64,000 nucleotides of DNA from Coprinus comatus. Lineage: Eukaryota; Basidiomycota; Agaricomycetes; Agaricales; Agaricaceae. Positions within the stretch are counted from its first letter, which is position 1. Every line of letters begins with the position of its first letter. Under the pieces are notes generated by a model. The model saw nothing but the letters and a program-made list of their open reading frames with translations, was not told the DNA's origin and made no database searches. The position numbers and the translations under genes are program-made. The stretch lies in contig JAWPGT010000019.1 in the NCBI GenBank assembly GCA_034638255.1, forward strand, positions 310,001 through 374,000, written 5' to 3'. Positions 1-64,000 of the stretch are shown here, in pieces.

Positions 1-762
1 GCAATGCTAGCATCACCAGCATGAAGTGGAACCCATTCTTCATATGTACCTGCAAAATTCCGGAGTATTAGCAGTGGACACTGGAGAACCAAGGATTACA
101 CCACACGTACTTACTGGCAATATCCACAACCGTAACTAAATAGTAATCTTGTGCATGTTCATCTGGAATTGGTGATGGTGATTGAGCATTCACATTAAGA
201 CCGTCATTGGTAGTTCTACTCCACACCAGATAGCTATCCACCATTCCTAGAAGCTGCTCCTTAAATCCTGTATTGCGCAGATGTGCTTGGTCATGTCTAT
301 TCCTTGTGTCTTTTCGAGGTAGTCTGTAATACAGATCAACATTAGAATAAAGACCAGGAGATGAAGTGAACGGTTTACCTCTCTTTTTGTAGATCTTCGG
401 TAATAGTTTGAAAAAGTTCACCCCCTGCATGACTGAGTGGCACTTGATCATTGCCATACATGAGATCATCAAGATCAACGTCCATTGCTTCATCGTGATA
501 ATTGCAATGATGCTCATTGAGGAAGTCAGTCCCTTCAACATTAGCTAATGCTTCCTACTTAGAGTATCAGAATATTAATTTTAAAAAAAGATATATGCGT
601 ACTTGCCTGAGCATAGAGGCCTTGATGGTGGAATACAACATGAGCCTTCTGCCTCTCAGTTCCCTTCATGATCTTGCCATATGATGGAATCGTTACACCT
701 TTGTGATGAGTGCTAGGATATATGCGTATTTTGCACATTAGTTTACCTTGTTTCGCACCCAT
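1..762 (-). pseudogene. KDZ transposase, N-terminal part (outer element), runs off the window
   Basis: This is a homologue of the transposase at 6902-10236. The start at 762 (MGAKQGKL) aligns with the inner start (MGKSGKKR). A shared basic segment follows, then an acidic stretch (AGGELFQTITEDLQKER against SGGEVIEVITQELNNN). Next comes the segment RHDQAHLRNTGFKEQ..MVDSYLVW, which aligns with the inner copy's DRILRQNQAFGVELGAMTDSYLEW. Introns can be placed near 542-600, 327-381 and 51-110; the first may use a GC donor. Only the N-terminal region, upstream of the catalytic core, lies in the window, so activity cannot be judged. KDZ transposases catalyse cut-and-paste DNA transposition and are expanded in basidiomycetes. 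I call it a pseudogene because its neighbour genes in the same element are broken; this part has no certain disabling change. Confidence 0.6.
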
Positions 763-2386
763 GGTAGAGATACCAGTGTTGCAAGAGTGTGAAAGTAGCG
801 TGTTCAACAAGCACATTGACACATCACATGCACTCAACCCCTTCCCCAATTTCTCTAAGTCCATTTCGCTAACCTACAACCACAAAAGTGGTTATATATT
901 AGTAAATGAGAGTAAGCCACCCACTAAGACATTCCTGTATGGTAATATAATTAGCCACCGAGTGTTGGATTAAATTAGGCATATTATAATGTAGTTCAAT
1001 AGTATTTATTGGTGATTAATAGTATACGGCGCCCAATGTACTTGTAATGCTTCGCATTCTCAGCATAGTAGGCCATTTATTGTGGGGTACACTAATAATA
1101 TTATCTTAAACCTTCTAATTAATCAAGACTTTCCATGTTTACTCTCCAGTTTTAGTGTCTTCTCAATATGTTTTAAATATTCATTATATGTTCAGGAATA
1201 TGTTAATGCAAACATTACAAAGTAAGGAGGAGCACATGAACCTCCTATATACAGTAAATGGCAGGCTTTTATAGAAACCTTTACAATGATACTAAGTAAT
1301 GGGGAATTGCCCTTAAGCTACATGTCCGAAATTCTATTCATGTAAACCACTTGACTAGAAGACCAAAAAATCAAAAGATGTTGCCACCTATGGCTACTAC
1401 TTGATCTACACCATATATATGTATCTGAAATATGTGTACATGAATGAAATAGATAGTTCTACAATATTTGTTAGCACCTGCAATACAAAGGTGAACTACA
1501 ATACAAGATTCAACTACGATATACATGTGGATTAAGTAGAAGTTGGGGCTTAAATATGTCATTTCTGAAATTTGCTCTACTTCCAAAGTGCCAGGGATGG
1601 ATCTGTAGAAAAATTTGAGGAGAGTATAAATATGAACTCAGTTTTTTAGTTGCTTGTCTGTGTCGTATAAGAAATGGGAAATTGTGATATCATCAATATT
1701 ATTATGGATTTAATAGTAACCCCATATCATCCTTTTTGCTCAAAGTAAATAAATATAACAAACTAAATAGAACATCTTGGTAGATATAAATTGTTTGTGA
1801 AGTATTAGCTGAAATACACAATCGAAAAATTGGCATTCAAAAGTCAAAAAGTCCTCTATTATATCTTTGTGACAACTTATCATTTACTCTCAGAAACAGT
1901 CTCATTCTATAGAAAATACCAGCAATAAATAGTCCCACTAACTTTTACAGTATAATACTGTCAGGCTGTGCTAAGGAATGCAAAGGCGGTATGTGAGCGG
2001 GAGAGGGTGGGATCACCTGCTTTACCAATATTTCCTAAATAAGTAATCTTCAATGTTTTTAATCAATGTGGGCGCCCGTCCAGAAATAAGTTCTTTTTAA
2101 CTCAATAGACATTCTGTGGCATTCAATACACTGTAAACTTCTATATATTTTACAAGGATATGTTATTTCTGGTGCAGTGGTCTGTCGACGACTCGACGAG
2201 TAGTACTAGTATATACTTTGAGTCTCAATTTGTACAAACAGCAGGTGGTCATCCTTTATTTTCTTTTACTCACATTATTCCGAGACTCTGGGACAGGTAT
2301 AGACAAACTTAAAAAATAAATAAAAAATTGTTGTGGCACAGACACAAGAAAAGATCATATATAAAAGTTTTACTACATGGACATTA
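763..2386. other. Non-coding interior of the outer KDZ element
   Basis: This is AT-rich sequence with no supportable gene. It separates the KDZ gene from the viroplasmin-module gene. The equivalent space in the inner element (10237-11602) is similar in length and also empty. Confidence 0.5.
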
Positions 2387-3406
2387 TTAAAACACCTCGG
2401 TGCTTTGGACTCGCATTTTCATATACAATTCAGTGAATATAGCAGCAGCTTGTTCTAGAGAGGAGCACTTAATCATTTGATCTACGAAAGCAATGCCTGC
2501 CAAGTGGGATGCAGTGGTACTATAGCCATCAGAAGTAATCAGCATCAACTGGAGTGAATAAAACAAAGATTAAAATGAACTCACAAGCCTCGGTAGACCC
2601 CAGATCTCAGTCCTCGAGCGACAACCTACCATGTGAGCTCAGTGGCTGCTGCATCCATGAGATGGGGATATTCCTCCTTCGGTTTGATACGTGGGCCCGT
2701 GCCAACATACTTGTTCATCCAATACACCTAACCAGCAGAATAGTGTTGCGCAAAACAGAGCTGTGCCTGGTAGAGGGATCCACTGTGCCAAAACATGGTG
2801 CCCTTATCTATGTCCGAAACATTCTTCCTAGCCATAAAGCTGTTCAAGTTGAGGTCCGGTGAGTGTCGTATCATTAGTTGTAGAAAAATACCACTCACAT
2901 TCCTTTATACATGCCTGGGTACCATCCAACTGTTACTACCCACCATCCAGTAGAGTTTGAAGGCTCTGGGGGAGAAGAATAGATGAAGATCTCAGGGTCT
3001 TTGGAAGGCGTGGAGGCCTGGGAGGTATCTTTGGAAGGCGTGGAGGCCTGTTTGAAAGATGTGTTGGAAGGTGTGGAAGCCTGGGAAACACTGGACCCTG
3101 ACTAGATATTGTTGATTGATGTTGACATGACATGGTTTGAATCAAGACTTAACACACCTCTTTGTTCATCTCCTGCGCCTCCTCTCAAAGAAATGATTCC
3201 AAGTCTTCTAAATCCTTCAAGTATTCATCAGAAATGTATGGCTTGGACATCGAGGGCCTGGGAGTGCCGGTTGCTTTCGAGACTCTTGCAGAGAGACAAG
3301 ACTTGGGAGTATCTGGAGAATGCTCCATTCGGTGGTAAGAGAAGTTTGGGGTGTCTTGAAAATTTGAAAACTCACTGTACATATATACCAAAATGTTAGA
3401 TGCCAT
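2387..3406 (-). pseudogene. Viroplasmin-module protein, degraded copy (outer element)
   Basis: Minus-strand exons can be recognised by comparison with the inner gene at 11603-18678. A module start reads WWVVTVGWYPGMYKGM (about 2885-2945), matching WWVVPVGPSPGIYLGK of the inner copy. A module end reads SLYQAQLCFAQHYSAG (about 2730-2780). A last exon reads AFVDQMIKCSSLEQAAAIF and stops at 2387. The pattern is that of the caulimovirus-type viroplasmin or RNase H1 N-terminal hybrid-binding domain (aromatic-V-V-x-V-G-x-x-P-G-I/M-Y). A TAG at 2728-2730 interrupts the frame unless it lies in an unrecognised intron. The 5' part (SKPYISDEYLKDLEDLESFL near 3190-3260) is only weakly alignable, so the start is unknown. 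It lies divergently to the GWP gene starting at 3629, as in the inner element. Confidence 0.55.
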
Positions 3407-4499
3407 TTCTGTTAAACCGCAGCTCTTCTCAACTTCTCAAATACGGATTCACAAATGCAGGATCCTCAAGAAGACAACTGTTTTTGGGTATATGTAAAAA
3501 GAAGATCCCCTTCTCGGTAAGTCAATCTATGGTCACTTGGGATAGTTGCAGTGGGCTGATTATTGGTTACATTGCAATACAATACTTAGATTTATTCATT
3601 CTTCACACATTCTCTGTATACCTAGCCTATGGACGCAGATGCCAATACTCCCCATAATACTCAATCCCCTCCAGAACAAACTGCTCCTCATGATACTCAA
3701 TCCCCACCAGAATGTACTGCTCCTCATGTTACTCAAACCCCACCAGAATCTACTACTCCTCTTACAACTCTATCTGGTACAGGATGTTCTCCAACAGTTC
3801 TATCTGGTCCCGTTGACTCACAGCGGCCAGACACCAACTCAGAACTCCTGGGTGATGAAACTTTTGCATTACAAAACCCGTGGAAGAAAACCCAACCTAT
3901 ATGCAAATGCAAGTATGTCAAAAAATTGGATGCTTAAAAACAAGCTGCAACTATATGCAAAAAGCGAAAGCAAGAGATTGAAGCTGTGTATGGTCAAGAA
4001 ATTCAAGATTTACAACAACAAACCTCTGATCGAATCCAAGAAATTTCACAGAAATACAACAAAGCCCAGAACACAACTCAAGGCATTGTGTATTCTCTGT
4101 CTTCAATTGTGGATGAGTGAGAACTTAGTCTATTCAATGCTGAAGTTCATGATAAGCATATAAAGCTCAATGACAGTAAGTAATTCATCTATGATTCGGC
4201 TAGTCAACTACTAACAAGTACCATAGTACCAAATTTAGGAGTTGGGGAATGCTATAGTCTTTTTCAGCTATGTGATATGGTTAGGGAGGAGATGAAAAAA
4301 AGGAATGATGCCAGTATTGAGTTGCCAGAGGAGGAGAAACGCTGACTCTGGCAGCAATTGCAAGAATATTGTGATGTTAAAAAAAAGGGGGCTCGAGGGA
4401 ACAACAAGAGTGCTACACAGGATGTATACCATGTTACTGAGTGGGTGCACAAAGAGGTGCATATTTTCTTCCCATACCTCAAAGCAAAAGCTAACTAAT

Positions 4500-5124
4500 T
4501 GTTACGAGTCCACCCAAACCACCGGCCTGTACCACCACCACCGAGGAAGACTTGTTCGCCATCTTCCCCGAACTCATTCCCAATGACGACACCATGGACG
4601 ACTCCGCCTGACATACCATTCCCCGGTGACATCACTATGACATCGCTATGACCTAACGTCGAACCAAGTATGAGACTCCACTTATGCTTAGAAGTCTGCA
4701 TTTCCCCAGCTCCAGTATTAGTTATCTGTTTCGTCATTTTACTCCTGTTGACTAATCTTTCATTGTATATGGAGTAAATAGTCCCCGACCCCGATGTCTC
4801 ACCTACTCCTGTTGACAGTTCTAGCATTGTGTATGGAGTAGATTATAAAGCAATGACGAGTATTTAGGATATACGTAGTTAGTAGCTATTAATAGGTACA
4901 TTCCTAGAATAGTATAAATACTCGCTGTATTAGACGATTAAAGCCCCAAGCTTTAATCTCTTCTGTTGTAGCCCTTATACATCTCTGTCTCCATACCTCT
5001 CGGTCACTAGGTTGAAAGGCCTTGAGATTGCAGCAGAGTGTTTATTGATCGCACATTCCTACACGACTGCACTCTAGCGTTTAAGTTCCAGGAGTGTTCA
5101 GCTTAACGGTTCGTGGTCATAACA
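4500..5124 (+). repeat. Solo LTR, family A, in the outer GWP gene
   Basis: This 625-bp unit begins TGTTACGAGTCC and ends GGTCATAACA. It is flanked by a perfect 5-bp duplication, CTAAT (4495-4499 and 5125-5129). It carries a TATA-like AGTATAAATACT near 4911 in plus orientation. A second copy in reverse orientation lies at 24008-24642. No internal retroelement sequence remains, so it is a solo LTR left by LTR-LTR recombination. Confidence 0.9.
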
Positions 5125-5618
5125 CTAATAGTGTCATTGTCATGGTTATTACTTGATTCATGAAGCTTAACTACCTTTGCATTTGTACTGGGGCAACTTC
5201 AGCTTTAACAATGGGAGTGTTTTGCAAGCAGTTTCAAGCAAGGTATGTTCCATAAATTTTATTGTCATACATAACATTAAAATTATACTACTGTAGGTGA
5301 AATGATAGTACAGAATAGGGCAACTCTTCAGAAAGAGTGTGCTGCAATGATCAGCGAAGGACTTCATGCGTATTATTTTCTTTTTTATACATTCATAACA
5401 TAATGTTCTAATATAATGTTTAAATTCTATAGAGTCAGTGACTGGGATTAAAGAAATCTCTATGAACTATAAGAGCTATCACAAAATCGTAGCTCGTTAT
5501 TGGGTTCAGATCATTGGGTGGCCTCCATATGTTCCACTTGCTAACCCATTGAGTTTATCAGTCAAGGACTTGCAGAGACTCTGGGATGCGCTCTTATCCA
5601 AGACGTGCATCTGGGAAC

Positions 5619-5933
5619 CACCTATGGTTCCCACACATGGCCTCTAGTTAGAGGCGTTGCCAGGTGCCATTGATACCTCTAACTAGAGGCTATCCATGGT
5701 TACCCGTTCCCTGCAATAGCCCTCCATTCCTGCAATATCTTAGCCCATACCTCCGCCCAATTCCTGCAGGGAATTCCGAGGAGTCTTGGTTGGTATCCAT
5801 GTTCGGACTGTGGACTCTGGTCCGAAGTACTATTATTATCTGACATCCCTGTTCATCGGAATGCACTATTTATATGAGTAACATATCGTTCTTGAACCTA
5901 GTTTATTTTTGTATCAATTTAATTAAATGTTCT
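5619..5933 (+). repeat. Left terminal inverted repeat of the inner KDZ element
   Basis: About 315 bp are nearly identical to the reverse complement of 30270-30594. There are two 14-bp subterminal palindrome-like motifs: CCTCTAGTTAGAGG (5641-5654) and its reverse complement CCTCTAACTAGAGG (5676-5689). Identity is highest in the first 220 bp and fades inward. Confidence 0.88.
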
Positions 5934-6289
5934 CCCTTCTTTTCTGGTTACCCATATGTTTCTTTTTGTTTTCTTCTTTTTGTTTTTGTTTTTCAGGCAT
6001 GCGTATGACACATCCATAATCTTCTTGGCTATGTAATGTATCATATATTATATCAACTTGTTATCTATGGTGCTGTGTCTCTAGTTACCGATATGTCATG
6101 CTTCCACTTCAAAAGACATATGTTTTCTTTTAATAATCAAGTATACATATATATATATTACATGAGCTCAAGCCTCAAAGTTGTTGCTGCTTCCGTTGTG
6201 TGTCCAAAATTCAGGCTAAATAAGATTTTATTGTAGTAAATATAATATAGGGTACATATGTGAAGTCATGAGGATCCAACCTATAGAGT

Positions 6290-6700
6290 CAAAGAAGTTG
6301 GAGAGGACACGTCAAGCAAGAGAAAAGGAAGGACGCGTCAAGCACAGTGGGGGAGGGGAGGGGAGGATGCATCAAGCAAAGAGAGAGGGGAGGACACATC
6401 AAGCACAGTGGGAGAGGGGAGGACGTGTCAAGCAAAGAGAGAGGGGAGGACGAGAGGGGAGGACGTGTCAAGCAAGAGAAAAGGAAGGATGCGTCAAGCA
6501 AGAGAAAGAGGTCACCTCAAGCAGGGGAAAAGGAGAGGATACATTTAATACGGGAAAGAGGAGGATATATCAAGCATGGGAGAGGGTAGGTGTCAGGATG
6601 TGTTGGGGTCGAGAGAGGGGATGCATTGAGTATGGGAGAAGATGGGATGCATCAAGCAGGGGAAGATGCGTCGAACAGGGGAAGATGCATCACAATCCCA
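6290..6700 (+). repeat. Purine-rich minisatellite next to the left TIR
   Basis: These are irregular tandem units of about 25-35 bp built on AGGACGTGTCAAGCA followed by a G/A-rich spacer such as AAGAGAGAGGGG. Both strands are open over several hundred bases only because of the repeat structure, so I do not call a protein here. The rest of 5934-6901 holds nothing I recognise. Confidence 0.75.
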
Positions 6701-6901
6701 ACTGTTGAAGCCAAAGAAAATATATTCTCAATATGTTAAGATAATTATTAATACCATCAATTAGGTTACAGGTACCGCTAAGGTACCATTTTCTGAGAGC
6801 ACCTCACCCAATATGCCAGTAAATCAGCCTCACGTCACACCAACATAACTAAATTTGATATATGCAACTATACATGTACAGAAGTAGACAGAAGCATATG
6901 T

Positions 6902-9900
6902 TTAATGATCATCATCTGCCACAGACAAAACCAATTCCAGATTGGCAGATAGTTCTTCGTCCTCTTCTTCATCCTCAGCTTCCTCTTGTGCCTCTACCTC
7001 ATCTACAGTAAATGGTATTTCAACCCTATCAGTGACAACTCTAGCATTTGAGAGCATTTCAGTCGCCTTCCCTCCAATGTGATTCATTGCTTTACCCCTC
7101 TTTATACCAGTCTCTGCAAGCAATTTTTGTAAACAAATGATATGATTACGGTTCACAGATTCAAAATGCATGCACCGCAGGAAAATTTGGTGGGATATAG
7201 CTGGGGAAGTGATTGCCAATGAGCTTTCCATCTGACTCAGGAACATTTCTTCATCTTCTATGAACGTTAATAATCTTGCCACCTCCACTCGAATACAGAT
7301 GATTTCCTCTCGAGCTCAGGCCATCTTGAAGTGTTGGTCCATGAGAGAGCGCGCTGCAGGACGTGCCCAGGGTTTTTGACGCACATCCTGAGTAGAATCT
7401 GACAGGATGTTGAATTCAGAGAGAAAGGCGTACTCTACAACATCCCCCCATTTCAAAGGAGGCCTGTCAGGTACAACCTTCTTTGCAAGTCGGTTGTACT
7501 CATTCAGGGCATTGTGAATAGCACTAGAGCACCGTTGGAGTGCCTTCCCAATATACTGTCTCAAGTTGTAGCCTAGAAGAAAATCATCAGCTTTTTTTAA
7601 AAACAAATGATGGCACATAACTAACCTGAGCCGGATTTATTAATTTTACCAAGTTCAAACAACCACTAGACAATAAGTTGTTCCAGCTTGCAGAGACTCT
7701 TCCAATAGTCCTGGTGAGCAATTAAACGAGTCACCCTTTCCCAATTTCCATCCCCAGTGACCCATTGGTTTTCAATGTTGAGTTTGGTCTCCAGCTCGTG
7801 GATGTGACCAAGTGCCATTGCTTCAAGTTCCTTGCTATGAGCACATTGTCTAGCAAGTTGAGCAGTGGAGGTGGCAGAAGAAGCAGGATACGTAGCATCG
7901 ACATCAGCATTTCGAAGCTCCCGAATTTTTTTTCTGTTAAGGAAATGAGCGATTAAATCAATTCCACATAGAAGATCTGCTTACTGTGCATTACTTAGAC
8001 ATTGTAGTTGATGCAGGTACTCAATCTCATCCGTATCATGTTCTGGCTCTTTGGTTCCACTTATCAAAAACTCGCGTTCTTCCTCTAACCATAGCTTAAA
8101 GTCTTCTTCACTCTGTATACCTAGATCTTTTTTGGTTTGTTCATAGACTCATTCATGTTTGAGTATTTCAGTGGCGCGATTATAATTTGTGACAAGGAAG
8201 CGACCTTGAAAATAGTCAATAATAGATCATAGATAAATTATCAGAAACTTACTAAGACCCTGATATGTATCAGTTTCATTGAGATGTAGGAAGAAATTCA
8301 CAATCTTTTGTTGGCGATGAAATCGGCTGCAATGCCGGGTAGAGGCCACAAGATCATTTGATCGGGAAAATAAGCATTCTGCTCCTTCAAGGTCACTCAG
8401 GCCAAGTCCTTCAACATAGGTTGCAAGGTAGGAGAGCTGGCATAAGCGATTGTGTGCATGTCCATGGAAGGAACCAACCAAGGATGTGTATTCAAGTTCC
8501 TTTGCCCATTTGCCGAGGGCACTACGTTGCAAGGTTTTTGCATACCTGCATCCGATATCATATCCAATGCCAATTTTTGAGCCATAGGCATCCATTAGTT
8601 TATCGGAAACTGCAAGGGGGTATTGCGACCTGATGTTTTATTAGCCCATGCTCCAAGTTATCAGGATAGAAAGAAAGCACCCTTCTCCCCCTTTTATCAT
8701 GTCTGCTACTAAAAGAACCATTCCATGTCAACATAATGCGACAAATATTCCATTTTCCTCAAAGATCCCCCATGCCTTTGATGTTTTCTCCTCTGACATA
8801 TTCTTCCATCTTTCACTACAAGGCATATCATCAGATGAAACGGTCTACCAAGATAAGATAAAGATCAGAACCAACAATATAAAATATTTCGGTCTAAACA
8901 CATACCTCCGTAGGTCTTTTTTTAAGAGATTCCTTCCATTTGTCTACCTCTTCTCTCCTGATATATAGATCACCTCTTGTGACCCACCTATTATCCTCCA
9001 GTTCATTGACCTGCGGTACCATATACACATCACCATTTTTATCTTCACCAAGGTCTGACAATGGATCACGTTTTGGTACGCATTTCAGTGAGTCATTACT
9101 GTCCATGGTCACAAGTATCTTGAATTTTTGTTCCAGTTCTTGCTCCAGCGCATAGGTGCACGAAGGACATGCATGTGTAAGTCTCCATGATGGCATATCA
9201 CGGAATAGTGCAGCTTGGACACGTAGCTCCGCTTCTTCTAGGATTGATAGATATACATCGAAACAGGTGGAAACTTGTTTATATGTATGTTGTTTGTATG
9301 GTACCTAAATATAAATATGAAGTGAATAAATATAAAATAACAAGACATATAAAATTATACAACATACCTTATGAATGTAACAAAGCCCTTCCACAAAATT
9401 CTGAATTGTGAAACACGCACACTTTAGGGACATCACACGATATATCTCAAGAGTCCGAATAGTTACTGCAATATGCGGCTTCAATGGGGAGCAAGGAATT
9501 AGGCCGTAATCTACCAAGATGGATACAAGGCTACGGCTACCATTGCCGATATCAACTTGCTTCTGGTACAATGCTAAAAGGTGTATTAGAATATGAAGCA
9601 CATAGAAAGACACACTTACAAAACATATCAATGACAATAATATTGTGATACCCAGGGTTTGGGTTAGTACCTGATTCCGGAAACCCAGCATTTTCAAAAC
9701 CATCAGCCCCCACACGCCAACTCCACTCTAGATAGGAGTCGGTCATGGCTCCAAGTTCCACCCCAAATGCTTGATTCTGCCTTAGGATTCGGTCCTTTCG
9801 ACTATGTGTATCTTTTCGTTTTCTATGGAGGCCCAAAAGCTGAGAAGTGACATTTCAAGTTATATTATTTGACTTTACCTGTTGTTGTTCAGTTCCTGTG

Positions 9901-10236
9901 TAATCACTTCTATCACTTCTCCACCAGAATAATCCCTCTCGCCAGCAAGAACGGCAGTAATATCATAGTAGCTATCGTTAGCATCGTCCCACTGATCTTG
10001 ATCTTCATTCCAAACTACCATCACAACCATGATCAGCACATATATTACAATTGACGGAAAGACAGAATACCTTCAAGACCACTAGCACAAGCTTCTGTGG
10101 CTCTGTATTTTTCAGCTCGCATCTTCTGTCTACTGGTCCCAGAAATAATTCTGCCACGATCTGGTCCAATAGAGGTATTAGAGTACACATGTGTTTGAAG
10201 GGATTTGATACTTCTCTTTTTTCCAGACTTGCCCAT
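6902..10236 (-). pseudogene. KDZ transposase (inner element), nearly full length with a nonsense codon
   Basis: This is a multi-exon gene read from 10236 (MGKSGKKRSIK) to a stop at 6902. After an acidic N-terminus come the segments typical of basidiomycete CxC-associated KDZ transposases: GAMTDSYLEW; IPCSPLKPHIAVTIRTLEIYR; RLTHACPSCTYALEQELEQKF; VTMDSNDSLK; LCRHGMVLLVADMIKGGE; IGIGYDIGCRY; LVGSFHGHAHNRLCQLSYLA; GLGLSDLEGAECLFSRSN; and the C-terminal YNLRQYIGKALQRCSSAIHN..PPLKWGDVVEYAF. It ends in a Glu-rich tail. The transposase is expected to cut and paste its own element. Two faults are visible: a TGA at 8149-8151 (one C-to-T change from CGA), and a join near 9840-9890 that needs a one-base shift to connect the acidic exon to LLGLHRKRKDT. 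It lies 970 bp inside the left TIR and reads toward that end. Confidence 0.82.
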
Positions 10237-11602
10237 TGTCAATAGAATGCGCAGTGCGCCTGTGCTGGCAAAGTCAACAACGTGTAATGGAATCAACAAA
10301 CAAGCCACCTTGTTTGTTGTTGCTTGCATTGATATCAATGATGTCACTTGCCAAAGCACGAAATTGACAAGTTATCTATTGTAAAAATGTACTGAAATAT
10401 GAGGACACATAGCTTAGTAGAATTGGTATGTAGTAGGTGTTGTGATTAAATATATAATATGAACCTCTTAGGATATTTGCACTGATGATAATCCAGTAGA
10501 ATATCATGGTTTAATATGTTAGGAAAAACTCTCTCTGGAGTCCCGACACAGACCTTGTAGTTAAAGCACACTCAGATAGCTTATAACATGATAGATATTC
10601 TTAGAGTAACATTAGGGTACTTGTGGAATAGTTTTGATCTAACATGAACAGTTTTCATAAGGTTTCGTGCTATGTTGCTATATGTTATAGAATTCAGACA
10701 TACATTGACATTGAGCCTGTACCTCCTGGTTTAGAGGGGTGACAACAAAGACAGCAAAAATAAGTTAATAGTATGATACCAGTCAAATATATGATTGTCA
10801 ACAAGTAATATATGTATGAGCTTGGATTCTATTCAATGTTCTTGTTGTAATACTATTGAACATACTTGAGGAATTGGGCTACTCAAAACACTATAAATAT
10901 TATTATTTTCTTTTACTCAAATAATCATCGGAAAATATACTGATGATAGATATTTTTATATGTTTGGCTGAATCTTAAGCTCCAAAATTATTGGTAGGAT
11001 GAGTATTTACACTTCTACTGGATTTTGAATATATTTTGGTATTGTTTGATATTTGATTATATACGATCAGGTGAACGTTTGGACCTAAAGACTTGTAATG
11101 TATAGTATATAGATGTTCCCTATTCAAATATAATTTTTATTAAGCAATATACCAAACAAGGGACATGGAACAAAGATGTCGACTAAAGTCTAAACTTTTG
11201 ATATATAATTTGATTCTTTGTTGTATTTTGCAAGATTTGTCATGATATATATACTATCTAGCTCAGGTAATGTCTTCAAATAGATCCGATATCCATAAGT
11301 GCTTGCATTGAGCTATAGTGAACTATGTCTGGTGAGGGGCAGGCAGGCGGCGGGATTCCTGCCTTGCGCTGATTAACCATATTTGGAACAAATTAACAAT
11401 CTCGGATCTGATCAATCATTCCTTTAATCAAATCTGATTGGTATCCAACAATGGTACTAACAAGGTCACAAATTATGTATATTGCATATAAAAAGCGGAA
11501 AAGAGGGACAAGAAAGGAGACACTAGATTATTATGAGATATAACAAAAGTCCCAAGAACAACAAGTACTATGATAAAACAACAAGAAACACCCTCAACAT
11601 CC
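10237..11602. other. Non-coding interior of the inner KDZ element
   Basis: This AT-rich segment lies between the transposase start and the end of the viroplasmin-module gene. No gene, RNA or repeat is recognised here. Confidence 0.5.
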
Positions 11603-12056
11603 TCAATCATCTTCCTCTTGGATGTGACCAGTCATGTAGTGATCAGTAAAAACCATTATAGCATCATCCTCACTGCAGCATTTGACCAAATTTCCAATTG
11701 CTCCATCGCCACCTTTAGCTGCATTGAATCTGACAAATTATTGAATCTTTGTATTATCACCTATCTTTACTAGACAAATGATGATGAAGTGAAAAACTGC
11801 TGATACGTGTATGCTTGAAACATGAATAAAGGGTGGGTGAGGACCCGGAGGGGCCTCCAACCTGGACAATCCTTTACAGACAGAAAATGGTGGTTGAGAG
11901 AGGTCGCGATACCCAGAATAATTTTTAAGGAGGGTATTTTTACGACACAGAGAGATCTGCTCGAGTCCAATATTTTAGGAGTAAGACATGGATTGTTGCG
12001 ATTTTATTTATATTAACATACCTGTGTTAATTATTTTGATACCGATTGGCTATCGT

Positions 12057-13658
12057 TTAACTCCTTCCCAGCCTCGAAACCCTAGGGATAGTGACCCTCA
12101 GCATGTCTTGTTGAAGTTGGTGGTTGGCTTGCATGTAGGGTGCCAGAACCTGTGCATGTTTCGTTAGGTATATGGCAAATGCTTCGCTTGCCCATCTTCC
12201 TTTGGCTTTCATTGCCTCTAACGGAACTCCTCTTAGAAGGTATTCCAAAGTTGCTCCAATCCGAATGCCATGGCCCAACTTTACTGGTAACGAGGCCTCC
12301 TTGGCTGCTTTAGCTATTACTTTGTTGAAGATGGGCTTGGTGAGGGGCCTGTACTGTCCATTGGTATGTCGATAGGTGAACAGATGACCTTCCATAGAGG
12401 GTTTGTTGATTACCATATGGTTCCTATAGGCGGCATCTGGGTCTGAAGGTCCGTTCTGTTTGCTCCAGTGGATGTCCTCCCCTGTAATAGGAGCTGCTTT
12501 GGTTGACGGAATATGGAATATGGTGGATGTGAGATTGTTGCGATCAGTCTCTTGTCTTACATCACTTGGCTTGACGTGTTTGGTTGGATCGAAGGCAGTG
12601 AGGGATGGGGTGGTTACTTCTCCAAGGCGTGCTGCTGCATAGAATGCTGTTGTCAGGCAAGCAAAAACAGCTGCATGTAATGGCGTGTTTAGGTCCAACT
12701 TGGTCCTTATCTCTGTGATGTATTGGACTGTGTAAGGATCTCGCTTTTGTTTCTTTGAGGACGCTGGTGCCTCCTTTTCTGCTGCCCGAATCAGAATCTC
12801 CATTTCAGCCTCCTTCATCACCCATTGCAAACGATGTACCAGATGCCATGCTCTGATACCACACACATAATTGTTGATCGTTCCTCCTGAATAAACTCCC
12901 GCTAGTGAGTATATGAAGGAAGCAATTAATTCGTGTGAAGCTGGTGCCCGTTTTTCCTCTTCAATATTTCTTGTGTCACAGAATACATGAAATGCCAGTA
13001 GTCCTGACCCATAAACTGCTGCCGTGGATACTCCATATGCTTTTACTAGAAACGCTTCGATAGACTCATCAACATGATCTATCTGTGCCATAGCATTTGT
13101 GGAGTTCTTCTCCTGCCTTGCACTTGAACTAGTTGATGGGGACCATTTTAGTAGTCGGTCTCTAGCTGGAACATGTGGACGTAATGTTGATGGTAGCGGT
13201 GTCAAATGCTTTGGGTAGGGTAATGTTGAGGTGACTGGTGTATCTGGTGTGTTGTCGTGTTGCCTCTGAATCTGAGTTAGAGGGTGTGATTCAGATGATG
13301 TGAGTGAGTCTGGTGAGAATGTCTTGGCTTTCTTTGATCGCCATGGATGTTGTTCATCTTCGAGCAGTGGGCTCACACGTTTCACCCTCAGCGAGCTTGT
13401 GATAGTACTGAAGCGCATTCTCCTGTTCTCTCTGCAACTCTCTTCTACTTCTTTTGGGGATTGGATGATTTTGTTTGCCTTGTTGTCTAGCGTGTTTCTC
13501 CAGGGAGTGTGTTGGGGCATTGAAGTCGACAAGGAAGGACTGGAATTCAATGGGTATATGGATTGGAGGAAGGAGTAAGCTGCTAGATCCATACTTTCCC
13601 CTTGAGGGGGCGTCTGCTGGGTTGTCCTTGCTTCGTACATAGCTGGAGTAAATACCAA
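12057..13658 (-). CDS. Tyrosine recombinase of the DIRS-like element
   Basis: A 533-aa ORF. The first 190 or so residues are low-complexity and overlap the RNase H end of the RT ORF in another frame, as in DIRS elements. The rest is a phage-integrase-type fold: an N-terminal SAM-like region (VDESIEAFLVKAYGVSTAAVYG..HVFCD) and a catalytic part. Catalytic residues visible are Arg in AARLGEV, His-x-x-Arg in LGHGIRIG, Trp in KGRW and the nucleophile Tyr in FAIYLTKH. The enzyme would join the circular cDNA intermediate to the target without duplication. The ORF looks intact. Confidence 0.88.
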   Translation of the reverse strand: MVFTPAMYEARTTQQTPPQGESMDLAAYSFLQSIYPLNSSPSLSTSMPQHTPWRNTLDNKANKIIQSPKEVEESCRENRRMRFSTITSSLRVKRVSPLLEDEQHPWRSKKAKTFSPDSLTSSESHPLTQIQRQHDNTPDTPVTSTLPYPKHLTPLPSTLRPHVPARDRLLKWSPSTSSSARQEKNSTNAMAQIDHVDESIEAFLVKAYGVSTAAVYGSGLLAFHVFCDTRNIEEEKRAPASHELIASFIYSLAGVYSGGTINNYVCGIRAWHLVHRLQWVMKEAEMEILIRAAEKEAPASSKKQKRDPYTVQYITEIRTKLDLNTPLHAAVFACLTTAFYAAARLGEVTTPSLTAFDPTKHVKPSDVRQETDRNNLTSTIFHIPSTKAAPITGEDIHWSKQNGPSDPDAAYRNHMVINKPSMEGHLFTYRHTNGQYRPLTKPIFNKVIAKAAKEASLPVKLGHGIRIGATLEYLLRGVPLEAMKAKGRWASEAFAIYLTKHAQVLAPYMQANHQLQQDMLRVTIPRVSRLGRS

Positions 13659-15585
13659 TGTTGGAGGTATATGTTAACTCAGCTGCTAGCTTGAAAACAC
13701 TGTTTACTTGCTGGTTGCGACTTCTGCCTTTCCACCATCCTTCAACCACCCCAATGTTATCGCCATAGACTTTGATGTGGTGGTCTTCTTGTTGGACCTG
13801 TTGTAGTCCTGACATTCTTCTAGATGTTGTGATTGAGGCAACCAGTAAGAAGAAACCGACTGCTTCAGCCCATCCAATGTCACGTCCTTGCTGTTTCCAA
13901 CCTGGGAGGAGTCTCCATGCCCTCCATCTTGTGCCGATGGTGATTCCGATACCAATCTCTGAGCTAGCGTCTGAGAAGGCTCCAATATCCCTAATATGTT
14001 CTGCTCCTGGGATTGGTCTTTCAATGCAAGTAGTTTCAAGAAGGTGTCGCCACCAGAGTATATCATTTGTTGTCGCAACTGAAGGGGTATGTGGAGTGAA
14101 TCGTCTGTCACCAAAAGTTCCCATGAACGTCTCTAGTGTGATTATGTAAGCCCGTCCTCGAGGTACTACTAACGTAGCATGTAAAAGCTTTCCGTGGAGC
14201 TTTTGGGTCTCTTCCAGAGTATGGGTGGGCTTGTCCAACCATTTGTTGACTTCATCCAGATACTTAAGTCTCTTTTTGGTAGGAATCGCTACCGTCTTTT
14301 TCTCAATGTCCCAGAGTAGACCAATAAATAGGACTTCTGTCGCAAATGGTGTATCTTTTTCCCTTTCCCATGGAATTCCTAACTCTTCTGATATCTCCTC
14401 AATATGTTCCATTGAGTATGCAAATTGGCTGTTCTTTGACTCTGATGACATTGATTGCAGTGGGAACATGCAATTTTCGTCAAACTCCTCCCTCTGCCCT
14501 ATTGCATCTGCTGCTCCTTTGAAGTATAACCTTCCTCCTTGATGTACTTCTCCTCCATTGCTTTGAATATGGGCTGCCCATTGTGATCTGTAGTTGTTGT
14601 ATTTTTCTAGATATTTCTTTCGCATGCGCAAAAATAGATGATCGTCTACCCATTTTGTAATGGGTCCAATGCCTTGTGCTCGCATTAGTTGTATTCCTGC
14701 ATCTGCTACCTTTCCATAGACCCCCGCCCCTGAAGCTAGACCAAATGCATTACATGTATCTATTGCGAATTGGTCCTCATCTATTCTCACAACCATTCCT
14801 GGCCACTGTGAAGTTTTTATCGGGACTGATCTATACGCTTCCTTGACGTCTCGTGTTGCTCCTTGTGAACCTGGTGGAAGTCTCTTAATCAACAAAGCTG
14901 TGATCGTAAAGGTACCCCATGTGCATGGGTAATTATCTGAGATAATGTGGCTATTAATTGAGGATAATGTCTCATTTGGGACGCTGGAGTTGAAACTGTT
15001 CAGATATGGGTGTGAGAAATTCTGAATTAATCGGAACTTCCCCACTCTCCCTGGCTTAGGAATTATGCTTAGAGGCGAAGTTTGGAATGGTCCTATCAAT
15101 TGCTCAAGTTCACATCTGCAGTAAGGGCCCAAATATCTCTGTTTATCAAATTCGTGTAACATTAAGGCCTGGAAAGCCTGGTGGTGTATAAGTATGGATG
15201 CATGATTACGAGGGGTATATGTAAGTTTTATTGCAGGGATACCTGCATCGAAGCCATTAAGGAGGGAGTCTGGAAGATCTGGGTATTTGCTAATGAGGCC
15301 TGTAGAATGAAGAAGTTGTCGCCATCGTTCTACAATGTAAGGAGTTGTGGTTAACTTAAGCTTTCTGTGCCTTTGGACAGCTTTGCGCATTGTGGGAGTG
15401 TTCTCCACATCCAGAGCATCGATGGCGTTGGGCATGGTCGGTTTGAGAACATCCATGGGGGGACTGCCAGTCTCGGCATAAGGAACCCATTCCATTTGTT
15501 GCAAGTAAGTGCTTCCCTTCTCTACGACATGCTGCTTTTGTTGCTCCATCCCACAAAACTTCTGCTGTACATCTTGAGATATCAT
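13354..15585 (-). CDS. Reverse transcriptase-RNase H of the DIRS-like element
   Basis: A 743-aa ORF. RT motifs appear in order: SPLSIIPKPGRVGKFRLIQN, GATRDVKEAYRSVPI, NAFGLASGAGVYGKVAD and the active-site box KWVDDHLFL (a W-V-D-D variant of YxDD). The thumb and connection contain LFIGLLWD, and the RNase H region has GAFSDASSEIGIG, KVYGDNIGVVEGWW and RSKDNPADAPSRG. The last motif is typical of the DIRS/RT-RH group (cd03714-like, recalled). The 5' end overlaps the Gag-like ORF and the 3' end overlaps the recombinase ORF. I see no adenine-methyltransferase domain, although some DIRS elements have one. The ORF looks intact. Confidence 0.9.
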   Translation of the reverse strand: MISQDVQQKFCGMEQQKQHVVEKGSTYLQQMEWVPYAETGSPPMDVLKPTMPNAIDALDVENTPTMRKAVQRHRKLKLTTTPYIVERWRQLLHSTGLISKYPDLPDSLLNGFDAGIPAIKLTYTPRNHASILIHHQAFQALMLHEFDKQRYLGPYCRCELEQLIGPFQTSPLSIIPKPGRVGKFRLIQNFSHPYLNSFNSSVPNETLSSINSHIISDNYPCTWGTFTITALLIKRLPPGSQGATRDVKEAYRSVPIKTSQWPGMVVRIDEDQFAIDTCNAFGLASGAGVYGKVADAGIQLMRAQGIGPITKWVDDHLFLRMRKKYLEKYNNYRSQWAAHIQSNGGEVHQGGRLYFKGAADAIGQREEFDENCMFPLQSMSSESKNSQFAYSMEHIEEISEELGIPWEREKDTPFATEVLFIGLLWDIEKKTVAIPTKKRLKYLDEVNKWLDKPTHTLEETQKLHGKLLHATLVVPRGRAYIITLETFMGTFGDRRFTPHTPSVATTNDILWWRHLLETTCIERPIPGAEHIRDIGAFSDASSEIGIGITIGTRWRAWRLLPGWKQQGRDIGWAEAVGFFLLVASITTSRRMSGLQQVQQEDHHIKVYGDNIGVVEGWWKGRSRNQQVNSVFKLAAELTYTSNIGIYSSYVRSKDNPADAPSRGKYGSSSLLLPPIHIPIEFQSFLVDFNAPTHSLEKHARQQGKQNHPIPKRSRRELQREQENALQYYHKLAEGETCEPTARR

Positions 15586-16949
15586 GAGGGTGTCTACCCA
15601 GACAGACTGCGCAGGCTGAGAGTATGCGTGTGGGAGCTTCGTGGGGACGAAAAGAATTTACTCTTCTCTTCTTGTATGGAGGCGGTGCTGAATCGGTGCT
15701 CCCTGGCTGGTCAGCACTTGGATGTGTATATGGGGTTGGGAGAATGGATGATTTTCTCTGTTGCATCGACTCTCTGCCTGGTATATTGTTTGCACCTCCA
15801 CTACTTCCTGGCACTTGTCTTTCATGCCAGCTATCAATACTGCTCCCGCCCCAGTCATAATGGATGCCAGCGATGTAGGAGGAGGTGGTGCATTGAGTCA
15901 TAGTACATGTGCATGGTGCAGTGTGGCATGATTGTGACAGTTGTCAAATGCGAGGTGGCATGTAGCATGTTGCATTGGATGAAGCAGATAGAAGAAAACA
16001 CACCATGGTTCGTTCAAGGAGAAAACAATGTAGATTTTAGCCTATATTCCCATTTTAAGATAGGGAGAAAGAAAACGTACGAGTTTACTGCACGGTCTTG
16101 GTTCTCAAAACGCACTTTCCAATGAAGTTCCTTGAGCTTCTCCTCATTGATAGTCGCAATGTTAAACACCTTCTGGGTGGGTCCAACAAGTCTCTTGTGC
16201 CATTCTCTGCGTACTTGTGCTTGATAGATGCGTACTGCCTGGTCTCCCAAAGGTTCGTCACGTGTATCGTGTATCCCTAGCTTGTAAAAGAATGCTGCAA
16301 GGGAGTCTCGTAACTCATCTGGCCAACCTAATTCCTTCATGTGTCTGATCATGACCGGATGAGCGAGTAGTATCTGATTCCAAATGAGAGCTTCATCTGG
16401 TACCACATTCCTCGAGGCCGATACCGAGTCAATTGGACGGAGTGAAATCATGGAGTTGTGTTGGGTGAGTGCTAAGGTTCCTTCGTTGGCCGAGAACTGG
16501 TTAAGTGATGCATCTTCACATCCTGCTTTCGTGAAGTACCACAACTCTACAAATTCATAATTCTTGAGTTTCTTTAGGGCATAACTCGAAGGGGGGGAGA
16601 GGGTCTTCATTTCCACTGTGAGGTCCATTTCAATCTCATTGACTTTTCGTTTTGTTGCCAGACGTGGTGAGGCCAGTGGCGGTGGTGATGGATCCCTGTG
16701 GGCTACTCCCTGCTCCGCAACCCCTTCTGTTGCATCCGGAACACGTGGATGCTCAGGCGCTGGCTCTTGCTGCTGCTGATCCCATAATCTCCTTCTCTCT
16801 TCGTTCTATTCCTTCCATGTATCTACCAGTTGCTGGATGGCTTCCTCCTCTGAGCCTTGTCGAGCTGCCGCCATTGCTCTGCGTGCATTGAGAAAAATGT
16901 CTGCTGCGAAGTCTGGTTGCACTTCGAGTGCTGGGTCAAAGAGTAACAT
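15356..16949 (-). pseudogene. Gag-like protein of the DIRS-like element
   Basis: This reads from ATG at 16949 (MLLFDPALEVQPDFAADIF). An in-frame TAG lies at 16806-16808, probably CAG mutated by one C-to-T change. The main body (about 16014-16628) has SYALKKLKNYEFVELWYFT and EALIWNQILLAHP..MIRHMKELGWP. An intron with donor near 16082 and acceptor near 15840 joins it in frame to IDSWHERQVPGSS. The C-terminal part has cysteine clusters C-x2-C..H..C and a CCHC-like CSGCGEHSHNAQSC, expected to bind nucleic acid. The end overlaps the RT ORF. Nucleocapsid-like function is inferred from position and zinc knuckle. Confidence 0.65.
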
Positions 16950-19900
16950 TATTCGTCCTTGTTGCCAGCTGTAGCGTGTCGAGACCGTATCCTAGTAGCG
17001 AGCGTGAAAATCCTTAGAGTTAAAACAAAAGATAGTGTGGAAGACGATGTGCGGGAGGCCACGGTCGCGAGTACGTGCAGAGGTGGTAAGGAAGAGAGAG
17101 GTAACCTGCCGTGTGACCGTGACGACCGGTGTTACAAAGACCAAACTCTACGAGTGGTCGCTCCTACGTCGCTCGTCGTAGACTAATAATTAATAAATAT
17201 TTTTAAGTGGAATCATATGATATTATACTTACTTGCCAAGATAGATTCCAGGCGACGGACCAACGGGTACCACCCACCAACTATCTTCATCTGGGATATT
17301 GATGGCAGGGCGGGGAGGATAGGGAGAAATGTTATGTGCCCTCGAGCCAATGTGCCGGATATGTCCATTGCAATAGAACTCCAGAAACATCCTACAGGCG
17401 TTAAGACATGAAGCACTGATTATCTCCCCAGTACTGGGACAAACATAGGGTTTGTCATTGGGTCCTTCTTCACACCTGTGAACAGCTGAACGGGGGGATC
17501 CTCGAGGAAGAATTCCAATGTTTTGTTTTGCAGTAGTACTTCATTACCAAATATGAGAGATGAAAATAATAGTATGATTGTAAAATGACGTACATTCCGC
17601 AGTAGATACCAGGCATGCGGCCAACAGGAACTACCCAATATGCTGTCAAATCTTCTAGATCCTCATTCGAAGATGATGAAGTACTGACAGGCAATGCCCT
17701 TGGAGGATCATTGTTGACTTTGATAGTGGGGACAGTGGGGGAAGGAGGTGGAGTATCAGTGAAAGGGCTTGGCAAAGGTGGCAAAACATGTCTAGCTTTA
17801 CCAATAGCCTTTGAGGACAGCAGGGTTGCCAATGGCGTTATGGAAGAAGTAGCCGCACTGCTAGAAGTACCTTTCCTCTCCTTGTATGGCAGAGGTTTTT
17901 GTGAAGGTTGAGGTGTTTTTGGAGTACCAGGAGTCTCCCCACAGCGTGCAGAACATTGAAGTTGGTGTCTTTGGACGACTTCGCAAGGTGTCCTCGGAGG
18001 AGTGGTGAAAAGGGGATGGCTGAATGGGAATGAAATGCCAATGAGGTTTTCGGCCTCAGCTTGATGATATGCATGTTCGGTGTCTTCAAGTGTGTGGTAT
18101 CCAATGAAGCGGGAGGTCTTTTTCAAAGTGTAGTCCTTGCAATGACTCCTGGATTGTAGTGCGTACATACAGTTGTCAGAACAGTGAGGCAATACAGCAA
18201 CATAAACTCACCAAATAGAGAAAATACCAGTGCAGTCTCCAGTAAACACAACATAAGCCTCCTTGTGCCAGCAAATACATTTTGAAGGAGGATCAGAAGT
18301 GGTTTCTGATACCTGGGAGCTAGCAGGAGTACTTGTGGCCAGGAGAGAATGACCTGAAGCACCAGGAACGGGAGAGAACGTCTGGTAACCTCCCCTATCT
18401 TCCTCTTCCAACTCAGCAATGAGTTCGCATTGGGTCAAGAACATACTTTCATACTCAGAGACTGACAAACAAAAACAGGAGTGGGAATCAGGGTATACCA
18501 CAGGATCTGAGAATCCACGTACCAGAAGAATTGTTGTCTTGCCCCATGGTAGGTGCTGTAGAATGGTTTTGAGTGGTTCACATAAAGTTGATTTTGTTGT
18601 AGACGCACTGTTATCATTTGATTCGAGCTTCACATGAATAGCCGGGGAGGATTCATGGTGGACATTTGATCTCTTCATGCTGGTAGAAGGTAAAGAGCGG
18701 TGAAGGCACAATGGAAACCATTTCAGAGTAACATGGTTCTTAGAGTTTGAGTTGGAACGTCACACCTTCCAATAGTGGATGGGCGGGAACAAAGAAGAGA
18801 CACAAACAAGGTTGACACTACACATAAACAACACGTCTTTGCTGCCTCTGCCATTTCTCAAGCATTTTTTCATTGCCTTCGTTACCACTCTTTCAAGCAT
18901 GATGGTAATAAATACATGCGATTGGGGGGATTTCTCCACCACACCATGTCCACTTCCCAAACTCCACAGCCACTTGTTGGTGATGAAACGCATCCACTGC
19001 GAAATCCCCAAAACCCTGTCCAAACTTTACAACACCATGTCCATGTACCTTTGACTATATATGAAAAAGCTGCACTCTCCAACAAAGCTCAGAAACAACA
19101 AGAGAACAAAGCACACATCTTCACAAAAATCCAACAAATCCACAACGAAACTGCTGCCTGTATCGCAGAAATAACCAAAGAGCATAACTATAGTTCTAAG
19201 AAGATACACGAGGCCGTTTATCATGCATCAACCTACAAGAAGCCATGTCCTCCAACTGACTGGAATGGTCAAGTCAGTATGTGGTTTGACAAAATCAATA
19301 CCGGTAAGATTACTCTTTATTTTATGTACAATACAAACTTTACTCACACATACCCGTAGAATGAGCCATTCAAGGCAAACCCCCAAAGCGTCTGAAACAG
19401 ATACACAAAAAAGTTTTGAAGCACCAACAAAGGCATGGCAAGCCCACTCGGGAGGAGAGCAAAATGTACAAGGAATACATTTGCAAAAAGAGGGATTTGA
19501 AGGCTAACAGTTCTCAACCTACCAATCGAAGTGCTGCTCAAGACATTCATTTTATTGCTAATCGTGTAACAACTGAGGTGAGAGACTAGAAAACAAACTC
19601 GAGCAATACCAACGCTAATGACATACTAGCTTAAAAGGCTCACAAACAGGACAGGTGCCAGATGCTTTGTGGGTTTCGCCCGAGGTCACTTAAACAACAA
19701 TTTCCCTCCAACTGTTTTTGAGACAAGGAATGCGGATGGGTTCTTACAAAAAGGCCTGGGGTACCACTGTGATGATGTTGGTGCTCGGTTGGAGTGCTGG
19801 GGACCTGGTAAAAATGAAGGTAAACATTTTATCCTTCATCGCATATCACGACTCAAATCTTTTGTATAGGCGCAGCTAGAAGTACAAAAGGCTTGCGGAA

Positions 19901-20495
19901 GGAATGTGCCTCATTAATCATTGAGGGTCTACGTACATCCATTCAACTCTTATACATATATTAACACTATGCTAACTCCTTTTCTCAACAGGTGAAATGA
20001 CCAGAATCAATAATATGGCGATGAACTATCGAAACTACCACACGCAAATCATTTCTAGGTACCATGTCCAACTTCTTGGCTGGCCTAAGGACATCCCATT
20101 CTCTAATCCCTCCGATTTCTCCACTGTTGATCAACTGCACAAGTTGCGCGATGCATTAGTAGCCCACACCTACTACTGGTCTGTAATGTCACAAGAGGAT
20201 ATTCGAGATCATGAAGAGGAAATGGATAGACTTCAGGATGAGGGTACACAAGTAGGAGTACCTCGAAAGCAGAGATTGGATAAGAATACAAAGAGGAAGC
20301 GGAGAGGCAATGCAGCAAAGAAGCAGAGAGGCAACGCCTACAAGAATGCAGCAAAGCAGATGCCCTTGAACACTTTCAAGAGCTCTGAATTTGTTGATTC
20401 AGGGATGGAAAGCAATGACTCAAACTCGGATGCAGGCTCGGATGCTGAGACTGGTGATGACACTCCTCATACCATGGTCTCGCCACCTTCTCCTA

Positions 20496-22100
20496 CAGTA
20501 AGGGACAAAACCGTTCCAATGTTTTGAAGTACTGACAAGATTGCTTTATATCTCAGAAACTACATAGTCTACTCACTTGTGAATTTAATTGTAGATAGCC
20601 TAATCTGTTGTCCATTGGTTTCCAAAGTCTCATTACATAAGCTGGAAATATGTGGGAGATATGAATTAATTATTATTTTATACTCATTGGAACGGTTTTG
20701 TCCCTCTCAGTTCTGGAACACATGACTTCGTTTATTACATCCAAATAAATCCAAATAAAATCACATGACCATTCCACATAATGTATAAGTAGGTGTACTG
20801 ATTCCCTGGCATACAACAAACCCCCCACTATACTTCTATTATTACATGCACACTCTTTCTTCTACTCAAATCAACCAAGTTCTTTCCTATCTGGATAAAG
20901 GCAATTCTGCTCATCAAATTGCTTCTATGACTGGTTTGGGACTTGGTACTATCTCTAGACTTCGTTCCAAACACAGATCTACCCTTTCTAAATCTGTTGG
21001 TGGTCATCCATCTAAGCTTTCTTCCTCTGATATCCATTATGTTGTCTGCCTTATTACATCTTGCAAAGCTGATAATGCATCTCAAGTCATCAAATTACTC
21101 CAAAATGTTGTTGCCCAACCTATATCAACCAAAACAGTTCGAAGGGGACTCAAAAGTGTTGGAATGAAAGCTGTAGTGAAGCAGAAAAGACCTAAACTCA
21201 ATATAATTCATAGGAGGAAAAGGTTGGAATGGGCAGAGAGACATGCTGATTGGACATTGGAGGATTGGAAAAGGGTAATTTGGACAGATGAGTCTAAAAT
21301 CAATCGGTTTGGGTCAGATGGAAGGGTTTGGGTATGGAAAAAGGCAGGAGAGAAGTTGAATAATAGGCTGGTAGAAGAAACAGTAAATTTTGGTGGAGGA
21401 AATCTTATGATCTGGGGTTGTATGCTGTGGGAAGGGGTTGGATATGCTACTAGAATTGAAGGCAAGATGGATGCTGACCTATATGTTCAAATTTTGGAGG
21501 ATGAACTGCAGCAGAGCATTGAGTATTATGGCAAGAATGTGGAGGATATGGTGTTTCAACAGGACAATGACCCCAAACACAAGAGTAAAAAGGCAACAAA
21601 ATGGCTTGAAGAGTCTGGATTAGAGATCATGGTATGGCCCCCACAATCACCAGATCTTAATCCCATAGAACATCTTTGGAATCATCTCAAAATAAAGCTA
21701 GGAGAGTATGATTCTCCTCCTAATAGTATTCATACTCTATGGGAAAGGGTACAAAAAGAATGGAATGACATAAAGCCAGAAGTATGTCAGAATTTGATAG
21801 AGAGTATGCCTAGAAGGGTTCAGGCAGTTTTAGAGGCTAAGGGAGCCTATACCAAGTATTAGAATACCTATTTTGTATATAATTTTTGAGAGGGACAAAA
21901 CTGTTCCAATGAGTATAAAATAATAATTAATTCATATCTCCCACACATTTCTAGCTTACATAATGAGACTTTGGAAACCAATGGACAACAGATTAGGCTA
22001 TCTACAATTAAATTCACAAGTGAGTAGACTATGTAGTTTCTGAGATATAAAGCAATCTTGTCAGTACTTCAAAACATTGGAATGGTTTTGTCCCTTACTG
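20496..22100 (+). mobile_element. Tc1/mariner-type transposon with 214-bp TIRs
   Basis: A 1605-bp element inserted at TA (20494-20495 and 22101-22102). The termini are CAGTAAGGGACAAAACCG and its reverse complement. The TIRs are about 214 bp (20496-20709 and 21887-22100). Each TIR carries the end motif GGGACAAAAC at its outer edge and again, inverted, at its inner edge. Removal with one TA restores the GWP frame (..SPPSP then MSTDIQ..), which fixes the ends here rather than 5 bp further in. High TIR identity and an intact transposase suggest a recent arrival. Confidence 0.93.
20846..21862 (+). CDS. Tc1-family DD34E transposase
   Basis: A 338-aa single-exon protein. The N-terminal half has paired helix-turn-helix DNA-binding regions (about residues 5-45 and 55-115), with a GRPR-like GGHPSKLS linker. 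The catalytic DDE triad is visible: D148 in WTDESKI, D240 in FQQDNDPKH and E275 in LNPIEHLW. The spacing between the last two is 34 residues, the Tc1 signature. The enzyme excises and reinserts the element at TA dinucleotides. The ORF is full length and lacks disabling changes, so it may be active. It lies centrally between the long TIRs. Confidence 0.95.
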   Translation: MHTLSSTQINQVLSYLDKGNSAHQIASMTGLGLGTISRLRSKHRSTLSKSVGGHPSKLSSSDIHYVVCLITSCKADNASQVIKLLQNVVAQPISTKTVRRGLKSVGMKAVVKQKRPKLNIIHRRKRLEWAERHADWTLEDWKRVIWTDESKINRFGSDGRVWVWKKAGEKLNNRLVEETVNFGGGNLMIWGCMLWEGVGYATRIEGKMDADLYVQILEDELQQSIEYYGKNVEDMVFQQDNDPKHKSKKATKWLEESGLEIMVWPPQSPDLNPIEHLWNHLKIKLGEYDSPPNSIHTLWERVQKEWNDIKPEVCQNLIESMPRRVQAVLEAKGAYTKY

Positions 22101-22443
22101 TATGTCAACTGATATCCAACTCCCTGTCGTCCCTGACATCCCTTCTGTTTCCAGTCCCACGGATGCTTCTGATGCATCTCTTGCTACTGCTTTGGGTGCA
22201 TTCTCCTTTGACAATAACACTGCTGGCTTCTCGTCTTACATGCCAGCTTCTAGTCCATCCCCATTTCTTACAACACCCTCATATATGGCCCCTTCTTATG
22301 TCATGCCTCCATCACCATTTCTTGCTCCCAGTCCTGTCTCATATGGACCTCACAGCCATCCGAGTCAGTCTTATCTGTCTCCTCATGCATCTTACACGTC
22401 TCCTCATGTATCTTACACGTCTCCTCATGTATCTTACACATCT

Positions 22444-22682
22444 TGTTAAAATAAGAGCGTAGTGTGTTATACATGGGTAGGTACGACTCTGGACTTACTG
22501 AGGGTGGTGGTTGTTAGTATAGAAGGAACTGAAGTATATAATGCAATAGTACAAACTTATATACATAACTACAGTGGTCCGTGCGAGAATATACTAGGTC
22601 ACATGATAGGGATCATGAAGATATATTCGTCAAGCGTGATGCCATATGAGAATGTCATTGTAGAACTAATAATAGTTCAACA
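22444..22682 (-). repeat. Copia 3' LTR
   Basis: A 239-bp repeat, TG..CA bounded, identical to 29471-29709 except at one position. It is the 3' LTR because coding runs right to left. Confidence 0.94.
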
Positions 22683-24007
22683 CTCCCCTGAATATGAACA
22701 TGGCAGCTAAGAAGCGCCCTATGTTGGGACCATATTATTTGAGCACTTGGCAGCGCTATATGTGGGATTAGAAAACTCCAACCCGTAATAGTTATCACGG
22801 AAGTATTCAAACTTCACACGTCCGAGATTCTTCATGAGAAGATCAGCAGGGTTCTCAGTGCCTGGGATAAAATAGAGCTGAACCTTCTTTTCATCAATTA
22901 CTTGACGAATGAAGTGGAAAATGATATCTATGTGTTTTGATCTCTTTTCGACAGCAGGATTTTGCACGATAAAGAGAGAGCCCATATTGTCTCCACAAAT
23001 ATCCATTGGTTCATTGTTGTGTAAACCAAGTTCAGTCATTAGGCTTCTGATCCAGATTGACTGACAGCTACAATCGGAAATAGCCATGTACTCAGCCTCT
23101 GTGGACGATAATGCAATAGTCTTCTGTGATCGACTAACCCAGGCTACCGGGCAGGATGCAACAGTAGACAGATAACCAGTTTGGGATCTTCGAGTAGAAG
23201 GATCACTAGCCCAATCAGAATCACTGTAAGCAATGAAACCCTCATTACCAGAACCATCAAGCGTCATTCGGTATTCCCGAGTCGCTAATAGGTATCTACA
23301 AATATAGAGAGCTCTACGTAGGTGTTCTTCTGTAGGGTTATGAGAATGTTGACTAAGCTTAGTCACAGCGAACGAAATGTCCGGATGCGTGCCAATAGCA
23401 ATGTACAACAGTGATCTGATCACCTGTTGGTACCTAGAACGGATGGAGGAGTTGATCGGCTTGTCGTTAGGAACTGGATAGTACCCTTCTGGCAGCGGAG
23501 TTCGCGCCAGTTTGGTATCACAGTCAGAACCAGTGATTTTAAATCTTTCCAGGATCTTTTCAAGATAAGCACATTGATCAAGATAGATCTTTCGATTAGC
23601 TCGATCTCTCCTTATGTGCATACCGAGAAATTCTTTGACTTCTCCAAGGTTGCGGCATTCCCACTTTTTCATGAACTCTCCTTTAAGCTTTTTAAGCAGG
23701 GCGGAGTCATTTCCCATGAAAAGTACGTCATCAACATACACGACAGCAATGACAAACTTGCCATCTTTTCAACGATATATATAAATACCAGCATCGGATT
23801 CACATCGCTTGAAGCCTAGTTTGTCCATGGAAGATGCCATCTCCTTCCACCAGGCCAAGCCGGCTTGTTTAAGGCCGTACAATGCATGTCATAACCTCCA
23901 CACCATATGTTCCTTGCCCTTAAGTTTGAAACCTTCGGGTTGATCCATATAGATTTCCTCATCCAGTTTGCCATAGAGATATGCTGTCTTTACATCGACA
24001 GACTCAA

Positions 24008-24642
24008 TGTTATGACCACGAACCGTTAAGCTGAACACTCCTGGAACTTAAACGCTAGAGTGCAGTCGTGTAGGAACGTGCGATCAATAAACACTCTGCT
24101 GCAATCTCAAGGCCTTTCAACCTAGTGACCGAGAGGTATGGAGACAGAGATGTATAAGGGCTACAACAGAAGAGATTAAAGCTTGAGGCTTTAATCGTCT
24201 ACTACATCGAGTATTTATACTATTCTAGGGATGTACCTAATAATAGCTACTAACTAATTATAACCTAATACTCGTCATCGCTTTATAATCTACTCCATAC
24301 ACAATGCTAGAACTGTCAACAGGAGTAGGTGAGACATCGGGGTCGGGGACTATTTACTCCATATACAATGAAAGATTAGTCAACAGGAGTAAAATGACGA
24401 AACAGATAACTAATACTGGAGCTGGGGAAATGTATACTTCTAAGCATAAGTGGAGTCTCATACTTAGTTCGATGTTAGGTCATAACGATGTCATAGTGAT
24501 GTCACTGTGATGTCACCGGGGAATGGTATGTCAAGCGGAGTCGTCCATGGTGTCATCATTGGGAATGAGTTCGGGGAAGATGGCGAACAAGTCTTCCTCG
24601 GTGGTGGTGGTACGGGCCGGTGGTTTGGGTGGACTCGTAACA
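24008..24642 (-). repeat. Solo LTR, family A, inside the copia RT
   Basis: A 635-bp reverse-oriented copy of the LTR at 4500-5124, flanked by the 5-bp duplication CTCAA (24003-24007 and 24643-24647). Removing it with one CTCAA restores the RT frame ..LEDWDIESVDVKTAYLYG. The TATA-like motif reads on the minus strand. Confidence 0.92.
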
Positions 24643-27600
24643 CTCAATGTCCCAGTCTTCAAGGGTGGCTAACCCAAGCAGGATTCGAGCAGACTCATAT
24701 CGTACTACTGGAGAGAATAATTCATCAAAATCAATGCCCTTGACTTGAGAAAATCCTTTAGCAACTAGTCTAGCACGTTTGCGACCGTCACTCTTTTCAT
24801 TAAAGACCCATCTATTTTTTACGGTTTTCCTTCCTTCCCGAAGTTTCACCAACTCATAAACTTGCCGCTTTTTCAGCGCATCTAGTTCTTTGAGACAAGC
24901 TTTGTGCCAGTGTTTACGTTCCTCCAGATTCAATTTTACAAGATCACGGAATTGCTCAGGAACTGTAGTTGAACTCACTTTTGCCAATAAAAAGTTCATC
25001 AATTCTAACCCCCCTTCCTTAGTAATCCGTTGAATCTTACAATCTGCGTCTTCTTCCATTGCGTCAGGTTGTTGTTCCCTCGCATATTGCCGTGAGGCAT
25101 CCTCATGTTGTCTGCGTATTTCATCGCGACGATCTCGGACTTCCTCGGGCGAAATAGGATGTGGATCTGCTTTAGGGCGATCTTGTTGATTTCGGATTCT
25201 GAAATCGTGACCACGGAGACGAACTCTCCCCTGAGGTGGTAGAGGTTCATTGTGATTATAGTCTTGTAGGATCTCAGACGGATGTGTTCTCTCCCCATAA
25301 ACATTACCTTCTCTAAATGGAACAAACTTTTCTCGGCCAGAACGGCGAGGTAAAGGTTCAACTGGTCTAGGTGGTCGTTCAGGTGATGGAGAAATGGGAC
25401 GGGTGGAGTCAGATTGAGGAGCAGGGCTCGGACTCGGGTGATGAATGGGTGATCCGGGATCAGCGTATGATAACGCGTCATCATCATCTTCATCGGTGAC
25501 TTCCTCAACTGTTGTTTTCCTAGGAGCGGGTTTGCTCGGACCGGGAACAGGAGGTTTTTGAGAAGTAGATGGTCCGGGAATCGGACCTTGCGGTCTAGGC
25601 GTAGGAGCTCTATCACTGTCGTCTTGTCGAGATGTGTCCATAGGATCATCAGGATAAAGATCAGGTGTAGTATCCTCGTCATCTTCATCAGATGCCAGAG
25701 GAGGAGGATTTATTTTGGGGTTTTTTGTAGAACCGGAGTCCTTACGTTTTTCATGATCTGGCTTGCATTTGGGATACCAGCCCTCATCGAAAATAGCTGT
25801 TTTTGCAGTATAAATAACATTTCCCTTCTGATGTCACATAAATGTATAGTTTGCGCCATTGTATCCAAGGAAGATCATTATTTCAGATCTGGGTGACAAT
25901 TTATCATCACGCGATTCCTTAGGAATGAAAACGTAAGCTGCACAGCCAAACACATGAAGACCAGATAGATCTGGCTTCTTCCCTGTTACCATTTCTGTGG
26001 GAGTCTTCCATTCAAGATGTTTGATGGGAGTTCGATTATAACAATGAACTGCCGTGTTAAGGGCAAATTCCCACCAAGAATCCGGTAAGCATGCAGTAAG
26101 TCGCATGGCTTGCGCCTTTTCCTGAAGTGTGCGGTTCAGTCTTTCTGCTCTACCGTTCTGCTGGTGAATATGTGGTGCAGACGTCTCATGTACTATCCCT
26201 TTTGAATGAAGGAATTCCTCAAATTGTTTAGAGACATATTCGCCACCATTGTCTGTCCGGATACACTTAATCGTTTTACTGAATTGTTTTTCCTCGAAGG
26301 CACAAAATCTTTCAAGTGCTGCAAAGGCATCAGATTTGGCTCGTAAGAGAAGGATCCAGGCATGGCTAGAATAGTCATCATAGAACATCATTGCCCACTT
26401 GTACTTGTGATACGAGGCAACGGGGAATTCTAGAAGATCACTGTGGATCAATTCTAAAAATGACTTCGCTCGTGTCGAAGAAGGATGATGTGCCTCATCG
26501 GACATTTTGCCTTGAGCACAACCATCACAAATTTGACGAGAGATAGGAATGTCAAACTCAGGTACTTTTTCTGAGTGTTTTGGAAGTTGTCGCAATATTT
26601 CCTTTCCAGGATGCGCCAATCGATGGTGCCAAAGATCATAAATAGATAATTTAGATGCGCAATAAGATAGCACCTGATTTGCAGTATAATGACGCACAAT
26701 CCGGGTATGAATGTGGTGGAGTGCATCTTCTAACTCTTTGAACACAGGTATGCGTGTAGCATGCATAAATAATTTTCCGTTTGAACGAAATATGTTGGTT
26801 CGCTTTAAATTAGACTCACTCCTCATTCCTTGCAGCCATAAGGCGCCAGGTGAAATGATTCTAGTGGAGAGAGATGCAATATAATAGACCGGATACAGTG
26901 GAGTTGTTCGTGTAACTCCGTCTACTTCGTGTTGAAAGAGGACTTTCCCACGGCCAGTAATGCCAATGAGTTTGTCGTTAGCAGTTCTAACATTGCCAAA
27001 AACTCCTTCCTCTAACTCGATAAAGTCGCTTATATGCTGGGTGCAATTAAAGCTAGCGCCTGAATCAAGGAGCCAAGTAGCAGACTCTCTAGCATAATTA
27101 GGTTTTTCTTTATCTTCACAGAAGTTGCATAAGCATTCAAGATCTTTTACCAGTTCATCACCACTTTCAGGATCTCTTAAATATTTTGCCAGTAAGACAA
27201 AAGGATCGCATAAAGAAACGGGAGAATTCATCGCATTTACAGAAACAGGAGAGATTACATCAGCAGTAGATACATGAGAACTAAATGTCCGACTATAGTC
27301 TGGCAGTCCATTATGGTGCACTAGAACATTGGGTCTGTTGGAGCAATTTGTTCGTCTCCCCATTTGGCGGGGGCATCTCTGGATATCCCATTTAGTAAGG
27401 AAGAAATCTTGAGAAAAGAAAGGAACGTACTCATTGTACCATCCATCATCGACCTCGTAATCACCATCAGCATCGAAGTCCGGATCATTCATGTAGGCAT
27501 CAGCCTCGGAGATCGCTTCAGGGACATCAGAAGGAGGGACATAAGAAGGAGACTTTGATCGACACGTGGGGGACCCAGGTGTAGAAACCGAAGATGAATC

Positions 27601-27936
27601 AACTTCCTCTTCAGGAAGGATATGTGACACCATCGCGTCAAGCGATAGTGGAGGTGATGGAGGACAGGGTTCAACCACGCCGAAGCCGAGGCGAGCACCC
27701 ATCTTCTCGAAGACCTCTGTCTTCTTTTTCTGATACCGGGTACGACTGACCAGGTGCCCAGCAGGGGGAAGAAGAGTAGCACGAGGAGCAGGAGGCTCAA
27801 CACCATGCACGACGACTTCATCTGCAGCCTTTTTCAAGGCCACTGCCCTAAGGCAGGGATCAGTTGTCTTCATCCTCTCGACGAGAGAACGAGTTTTGGA
27901 AGGTTTGTTAGTGGGAGTCGTGAAAGACTCCAAGAC

Positions 27937-28254
27937 TGTTAGGTTTTTCCCAGATATCTCCTTATCTTATCCATCTTTCCTAATCACTCCACTTATCTTA
28001 TCCTGATGTTCTGGACTCTTTCATAATGTTCTTTTCCCTTATTATGTTACTTACATATTCCCTTTGTGTGCTGGCAAGGGTCCTTATTGTTCTCCCCTTT
28101 TGGTTGTTCTTTGTTCTGGTAGATATATAAGTCCCTCATGTCTTAGCCAAACAATCCAATCAATTCCCTTCTTTCTGTGTCTGTGTCTGTGTCTGAGCTT
28201 AACTCTCTCTCAACTTCACTCTCATTCTCAACATCACTCTCTACCATTCTGACA
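27937..28254 (+). repeat. Solo LTR, family B, between copia Gag and Pol
   Basis: A 318-bp unit, TGTTAGGTTTTT..CATTCTGACA, flanked by the 5-bp duplication AAGAC (27932-27936 and 28255-28259). A TATA-like GATATATAAGTCC lies near 28121 on the plus strand. It falsely extends the Gag reading frame with an acidic tail. Removal fuses Gag to Pol in frame. Confidence 0.88.
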
Positions 28255-29470
28255 AAGACAGCGGGTGACAAAATCATATCCACGTTACCGGCATCCTCTT
28301 CGGCATTGTTTGCCTTATTGCCTCCACGTTTTCCGCGTCGATGCTTCTTCTTTTTATCCTTATCCCCCCCAGAAGCATCACCGGAACCGGAGTTCTGGGT
28401 TTGATTTGGTTTAGAACCAGATGACTTCTGTTGTTGCTGTTGTTGGGGCTGCTGAGAAGCGCCACTGGAGGGTTTAGAATAGGGCTTTGCACCCTTGTAG
28501 TTTTTAATGCCGGTAGAAGTGGCACGAGAAGCAGAAGCAGCTCCACGGGAATCCCGCCAAGCACCCATAATTGCATCGGAGATGATTTGAACCGTTAGGT
28601 TCGATAAGGAGTTACCATATTGGACAAGGAGGGCAGCACGAGTGGCACTCCATTGAGGAGGAATGCGTGTCATTAACATCAATGCACGGAGGATTCCGGG
28701 GACGTTAATTGGGGGCGAGGCCTGCTCTAACTGCGTGAAATAGTTTCGGAAAGTGGAGATCTCCTTGGAGGGATCTGTCACACCAGATAACCGAAAAGAA
28801 TCTGCAGAAGCATACAACTCATAGGCTGCACCTGCCGAAAATGTGCCGTAAACTCGTCTCAGGTGTGTCCAGAGACCGTCAGAGGTAGTTTCACCATGCC
28901 GGAGCATGTCATCGCTCAATCGGGAATTTAACATCCCAAGGGCAAATGCCTCACAATTATCGAACTTTCAAATTTCATCGACGTTCGTGGGGGGTACCAT
29001 AGTGGTATTGGCAGTTGTGGGGGAACCACCGACAGCTGCAGGCCTTGTGGCGCTGCCATCGATCATTCTCGCTACACACCATCCATCCATGTGGATCATG
29101 TTAGCAATGGACAAAACACGTGCTTCCCACACTTGGTAGTTAGCAGTGCCAGTAAGGACTGGGATCAAGGGGATCAAGGCGGCCATGAATAATGTTTGGA
29201 GATAGAAATCTACAACAAAACATGTGTCAGAACTATGAACTAAAGCTGCACTACATGCGCTATGTTCTACAGAGCTATGTGCTGCCCGTCTAACTGAGTA
29301 TGGTAAGGGGTTGCATAGAGAACACTGAGTGGGTCGACGTCTCGAGCGAGCGGAACTCGGACTTCCCTCACAGGTGAATCCAGCTTCACCCTCAAGCTCT
29401 GAGCTGCACGATGAGTAGTACTCATCAAGTGCACGTCGAGAGTCGTACAGGCTAACCGGGGCCCATAACC

Positions 29471-29709
29471 TGTTAAAATAAGAGCGTAGTGTGTTATACA
29501 TGGGTAGGTACGACTCTGGACTTACTGAGGGTGGTGGTTGTTAGTATAGAAGGAACTGAAGTATATAATGCAATAGTACAAACTTATATACATAACTACA
29601 GTGGTCCGTGCGAGAATATACTAGGTCACATGATAGGGATCATGAAGATATATTCATCAAGCGTGATGCCATATGAGAATGTCATTGTAGAACTAATAAT
29701 AGTTCAACA
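29471..29709 (-). repeat. Copia 5' LTR
   Basis: 239 bp, TG..CA bounded, and 238/239 identical to 22444-22682. The minus-strand Gag start (29186) lies about 285 bp downstream. Confidence 0.94.
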
Positions 29710-29915
29710 CATCTCCTCATGCATCTTACACGTCGACCCATGCACCTTACACACCTCCTCTCGCACCCTTCATGTCACCACAAATGCCTCAGTCTTATGT
29801 GTTCCCTCCTACTCAGCCTTCTCCTCACGTGGCATCTTCCTCTCACGCCTCATCCTCTTTGGAGCGACGTAGCACACGTCTTGCTGGTCGCCATGTTCGC
29901 ATTAATTTTGATTAA

Positions 29916-30269
29916 TTCCTGGATGGGAGTGATATGTATATAAAGTTGACATTTGTTTTATTCATCAATGTGTTCAAATATCTTGTTGTAGTGTAATTTC
30001 ACTTAATACAGTATCATTATCTTGGCAAACTTGGACTTGAGTATGATCAATTAATGGAAAAACATGTGTTAAAAGAAAACATACAACTGAGCAGTGGAAA
30101 CATGATATATTGTTAACTGGAGACGGACACGTCACTATAGATAACAAGTCTGTATAATCTATATTGTTATGACACATTAACACAACTGGAAGTCTGAAGA
30201 AGTCACGAATTGTGGTCTACATGCTTGAAAAAAAAGATATGCGCATATGTGCAACCCAAAAAGAAGCTA
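29916..30269. other. Non-coding end segment of the inner KDZ element
   Basis: This stretch between the GWP stop codon and the right TIR shows no gene. Confidence 0.5.
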
Positions 30270-30594
30270 GAACATTTGATTAAATCAATACCAAAAATAA
30301 ACCAGGCTCGAGAATGAGTATGTGTTAATCGTACATATTATAAATAGAGCATTCCGATGGACAGGGACATCAGATAATAATAGTACATTGGACCAGACTC
30401 TGGAGCACGAACATGGATACCAACCGAGACTCCTCGGAATTCCCTGCAGGAATTGGGCGGAGGTATGGGCTAAGATATTGCAGGAACGGAGGGCTATTGC
30501 AGGGAACGGGTAACCGCGGATAGCCTCTAGTTAGAGGTATCAATGGCACCTGGCAACGCCTCTAACTAGAGGCCATGTGTGGGAACCATAGGTG
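30270..30594 (-). repeat. Right terminal inverted repeat of the inner KDZ element
   Basis: The inverse of 5619-5933, about 325 bp including small indels. It has the same two subterminal 14-bp motifs (30524-30537 and 30559-30572). Confidence 0.88.
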
Positions 30595-31324
30595 CTGGGA
30601 ACAGTTATCTCAAGAAGCTCTTACCGAATTCCTCAGAGCTGACATAAACAATAATGAAGGAGGTATACCAGAGGCGACTCGACAGAAGGAGAGGTCAGAC
30701 AAAGGTAAAAAAAGGTCAAGAAAATCAAGTACAAATCAAGCCTCTTCATCAAAGCACCAGAAGAAAGCCAAAGGTGCTGCTCAACAACTCCCCCCTCATG
30801 TTTCCCCCGAATTTGTGGACTCTGAGTGCGAGTCTGAAGATTCAGATTTGGAGCCAGTACCAAACAACTCTATTCCCTTCAATATGTCTAGTACACAACT
30901 CTATAGTTTTACTCCTTCTCAACTCCATGTGTTTGATGCTCCGACCAATTCACCCATCGCTACTGATCCTGCCATCACTACTGACTCCGAGTCTACTCAA
31001 CTCCATGCCCAAAGTTCCCCAGATTTAGTGCAGGCTGATACTGCTCTGCCCATCACTCTCTCCGAGTTGACTCAACTCCCAGAGGCTCCTGCTCTACCTA
31101 TCACCACTAGTTCCAATTCGACTCAACTCCCTTCACAATCACCCACCGTTGTAGTCGAATCTGAGGCTCCTGCATCTCTGCCTATCACTGCTAGCTCCAA
31201 TTTGACTCAACATAGTCCTACTTCTAGGCAAAGGGAAAAGGAGAAATGTAATCAGGTCCCGGAGGTCCAAGGGGAGAGAAAAAGCTCACGTCTTAATGGG
31301 CGATGTGTTGAGGTGTACACATAG

Positions 31325-32612
31325 TATTTATAGTGATTTCAGTTGTATATATTACATGAGTTGTAGGGAGAATATCTTGGACATTCAATAAACATTTGTA
31401 CCCCCCTCCATATGTTCAAGTTAGTTCCGGAGTACCTCCCGAGTTGGATATATTCAAGTGAATTATTGGAATGTTGCTGTGGCATTGATTTGACATATAT
31501 TCAAGCACACACAGAGACATATTAGAAGTCATTTAACGCCGAAATGAATGGAGAATCATAAGCTATATTTATAAGTTAAACCACGGAAATGAATTCGAAT
31601 GCGAATCCCGAATCACTCTGGAATATTGCTGTCAACAGTAGTTGGACAGGAGTTATCACTCACCATGCATTGGGGTCCTTGAACAGTGTTGGTTCTAAGG
31701 AATGAAGCAACGACTTTGGTGAAGTTACAGGTATACTGAATTGAGTATTGAGAATGAACTATTAGAATGAAAAGAAAATGTACTCAGGCCAGTTTGAACA
31801 ATTCTGTAGTGGTATTGAATCCCTTTGAGGTCGAAGGTTGAGTTGCCGTTGGTTGGATACCAATTAAGAAGAGATGAGAAGGCTGTCAAGGTATAACATG
31901 TTCTGATGACAGGTATCCCGCGATCTGGTGTATCTGATTTCAACTATGGTGCATATGCATTCTGAACTTTGAAGTGCCTGTTATAGATAACAGCGAGCAC
32001 GAGGATATGGGCAGAGCAGTCTATATGTACATATTCTAACATAGCATATATAGGACTTGAGACTTACTGTAGTCTGTAGAGAGTCAAGTTTTAACATTTG
32101 GATTACTAATAACTAACACATGGTTTTTGTGTTAAGTTCCAATTAATATATCTGTATTGCGACATATGAGTGGTACAGAAAGGAGGTAAGGGGAAAAAAA
32201 GACATACCGATGGCTGAGCAACACTGTCGAGAGTCGAAATAATATATCAGGAGAGGAAATGATGGAAACATGAGGTGTTGATGCGCCATCATCTATCACT
32301 GACATATAATCCCAGTGTATGATCCTGCTCTTCATCATATCAGTGTGATGAGACACCTGACAAGTGACTGGATAAGGATAAAGATCAAACAATCTTATCC
32401 AGCTGATAACAAGATAAGAAACACTGATATTTGGTACTTGGTCTATTATCTACTGTAGATAGTGTATTGAAGGCTGAAAGTTGATTCAGAGTTGAGCGCT
32501 TTTTGCATGATTATCACAGGACTGTAAAATAGCTGAAATTGACACTAACTAGGCTCGGAGACAGACCTTGTCTCCCAGCCTAACTAGTGAGGCCGTGTGG
32601 GAACCACAGGTG
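31325..32612. other. Non-coding right end of the outer KDZ element
   Basis: No gene is recognised. The last 90 bases contain two CTAACTAG-type motifs (near 32546 and 32580) separated by GGCTCGGAGACAGACC, then the terminal GTGTGGGAACCACAGGTG. This recalls the subterminal layout of the inner TIR. Confidence 0.6.
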
Positions 32613-32822
32613 CTAAGCAGTGTGTTGGAAAGACGAGCATCCAAGTATCAGATCTTCAGTTTGGAAACCAAATTAGTTCTCTCCGTTGGTGTTACCCTTG
32701 CATTGATAGATGTACTTAATCTTGCAAAAATGCGATCCAAAACCGCAGTAAGAATTCAGTGGACTGGAAAACAGCTTTGCAACATCTTGCGGAAAAGAGA
32801 TGCTGGCAAAATCAACGATTGA
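32613..32822 (+). pseudogene. ORF remnant at the outer insertion site, unknown
   Basis: An open frame reads from the end of the outer element (LSSVLERRASKYQIF) through SVGVTLALIDVLNLAKMRSK to LRKRDAGKIND and a stop at 32822. I do not recognise the family. If real, it is the 3' part of the gene the outer element entered; the 5' part would lie left of the window next to another CTAAGCAG. Confidence 0.3.
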
Positions 32823-33112
32823 GGTGTAACGAATAATGGGAAACCAAGAAGTAATATTTAGTGGAGGGGGAGCTGCTGGATATTTGGAGCATATTGAGGG
32901 TCTGCTTTAGGAGGAGTTTGATAAAGAACCTGTAGTGACCGAGAACTGACATGTTAGCTCGTTTCGATCCTTCAGACTGTACTGCTCGGGAGGCTAATTT
33001 TAGAATCTACCTTCGGCGACCTTGACCGCAGTTGTGTCACGTTCCAACACGCATGTGACCTTAGTTGTCGGATTATTTAAGCGACGATCATCTTCCGCCG
33101 ACATGGTGGTGG

Positions 33113-33390
33113 CACTGGGTGTCGTTTACCCTTTTTCGTGGGATAAAAGGGTAAAGATATGTCAAAGATATTAATAATATCTATAACCATGTCCCATGCC
33201 TTATATAATAAAAGATTTTTAAAATATTATTAAAAAAAACCCGAAAAAACGTAGGTTATGTTTATTTTCTCCAATATCTTTAAAATATATTTCACCATAT
33301 AAGGCATGGGACATGGTTATAGATATTATTAATATCTTTGGCATATCTTTACCCTTTTATCCCACGAAAAAGGGTAAACGACACCCAGTG
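33113..33390. mobile_element. MITE-like palindromic element
   Basis: A 278-bp unit with nearly perfect inverted arms of about 95 bp (CACTGGGTGTCGTTTACCCT..AGGGTAAACGACACCCAGTG), and an AT-rich centre with no ORF. The flanks share TGG (33110-33112 and 33391-33393), a possible 3-bp target duplication. The class is undetermined, and a second copy would be needed to confirm mobility. The neighbouring stretches 32823-33112 and 33391-33963 show no gene. Confidence 0.75.
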
Positions 33391-33963
33391 TGGGACGAAA
33401 TCTCTAGTGATTACATCTTTACGTGGACTAGACTCACTTCCAGTAGATTAATCGATCAAGTTCTGCACGAAACATAAACCTCAATTTCTTGCCACAACGC
33501 TTTAAACAATAACATCTATAAAATACTAGAAAAGAAAGAGAATATAAAACAATGTAAACAAAGAGATGTTCAAAGTATAGACAGAATCATAATAGATCGT
33601 AAAGAGCACAAGCACAAGCTAGACACGGGGGCGAGGGAGGGGAGAGAAGGGGGATAGAAACAATGTGTCCAATATATAGAGAGAGAAAGAAGTACGCGCC
33701 TATACGCGTATTCAAATTCACCATACCCAGAGAGAAAAAATAAGAAGTCCATATGCACACAAAGCACAAGACCACGATTCGATGGTCTATTTGGCATCGA
33801 TACACCTCACTTTACCCAGACCCGTAGCTGACCTGCAGAATACGGGCTATATGCCTACACAATGAACGCCACCGCCACATTATAACACTTGTATGAATAA
33901 GCCGTATACATATCCACCATTTCTTTTGGGTGCTTTGACTTTTTTGAGTTTATTTTCATAAGC

Positions 33964-34666
33964 TCAAAGTGTGTCTTTCTTCACACCACCAAATAGACTT
34001 CTCTTCTTTTTCTCGCTTCCACCACTTTTAGCACTGATATTGGAATCAGTACGTTCAAGTACAGCAGGTCTAAAAGCCGCAGAAGCTGGTGTAGGCGATG
34101 GATATGGTGATGAGGAAGATGTGTGTGCCGAATTTGGGAGACCATCGATGGAATCATTACGACGGTTAAATGATGCGGCGGTCATCGTCTTCAACATACC
34201 CCTAGTAATGTGTTTTACAAGTTTTTGTCAAATTTTTACTTGCCAGAGTCCAACAAAAAAGGTGAGCGTACCGTTGAGTGGCATCAATGTAATCCTGTCT
34301 ATCGAACCGTTTTGATGTTTTTATTGACACTCCTTTATCGGAGATATCATATCCTTTGTTTTTCAGACTAGAAATGAAGAACAAAATGTTCAGTTTCGGC
34401 AATTCGTTACAAATCTTTGTAGAAAAGAACTCACTTCTCCTTGGTTGTTTTGATACCCTCCGATACCTGCTTAACCGCAATGGAGATTCCATAAGCCACT
34501 CCTCCAAGTATCCCTACCGTCTAAAGCCACATAAAGTCAAACTTCATAAACGAGGTTCCTCAGAGAAGCAGCCATACCAAAAACAAAGAAATGAAGTCAG
34601 TCCTGATAAGAAGAGATTAATATGTGTAATAAGGTGACGAAAAGCATCAGCTTACCAGCCAGCCAT
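33964..34666 (-). CDS. Small single-span membrane protein, function unknown
   Basis: Five exons by eye (34656-34666, 34579-34603, 34435-34520, 34272-34367, 33964-34201) give about 151 aa. ATG at 34666 starts MAGWTDFISLFL. Residues 6-30 form one hydrophobic segment (ISLFLTVGILGGVAYGISIA). A charged region follows (NLKNKGYDISDKGVSIKTSK), containing GYDISDKG, then DRQDYIDATQRG, then a Ser/Pro-rich tail and a Lys-rich end (GGSEKKKRSLFGGVKK). All introns have GT-AG borders and keep the frame. It looks like a short membrane-anchored protein with a soluble C-terminal tail. I do not recognise a named family. An ATG(n) microsatellite lies just upstream, at about 34668-34690. Confidence 0.6.
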
Positions 34667-35164
34667 TATGATGATGATGATGATGATGAAGAGGTAAGAA
34701 GAAAGTTAGAATGCAGACTGGGTTAGTGGGAGAAAACAAGGGGACGTAAGGAACCAAGTGAATGGGATTACGTTGCGTGGGAGTTCTTTGCTGAAACCAC
34801 TCCTGCCATTTACGGAGTCTCCATCACCGCCCATCCTGCTGCATCCTTTGCCCTTGATCATCACTGACTACTTATCGATCAATAGTTGGTGTTTTGACCT
34901 CTAAAAGAGAACATTCACTGAACTACCGAGGACTATATTTTTTTAATCGACCAGGTGTGGACCCCAAGCGTAGTCCGATATATACGGAGCGCGGATCACT
35001 GTTTATAGGAAACTTACTCGTGGGATGTATCGATGAGCAACGAGGTCAACCCGGCCAGGAAGTTCCGTGGCTAATGAAGGCATTGGGAGGCCTAACAAGT
35101 CCAAATTGGCGTTATCGCCTTATCATAGTTAGAGCAGAAAATTGTACACTTCCGAAAACATAAA
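34667..35164. other. Intergenic region
   Basis: Upstream of the small membrane protein gene and downstream of the nucleotidase gene. It has an ATG-type microsatellite near 34668 and nothing else recognised. Confidence 0.5.
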
Positions 35165-36747
35165 TTACAGAAAACTGTCGCTGTCTTGATCACTCTCATC
35201 TCCATCCCCATCCTCTTCATATCCTTCCTCATATCTCCCCTCTTTTTCTCTATCTTCCGTCTCCCTCTCTTCCCTTTCTCTATTCTCCTTTTCTTTCTTT
35301 TCTTTCTCCTCCCTTTCTTTCTCCTCTGCTTCTTTCTCCTTCTCCTCCGTATCTTTTGATTTGTGTCTCTCACGTCCAGGAGGTGCAGGAGCCAATTGGA
35401 ATGCCGCTCCAGCGGCAGCTCTAGCTTTAGCCTCTTCCAAACGTTGAGCTCTCTTAACCTCTTTCATAGCCAATCGAACAGCATCCAGAACGTCCCCATA
35501 TGCATACACACTTGTCGCAACTATTCCAATATTCGTTCCGAGTGTTCTTCCATTTCCAAAGTCCAGTTTTTCTCCTCTTGCATCACTGATAATACCCCCG
35601 GCTTCTTCGACTAATAGTGATCCAGGAGCATGATCCTATCAAATTCATGTGATTAAATAAAACGCAAAGACGACAGCAATGAAAGAAGAACTTACCCAAA
35701 TCTTTTCTTTGTAGTTGGGATTGACAGGGAGTCGAAGATATAAATTACCACGACCCATAGCTAGTGCACAATATTTGGCCTGACTATCCATTCTTAACGG
35801 TTCCGCTTCTAGGGCCAAAATCTCAGATACGCGCTTGTTCATGCCATGGGACGAATGTGCCGCTTCAACGACTCCAAGACAACCGTATCTTGAATGTGAA
35901 CTGTGGGCATTGCAATGATATGCGCATCCAATCCATCTATGGTCAACTAGAAGATTGTTATGAGTATTCTTTATTGAATTATCAAAGCAATGATGAAACA
36001 ACGAACTCGTTCGGCGCCTTCACCTCTAACAGCACTGAATATAAGACCTTTACCCATTTCAGGCCTCTTTGGGAAGATAGGTAAATTGGGACAACCGATG
36101 ACGCCTACTTGTGGAATTCCATCGACAATGAGAGAGAGGCACACCGCATATTGTTCTCCTCGCAGGAAACCTTTTGTTCCATCGATTGGATCAATTGTCC
36201 ACATACCTGAGATAATTGATAGTGATTATTATTTTTTGTAAACATACTTCAAAAAGAAAGAAACCTACGTCCAATGCGACCACCTTCATGATTTCCCCGA
36301 TCAATTGCAATCCTTATCTCACGAGGTGACTTCTCAAAACTTTCTCCGAGTTGCCAATCCTCTGATTCGTAAGGCAAAAGGGGTGCGGTTAGTCCTTGGT
36401 TCGTAAGTTCAGTGATATAATGCAACATGGCTTTATTATCCGGATTATATAGTTCCTTGGCATCTTCTTCGCCAACGATGGGGTCGTCAGGAAATATGTT
36501 TGTAAGCATGGTTGCAATTAGTGCTTGAGCTGCAAAATCTCCAACTACAGATATCCGTTCAAGATGGTCAATTCTCCTTTTTTGAATTATTGAGATACGT
36601 ACCGGTAACAGGAGAAGAATCAGTTTTGGTCAGAAATTCATTCTCTGAAAAAGCCTCAATCATTGTTTCAAACACCCGCTCTGTCACCAAACATGCCCTC
36701 CTAACCGCTGATATCGCAACCAAGCGTTCTAATATATAAGTAGGTTC
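35165..36747 (-). CDS. Hal2/Met22-type 3'(2'),5'-bisphosphate nucleotidase, with apparent frameshift
   Basis: This is the Li/Na-sensitive phosphatase that turns 3'-phosphoadenosine 5'-phosphate into AMP in sulfate assimilation and RNA metabolism. Exons in order: LERLVAISAVRRACLVTERV..TKTDSSPVT; VGDFAAQALIATMLTN with DDPIVGEEDA; NHEGGRIGR; the metal-binding signature MWTIDPIDGTKGFLRGEQYA with VGVIGCPNLP; then HSSHGMNKRVSEIL..MDSQAKYCALAMG; YLRLP..KEKIW; and DHAPGSLLVEEAGGIISD, LDFGNGRTL. Conserved metal ligands (GEED, DPIDGT, WDH) are present. Near 35869 the frame needs one extra base to join ..QDTVVLES to VEAAHSSHG, either a pseudogene-type deletion or a sequence error. The C-terminus carries an unusual Glu/Lys/Arg-rich tail of about 80 residues. 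No ATG lies at the expected N-terminus; see the entry at 36729-37997. Confidence 0.85.
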
Positions 36748-37997
36748 CTGTTTAGTGGACAATGAAAAAGCCGAACGAGTGGGTGTAAATAATCCATAAT
36801 TTCTGGAGAAATTGAGAATAGACGAAGACCCACGGGAGTAGGGGTTCTTGATGCATCTGGATCCCGAATTACGGAACTCGCATCCGTAGACCTGCCGGAG
36901 CTGTATGGTTCCCATGAACTGTCCGACTCCTCTCCTTCCTCTAACTCCCTGTACTCGTATTCGTATTCGTACTCCACCCCTTCCTCGTCCTCCTCTCCCA
37001 CTTCTACTTCCACTTCTTCTTCTATTTCCACTTCCACTTCCTCTTCCACTTCGTCCCCCTCCCCCTCCTCCCCCTCCAGGCGCTCGCGCTTCACCATTTG
37101 TTTCACCTTCCTTATCCTCGTTACTATTCTTGTCTTTTTCTCGACTGGCTCCCCAGTCTCTATTTCTTCCTGGTTCTCTTCTCCATCCTGTTCTTGCTCT
37201 TCTATTTCCTTCCCTTCTTCCTGAGTTTCGGTCTCTTGGTCCAGCGCATGCTGCTCTTTCCATTTCGCAGCTATTTGAGCAGCTGGTGTGGTATCGGGAT
37301 CGGCAATCCGAATAATCCTTCGTAGTCTTCTCCTTCTCCTGCGTCTCGGTGGTGGAGTAGGAGGCGATTCTTCCTCTGATGTCCCAAACGGCTCTTCTAA
37401 ATCTGAATCCACTCGTATAGATTCCTCCTTTGGTGGTCTTGGTGTGGCCTCCAAAGCCAAATCGACTTCCCTGTAAGGTCTTGGTATCACTGGAAGTTCC
37501 GACCTCCTTTTTTCCAAATCTATTCCCCTTGCCAAATGTTCCTTGACCATTCTCGTATAAGCAGTTTCTATCACTGGCATTGGGTTCTGTCGTAGTCGTT
37601 CTTGCTCTTCCTTCAATTGCTGGTAAATCAAGTCCGATTCTCTTTGTTTCGCAAGTGCAGCCTCGCTGTTCGCTTCTGCAACCACAGCGTTTATCGATTC
37701 CAATACCCTTGGATTTATCGATTCTACACTGTCTACAGTAGCTGTATCCGCTGCGTCTTGATATTCCGAATTCGCAAGTGACTCCGTATCTACTATTACT
37801 GGCGATGATCCTACTTGTGGTTCTCCATCCGAGTCCGTATCCGATGTCGGTTCTTCTGTTGCCAGTTCGTCTGTCGTTTCGGATGTTGGTAATGTTCGTC
37901 GAGTATTGAATTCTGGAGATGAGACTGGTGATGGTGTACCATCTTCCGATAGTATGGATTGCCGAGGCAGAGAACCTTGGCTGGAGGAGGAATCCAT
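36729..37997 (-). CDS. Acidic, coiled-coil protein, possibly N-terminal part of the nucleotidase gene
   Basis: The ORF from ATG 37997 (MDSSSSQGSLPRQSIL) runs 422 codons and overlaps the nucleotidase domain in another frame. It has a Ser/Thr/Glu-rich start, a charged helix (QLKEEQERLRQN), PPRRRRRRRLRR, KKTRIVTRIRKVKQMVKRER and a long Glu/Val/Tyr acidic stretch. No known domain is seen. A GT-AG intron (donor GTGGGT at 36833, acceptor ending 36748, 86 nt) would join it in frame (..RTPTP to EPTYILERL) to the nucleotidase domain. That domain otherwise lacks an ATG; a TTG sits where the usual start would be. It may therefore be one fused protein or two overlapping genes. cDNA would decide. Confidence 0.5.
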   Translation of the reverse strand: MDSSSSQGSLPRQSILSEDGTPSPVSSPEFNTRRTLPTSETTDELATEEPTSDTDSDGEPQVGSSPVIVDTESLANSEYQDAADTATVDSVESINPRVLESINAVVAEANSEAALAKQRESDLIYQQLKEEQERLRQNPMPVIETAYTRMVKEHLARGIDLEKRRSELPVIPRPYREVDLALEATPRPPKEESIRVDSDLEEPFGTSEEESPPTPPPRRRRRRRLRRIIRIADPDTTPAAQIAAKWKEQHALDQETETQEEGKEIEEQEQDGEENQEEIETGEPVEKKTRIVTRIRKVKQMVKRERLEGEEGEGDEVEEEVEVEIEEEVEVEVGEEDEEGVEYEYEYEYRELEEGEESDSSWEPYSSGRSTDASSVIRDPDASRTPTPVGLRLFSISPEIMDYLHPLVRLFHCPLNRNLLIY

Positions 37998-38739
37998 GAG
38001 AATGAACGTTTGGCTGCAACATCCTTTCCCTCCCTTTTACCAACCACTATTGCGAGTAGATGACGTTATGTCATCGTCACATGATTTTTTTTTCAACAGC
38101 GCATTGACCCTGACGACGAATTACTTCCCACGACAAGAATTGTACTCACTGAACCATTGCTAAGCCACCTTGATCCCAGATATTCTTGGAGTGTGAAGTG
38201 GTTTAATAGCAAGCAACACGGCAATCACAATAGTAAATCATTACACTCCCAAGTCAGGTTAGACATTGGTTTTTCGCTTGATCATGATGATCATGATTAT
38301 GATTATTCAAGACTTCTGATGAGCTTGAGATGACAAACTTTTAGATTGGAGAAAGAGTTTCATTAGACTCCACATACAACAAAAAAAGGACTCAGAAAAT
38401 GAGAGTAAAGAATTTGTATTATTATATTTACATTGTTTTGATGATCACTACTTATTAATAATTCTCCGGAGATTAGTCTCTTGCATTTGGGAATGTGTCA
38501 AAGGGGTATATGTACGGCAATAAAACAGCTTACGTCTTCATTCCCAGTGGAAGGCAAAGTGTCTCGATGTTGTTATGTCTTGCCTAAGATTACATTCGAC
38601 TTACAGTTGCTGTTGTCCATCAAACCAGATCGTGCCGAAGGACCATCAATGTCAATATAGACACTTCCAGGAAAACCTATTCACTACGCATACCACGGAC
38701 ACTGGTTTGATATCGTCCCCATTGATACCTCCCTCCCCC
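37998..38739. promoter_or_regulatory. Divergent intergenic region
   Basis: 740 bp between the minus-strand acidic/nucleotidase gene and the plus-strand membrane-protein gene, so it should hold both promoters. It contains a TGATCATGATGATCATGATT palindromic stretch near 38280. No specific site is claimed. Confidence 0.4.
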
Positions 38740-41588
38740 ATGATCATAGACGACTCTAAACAACCTCCACTGAATTCGCACAACACCAGTTTCGCGAATC
38801 CAAACTCATATGATGGCGAGAACAACACTCTTCACCTAAATCCAGGAGCATCTGCAAGGAAACCTAGGTCATCATGGAAAGGTTGTATGTGGATTACTTT
38901 GCTCTTGGTTTCTGTTGTAACATGTCTTGTGGTGCACAACTTCCTGAGTGGGATCTGGTACGGAATAAGTAATCCACACCGCAAGATGTATCATATTGCG
39001 GAACATAAAAATGGTGTCAAAACTATCGAAGATTGGTCCCGGGTGGTTCGACCGCTTATCAAAGAAGATACACCGTTCAACATTGTAGCTTCCGTATGGA
39101 TGCGAACAAAAGATGTCGACGCGGATGGGGTGATATATGTGGATGGTGAAGAATTGAACGAGAGGAGATTGGTTGAAAAAACAGTGTTTGAAGGCGTCAA
39201 TTTGAAAAGCAAGAATGTGTTGGGCGAAGTGACGTTCGATGTTCCTACCAAACATTTGTAAGCAAATAGTTCGTTTCATTACCGCAATGATTACTGACTG
39301 ACTATAAATTCATAGCAAACAGGAAAACCTATCGAACTATGACTTACGAGCGTCGTTCGTTGTCACTTTCCCAAAACCCTCACCATTGGATCATGCAAAG
39401 AAGTTTGTATCATGGAAACCAGAAAACCTCAAGTATCCCACCATGCGGAAATGGTATTATCTCCCCTTTAAACATGAGACCAATTACTTATAAAACGTTC
39501 ACAACAGGAACGAAGAGCCAGACCTTGAAGACCGAATCCTTGATAGCTTTGGGTTCACCATACCACTAATAGAATTTCATAACACAGGCTCTAAGAAGCC
39601 GAAAACACAGTCTCCCAAAGACAATCAACCTTCAACCACTCAATCTGATGCCGTGGCCGAAACTATCGACTTGGATATTGAAGAAGAAACTGATAAGGAA
39701 GAGTCAGAATCAAACCGTCGAAGAAATGACTTCTGGTTAGAATTTACGGAAGGAAACCCGGTTACAGAATATCATCCATATATCATCACACGGTGTGCAC
39801 ATCGCTTTTAGCTGTGAAGTCTGGTTAGATGCTGACAATTTCCTGTATCTCCAATAGGTCACAAATCCAGATTGTAGACGAAACACACCCATTTAAACGT
39901 TCTGCGTATACCAAGGCTCAGAAGGAGCTTTTCGAAAGAGATGTATGATTTTCCTTTTCCGCTTCTTTTGTGCTCATTTTTCTTACTTGTTTTTATAGTG
40001 CAGAAACCCCTTCCGGAAATCCAATCCAAACAAAAGTAATGCTAGTTGGTATGATTGTCATAGGCAGTATTTCCATCGAGGAGTGTTCGAGACAAGAATT
40101 CAAGTTCAAGTTCCTGATGAGACAAAAGGATCAAGGACAGAGTGGGCGTATGCACCTTTTATGGACGCTGTACGACGTACTTCCGGACCCAAAGTATGTC
40201 CCTATATAGCTAGTATATGATATTTGTCTCACTAATAACCATATTTCTGTGTAGGATCTTGTTTCTATACCTCTTGACCGAGAGTCTGGAGATGTGGAGT
40301 TGGCACCAGGTAAATGCATCCATATTAAAAGGGTATCTTACCTCCAATGCTTATGATGGATCCTACAGGGGAGCCTGAGTCTGTCCAAGTTACTTGGAAA
40401 ATTTCATACTCGGGCCGAAAACAAAACAGAGCATTCTTCATGCAGATGATGTCTGCTACTCTACCCACGACCTACAATATGACTGCACCACAGAACGAAT
40501 TGGAGATAATACAATGGGAGCATGACCGAACGCGTACGTGCACATTTGTTTCCTTCTTGGTGTTTTTTCTTCTAATCACTCGGTCGACAGTTGGGACGGC
40601 AGGTCACAGAATTGACCCAGGCATTCACCCCAGACGTTCAAGGCTACTCGACATAATTAAGTAAGGAAACCTCCTTTGTTCCTTTCCGTCTCTGGGAACT
40701 AAGACAATTACACTTATTCCACGTTCAGCTTCATCATCAGTCTCCTTCAGATCGCACTGGTGATTCACTATTGGTACAGTCGAACGAGCACCGTCTTCAT
40801 ATCACGTCTTGGCAGTGCTTTTATGGCCACTCACATGCTTATGATAAACTTCGAAACCCTGTTGAAAACATTCTTCGACCCCAAATATGAAAATGATAGC
40901 TGGATATCGAGGATACCACTATTCTTCTTTGCCGACTTACTTGAACCGTTACTTATACTGAAGGCTATCCTTCGTATTGAAATCGATTGGTCGGAGAAGA
41001 AATGGTTTCCTAAAGTATACTGTGCTAAACCAACACACCGAGAGAGGGCAAGCGAAAGATCCGAGTCCAAAAAAGTCAAATTGACTGTAAGTTTCTTCTC
41101 CGTCCTGACTCTATTTGTCATTCGAAATGATTTAATTGAAATCATAGGCTTTTCTCATTCTATTAATTTTCGCACATGTATTCCCACCAAAGGACACCTA
41201 CTTCCTAACACCCAGAATCCCCCAACCAGCCCCTTCTCCCTCTCCTTTCGCAGCTCGCCATCCATTCTCTCATAGAATATTTTCACACACGCTGTCTCTT
41301 TCTTATGCATTTTATCTCACCGGGATACTACTACAATTTATCCTCAATGCCAAGTCCAAGAGATACGCAGGAAAGTATAAACTTACCACACTTTTGAATT
41401 TGGTTGGGACTGTGGTTGGTATGTTGGATTTGAGTGAAAGGGTAGTAGGTAAGGGATTGGTTAGACATGTTGGTGTTGTGGTTGGTGAAGTTGTTGGTTT
41501 GATTTTAGTGGTGGTTGATTTTGGAATGGCTGTAAAGTGGAAGGGTGTGAGTTCTACTGAAGGGTCAGAGGATGGTGAGACTGAGTAA
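38740..41588 (+). CDS. Multi-exon membrane protein, function unknown
   Basis: The likely start at 38740 (MIIDDSKQPPLNSHN) gives a soluble N-terminus. One membrane span follows (MWITLLLVSVVTCLVVHNFL), then a large loop with FDVPTKHF, NLSNYDLRASFVVTFPKP, EPDLEDRILDSFGFTIPLIEF, DFWLEFTEGNPVTEYHPYIIT, QIQIVDETHPF and WYDCHRQYFHRGVFETRIQV. The C-terminal half has several hydrophobic spans (FIISLLQIALVIHYW, IPLFFFADLLEPLLIL, FLILLIFAHVF, VVGEVVGLILVVVDFGMAV) and ends at 41588. About eight GT-AG introns fit. A TAA at 39491-39493 lies within a 54-nt segment (39454-39507) that can be spliced as a phase-keeping intron. It may also be a nonsense codon, because YYLPFKHE around it looks coding. I do not recognise the family; an ER or secretory-pathway membrane protein is a guess. 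Confidence 0.6.
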
Positions 41589-42001
41589 ATAGTAATGCAA
41601 ACCAATGTGCTATTACGTATGGATTACGTATCTCATATGTATAACTCCGAATATGGATAACTTTATTAAATATTAAATCTTGAATTTTTCCCATTCGCGT
41701 TCATGCCAACTTCTAAATAAAATTAAGCTTTGTGTATTCCTGTGTTAGTTTCTCTTTCTTCTTCGTCTATTGTGTATTATCCGACTACAAAGTCAATCTT
41801 CATCCCACAAATTTACCCGATCTGACAGAAGCGACTAAAAAGTCTTTCGAGTGATTTTAGACACAGTGGGTGCAGTGGCTCTGATTGTGTTTCATCTCGA
41901 GTATTGAGTAGATGTTCTGGAAAATTCGTGTGCGTGATCTGCGTTTCCCTCCTTTTGATTCGATACCGCCGTTTGTTCTGCCCCACTCCCCTTATAAAGA
42001 T
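41589..42001. other. Convergent intergenic region
   Basis: Between the 3' ends of the membrane-protein gene and kinase 1. No gene is seen. Confidence 0.45.
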
Positions 42002-43280
42002 TTATTCGACCGAGTCATACGGAGCCATCATCATGACTATTTCCGAGTCAAATCTGCGCCGAAGCATCTCTGAAGATGGTCGTTCTTCGGGATTTGCTTT
42101 CCAACACTCCTCCATGAAAGGCCATAAAAACTCCTCTCCTGATAATATTGGTACAGGCTTCGATGGTTTTGGATTTGGTGTTGTGTAGATATAATTTCTG
42201 AACTTTCCACCGCGTTTATCGTCATATGGTTGTTGATTACTCCATACCTTTGAAAAAGTTCGCATCAGCCCTCGATCCCCTGCATATAGTACTAGTTATA
42301 TACGAACCTCAAAGCAAGTTGAAGCAAAACCATACACATCGGATGCCAATGTTGGTCTTGCATCTGGGACCTGCAACATCTCTGGTGCAGCATACCGTTC
42401 AGAAAAGAACGAACTGTTTGTTGTAAATCCCTTCAAGTCAATTATTCTTGAACAACCAAAGTCCGATAATAGAGCATTCCCACTGTCGGAAATGAGGATG
42501 TTTGACTGCAACAGGAAATCTTCGTGTAAGTTGCATAATACTAGAACCTTGAAGCTGAGAGTGAGCGCACTGGTTTCACGTCCCCGTGTATAACATTGTT
42601 GTTATGGAGGTATTCAAGTCCCTTAATAATTCCTAACATCTATCACAACGTCACAAACCGTTTGGTACCTCAAAGAACGTCACGATTGTGAACAGACTCA
42701 CCAAGGAAAAGCGGTTGGATAACGAACTTATCAACGATGGAGTGTTCTTTTTAAGATATTGCATGATGGTACCATTTTTGCACCAGGGTGAAATGAGTGC
42801 GGGAATACCAAAAAAACCCCTTTTGCTGTCTATCCCAAGAAACTTTTGGATATTCTCGTGTTGTAGTCGCTGCCATACCGTTAATTCCCTTCTTAAATAC
42901 TGAAAAACAATGTTACTTTTAGTACATATGGCCACAGAGAATGTGGCACAACTCACCGTCAACAACTTCTCCTTTCTTTCTTGGTGCTCGTGAAATGCTT
43001 TCGGCAGTAGCAGAACTTTGATAGCGACCTACAAATAGCGGTAAGCTGTTGTAGAGTTTGACAGGAAAAGATGGATTAACAGCTACAGGGGTGGTTTGGG
43101 TGGTTTGTTGAAAAAGTCCATAGTAGATGTTACTAAACCCTCCGTGGTTAGATTCTCTATCCTGACTAATGATCTGGCCTGCGAGGTCCTATTGCAATAA
43201 CGTGAGGGTTGTAAAGGCATATATAACTGTATCGGGGGATTTACCTGCGCGGTAACTGTTAAATCCATATTTACAGACAT
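42002..43280 (-). CDS. TKL-like protein kinase 1
   Basis: The start at 43280 reads MSVNMDLTVTAQ. Exons follow with DLAGQIISQDRESNHGGFSN (Gly-rich loop), VAIKVLLLPKAFHEHQ (catalytic Lys), RRELTVWQRLQHENIQKFLG, IPALISPWCKNGTIMQYLK (hinge), GLEYLHNNNVIHGDVKP (catalytic loop with HGD instead of HRD), NILISDSGNALLSDFGCSR (DFG), SERYAAPEMLQ (APE), LASDVYGFASTCFE and FMEECWKANPEERPSSEMLRR; stop at 42002. The layout and HGD loop match the large Agaricomycete family of tyrosine-kinase-like Ser/Thr kinases. No other domain is attached. Five or more introns fit. The substrate is unknown. It lies head-to-tail with kinase 2. Confidence 0.8.
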
Positions 43281-43379
43281 GACACACGGCGGTCAGAAAA
43301 AAAGTGCATGTCTCCAAGAGAACACAGTGTGGTGTTTGTCACACCTGGAACTAGCCTAATACATTGTTTAATGTTCCTT

Positions 43380-43562
43380 AACCTACACGGATTGTTTAGA
43401 CGTCCAAAAGTGGAATAAATGGTACTAACCCAATCCTTACTACTACGGGATGTCCGCTGAGACGAACACCGTAAACATTGAGGGGACCCGGGACGGTATC
43501 CTCCTTTACTTTCTACCTGTGTGCTATTGTTCCAAAAGTGTGATGTGATCTGCGAGGTCCTG
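43380..43562 (-). pseudogene. Relic of a third kinase gene, N-lobe exon
   Basis: After an acceptor-like TATCCAG (rc near 43565) the exon start reads DLADHI, like DLAGQI and DLTDSI that open the same exon in the two neighbouring kinases. Further on, VESKGGY and, after a one-base shift, NVYGVRLSGHPVVVRIG resemble a Gly-rich loop and VAIK strand. No catalytic lobe follows. It is most likely a decayed tandem duplicate. The rest of 43281-44069 is empty. Confidence 0.4.
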
Positions 43563-44069
43563 GATATGACAATAGATTACGTACGAGATGTTCAAATCTG
43601 TGAACAAATTACAAACAACGGTCAGAAGCGCGTGAGAATTGCTTTACCACAACGCCACAGTACCTATATAGCCCCCCTGTCTCTACCACCCACTACAGTT
43701 AGGTATGATTTTGCGAGAAAGACACTTAAAGTATGGCTCAAATTATATAAATGTTGTAGATTTCTAAACATATGTAAGCCTTTCGCATGCAGCAGCCCTC
43801 ACCACTTGCTGGCCATCGTTCCTACCAGGCCTGGCATTATATATAATATCACATGACCTTGTAATACCTTGGTCAATGGTTGCTGTGTTCCTCCCTCACC
43901 GACTGTCCGTCGCTTTCAATAGAAAATACTATTTTTATATATCTGATTCCATAAATAAATCTGTGGCGTAGACCTTGAATCCTCTTGAACCTCAAGGTAC
44001 ATTTGGAATGGCCACCGGTGGGCCAACTCGCGCTTGGTAATATTGTGCGGTCTAATTAGGAACAATTTA

Positions 44070-45462
44070 CTAGTAACTACTAGTAAATCCTGATATAATC
44101 GAAAGGAACTCATAAACCTCTTTCGCACTGGGTCGATCATCGACGCCTGTTTTCCAGCACTTCTCTAGCAGCGGCCATAACTCTTTTGTTCCAACTCTAA
44201 CATTCATCCCTGATTCTGGGAATTTGGGTCGTTCATCCGGGTTCTTAAATAGAGATAGTATAATTCCTGTGTCTGTAGTATGCTCGTAATAAGGTTGGAG
44301 ATCAGTCCAAATCTATTGAATGTCAGTTTATGAGAAGTGAAGACTCTATTATGTATTTTAAGGGAAAGGAACGAACCTGATACGATGTCAGGCCAAAAGC
44401 GTAAACATCTGACTGCTTTGTAGGTCCCGGAGACTTAGTAATGACGTGACCTGGAAGAATGAGCTCAATTGCTTGGTACCTGCGCACACCTGCTGCATTC
44501 ACGGTCGTAAATCCCGTCTGCAAAAGAATTTTTGAACGACCAAAATCGCCTAACAGAGGGTTTCCCTTATCGTCAATCAAAATGTTAGTCTGATCAAACA
44601 AATTATTATTAGTATTTGATACAATCTGATAAGATCTAATTAATAAAATAACTAACCGGCTTTATGTCGCCGTGGATCACATCTTTAGAATGAAGATATT
44701 CGAGACCTCTTGCCACACCCTTGAGCTACGCCATCCCCGAAGACAAACGTTTAGCTTTAGTACTTCCAGTGTTGCACCAAATATACCATAAACTCACCAG
44801 GAGCATCCGGTTGATCTTTTTATTTTTATTGTTTTCCAGGTATTCAGACACGGTTCCGTTATTACAAAATGGCGATATCAATGCAGGTATACCCATTTTC
44901 CCGGAGACGCTTGACACGCCCAAAAAATTGAGCACATTTGGATGGTCAAGTGGATGCCATACCCGAGTCTCCCTGTTGTAGTACTGAGCAGTATGGCGGT
45001 GTAGATCATGAGTATGAGTGAGAACCGTTATCAGGAAGTTGTACAAACACACCCTACGAGCCTTCTCTATTGCCATTCTTGATTGATCATTCGTGACTCT
45101 GAGTATTTTTATAGCGACCTTTCAAATCCGATGATTGGGTATTAAGCTCAAACATGGTAATATTAAACGAGGTAGTACTTACTTTAGTCTTTCCTTTATT
45201 CTCGTCGGTGTAATACCCGATGTAAACGTCGGAAAATCCTCCTGAATAGTCTGCATAGAGCTGTCCTGGAGCCTTCATAATCTCAATAGAATCCGTGAGG
45301 TCCTGAGATTATTGAAAATTAGCTTTCAATTTTCACCGCGAATCATGTATAGCTCAAGAACAAAAGCACAAATTGACTTGAATAGACGGATACCTTCAAA
45401 GGACGATCTTCTGTTGGTTCGGCTGGAGGGAGTTGGCTTGTATTACTATTATCATTATCCAT
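44070..45462 (-). CDS. TKL-like protein kinase 2, possibly a pseudokinase
   Basis: The start at 45462 is MDNDNSNTSQLPPAEP, in a short first exon. Then come DLTDSIEIMKAPGQLYADYS, GGFSDVYIGYYTDENKGKTK (Gly-rich loop), VAIKILRVTNDQSR (Lys), RETRVWHPLDHPNVLNFLGV, MGIPALISPFCNNGTVSEYL, VIHGDIKP (HGD loop), TNILIDDKGNPLLGDFGRSK (DFG), and YQAIELI where APE would be. The gene continues KQSDVYAFGLTSYQ, NPDERPKFPESG and WPLLEKCWKTGVDDRPSAKE, with stop at 44070. The lost APE motif may lower activity. It is a close family member of kinase 1, which suggests tandem duplication. Short GT-AG introns fit throughout. Confidence 0.78.
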
Positions 45463-46237
45463 ATCGATTTCTTGGATATATGCGCGATATGGCTATTAAT
45501 GATGAGAGGGCGTGTTGAAATTGCAGTGGAAGTGGAAGTGGAAGCTGCAGGGCGGATGAACCTTCAATCCGGGATGAGTTTGGCATTCTTATAGTGTCCT
45601 TGGGTTAGTTGCACTCCTTAAACCAGTAAGATACAGACGAACATAGCCTCCCGATACACACGGCATGTTGAACCTCGGACTCCAACCTGATCCTTGCATC
45701 ATGTCTTCTTAGCGTCTGTTACAAATAGCAAGAGTCGAAGCGCCTGCGCCCGCAAAAATATATACCTTCTTGTTTGCTTCTTGTTCTATTGTCAACTCTC
45801 TTTAGGTCTTTCGCTTAGCATTAGCTTTCACTTTTTGACACCAAGGAGTTTCATCTTGTGTAGGTTTGATTCAGTTTATGAGCATTGTTCAGTGATGCAT
45901 GGCTTCCTCTATGATGGTGGTATTAAAGTTAGGGCCTTGACGACCACTAATGATTCCATGATCACTGATCATCACTGCGACACAATTGAAGCCGAGGGAA
46001 ACGGTGGGGTACAAGCTGACATGAGGCGAAGGAAGGTCAGGGTGTTGTGCTTGAAGATGGTCAGAGATTTCTTGAAAAGGACCGTGTTGATATCGTGGCA
46101 CTCGATAATTATATGTAATCATTACGATTTTATGAGACTATAAATAAATATGCTCGGATTCACGCGCGCTTCGGGCACACCGGCATCCCGTCTATAATTT
46201 CCACCCCTCCTCAACAGCCTTCTGATTGCACCCAAAT
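45463..46237. other. Intergenic region
   Basis: Open stretches here look accidental. It has a GTGGAA-type short tandem repeat near 45527 and no recognised gene. Confidence 0.4.
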
Positions 46238-47858
46238 CTAACCCTTCTTCGCTTTTAAACTATCCCACAAGATAGTGAACATAACCATCCCAATACCAAT
46301 AAGCGTGATCTCCACACCTGTATAAACCATCATTCCAACACGAACTGAACTTCCTCCCCAAATTGCACCTGAAACACGACCAGAATACATGCTATATTGA
46401 ATAGCCATACTCGTCCAACTATTCCAACTGGGTGGTAATTGTTTACTTAACAAGCTCACAGGTACTGTGCTTGCCATGTTGAATCCCAACGCTACAGCCC
46501 ACCAACACATGAATACACTTCCATAATTGATTTTCCCAGATCTCAACAATGATAAGAAAACGAGGAGAGCGGAAATTCCCAAACAAGAGCCTAGTGCTAA
46601 GATTTTACGATCCTCGATTCTTTGGATTAGGAAGATGTTGAGAATTAGGAAGGGGAAGGCACAGATTCCACCTAAAGCAATGAAATTTCCAGCAGCGGTT
46701 GGGGACCAATGGAATCTAGGAACCGAAGCACCAAAAACAGGAAGACTAGCTTCCCATGCCCCGAGAATGAAAAAACAGGTCATGGCAAACCAGCACATAC
46801 ATGCTAAAACACCCCATTGAGATGGTTTCATTTTGTATTTGTGTCTTAGTAAGGCTAGTTTCGATGAAAGGGTCGAAGGCGCGGAGGGTATTGTGGATCC
46901 ATGGGGAGGTATGTCAGATTTGACTTCAATTTCGGATGTGTCTTTCTTCTCGTTGTGTGTCATATCAACGACAGGAACTGTTGATTGTGGTTCTTCTAAT
47001 TGAATCTGGTCTGCGTATAGCCTGGCGCTTTCAGGGACGTCTTCATAGAAGATTCTAACACAGATCCAGAAGCAACACCAGATAGCTGCCATGACCCAGC
47101 CGGGACTAGTGAATCCATTAAAGACAGTATTTTTGAAGCCAATCTTGTAAAAGAGACCGCCGACAAAAGGTCCAAGACTCATTCCGAGAGCTTGTCCCAT
47201 GACCAGAAAACTTGCAAGTGTGGTTCGACGACGGATACCGACGATACGAGGATCAGAGCAGTAACGTTTGCAATACATCCACATCGTAAACCCAATACCG
47301 TTGACAATTCGGCCAATGAGTATGAGATATAAATAGTCTGCATGATATGCGCAAGCATAGATGATATGTCCAATGATTGAGGCCGCGCAGCTTACGTTCA
47401 GCGGCACGGCGTAACCACCTGGCAAGGAAAGTAAGTACACATATGGTGGAGGATTTAAGGTGGATTTTACCTTTGTCATACTTCAGGAGAGGTATCAAGG
47501 CGAGAGCGGACATTGCCGTGGGGATACCGATTACGACACCGGAGAATGTAGAGTCACCACCAAGGTGTTGTGCATACTCGTTAGAAGAGGAAACAATGAT
47601 GAAAAATGAGATCTGGTGAGTGGTCAATTAGCTCAGTAAAGAAGTCACATTTGATTTACATATATTTACTTGAAGCAGGAGGTTAGCGATGATCACTATA
47701 ACCATTGACGAAAGTTTTGGAAGCTTAAGTTCTTCCGGGTTAATTTCCTGCAGTGTTTCGTCACTTTGATTCTGTGCATCTTGCCTTGCAGTATCGCCAT
47801 TCCTTGATGATGTTGGTGTAACTGATGTCGACGGGGAGGCCGGCATAATGTTCTTCAA
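46238..47858 (-). CDS. MFS transporter
   Basis: The start at 47858 reads MKNIMPASPSTS. Three exons join (introns about 47594-47670 and 47413-47470). The N-terminal cytosolic part is about 47 residues. TM1 is MVIVIIANLLLQISFFIIV and further helices follow. The signature region GRIVNGIGFTMWMYCKRYCS, followed by RRRTTLASFLVMGQALG, GPFVGGLFYKIGF and NGFTSPGWVMAAIW, resembles the fungal SPX-MFS/YJL163C-like group, but no SPX domain is attached. A central cytosolic loop (TVPVVDMTHNEKKDTSEIEV) separates the two six-helix halves. The C-terminal half has WWAVALGFNMASTVPVSLLS and ends LWDSLKAKKG at 46238. Substrate unknown; location probably vacuolar or plasma membrane. Confidence 0.85.
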
Positions 47859-48510
47859 ATAACCTGAACGTGTGAGTCACCAATGTGGTACCACTTGAGA
47901 ATCTAACTTCTATGGAGCCAGGGTCGAAATATGGCCCAGTCTCCTGTGCCTTTAGGATAGATATGAGTGAGGAAGGATAGGAGAGTGGAAAAGGGGCTGC
48001 CGTTTATTTATCATTTATATGTATGACATTGGTGATTGGCCCATGGAGGTTACGGAAGTAGTAAACACCGGGTTACAAACCACCGTACCTCATCGCACTG
48101 AATGTCCCGATGGCACACCTGGAAGCCTTGGGGATAGCAGGCTATATAAACATTCACATACTGTGGGAAGCAAGCTGTAGCAAGGTCACAAGATGATAGC
48201 ATGTCCTGCAATCTGATGCCAGTCTCAGGCATTGTCATGCCGAAAGCTCCGAAAGCTAATACGTTTAATTTTTGGTCGGATTTTCCGCTTCGTTCTGGCC
48301 AAATGAACATCAGAGAACGTCGCTTGAGGCTCACGTGAATATTAAGGACGGGATAAAGAATCACGATAAGACCGAGATCTTTCTAAATAAGGAATGCATG
48401 GCTTCCGAGCCGGCCCCGTGAGGTATATATACACAGCCCAGGCAACGCACCCCTTGCTTTCTTTCCTCAACCCAGGTCCCTCACATCCAGTCGAATATAA
48501 GTGTTGTACC
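47859..48510. promoter_or_regulatory. Divergent promoter region (MFS / FHA genes)
   Basis: 650 bp between divergent starts. A TATA-like GGTATATATACAC lies near 48421, 90 bp upstream of the FHA gene start. No gene is recognised. Confidence 0.45.
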
Positions 48511-50830
48511 ATGTTAGATGACGATATCCAGTATCTGGGAACCCGTTTCAACACCAGCAGGCACGACCCGCAGCGCAAACTCACTGGTATGCTCTTATCG
48601 TCCTTGCAGTCGCTTTTGAGCTGACCCAGGACCAGGTATTGCGCTGCACATTGAGAAGTCTGATGGAAATGATGCTCACGTTTTAACTTTTAACAGAGAC
48701 AAAGCCTCCGCTATCCACATCGGTCGACGACCGACGTCTGAGATGGACTCTTGGACTTTGGATCAGGAGAAGGGCAGGGCTATGTTCCGCTGTGCAGTCG
48801 TAAGTCGCAAGCATGCAAAGATTGTATTCTCAGATAGTGGCCATGTATGCTCTTTTGCTTCAGCATCGCCTGGCCATCTTGCTGATGACGACCAGGCATA
48901 TCTCATCGATTTGAAATCTCATCATGGTACGCATATACGCAGGCCTGGTGAAATATCTTCGAGAATGCTAGAGCCCGAAAGGTCGACTTCGCTCTCTGAC
49001 GGAGACATCGTTACCTTTGGTAAAACTGTCGGCAGGTATGAAGAGATGGTTAGACCGGTAGTTGCTCGTGTACAGCTTCTCTATGCCCCACCGTCTTTGA
49101 AACCCTTGGTGGTTCCCAGTGCTTCTTCTACGGCGACGAGATCAAACTCGGGCCGCTATGGCATCCATTCGCCTACTACATCGTCCGATGAAGTAAACAA
49201 CGACTTATCCGATTCGTATTCCGACATCGAGGAAGTTTCGCCACCTACACAGGCACAAGCACAAGTAGAGAGCTTTGTTCACAACTCTCATTCGCCTTCA
49301 CATCCTCTCAATCGAGCACTAGAAGTTTTGAAACGTCTTCTACCACCTTCCTCGATTTCTGTTCCTCCTCCTCAACAGGATGTGACGCTCCATCATGAAC
49401 CTTCGTCTCCAGACTCTAATAATTCAGCTTCGTCGTCGTCGTCATCTACTTCTTCCTCTTCGAGATTGCCTCCTTTATGGTCTCTTTCTGGTGTGCAACG
49501 TTCGGGTTCCCCTCTTCCTGGCTCATCCGTATCCGCCCATTATGATTATCCTGGCGATTTCTTCTCGTTACCTCCCATTAATTCATTCCATGCCGGTGCG
49601 GACGCCGATGGGAATAGGTCACGATCCGAATCTCCCATGGATCTGGCCAGCCCTTCGCCTCCACCTTTGGAACAGTCACGTCCTAAATTAGTTGTGTTCA
49701 ATCCATTCGAACGACAGTCTGATGCACGGTCGGATAGTGACATACCTAGTGGTAACCTTGAGGCTCCTGCGGCACTGTCTCAGAGTCCTGAACAAGATGT
49801 TACAGGGCCTGTCACTCCCCCTTCCCCCGTTGTCCCTGTTCCTACTAACGCACAAAATATCGATCTGAGCATGTTTGTCACGAAAGCAGAACACGAAGAA
49901 CTGAAAGAGAAGCACACCAAACTCCAGGTAACATCTCCCATATTTTTTATTCTACTTTCTCACGACTCTTGTTACAGGAGGAATTGCAATATCTACAAGC
50001 CCAGAGAAAAAAATATAAAGTGAAGTTCAACTCGAACGTTCATTCTGTTACCGACAAATTTGCCGAACTTGGTGACCGTTTGAACGACGTGAACTCCCAA
50101 TACACCATTTTGGCGGATCAGATTGAAAACATCACGAACATGACTGTCCCTGATCTCCAAGGACAAATAGATGATTTGCAGGACCAGCAGGCCATGGATC
50201 GATTGAATGTCGGTGATTTAGCCAATAAGCTTGATAGGCTGATGTCGAAGGACGAAAAAGAAGAAGGGGAGGTTTTGGAGTATCGAGATCCATCAATAGC
50301 CGACAAGATGGCACGAAAAGAGGAAGCCCAAGCATACTTGAAAGCAATGCAGGAGTTGGTTGGCGGTTCGTTAAAATCAGGAACTATTTTGTGTTTAATT
50401 CTTACCCGCGGTTAACTACTTTCAGAAATGAAGCAACTTCGCGCCCAGACAGAACTGGAAATGAAGGCAGAACTTGAGTCACTTCGACAGTTTCGTCAAT
50501 CTATCGCGGAGGTACACTATCACGGCGCTCTTTTATGTGAATCCTTTCTTACTTGATCTCATTCTATAGACTTCTACCTCCTCACTGAAACGCAAACGCA
50601 GCTTAGAAGATGAGGATGAGGATGATGAGGATGAAGGCGAAAATGACAGTGCTGAGGCCTTCTTCGAGGACGACGTTGCAATGAAATGCGCCTTCGAAAC
50701 CGGACTTCACAATACTAATGGTCCTTCACCACGCAAACGTGCGAGACAAGCTGTCTCCGTTGCTGCTCAAACCGCCACCGCCGTTACTGTTGGAGCAATT
50801 GCTGCTTGGACAGCACTGGCTTTTTACTAG
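48511..50830 (+). CDS. Tail-anchored FHA-domain protein with coiled coil
   Basis: The start at 48511 reads MLDDDIQYLGTRFNTS. Five exons by eye. The FHA domain (about residues 27-130) shows AIHIGRRPTSE, CAVVSRKHAKIVFSDSG (the S-R-K-H phosphothreonine-binding motif), YLIDLKSHHGTHIRR (the N/S-x-x-G-T turn) and LSDGDIVTFG. A long Ser/Pro-rich disordered region follows, then a coiled coil from AEHEELKEKHTKLQ through EELQYLQAQRKKYKVKF and DLQGQIDDLQDQQ. An acidic KRKRSLEDEDEDDEDEGE stretch precedes a C-terminal hydrophobic segment ending AVTVGAIAAWTALAFY at the stop (50830). The order FHA, coiled coil, C-terminal anchor recalls SLMAP/Far10-type STRIPAK subunits, but the FHA sequence is not obviously the same, so that is only a possibility. 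It is expected to bind phosphothreonine partners at an ER or nuclear-envelope surface. Confidence 0.8.
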
Positions 50831-51501
50831 TGAAATCGTTTCCTCTCGACCTACCCACCTATATTGTTCACAGTCTCTAAATCTTTTCTCCGTCTTGCTT
50901 TGAAGCAGGAGAACTATTGTACCTGTACCACCACCTCTTCCTTCCCCTCTTCCCTTGGCTTATTTTTGTTCTCAAGCTTACTGGAATGGTTTTTGTGTTG
51001 TTGATTTTGTTTGGCAGTGCGTCAATGTTTATGGACATATGTTGTATGTTTCTTTCAATCATTTCTTGTTGTATAACTATGTGTAGCCCTTTCTTCCCTC
51101 GTTTGGTTCGCCTAGTTAAAAGGTGATTGTATTTACATTTAGGTATAGTTTGTCAACCCCTCCTTAAGCAGTATGCATGTAAATTTTATGTATTTTTTTT
51201 TCCTCGATGAATTCTCCATTTTGATGTCCTCGACAAAGCACTCGTTACTTATTACTCGCTTCTCACAAATTCAAACAGCAGAGAGTTAAATATATGTTTT
51301 ATAGGACTACATACACATTGAGAAGAAAAATTGAGAACTGAATAAATCAATGTTAATCGATGTGAGTAATGTGATTACATGCAATGAGAAAGGTGTATAT
51401 AAAAGAGAGAGAAAACTAGGTTAGCACGTAGAAGAATCATCTAAACTTTTAATGGGGAGGTGCTACAATCCGGGAAGAAAGAAGAGTTGGGTTGTGTGTT
51501 T
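50831..51501. other. Convergent intergenic region
   Basis: Between the 3' ends of the FHA and Sac3 genes. AT-rich, no gene recognised. Confidence 0.45.
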
Positions 51502-54500
51502 TCAGGATGAAGGAAGACCCTTTGTTGGTGAAGCATATTTCTTCTTCACATCCCTAGCCAAGGCCCTCAACATCTCTATCGTAACCAGACCGGAACCATG
51601 AGAACGCGTTGGAGTTGGTGTCGAAGATGCAGGTGCGATACGTGTAGGAGTTACAGGAACATCAGCACCGATACTACCCTCAAATATTTGAGAAATATCA
51701 GGAGTCTCCATATTTTCCAAAGAAACAATGCTAGGTGATCGTGAATGAGCACTTCCATTTCCAAACAAAGTCCCACTCCCAAATGTACTGTCACTCTCAA
51801 TTCCATTCATTAGAGGTGATGTACGTGGTGTAGTATCGACGATGCTTGCAGTTAAAGAAGGCGTATGTTCCAATTTCAAACGTTTAGCTTCTGGTGACAT
51901 TAAATCTTGATTGTCAGTTTCTTCAGATATTCCACGTCTTTTAGGTGATCTTCCTCTTCCTCTTTCTTTTCTTCTTCCTCTTAAACTTTTATTTAGAGAT
52001 TGTCCAAGACTAGTTTGGTATGGTTGAATTGCACTTTCGAAAAGTTCACTGGAAGCTTTAAGATCGATGTGTGGAATGTAAAGTTTTTCATGAGAGGGGA
52101 CTGATACGTGTTTTTCGGTTCGGATTACGGTTAGTTCTAGGAGATGTTCAATGAATGTTCTTGCTGGGAAAGCTTTGAAAAATATTAATGTTATTGATAA
52201 TGAGTTGTTTTTGTTGTAATTGGTATGTACCTGTGTTGATGTTTATATGTGATTGAAGGTCCGTAATTATGCGTTTTGTATCATCATCATCGGCGATCCA
52301 AGATAGCCAGGTGACCACTGTGTCATAAGCAGAACTAATAAACAAGTATTCAAGTAAGTGAATGAGATGCTATTCCAAAACAAGTAAAAAACATACTCGC
52401 TATCATGCATATCAGTGATGTCCAACGTAGGAATAACCTCCCGCTTAGGTTTCGATAGCATCGCCGAAACCAAGCTCGCCATCTTGTTCAATAGACCAAT
52501 AGTAGCTTGTATCAGATGCCCATATAGATACCAGTCAACTATCACTTTATAATTAGTAAAGAGGTTTCTAGCAAATCCTCAAACTCACATTGTCCATTAA
52601 TTGAGCAGTTATCGAACCACTCCAAGAGGAATACACTGAACTCCTCTTCAAATGTCTTAAACATACCTGACAACTTCATCAAAACATGCTCTCCTTGATT
52701 TCAAACATAAGGTAGAACTCACCTCGAACGGTCGTAGACTTGACAAGTTTTCCTTCCACATCCAATTTAAGCCTTCGCAACGCCGTTTCAAGATCATCAT
52801 CTAGGTTGGCGGTTGTGGTAATACTCAGGCTCATAAAGCTAGCTATCGTGGAGTCATCCATGTATTTTTGTATCTACAAAATATCGATGGATTAGTTATA
52901 ATCGTAGTACTATATAACAAGATGTGAAGGACTGACCGATTGTACCAGATCTACTGATGGTTTAGCATGTTCACCACCAGCCCAGCTCAAAACCAATAGC
53001 GAAGGGATATAATGCCGTTTAGGTGAAAGTCCATCCAAGAGATCACGTAATCTTGAGCAATCATCGAGTACTCGATACTTCCTGTAAACAATCATTTCAA
53101 CATCAACCAATCATTGTCTTCCTAAGGGAATGAAAATGTACTAACCTCTCAATCTCATCATCAATACCATCCATGGGTGTACATTCAAAGACGATCAATC
53201 CAGGATTCCAATCTACATACTCATCGCCATCCTTCAAATCTTCTTGATACAAAGGTATCGAAAACGCCGTTTCCGAAGACCATTTTCCTGATTCCGGCAT
53301 ATCGAATTTACGCTCTAACCAGATTGCTGTGCTGTCATTATCTGGATTAAGTGAAAGCCAAATATTCCAAGATCTATTATGTCTTCGTGCTTGTGTTTCA
53401 TGTGAAAGAGAATGCGAAAATGATTGTGAATGTGAGAGCGAGCCGATTTTGTTTTGAACATGAGAACGGATGACTTTGAGATATGATCCTTGAGCCCATC
53501 TCTTCTCATTTTGCTCTCGATTCTATCAAGGGTTGAGAACCTTACAAAATCCAACGCAAAAAAGAGAACATACCTCTTTCAACCTTCTAGCAATCTCTTC
53601 ATCAGTCCTCGGTTCATGATACTCCAAATTTCTCTTCCTCAACCTCTTCTTACCCCTACTAGAAGTAACACTTAGGCTAGGCGATCCCTCTCTACTACCA
53701 CTCCAGCTTCTATCCAACTCTAATTCCCCAACGCTCACACTCAATTTATGCCTTCCCCGTTGTGCAAGTGCTAGTGGTCCTGAACTTGAACTAAATCCTT
53801 GACTTTGACTGAACTTCGACTTCGAAGGAGGCAATGAAGATGTCATTTCCTTCTTTACACGATAAGCATCACTGTGTTCAACAGCTTCCAACCATTCTTT
53901 AACACTAGCAAACCTCTTTTTCCAACACATCCAACACCTCTTCATCACTGTGTTTTCTTCAAACTCTTTTGCCATAGTTACCATTTCCTCTTTTGACGGG
54001 GCATCAAAATCATATTTAGGTTTTGTTGGCTTTGAGGGTGAAGTTCTAAATAAGGTGGAGGTGGAGGTGGAAGTTGGAATGGATGAAGCTGATGTTGCAG
54101 TAGAAGTTGAGGTAGAGCCAAAGAAATCAGATATACTGGCAGGTGCAGAGCTAGGTTTAGATGTAGATAATTCCAGTCCTTTTTCCTTCTCCTTTCCTCT
54201 TGTTTTATCATCCAGCGTAAACGAACTAATACTCTTCAAAAGTGGTTGTCTCGGTGTGGGTTTATTCGCCCAACCCGAAGTTGATGCAACACTGGGTGAT
54301 TGCATATCCAAAGGGCTAAGAATACCAAAACCTGGTGATTGTGGTCCACCGGGAGAGCTTAATAATCCTTCTCCTCTCATTTGTGCAAAGAAAGGGTTAC
54401 TTCCTACAGCACTAGCATTAGCTGTTGGTGTAGAGGGTAAAGATATAGGTACTGGTTTCTTCATAGGTGGTGGAGCAATAGGCGAGTCCAAAGCTCTGGC

Positions 54501-57132
54501 AACAGGAGAGAATGGTGCAGGATTCGGAGGTTGCCAGCTTGTATCGATTTTTAGAGGTGGTGTCGCTGAATGCCGTTTTATGGGAGGTGTGGGTGTTGAT
54601 TGTTTGGACAGGTCGCCGAAAACCGACGTTTGTGAAGGTGGTGGGACAGTTTGTGTAGTAGTAGTAGTAGTAGCTGTGCCATTTGAGAATACTGAATTTT
54701 GCGGGGGAGTGTGGCTGATGACGGAAGAATTGAATACAGGTGCGGTAAGGTTCAACGGACCTGAAGGTTTTGGAGGAGTCCCAAAGAAAGATGGGATTTT
54801 CCCATTGGACTCTGGCTGCAGGAGAGGTTTGGATGATGAGGCAGCAGGTAGGGTAGTGAAGGAAGGGGTTCCATTAGGTTCAGACACATCTATAACAAGC
54901 GTATTAGGACACGCGATAGACAGTGACAGAAACCAAACCTACTTGTAGTAAATGGTGAAGATGATAATGATGGTATTCTGAATGTTGAAGGGGCAGTTGC
55001 GGCATGCTCTTGTTTATCAGGTAAGGAATTACTCAATGCGGGCGCATCTGACAACGATTTGAACCTGGAGAGTGGAGCTTCAGAGGGTTTTCCGGCAGAA
55101 TAGTTTGTGGTTGAGGCGGAAGCACTTGGAGCCGGCGCAAAAGGGGTAGAAACAAAAGGACTCGTTCCGAAGACCGAACCAGGGTTGGAAGATGAATTCA
55201 TAGGAAATGTACCAAATATATTGCTGGGTGTAGTTTTTAAGGAGGCAAAGACAGAGTCTTTCACGGCCAGCGGTGGTGGCAGTTGAGATGTTTGTGGGAA
55301 GGATGGTTGGGTGCTTGGAATACTAAATGCACTTGTTGGAGGAGGGTTTGCTTGAGGTGCGACAATCGGTTCGAACTGATTCTCATCTCCAACTTCGAAT
55401 TCTTGAACCTCATTCTCGTCTATCTCGGTTTCCGTGTCCTGGTGATCATAATAGGACTCAGCATTTACACTCTCATACACTGCCTTGCCATCGATGATAT
55501 CCGGTATACTGAGGTCCCCTCGAATAGCTTCAATGTTATCAATGGTGTCCTTTCCAAACAATCGCTCAAGAATACAAGCAACAAGGTATATCATGACGAT
55601 ACTACCCTGTTCCTTAAGAACGCTGGCCAACTTTCCGAAGATTTCCATTCCATGTGCATCCACGACGAGCGCAGAGGTTTTGGAAATTGGTGCGCTCTTT
55701 GCTTGGACATGAAGTCGGAATTCAGTAGTGAGTTTGAAGACAGGATGTTCGGTAATATGCGCCGGAATTTCTTCGTGACGTTCTTTCTGATCACGGATAT
55801 GAATGAGACGATGGTACACCCTCATTTCGAGCTCTGTAGGGGATTCGTAGCGACCTCTTTGCTCCTCATAAAATTCTTTCAAGCTTTGCAAGGCTGGAAT
55901 AAAATTTGAGTATGAATAGTAGCGAATATAAAGTGTGGTGACCGACTGTTCATAAGTTGCTGCTCTTCTAGTGCAACTGAGAAATTAGGCCGATCCTTTT
56001 CGAAATGTAATGCCAGAATATGAAACCTAGCACAACGATCGTGGCATTCAATGGCAAGAGGTCCTGACTCGTGTTGCATTGTAAAATCATTCCTGACGGC
56101 TCTTGACCTATCGCGAATGAAGGTGTATGTCGCCAAGAAGCCCCCTCTCGGGAGAAGGTCATGAAATAAGTAATCGAGAGTGCGCTGATAGCTCCTTCAA
56201 TAACCACACACGCTACTCGTTGGAAAGATTCAATACCTTCAGGACTTTTGGAGGTCGTAGGTCGGATGGAAGGGTCTTGTCCCCGGCGGCTCGTTCATAC
56301 ATTTTGACTGCACGTGTATGCTCAACACGCTTCGTTCCTGGGATCTGAGAGAAGGGTCAACGTAGATTACAAGGTTATGCATTCAAATATTCAGGCATTG
56401 GATATATACGTACAAGCTCCCACTCTGTTAAATTGTTCTCCCTTTCGCGTCGATAGCGTTCGAACCGAGGGCACATGTCCATACATGTTCCGACCATAGT
56501 AATTGCATCTTCTAGGCGCTTCGGCACGAGGGGGTCGTCCATTTTTCCTTCTGCAATAGCCCGTTTCCTCTCGGCCTCTCGTGCTTTGACCAACTAAAAA
56601 CAAAATTCTAGAACATTCAAATCAGAGCACAAGGAACACACAACACCTCTTGGTAAAACCGTTCTCGCTCCTCCTGTGTCGTAAGATCGGGCTCATGAAT
56701 TTCTGGGAATTCAAAATCAGAGGGATTATCGTCTTGACCATAAATTTCTTGTGCTTGAGTTGAATAACCCATGTCAGAGGTGTCGTTCTCATCACTGGTA
56801 TCCTCCTGTGCATACAACGCTGAATCTTCTTCGTCGACTTCAGGATACGCATTGACCTCCTGGACTGGAGCAACGATTGTCCTTGGTATGATGTTTCTCA
56901 GACTCTGGTTGGGGAATTTGCGCAGCCCTCTACCACGTCCCCTTCCTCTATCACCACGCCCACCACCTCTCTCCCACCTCTCCCCGTCCGCATGGTTGGT
57001 CGTGTTTGTGCCACCTCTATTGCCATCTGAAGCAGTCCACTGTCTGTTTTGATGGTGAGGTCTCCTTGAGCCCGTTGTTATGTTCTGCGATGTTCCTCGT
57101 ATCCGGGGGCCATGGGTGTGGGCGGTGTTCAT
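51502..57132 (-). CDS. Sac3/GANP mRNA-export factor
   Basis: The start at 57132 (MNTAHTHGPRIRGTSQ) is chosen as the first Met directly before the conserved run. An Arg/Gly-rich N-terminus and acidic region lead to the Sac3 signature GTCMDMCPRFERYRRERENN, then LRPPKVLKRTLDYLFHDLLP, FIRDRSRAVRNDFTMQ, SLKEFYEEQRGRYESPTELE and IYLVACILERLFG..EAIRGDLSIPD (Sac3/GANP/PCI-like fold). A long low-complexity part with SVFG and SFFG repeats (FG-nucleoporin-like) follows, then MKRCWMCWKKRFASVKEWLE, and a C-terminal domain through IVFECTPMDGIDDEIER and LLVLSWAGGEHAKPSVD to a tail ending at 51502. It is the scaffold of TREX-2, which couples transcription to export at nuclear pores. It is a single large gene with many short introns; exon limits in 51900-53500 are approximate. 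Confidence 0.87.
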
Positions 57133-57820
57133 TGAGCTCAAGGCGAGCGCGTCAGTGGACTTGGCCAACAACAAACTCCGTATTTGGCTGAACCAGCGGG
57201 TCCAAACAACCGCCTACTATGCCTTGAATCTTCCCACGAAATCGCACTCGTTTTGATGCGAGACTCATCTATGTGCATGGACTCATAGACATTGTTCTTA
57301 CCCCATAATTTCCACCCGTCCAGTACCATGTCAGAGGCCATCGGTATTATCGTTACAGCTTGTTGTGATGTGTGTGCAGGTTTAATCCTTGATTACACCT
57401 CATTAAGTGCGTACATGATCAGAAAAACAATCGTCACAACGGCCCTCATTGGCAACTCACGATTCAGGACACCATTGCACCAATGTCGGGGATTGGAGTT
57501 GTTGTAATGAAAATGAAGAGAACCCAGAGAGAGAACGAGATCCTCTACTCCCAGAGAATCGCCAACCTCAACAGCAACCCCCAATGATACCCCACTGAAC
57601 CCTAGGTTTGGTTTTGTCATCCCAAGAAAAAACTCGAGTAAATGTAACTCAGGCTTCACATGCTCTTAGTTAATATAGTTTTGGTCTTTTGTATCGTTGT
57701 CGTCATCGTTATAAACTGTTGTTATTTATGCGCTAGCTCTCTCTTCTGTGTCAGATTGTTTTCCAAAGTTTAAGCGCTTGTCTGATATTTACACGACCTT
57801 CACTAAAAACAAAAGTTAAA
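57133..57820. other. Intergenic region upstream of the Sac3 gene
   Basis: No supportable gene. Short open frames on both strands look accidental. It should contain the Sac3 promoter. Confidence 0.45.
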
Positions 57821-57904
57821 TGGGGGCACCGTGGATTGAACACGGGACCTTTAGAATACAACACCAACTTCAGTCTACTGCTCTCCCAACTGAGCTATGC
57901 CCCC
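57821..57904 (-). tRNA. tRNA-Phe(GAA) with a short intron
   Basis: The minus strand reads GGGGGCATAGCTCAGTTGGG.. and ends ..CACGGTGCCCCCA, giving a full acceptor stem (GGGGGCA/TGCCCCC). The D arm is GCTC..GAGC. The T arm is CCGTGTTCAATCCACGG. The anticodon loop is CTGAAGT with GAA, followed by an intron of about 11 nt between the loop and the 3' half-stem (TCTAA). The GAA anticodon gives Phe. The intron position, one base 3' of the anticodon, is the standard one. Length is 84 nt. Confidence 0.93.
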
Positions 57905-58940
57905 TTGCTATATAATTAAACCTATAATCTAAGTGATGCTGAAGATGAAACTTTCCCGAAGTAAAGGGGTCGAAGAATTGAGGGTCTACTACCATGCCCC
58001 ATAGTACATGCACTAGCGTTTAGCGATATAAGTAAAGCATGGCTTACTGCTTGTAACACCCTTTACACCAGCAAGTTGCAATCATAATAATAGAGGGATA
58101 ATAAACATATTTTGAACCAAGTTATTAAAATTTCAATGTTGACTATTTTTCCGACATTTTCTGGGATTCAAGTCTCCCTCGGGCTCTCTATCATAACTGT
58201 ATGCATTGCTACATATCCACAACTAATTATCGACATCTATGATCCGATTTCTACTCATCTAAGCTTATCAGACAGATGGAGGCCAATGGCGACTCATCCC
58301 ACCTAGTGCGGCGGTACTGCCAGTAAGTGTAGACGATGTTTCATGCTATGAGACTGTACTCATCATCTATGAAGCAAGTTGAGTTTTAGTTGACATGGCG
58401 TGACATTCAAGAATTTATCTCAGCAGATCTAAATTCCAATAAAATTTTAAATAGAGGGTATTGCACAGGTGTTGCAACGAATCACCATTCATTGGCACTC
58501 GGGCAAGTTTGTTGGACATTACATCACATGACGTAGTTGTAGATATATATAATGTCTTCACCAACGTCAATATAACTTAACCTCGTAACATCATCATCTC
58601 CAGAACCTTATAAAGTTCAGACCATACATGGCGGTATCAAAGCATAAATAATAAGACCATACAAGTTCTGTCTCTTGGTAGCGCAAAGATGATCAAAAAA
58701 CGTTTATAAACCATTAAAATGCATTGACTATAACTATATATGCATTCGTAGTACATACTAAACTAGAATAACTAAAAAGACCCATAACAGTCACTACGAC
58801 AGACTAACACACGAAAAAACCATCGTCCAAAGTGTCCAAAAAGCAATCATAAGCGACTACTCCATCTTATTGATATCGATGATATCAAACACAAAGATCG
58901 TTTGTAGAACGACAAATTCTAGCACAACAACCTTTAACGT
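57905..58940. other. Intergenic region, no gene seen
   Basis: AT-rich stretch of about 1 kb between tRNA-Phe and the end of the Kre6/Skn1 gene. No convincing ORF or repeat. Confidence 0.45.
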
Positions 58941-61625
58941 TTAACACAACTCCCACATCTTCACAGAATCACTATTCATTAAACAATATAACAGTCAATC
59001 AGTCATCGGCATAAAAACTGGAATCAAAGTTATTTGTTTGAAGAAGAGAAAAAAAAACTTACACGATAAGTGAACGTTCTTCGGGATCCTCCGACCATGT
59101 CGGTAACCAATTTTCCCTTGCGCGCCAAAAGTCACCCATAGCAGCTGAAATACGGATCAGTTACATATTGCGCTTCTACCGTATACAACGCATATTAAAA
59201 GAAGTCGAAGTCTTAACATGTCTCTCTCGAATGCTCGGGGAGAGGAAGAAGAGGAAGAGGAAGAGGAAGAGGAAGAGTGTATATAGAATATAGGGGGGTT
59301 ATAGAAGAGAAAAAAAGAAGCTTGAAGTTCGGGGGTAAAGGGATGATGAGGAAACTTACTGTTTGACCCATCTAACCAAGGTTTCTCACTTCCATCCGGG
59401 AACCAACCATTCGTTCCACCGACAGCTACGTTTAGAATCAGATAGAATGCTGATTTTTTTTTAGTAAAAATGAAGTCAAAGTCAAAAAGAGAATACAGGT
59501 TAGCAACAGATCAACTAATTGGGATAGTAATGTTACTGACGTTGATCGAACGGCGCAGCCTTGCTACCGTCACGCCACGGATTCTCCAGTATCAGAGCCT
59601 CAGACCCATTTTGTACGACCAATGGAAATTCTCCTTTATCCCAGAAAGATTCCTTGATCCTTAGATCCAATGTATGATGCAATCTGGTATCCACATAAAT
59701 ACGCCTAACATGACAATATTCAAAACTTTTATTAGCTCCAAGTAGCACGATAACGGAGCGCTAATAACCAAATTGAAAGAAGTGACGTACAGCCAATCTT
59801 CAGTCCATTCCAAAGCATAGGTATGGAAGTCATCACCATAGCTAGTACGACGTTCAGTCCACCAACCATAAGTCTTGTAAACTCGGTTTAACCACGGGGC
59901 TGGACCCCAATTCAACGAGCCGCGGACTACGTTACTTCCCCTATTGGTATAAGTGAATAAACTATTGAAGCTCATGAAACATCCTTGAACCTACTGTTTC
60001 GGATATCGAATGCCGTTTCCACGAGATTCCATTATATCAATCTCACCTAGGGGACAAAGTCAGCATCAAGGTACAAGCATAATGATCATGGAGCCAATGC
60101 TGATAAGATGACGAGGAGTAAAAGAGCGGCGGTAAACTCTCGGGGGTAAGGAATACAACACCGGAACGAATATAGAAGGGCGATACAACGCCCAGCAGTA
60201 AATACAAGAAGTACTTACCACTGAGAGGCCAAGCACCATATTTGTTATCCACGGGAAGCATCCAAATCGCTGGCCAAAGCTGTCAAATGTGGTTCAGATG
60301 AAGTGATACAGTTGTGTTCTAATTTCACACATACCCAATCACTGAAAGAATTCATGGGGTTAGCACGAGCTCAAAGCACAGCAGTTAACTAAACACACCC
60401 TTTGGGTATTTTGGCTCTTACTTCTACTCGGCCATACCGAATACTAGCAGTCCGTTTAGTGCTGATTCTAGCACTTTGGATGGGATTGATAATCTGGCCA
60501 GCCGTTGAATTACTAACACCAGAACAGGCCCGATAGTAACTGTCAGCATCGAATACTTGATCCTCCCCAATCGTACTGGTATTGAAAAATTGCGTTGTGG
60601 ACGATGTATAGCTAAGACCTTGAGTGATATTGAAAGTGCACCCTGTGATGTTAAAAACATGACCATCCAAGATCGCAGCCTCCCCAATAACGGCAGAAGT
60701 CAGGGTGGGGAGTCAAATATAACCGACCATTACGGACGTAAGAATTATTGTCTGAGGCTGTTGTCATTTCAAATTGACCATTTCTTCGCGAAGTATACGT
60801 CAATACAACTTTTAGAATTGGAGGTTTATGCGGTACTTACCCAAAGCCGCTCATATCCACCTCTCGGAAGAATTTACCATTTTCTCCAAAGATCCCTTCT
60901 GGTGAGTCAAAATTTTCATCCATGACCATACACATATTTCCAGGAAGCATGGGTGTACCCCTCCACAAGGTCCAACAACGTATTCCCCCAAGTGCGGCTC
61001 CAAGAATAACCATTGCATAAGTCAAGAAGTATGCCACTCGGTTGTAAGGATCACGTGTAGCAATCCATGGCTTCTCAAGAGGTCCTTTAGCAGCGAGCAT
61101 AGTTGACTTGGGCCGTTCTTTCGCAATTTTCGCCGGAGTAATATTGGGAGTGCTGTATACCGTTAATGGACGTGCCCTTGGTGATGCAAATGACTCTCTC
61201 AGACGGCTTGAAGGTGGTCGGTGAGACGATTGATCTCCTGTTCCAGGTCGACTTCCATAGGACGAGGACCCTCGCGAGAGGTCTGCAACACTGGTAGAGA
61301 CAGAGGTTATACCACTTCTTGTTCCAAATCCGTAAGGCATAGAATCGGACGACGAGAATGGATTATGCTGTTTTCGTGGTGATCCTTGTCCGTGCTCAGG
61401 AACACCTAGACTTGTAGCACTACCAATTGGTGAGAAGGGGGATGTTTGTGCGAATACATTGCTCTTGGGTGTAGGAGGCGGGGAGTAGGTAGAGGAGGAC
61501 TGTGTATTGATTCGTGAATGGGAAGCAGACTGTTGGTCGGCTGGAGTGAGTTCCGCAGCGAACCTAGGATGTCGTGGAGGATGTCTTTCCTCCTCTTCTA
61601 TGGAACTGGACTGGGAGTCAGCCAT
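58941..61625 (-). CDS. Kre6/Skn1-type GH16 beta-glucan synthesis protein
   Basis: The start at 61625 reads MADSQSSSIEEEERH. A Ser/Pro-rich cytosolic N-terminus of about 195 residues is followed by a single signal-anchor span (residues 197-219, AYFLTYAMVILGAALGGIRC), giving a type II membrane protein. The lumenal GH16 domain contains MDENFDSPEGIF, RNGRLYLTPTLT, TQFFNTSTIGEDQ, SARISTKRTASIRYGRVEVR, WLWPAIWMLPV and the catalytic E-x-D-x-x-E box EIDIMESRGNG (about 60010-60047). It continues SLNWGPAPWLNRVYKTYGWW, FHTYALEWTEDWL, NPWRDGSKAAPFDQ, VGGTNGWFPDG and NWLPTWSEDPEERSLI. A final small exon ends ..VKMWELC, stop at 58941. The family is needed for beta-1,6-glucan in the fungal wall and acts in the ER/Golgi. 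About eight introns. It is divergent to the Cps1-like synthase gene. Confidence 0.93.
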
Positions 61626-63192
61626 GCAGATGTTAGAGCGGAATGGATGAAGCCACTACGAAACCAGAAGACCAGCCAGAGAACAGGTAGAATGATGAAC
61701 CGGTGCGTTATAAGAACTAGAACAATACATATAACCGTTTACTAAAGATGCCCGAAAGTTCAATCTGTCCAACATTCCTTCGTACCTAGCCTCGAGGTAG
61801 TAGTGTACAGTGGTGGGAATTGACCGCTTATGTGTAAGATCGATCTATTGAGAGATTCTCAAGAACCCATCAGTCATGATTCATTTGCGTCAACCATCCG
61901 CGTCAAGATAGGATAATCCTGTCTGCCATTGGGAGTAGCATATTCTTAGCCGGATACCATTCTGAACAGGGTCTCGTATATCCTCGGATAGGATTTCAAG
62001 GAATCACGCCAAGGTAACCAAAAATAGCCCGACGATACAAAAGATTGCCTCTCAGAAAGAACATAGATTGTAGTACTGCCGAGAACGCTTTGCTGAAAAC
62101 TTAAAGAGGAGTCCGATTAGAAATGAGGAGATAACACTGATCCGAGATGAAAATTGAGGACACTGGCACTCAGTATCATAAACATATGTCAGGTTTCAGT
62201 AATAAAACGTTTTGATGAGTTGATTGTTCAGATGTTGGGTTTCTTACAAGCGTGGACCCCCCGTGCCATCCATGATTGCCCAGGGGTACTGCTATTCCGA
62301 GTGTAGTTCTTCTCTAGTCAGTCTACTTGCCTGAGTTGTCTGGAGTTGTCTCACCCAGCCCGAAAAAAACTTGGAGAATTCCAGCGGTCTGATGGCCCGT
62401 CACTACATCAGTTGATGACAAATGCTTTTTTTTCTTTCTTTCTTTTTTTTTACTGCAGTGTGCCATAGGCTGCGGAGGACCCACTTGTGGCCACGAACAA
62501 ACCTTACTTGCGGAATTTGGCGGCCACTAGACACGATACAGAAAATGGCTTTTCTGTTTCTTCTTCATGTTGTCCGGCCTAAGGCTGAAAGCGGGAACGA
62601 CCTGTACTATGATTCAGGCTGACGGTTGACCACAGCTTCCGATTCCTGATCTACGGTACTATAGAACAGATATCTATCAATCAATGTTCAAACGTTCAAA
62701 CGTTCATGAGCGATTGTTACCTAACGTACACATCCTTTTCTCACGGAGTCCTCCTTCTTCTTGACTTTCTCGAAAGACCAGCACCGCGCGGGTTATCACA
62801 TATACCGATCATAATAGTGGAGCAAAGACGGGTCCGGCTAACTGTATTTAAACATGTTCAGCAAAATTCTGGTCGTTCCTGGCTACTTTGAACGTGTTCA
62901 AGGGCCGGATAATTGACTGGAAATAGCCTGTGTTCCGCCAGATTTATCTTCGAGCATCTGTCTACCTGTTACCTCCGTGTAATCCCAGAACAACAAGGAT
63001 TCAAATTATATCTGATGGCAGCACACACGGACATGGCCATGAAGTGCTTTGATCGAATTGCCTTCTCAAGATTCTCTTTTAAGCTCACGGTCATAATCTG
63101 CGGCTCTTTTGGCTCTCAGGCAACTACTATCCTACTCTACACCCAGGCTTTCAGATATTTCTTTCGTTAGCCAACCTAATACCCATACCCAG
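61626..63192. promoter_or_regulatory. Divergent promoter region of two wall-polysaccharide genes
   Basis: A 1.57-kb intergenic space between the Kre6/Skn1 start (minus) and the Cps1-like start (plus). It has a long T/C tract (62428-62452) and a short direct repeat GTTCAAAC/GTTCAAAC/GTTCATG near 62684-62708. No gene is recognised. Confidence 0.5.
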
Positions 63193-64000
63193 ATGGAATA
63201 TGATTCCTTCGACGCCATCCTCCACTACATTTTCCGTTCGGTAAGTCGCCTAGCTTGTACAGAGAAATATCCTGAATTTTGCTTCTGCAGACCCAAGGAG
63301 ATGCATGGTTTAAACCATCCGAGGAAAATGTATCAGCAGGAGTTTGTATACGAGTAGAGCAAGGCAATTTCCGCGTGTTCCCTTACGAAAATCCCTTCCT
63401 TGCTCCCTTTGAAGCTGCTGTTCGTGGTCTCAACCCATTAGTAGCTGTAAAAGTGCGTACTGCTGCCGTTCATTCAGCCCTAGCTACAGTGTAAGAATAA
63501 GTAAAAATTTATTCTTTGGATTTCTGTCTCACATTCCTGACAGTGCCGAAGACGCAACTGTTATTCAAGTTGAATCTAACACTCGTATTCAAATCCTCGA
63601 CTCAGTCAACCTACTACCTCATGCAGATAGAGAGCAGTGTGGTGCATTTATCGTGCGTCCTTGTTTTTTGTTGTCCCATGGCTCAAACCAAGCAGTTAAG
63701 CTGATTTACCACTAGCGTGATGAGCGAGTCCTCGTTGTCTGGTCAGATGAACTCGATCATATTATCCCCTTATGCACCGAGTTCGACGAAAAACTGATGA
63801 GGTTCTTGTGGCGCTCGCGGTCCACTACACATTCAACATCCCCTTCCGTCTCCACATCTGTCGCTCCTTCAACTACTGCATCTAATGTTCATCTCACCAA
63901 CGTCAGCACTAAATCCCCAGTACCACCACTACCTCCAGCTGTCACCGTTACTGAGGCGGTTGCTGCTGTCACATTAGCCCAAAAACAACACACCTCGAAC
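63193..64000 (+). CDS. Cps1-like polysaccharide synthase, N-terminal part (runs off window)
   Basis: The start at 63193 reads MEYDSFDAILHYIFRS. Introns at about 63241-63291, 63493-63541 and 63652-63714 join TQGDAWFKPSEENVSAGVCI, FRVFPYENPFLAPFEAAVRG, LNPLVAVKVRTAAVHSALAT, VIQVESNTRIQILDSVNLLP, REQCGAFIRDERVLVVWSDE and LDHIIPLCTEFDEKLMRFLW, followed by a Ser/Thr/Val-rich linker. This N-terminal block (recalled as DUF7928) precedes the glycosyltransferase-2 and membrane domains in basidiomycete Cps1/hyaluronan-synthase-like proteins. The catalytic part lies beyond 64000, so function is assigned from the N-terminal domain only. Confidence 0.7.

Follow-up and report, generated by a model that had tools for sequence, protein, structure and literature searches.

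Two nested KDZ transposons with a three-gene layout in the genome of Coprinus comatus

Introduction

KDZ transposons of fungi have been described from several hosts. For example, KDZ1, KDZ2 and KDZ3 of Cryptococcus neoformans are 9.2-11 kb long with terminal inverted repeats (TIRs) of 139-241 bp, and their target site duplications (TSDs) measure 8 bp for KDZ1 and 4-8 bp for KDZ2 and KDZ3 (PMC12810828). The TET/JBP-carrying Kyakuja and Zisupton elements of Agaricomycetes are KDZ transposons whose added gene, a dioxygenase, is thought to counter host silencing, and two Laccaria Kyakuja families have 7-bp TSDs and no TIRs (PMC12730594). In Pleurotus ostreatus, the long allele of HELPO1.3 holds capD (labelled tegument-like), capE and capF, which are read by the authors as Helitron gene capture and are not called KDZ in the sections describing them (PMC4289320).

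In this study, we analysed a window of 64,000 nucleotides of Coprinus comatus (contig JAWPGT010000019.1, here C19, positions 310,001 to 374,000) together with the rest of the genome. We believe that the window holds two copies of what is very probably a KDZ-superfamily cut-and-paste transposon with its own TIRs, 8-bp TSDs and three genes in a fixed layout, a confidence that applies to the anatomy of the element and not to the functions of its genes. In this layout, a CxC1-like/KDZ transposase lies at one end, a gene for hybrid-binding domains (HBDs), also called the viroplasmin-module gene, lies upstream on the same strand, and the other end is occupied by a gene named GWP, which runs on the opposite strand. 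KDZ, which the literature consulted describes mainly through its transposase and its TET/JBP cargo, thereby gains a defined architecture of three genes.

Nested KDZ elements in the window

Two KDZ DNA transposons are nested in the window, the inner one (5619-30594) lying inside a GWP exon of the older outer copy. Window positions are given below unless C19 is named.

Outer element
1-32612, minus strand: right part of the outer KDZ element, placed by TIRs and TSD; the left end of the element, C19:305298, lies 4703 bases before the window
C19:305296-306284 and 341585-342614: outer TIRs, 76% identity over about 1071 columns
32613-32620: right copy of the outer TSD, CTAAGCAG, present on both sides
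1-762, minus strand: 5' part of the outer KDZ transposase, the remainder lying left of the window; the end at 762 is the earlier annotation's figure
2387-3406, minus strand: outer viroplasmin-module gene, decayed, with third-repeat similarity to copies C121 and C8; span from the earlier annotation
3854-4174 (C19:313854-314174), plus strand: amino-terminal exon of the outer GWP gene, matched by C121 GWP at E 1.2e-6
5417-5618, plus strand: left piece of an outer GWP exon severed by the inner element, GWP match
30603-31324, plus strand: right piece of this exon, ending ERKSSRLNGRCVEVYT-stop

Inner element
5619-30594, minus strand: inner KDZ element, 24976 bases including three nested elements; placed by exact TIR starts CACCTATGGTTCCCACA and TSD
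5611-5618 (left) and 30595-30602 (right): inner TSD, CTGGGAAC
5619-5970, plus strand: left TIR arm, 87% identity to the right arm over 367 columns
30228-30594, minus strand: right TIR arm, pairing with the left
6902-10236, minus strand: inner KDZ transposase (KDZ domain and candidate CxC1-like cluster); span from the earlier annotation
18212-18678, minus strand: viroplasmin-module exon 1, first half of HBD repeat 1 (hand splicing, as for exons 2 to 4)
17594-18148, minus strand: exon 2, second half of repeat 1 and first half of repeat 2
17233-17538, minus strand: exon 3, second half of repeat 2 and first half of repeat 3
11603-11729, minus strand: exon 4, second half of repeat 3
18973-19314, 19383-19586, 19630-19824 and 19976-20416, plus strand: open frames of the inner GWP gene, limits set by homology and exon ends approximate
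29703-29915, plus strand: carboxy-terminal tail of the inner GWP gene, beyond the copia insertion, ending ERRSTRLAGRHVRINFD-stop
20494-22102, plus strand: Tc1/mariner-type element nested in the inner GWP tail, with 216-bp inverted ends and a transposase frame at 20789-21862
22437-29710, minus strand: copia retrotransposon, likewise nested in the inner GWP tail; its LTRs are 22437-22683 and 29464-29710 (98%)

The outer GWP exon is interrupted at 5618/30595, and in the reconstructed empty site the pieces 5417-5618 and 30603-31324 form a single open frame. The preliminary description had proposed that both nested copies carry KDZ (minus), viroplasmin-module (minus) and GWP (plus) genes, and this was borne out by domain matches, hand splicing and the GWP frames. 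The outer limits that it gave for the inner viroplasmin-module gene, 11603-18678, equal those of the re-derived coding exons. Its outer KDZ gene at 1-762 held in part: the outer transposase resembles those of other copies up to about window base 515, and this is only its 5' part, as the KDZ profile matches lie left of the window, at C19:308213-308509 and 309222-309503. Since the left end of the outer element is outside the window, most of its transposase is outside too.

In the inner transposase, the KDZ domain at 8227-8637 was matched by PF18758 at E 1.3e-40, and the region 9305-9727 gave CxC1 (E 0.0072) and CxC2 (E 0.023), both weaker than the family cut-offs. The HBD repeat profile matched two frames of the outer viroplasmin-module gene (E 1.3e-6 and 0.023), and by our reading of the alignment its third repeat is broken by a stop codon. 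DDE_3 and HTH_Tnp_Tc3_2 domains were found in the nested Tc1/mariner-type element, and rve and RVT_2 in the nested copia. The intron preceding inner viroplasmin-module exon 4 houses a reverse transcriptase/tyrosine-recombinase-like element. A search of phage DNA with window 12057-18759 and an Rfam search over window 1-34000 gave no match.

Termini, target sites and mobility

The inverted repeats of the element start with CACCTRTGG (CACCTRTGGTTCCCACA) and its ends are CA..TG. The aligned TIRs span 164-1071 columns in the first HSP (0.16-1.07 kb), and the shorter copies of the element are 11.5-13.8 kb long. Both nested copies are flanked by perfect 8-bp TSDs, and in the C. comatus genome an 8-bp TSD was found in all 10 TIR pairs tested, nine of them perfect. 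As a control on TSD length, 79 of 80 positions agreed at length 8, against 21-28% at lengths 5-7 and 9-11. In 6 of the 10 copies the two TIR arms share 99.5% identity or more, so several copies are young. These near-identical TIRs, together with an insertion that splits an open frame, are indirect signs in the sequence that the element has been mobile.

Linkage of the three genes in the genome

The preliminary description had argued that the transposon includes both extra genes. PF18758 gave 86 exon matches in the genome, which were grouped by hand into 49 loci. Mapping with the Pfam viroplasmin model was weak (7 matches), and two spliced proteins were therefore added as genome queries; these missed the two copies in the window, whose positions come from the sequence there. 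KDZ, viroplasmin-module and GWP genes lay in a single order and orientation inside 13 of the 14 pairs of TIR motifs less than 40 kb apart, and the 14th pair contained no match to any of the three. GWP lay 5' of an opposite-strand KDZ gene at 24 of 31 GWP loci (23 scripted and the outer copy), and the viroplasmin-module gene was on the predicted side and strand of KDZ at 23 of 26 loci. Splicing gave open proteins of 626 and 397 aa in C121 and of 645 and 328 aa in C8. Two findings had been named as fatal to the idea, accessory genes mostly unlinked to KDZ and accessory genes outside the TIRs, and these counts contradict both in the genome of C. comatus itself.

It could be supposed that such genes lie near KDZ by chance, because repeats pile up together. 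The nesting in the window is genuine, and 21 of 150 scored copia domains were also within 15 kb of KDZ. However, the copia domains were spread over the side and strand classes without bias (5/8/5/3), whereas GWP and the viroplasmin-module gene each fell into one class at the loci counted above, and chance does not account for the enclosure of all three genes by TIRs. We consider chance cargo extremely improbable. The GWP linkage, the unbiased copia control and the TIR enclosure indicate that both extra genes are the transposon's own.

There were exceptions. Among the seven remaining GWP loci, C60 has KDZ on the other side, and C16, C43, C23, C13, C27 and C44 have none within 15 kb; contig ends may account for some of these. 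Three viroplasmin-module loci were unlinked, of which one (C43) adjoins GWP; by our reading, one of the other two is the RNase H1 gene of the host and one is an HBD frame standing alone. No viroplasmin-module match by the Pfam model or the two spliced-protein queries adjoined the KDZ-GWP pairs C12, C14 and C96, and at C11 the gene was represented by a single weak repeat match (E 0.045). An accessory-gene match was absent for 5 of the 28 KDZ domains of the element's clade. On a 31-row KDZ tree of copies from this genome, the accessory-gene label changes 5 times, so this tree, in which contig ends partly conceal the neighbours, does not show that the accessory genes were gained only once.

The hybrid-binding-domain gene

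In each of three hand-built models, the middle gene codes for three HBDs of the RNase H1 type. The spliced protein was matched by PF01693 at E 4.6e-5, past the cut-off of the family, and the repeat profile retrieved the RNase H1 structures 3BSU (E 4.1e-7) and 6VRD (E 8.2e-6). With matches up to E 1 considered, the spliced protein of C121 showed no catalytic RNase H domain, and a homologue search with the viroplasmin-module protein found none among 2671 candidates.

A phase-2 intron at one codon divides all nine HBD repeats of the three models, and by our reading the host RNase H1 gene is divided by a phase-2 intron at the same codon. The probable origin of the middle gene is an RNase H1 amino-terminal exon pair that was captured and triplicated. 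The Trp of repeat 1 is absent from repeats 2 and 3, so nucleic-acid binding by every HBD is not assured.

The GWP gene

The amino-terminal part of the GWP protein is charged and helical; the core is conserved, the tail is of low complexity, and a motif of the RRSxRLNG type is terminal. It is an orphan family: the homologue search gave one relative and an alignment query no further one, among the top 7994 and 7991 candidates ranked by shared words. Viral contigs scanned with GWP gave two pattern matches and no relatives. For the GWP relative P0001, AlphaFold gave a model with a mean pLDDT of 65 and a pTM of 0.31; Foldseek of this model against the PDB returned nothing below E 0.59, and against PDB sequences the GWP profile reached no better than E 0.096 and 0.21. 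No DNA-binding domain was recognised in GWP by the domain, PDB-profile and structure searches. The orphan family gains a genomic home in the transposon.

Selection on the accessory genes

Diverged copies, compared in six cases, gave dN/dS of 0.14-0.25 for the HBD and GWP genes. Both genes show long-term purifying selection. Three comparisons of near-identical copies gave dN/dS of 0.64-0.72, which indicates little trace of selection after insertion.

Possible functions and alternative explanations

The transposase would cut at the TIRs. We tentatively suggest that the HBD protein blunts silencing by coating either RNA:DNA hybrids or double-stranded RNA derived from the element; hairpin transcripts would be expected from the long TIRs. 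Piwi and RdRP genes are present in the genome. GWP may be a DNA- or chromatin-binding partner. In the fullest form of this reading, a nuclease-free HBD array, derived from the captured and triplicated RNase H1 exon pair, would sequester the hairpin RNA or R-loops of the element's own TIRs, and GWP would be its partner on the chromatin side. Taken as a whole, we rate this fullest form as somewhat unlikely. Should the HBD protein in fact shield transposon RNA or R-loops, counter-defence at the RNA level could be tested for a eukaryotic DNA transposon. KDZ elements would then have a second strategy against silencing in addition to TET/JBP, one that acts on RNA rather than on methylated DNA.

Other large DNA transposons use second proteins, such as TNPA of En/Spm and MURB of MuDR. 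The accessory proteins here might likewise be transposition machinery, GWP binding the TIRs or bridging the ends and the HBD protein acting on an R-loop or strand intermediate. The strict co-retention of the accessory genes with the transposase and the purifying selection on both fit this explanation, as do the long TIRs, which could require an end-binding protein, and two features of GWP, its charged amino-terminal part and its tail of the RRSxRLNG type. However, GWP has no recognised DNA-binding domain, and known HBDs bind RNA-containing duplexes, of which cut-and-paste transposition has no obvious need. We regard such machinery as possible though doubtful, and a cofactor role in transposition for the HBD protein in particular as an equally guarded suggestion.

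The unit might also be Helitron-captured cargo, as the similar Pleurotus trio was interpreted, in which capD, capE (viroplasmin) and capF (predicted nuclease/transposase) occur in one long Helitron allele (PMC4289320). In contrast, the unit in C. comatus has TIRs and 8-bp TSDs of its own at its borders, whereas Helitrons make no TSDs, and the same paper mentions TIR elements flanking capD and capF (PMC4289320). Helitron capture is thus very improbable here. Conversely, the HELPO1.3 trio, as described, may be the same kind of three-gene KDZ transposon, unrecognised, and the published gene capture is open to a simple, testable re-reading (PMC4289320).

Comparison with known systems

Like KDZ1-3 of C. 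neoformans, the present element has a KDZ transposase, with a candidate CxC1-like cluster, TIRs and TSDs; compared by description only, it differs in its accessory genes, none of which is named for KDZ1-3 in the account consulted (PMC12810828). The Laccaria Kyakuja elements have 7-bp TSDs, CA..TG ends and no TIRs (PMC12730594); of these features the present element shares the CA..TG ends, but it has 8-bp TSDs and TIRs. Zisupton has TIRs and 8-bp TSDs as here, a likeness that rests on these two features, and HBD or GWP genes are not mentioned for it in the relevant sections (PMC12730594). TET/JBP genes gave 17 matches in the C. comatus genome, none inside the 14 TIR pairs.

Eukaryotic RNase H1 shares the HBD with the transposon protein and, by reading, the host gene shares the phase-2 intron position; in contrast, the transposon protein has three HBDs per modelled copy, and catalytic RNase H was undetected in C121. 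RHINO, an engineered R-loop sensor, likewise joins three tandem RNase H1 HBDs without the nuclease (PMC10639055). RHINO is a laboratory construct, whereas the HBD-array protein of the transposon is natural and diverged (PMC10639055): a tandem-HBD protein that a mobile element has kept across deep divergence.

Nested KDZ Elements in the Window

The genome searched comprised 35.68 Mb in 134 contigs (C-numbers; L-numbers are stretches taken from them), of which the window covers bases 310001-374000 of C19. Exact TIR starts were found at 5619 (+), 30594 (-) and 32612 (-) in the window and at C19:305298 (+), 4.7 kb to its left, and their pairing gave two elements:

C19:305298-342612, outer element
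window 5619-30594, inner element

Both are flanked by a perfect 8-bp TSD (inner CTGGGAAC, outer CTAAGCAG). The TIRs of the inner element were 87% identical over 367 columns, with 91 further columns at 76%, and those of the outer element were 76% identical over 1071 columns; this lower identity is in line with the outer element being the older. Insertion of the inner copy split the GWP exon of the outer one. After the flanks were joined with one copy of the TSD, a single open frame was obtained, which continues without interruption past the GWP motif as far as the RKSSRLNG end. The three-gene layout that the preliminary description saw in both nested copies was confirmed, and its positions 11603 and 18678 are the outer limits of our hand-spliced model of the inner viroplasmin-module gene. 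Its outer KDZ gene at 1-762 is the 5' part and not the whole, as the KDZ domain is left of the window.

Other repeats were also observed in this region. Tandem purine-rich repeats occupy window 6300-6675, in the interval that separates the left TIR of the inner element from the transposase end. Three copies of a dispersed repeat, each about 635 bases long (window 4500-5124, window 24008-24642 and stretch L046, C19:302887-303521), lie in the outer GWP gene, in the copia element and to the left of the outer element, and two of the three are 99.5% identical. A minus-strand element (11730-17232) lies in the intron before the final exon of the inner viroplasmin-module gene; frames for reverse transcriptase/RNase H (13354-15657) and tyrosine recombinase (12057-13673) were read in it by eye. 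Their order appears DIRS-like, and the Pfam search of this element gave no significant match.

Linkage of the Accessory Genes to KDZ

The 86 exon matches to PF18758 were grouped by hand into 49 KDZ loci, and linkage to 31 GWP loci and 26 viroplasmin-module loci (including the two window copies) was scored within 15 kb of KDZ by side and strand. The results showed that 24 of the 31 GWP loci are situated 5' of a KDZ gene and run opposite to it; the script scored 23 of these, and the outer window copy, for which it had taken the nested inner element's KDZ as partner, is the 24th. One GWP locus (C60) shares the strand of its KDZ and is 3' of it, and six have no KDZ within 15 kb (C16, C43, C23, C13, C27 and C44). 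Similarly, 23 of the 26 viroplasmin-module loci lie 5' of KDZ on the same strand. Of the three exceptions, C43 carries GWP, C1:498728 is probably the host RNase H1, judged from its HBD and catalytic motif, and the third is the following:

C1:1330639 (stretch L040), minus strand, solo HBD frame of about 56 aa by visual splicing (MPKITKSKFYAVAVGR...)

This solo HBD adjoins PIF1-helicase-like frames, and its intron is a few codons off the RNase H1 position. For the copia RVT_2 control, 21 of 150 scored domains (229 candidates) were within 15 kb of KDZ, split 5/8/5/3 over side and strand. Several loci are near-copies (C3, C80, C121; C1, C8, C44) and thus do not count as independent of one another.

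The TIR pattern with at most two mismatches gave 51 matches, compared with 13 for the reversed control. Paired like brackets, they formed 14 pairs of less than 40 kb, of which 13 contain KDZ, viroplasmin-module and GWP genes in constant order and strands; the other (C3:901264-923749), built from imperfect matches, contains none of the three. No TET/JBP matches were found inside the 14 pairs. These results support, within this genome, the earlier claim that both extra genes belong to the transposon, since they lie inside the TIRs and are linked to KDZ.

The tree took in 31 KDZ domains, from 31 of the 49 loci. The GYDIGC/FHGHAHN clade (28 rows, support 100/100) contains all 23 accessory-linked rows, and the second clade, SYDIWCQY (3 rows), contains none. 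Five rows of the former have no accessory matches: for C17, C68 and C103, the contig ends about 2-6 kb away on the expected accessory-gene side, and for C130 and C89 it does not.

Comparison of Copies, Age and Selection

Gene models were spliced by hand at GT-AG sites on the basis of similarity among copies alone. The following copies were compared with the two window elements:

C121:25528-37042, young copy, 11,515 bases, TIRs 99.7% identical over 937 bases
C8:941769-954368 (G000; stretches L047 and L048), three-gene copy, 8-bp TSD CTTTATTG

The open predicted GWP and viroplasmin-module proteins have 626 and 397 aa in C121 and 645 and 328 aa in C8, and the predicted inner viroplasmin-module protein has 484 aa. 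As read from the sequence, about 34 terminal bases of the left end of C8 are missing at its right end. With reverse-frame matches and a dispersed repeat omitted, the same three blocks were found in all four copies, with identities of about 28-76% for KDZ, 25-43% for GWP and 27-45% for the viroplasmin module; the outer viroplasmin module resembles the others in its third repeat only.

TSDs were checked in 10 of the 13 gene-bearing pairs (all but C40, C75 and C79). The 8-bp TSD was perfect in nine and matched at 7/8 positions in C57. At length 8, 79 of 80 positions agreed, versus 21-28% at lengths 5-7 and 9-11. Six copies (C3, C57, C69, C80, C121 and C29) have TIRs at least 99.5% identical, which indicates that the family was active recently. 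Single TIR ends at C43:23013 (L057), C44:185606 (L058), C60:122002 (L063) and C69:43015 (L064) share the subterminal sequence CCACCTGTCCAT, which suggests further copies, decayed or cut by assembly.

By the Nei-Gojobori method, dN/dS between diverged copies was 0.19-0.25 for the viroplasmin module (four comparisons) and 0.22 and 0.14 for GWP (two), and that of the KDZ core was 0.04-0.09 (three); most dS values are above 1 and unreliable, and the ratios therefore indicate constraint without fixing its exact strength. One further GWP and one KDZ comparison were saturated in dS. Near-identical copies gave 0.64-0.72 (three comparisons); a KDZ pair differed by too few changes to give a ratio.

Predicted Proteins of the Accessory Genes

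The spliced C121 viroplasmin-module protein matched PF01693 above its cut-off, and three HBD repeats are visible in each of C121, C8 and the inner copy. The profile of these nine repeats matched RNase H1 chains 3BSU (E 4.1e-7; we take it to be human RNase H1), 6VRD (8.2e-6) and 1QHK (0.0034; presumably yeast RNase H1), as well as designed PPR and solenoid proteins (2.6e-5 to 8.6e-4), in none of which a single stretch passes alone. A phase-2 intron lies at one common codon in 9/9 repeats; this codon is Trp in repeat 1, and the Trp is missing from repeats 2 and 3. The host RNase H1 sequence reads GTATATCTAACATG, then an intron, then GTCTGAATGT, so that its intron appears to split the Trp codon as in repeat 1. 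In the simplest account, whose source and direction are inferred, an RNase H1 exon pair would have been captured and then triplicated. In the divergent copy C11, a small search gave a single weak repeat (FVVVSGLKPGVYSRW, E 0.045), whose position and strand are those expected. A long stretch of proline/alanine-rich repeats (PAPAVAAPPEPAVHAPPEP-like) precedes the single HBD-like motif in the middle gene of this copy (L081, C11:211501-217500).

The Pfam search of GWP gave no match. The one database relative found for it (27% identity) is from the mushroom Hymenopellis radicata, which, together with the introns and the copia, Tc1-type and KDZ elements, suggests an agaricomycete source for the window. 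The AlphaFold model of this relative is weak (pLDDT 65), and a PDB search with it returned nothing below E 0.59. The amino-terminal part is charged in all copies compared and helical in the model. The RTGA..RGHxND and YxVxLVGWP regions and RKxRxDK are conserved across copies, and a carboxy-terminal RRSxRLNG-type motif was read in several.

Possible Function and Comparison with Known Systems

From family knowledge, the KDZ transposase would cut at the TIRs, and read-through of the kilobase inverted TIRs might yield hairpin RNA. Piwi-domain matches on seven contigs and many RdRP matches make RNA silencing plausible in this genome. The viroplasmin of cauliflower mosaic virus suppresses silencing. 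We speculated that the nuclease-free HBD array may cover hairpin RNA or R-loops and thereby shield those of the element. A role of the accessory proteins as cofactors, instead of silencing suppression, is nearly as likely.

KDZ elements that carry TET have been described (Kojima 2025, PMC12730594); the terms viroplasmin, RNase H and ribonuclease H1 are all absent from the main text of that paper. TIRs and TSDs are described for Cryptococcus KDZ1-3 in the accessible portion of PMC12810828, which does not mention accessory genes for them, and excerpts of PMC12510652 report KDZ in mating-type loci. Among the matches listed from the open-licence literature, there was no description of this three-gene KDZ family. 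In gene number, size, repeats and a central viroplasmin gene, the insertion of PMC4289320 (2014), as its excerpt describes it, is compatible with a three-gene KDZ insertion. A triple HBD is also present in RHINO (PMC10639055), where, according to the available part of the source, it is engineered.
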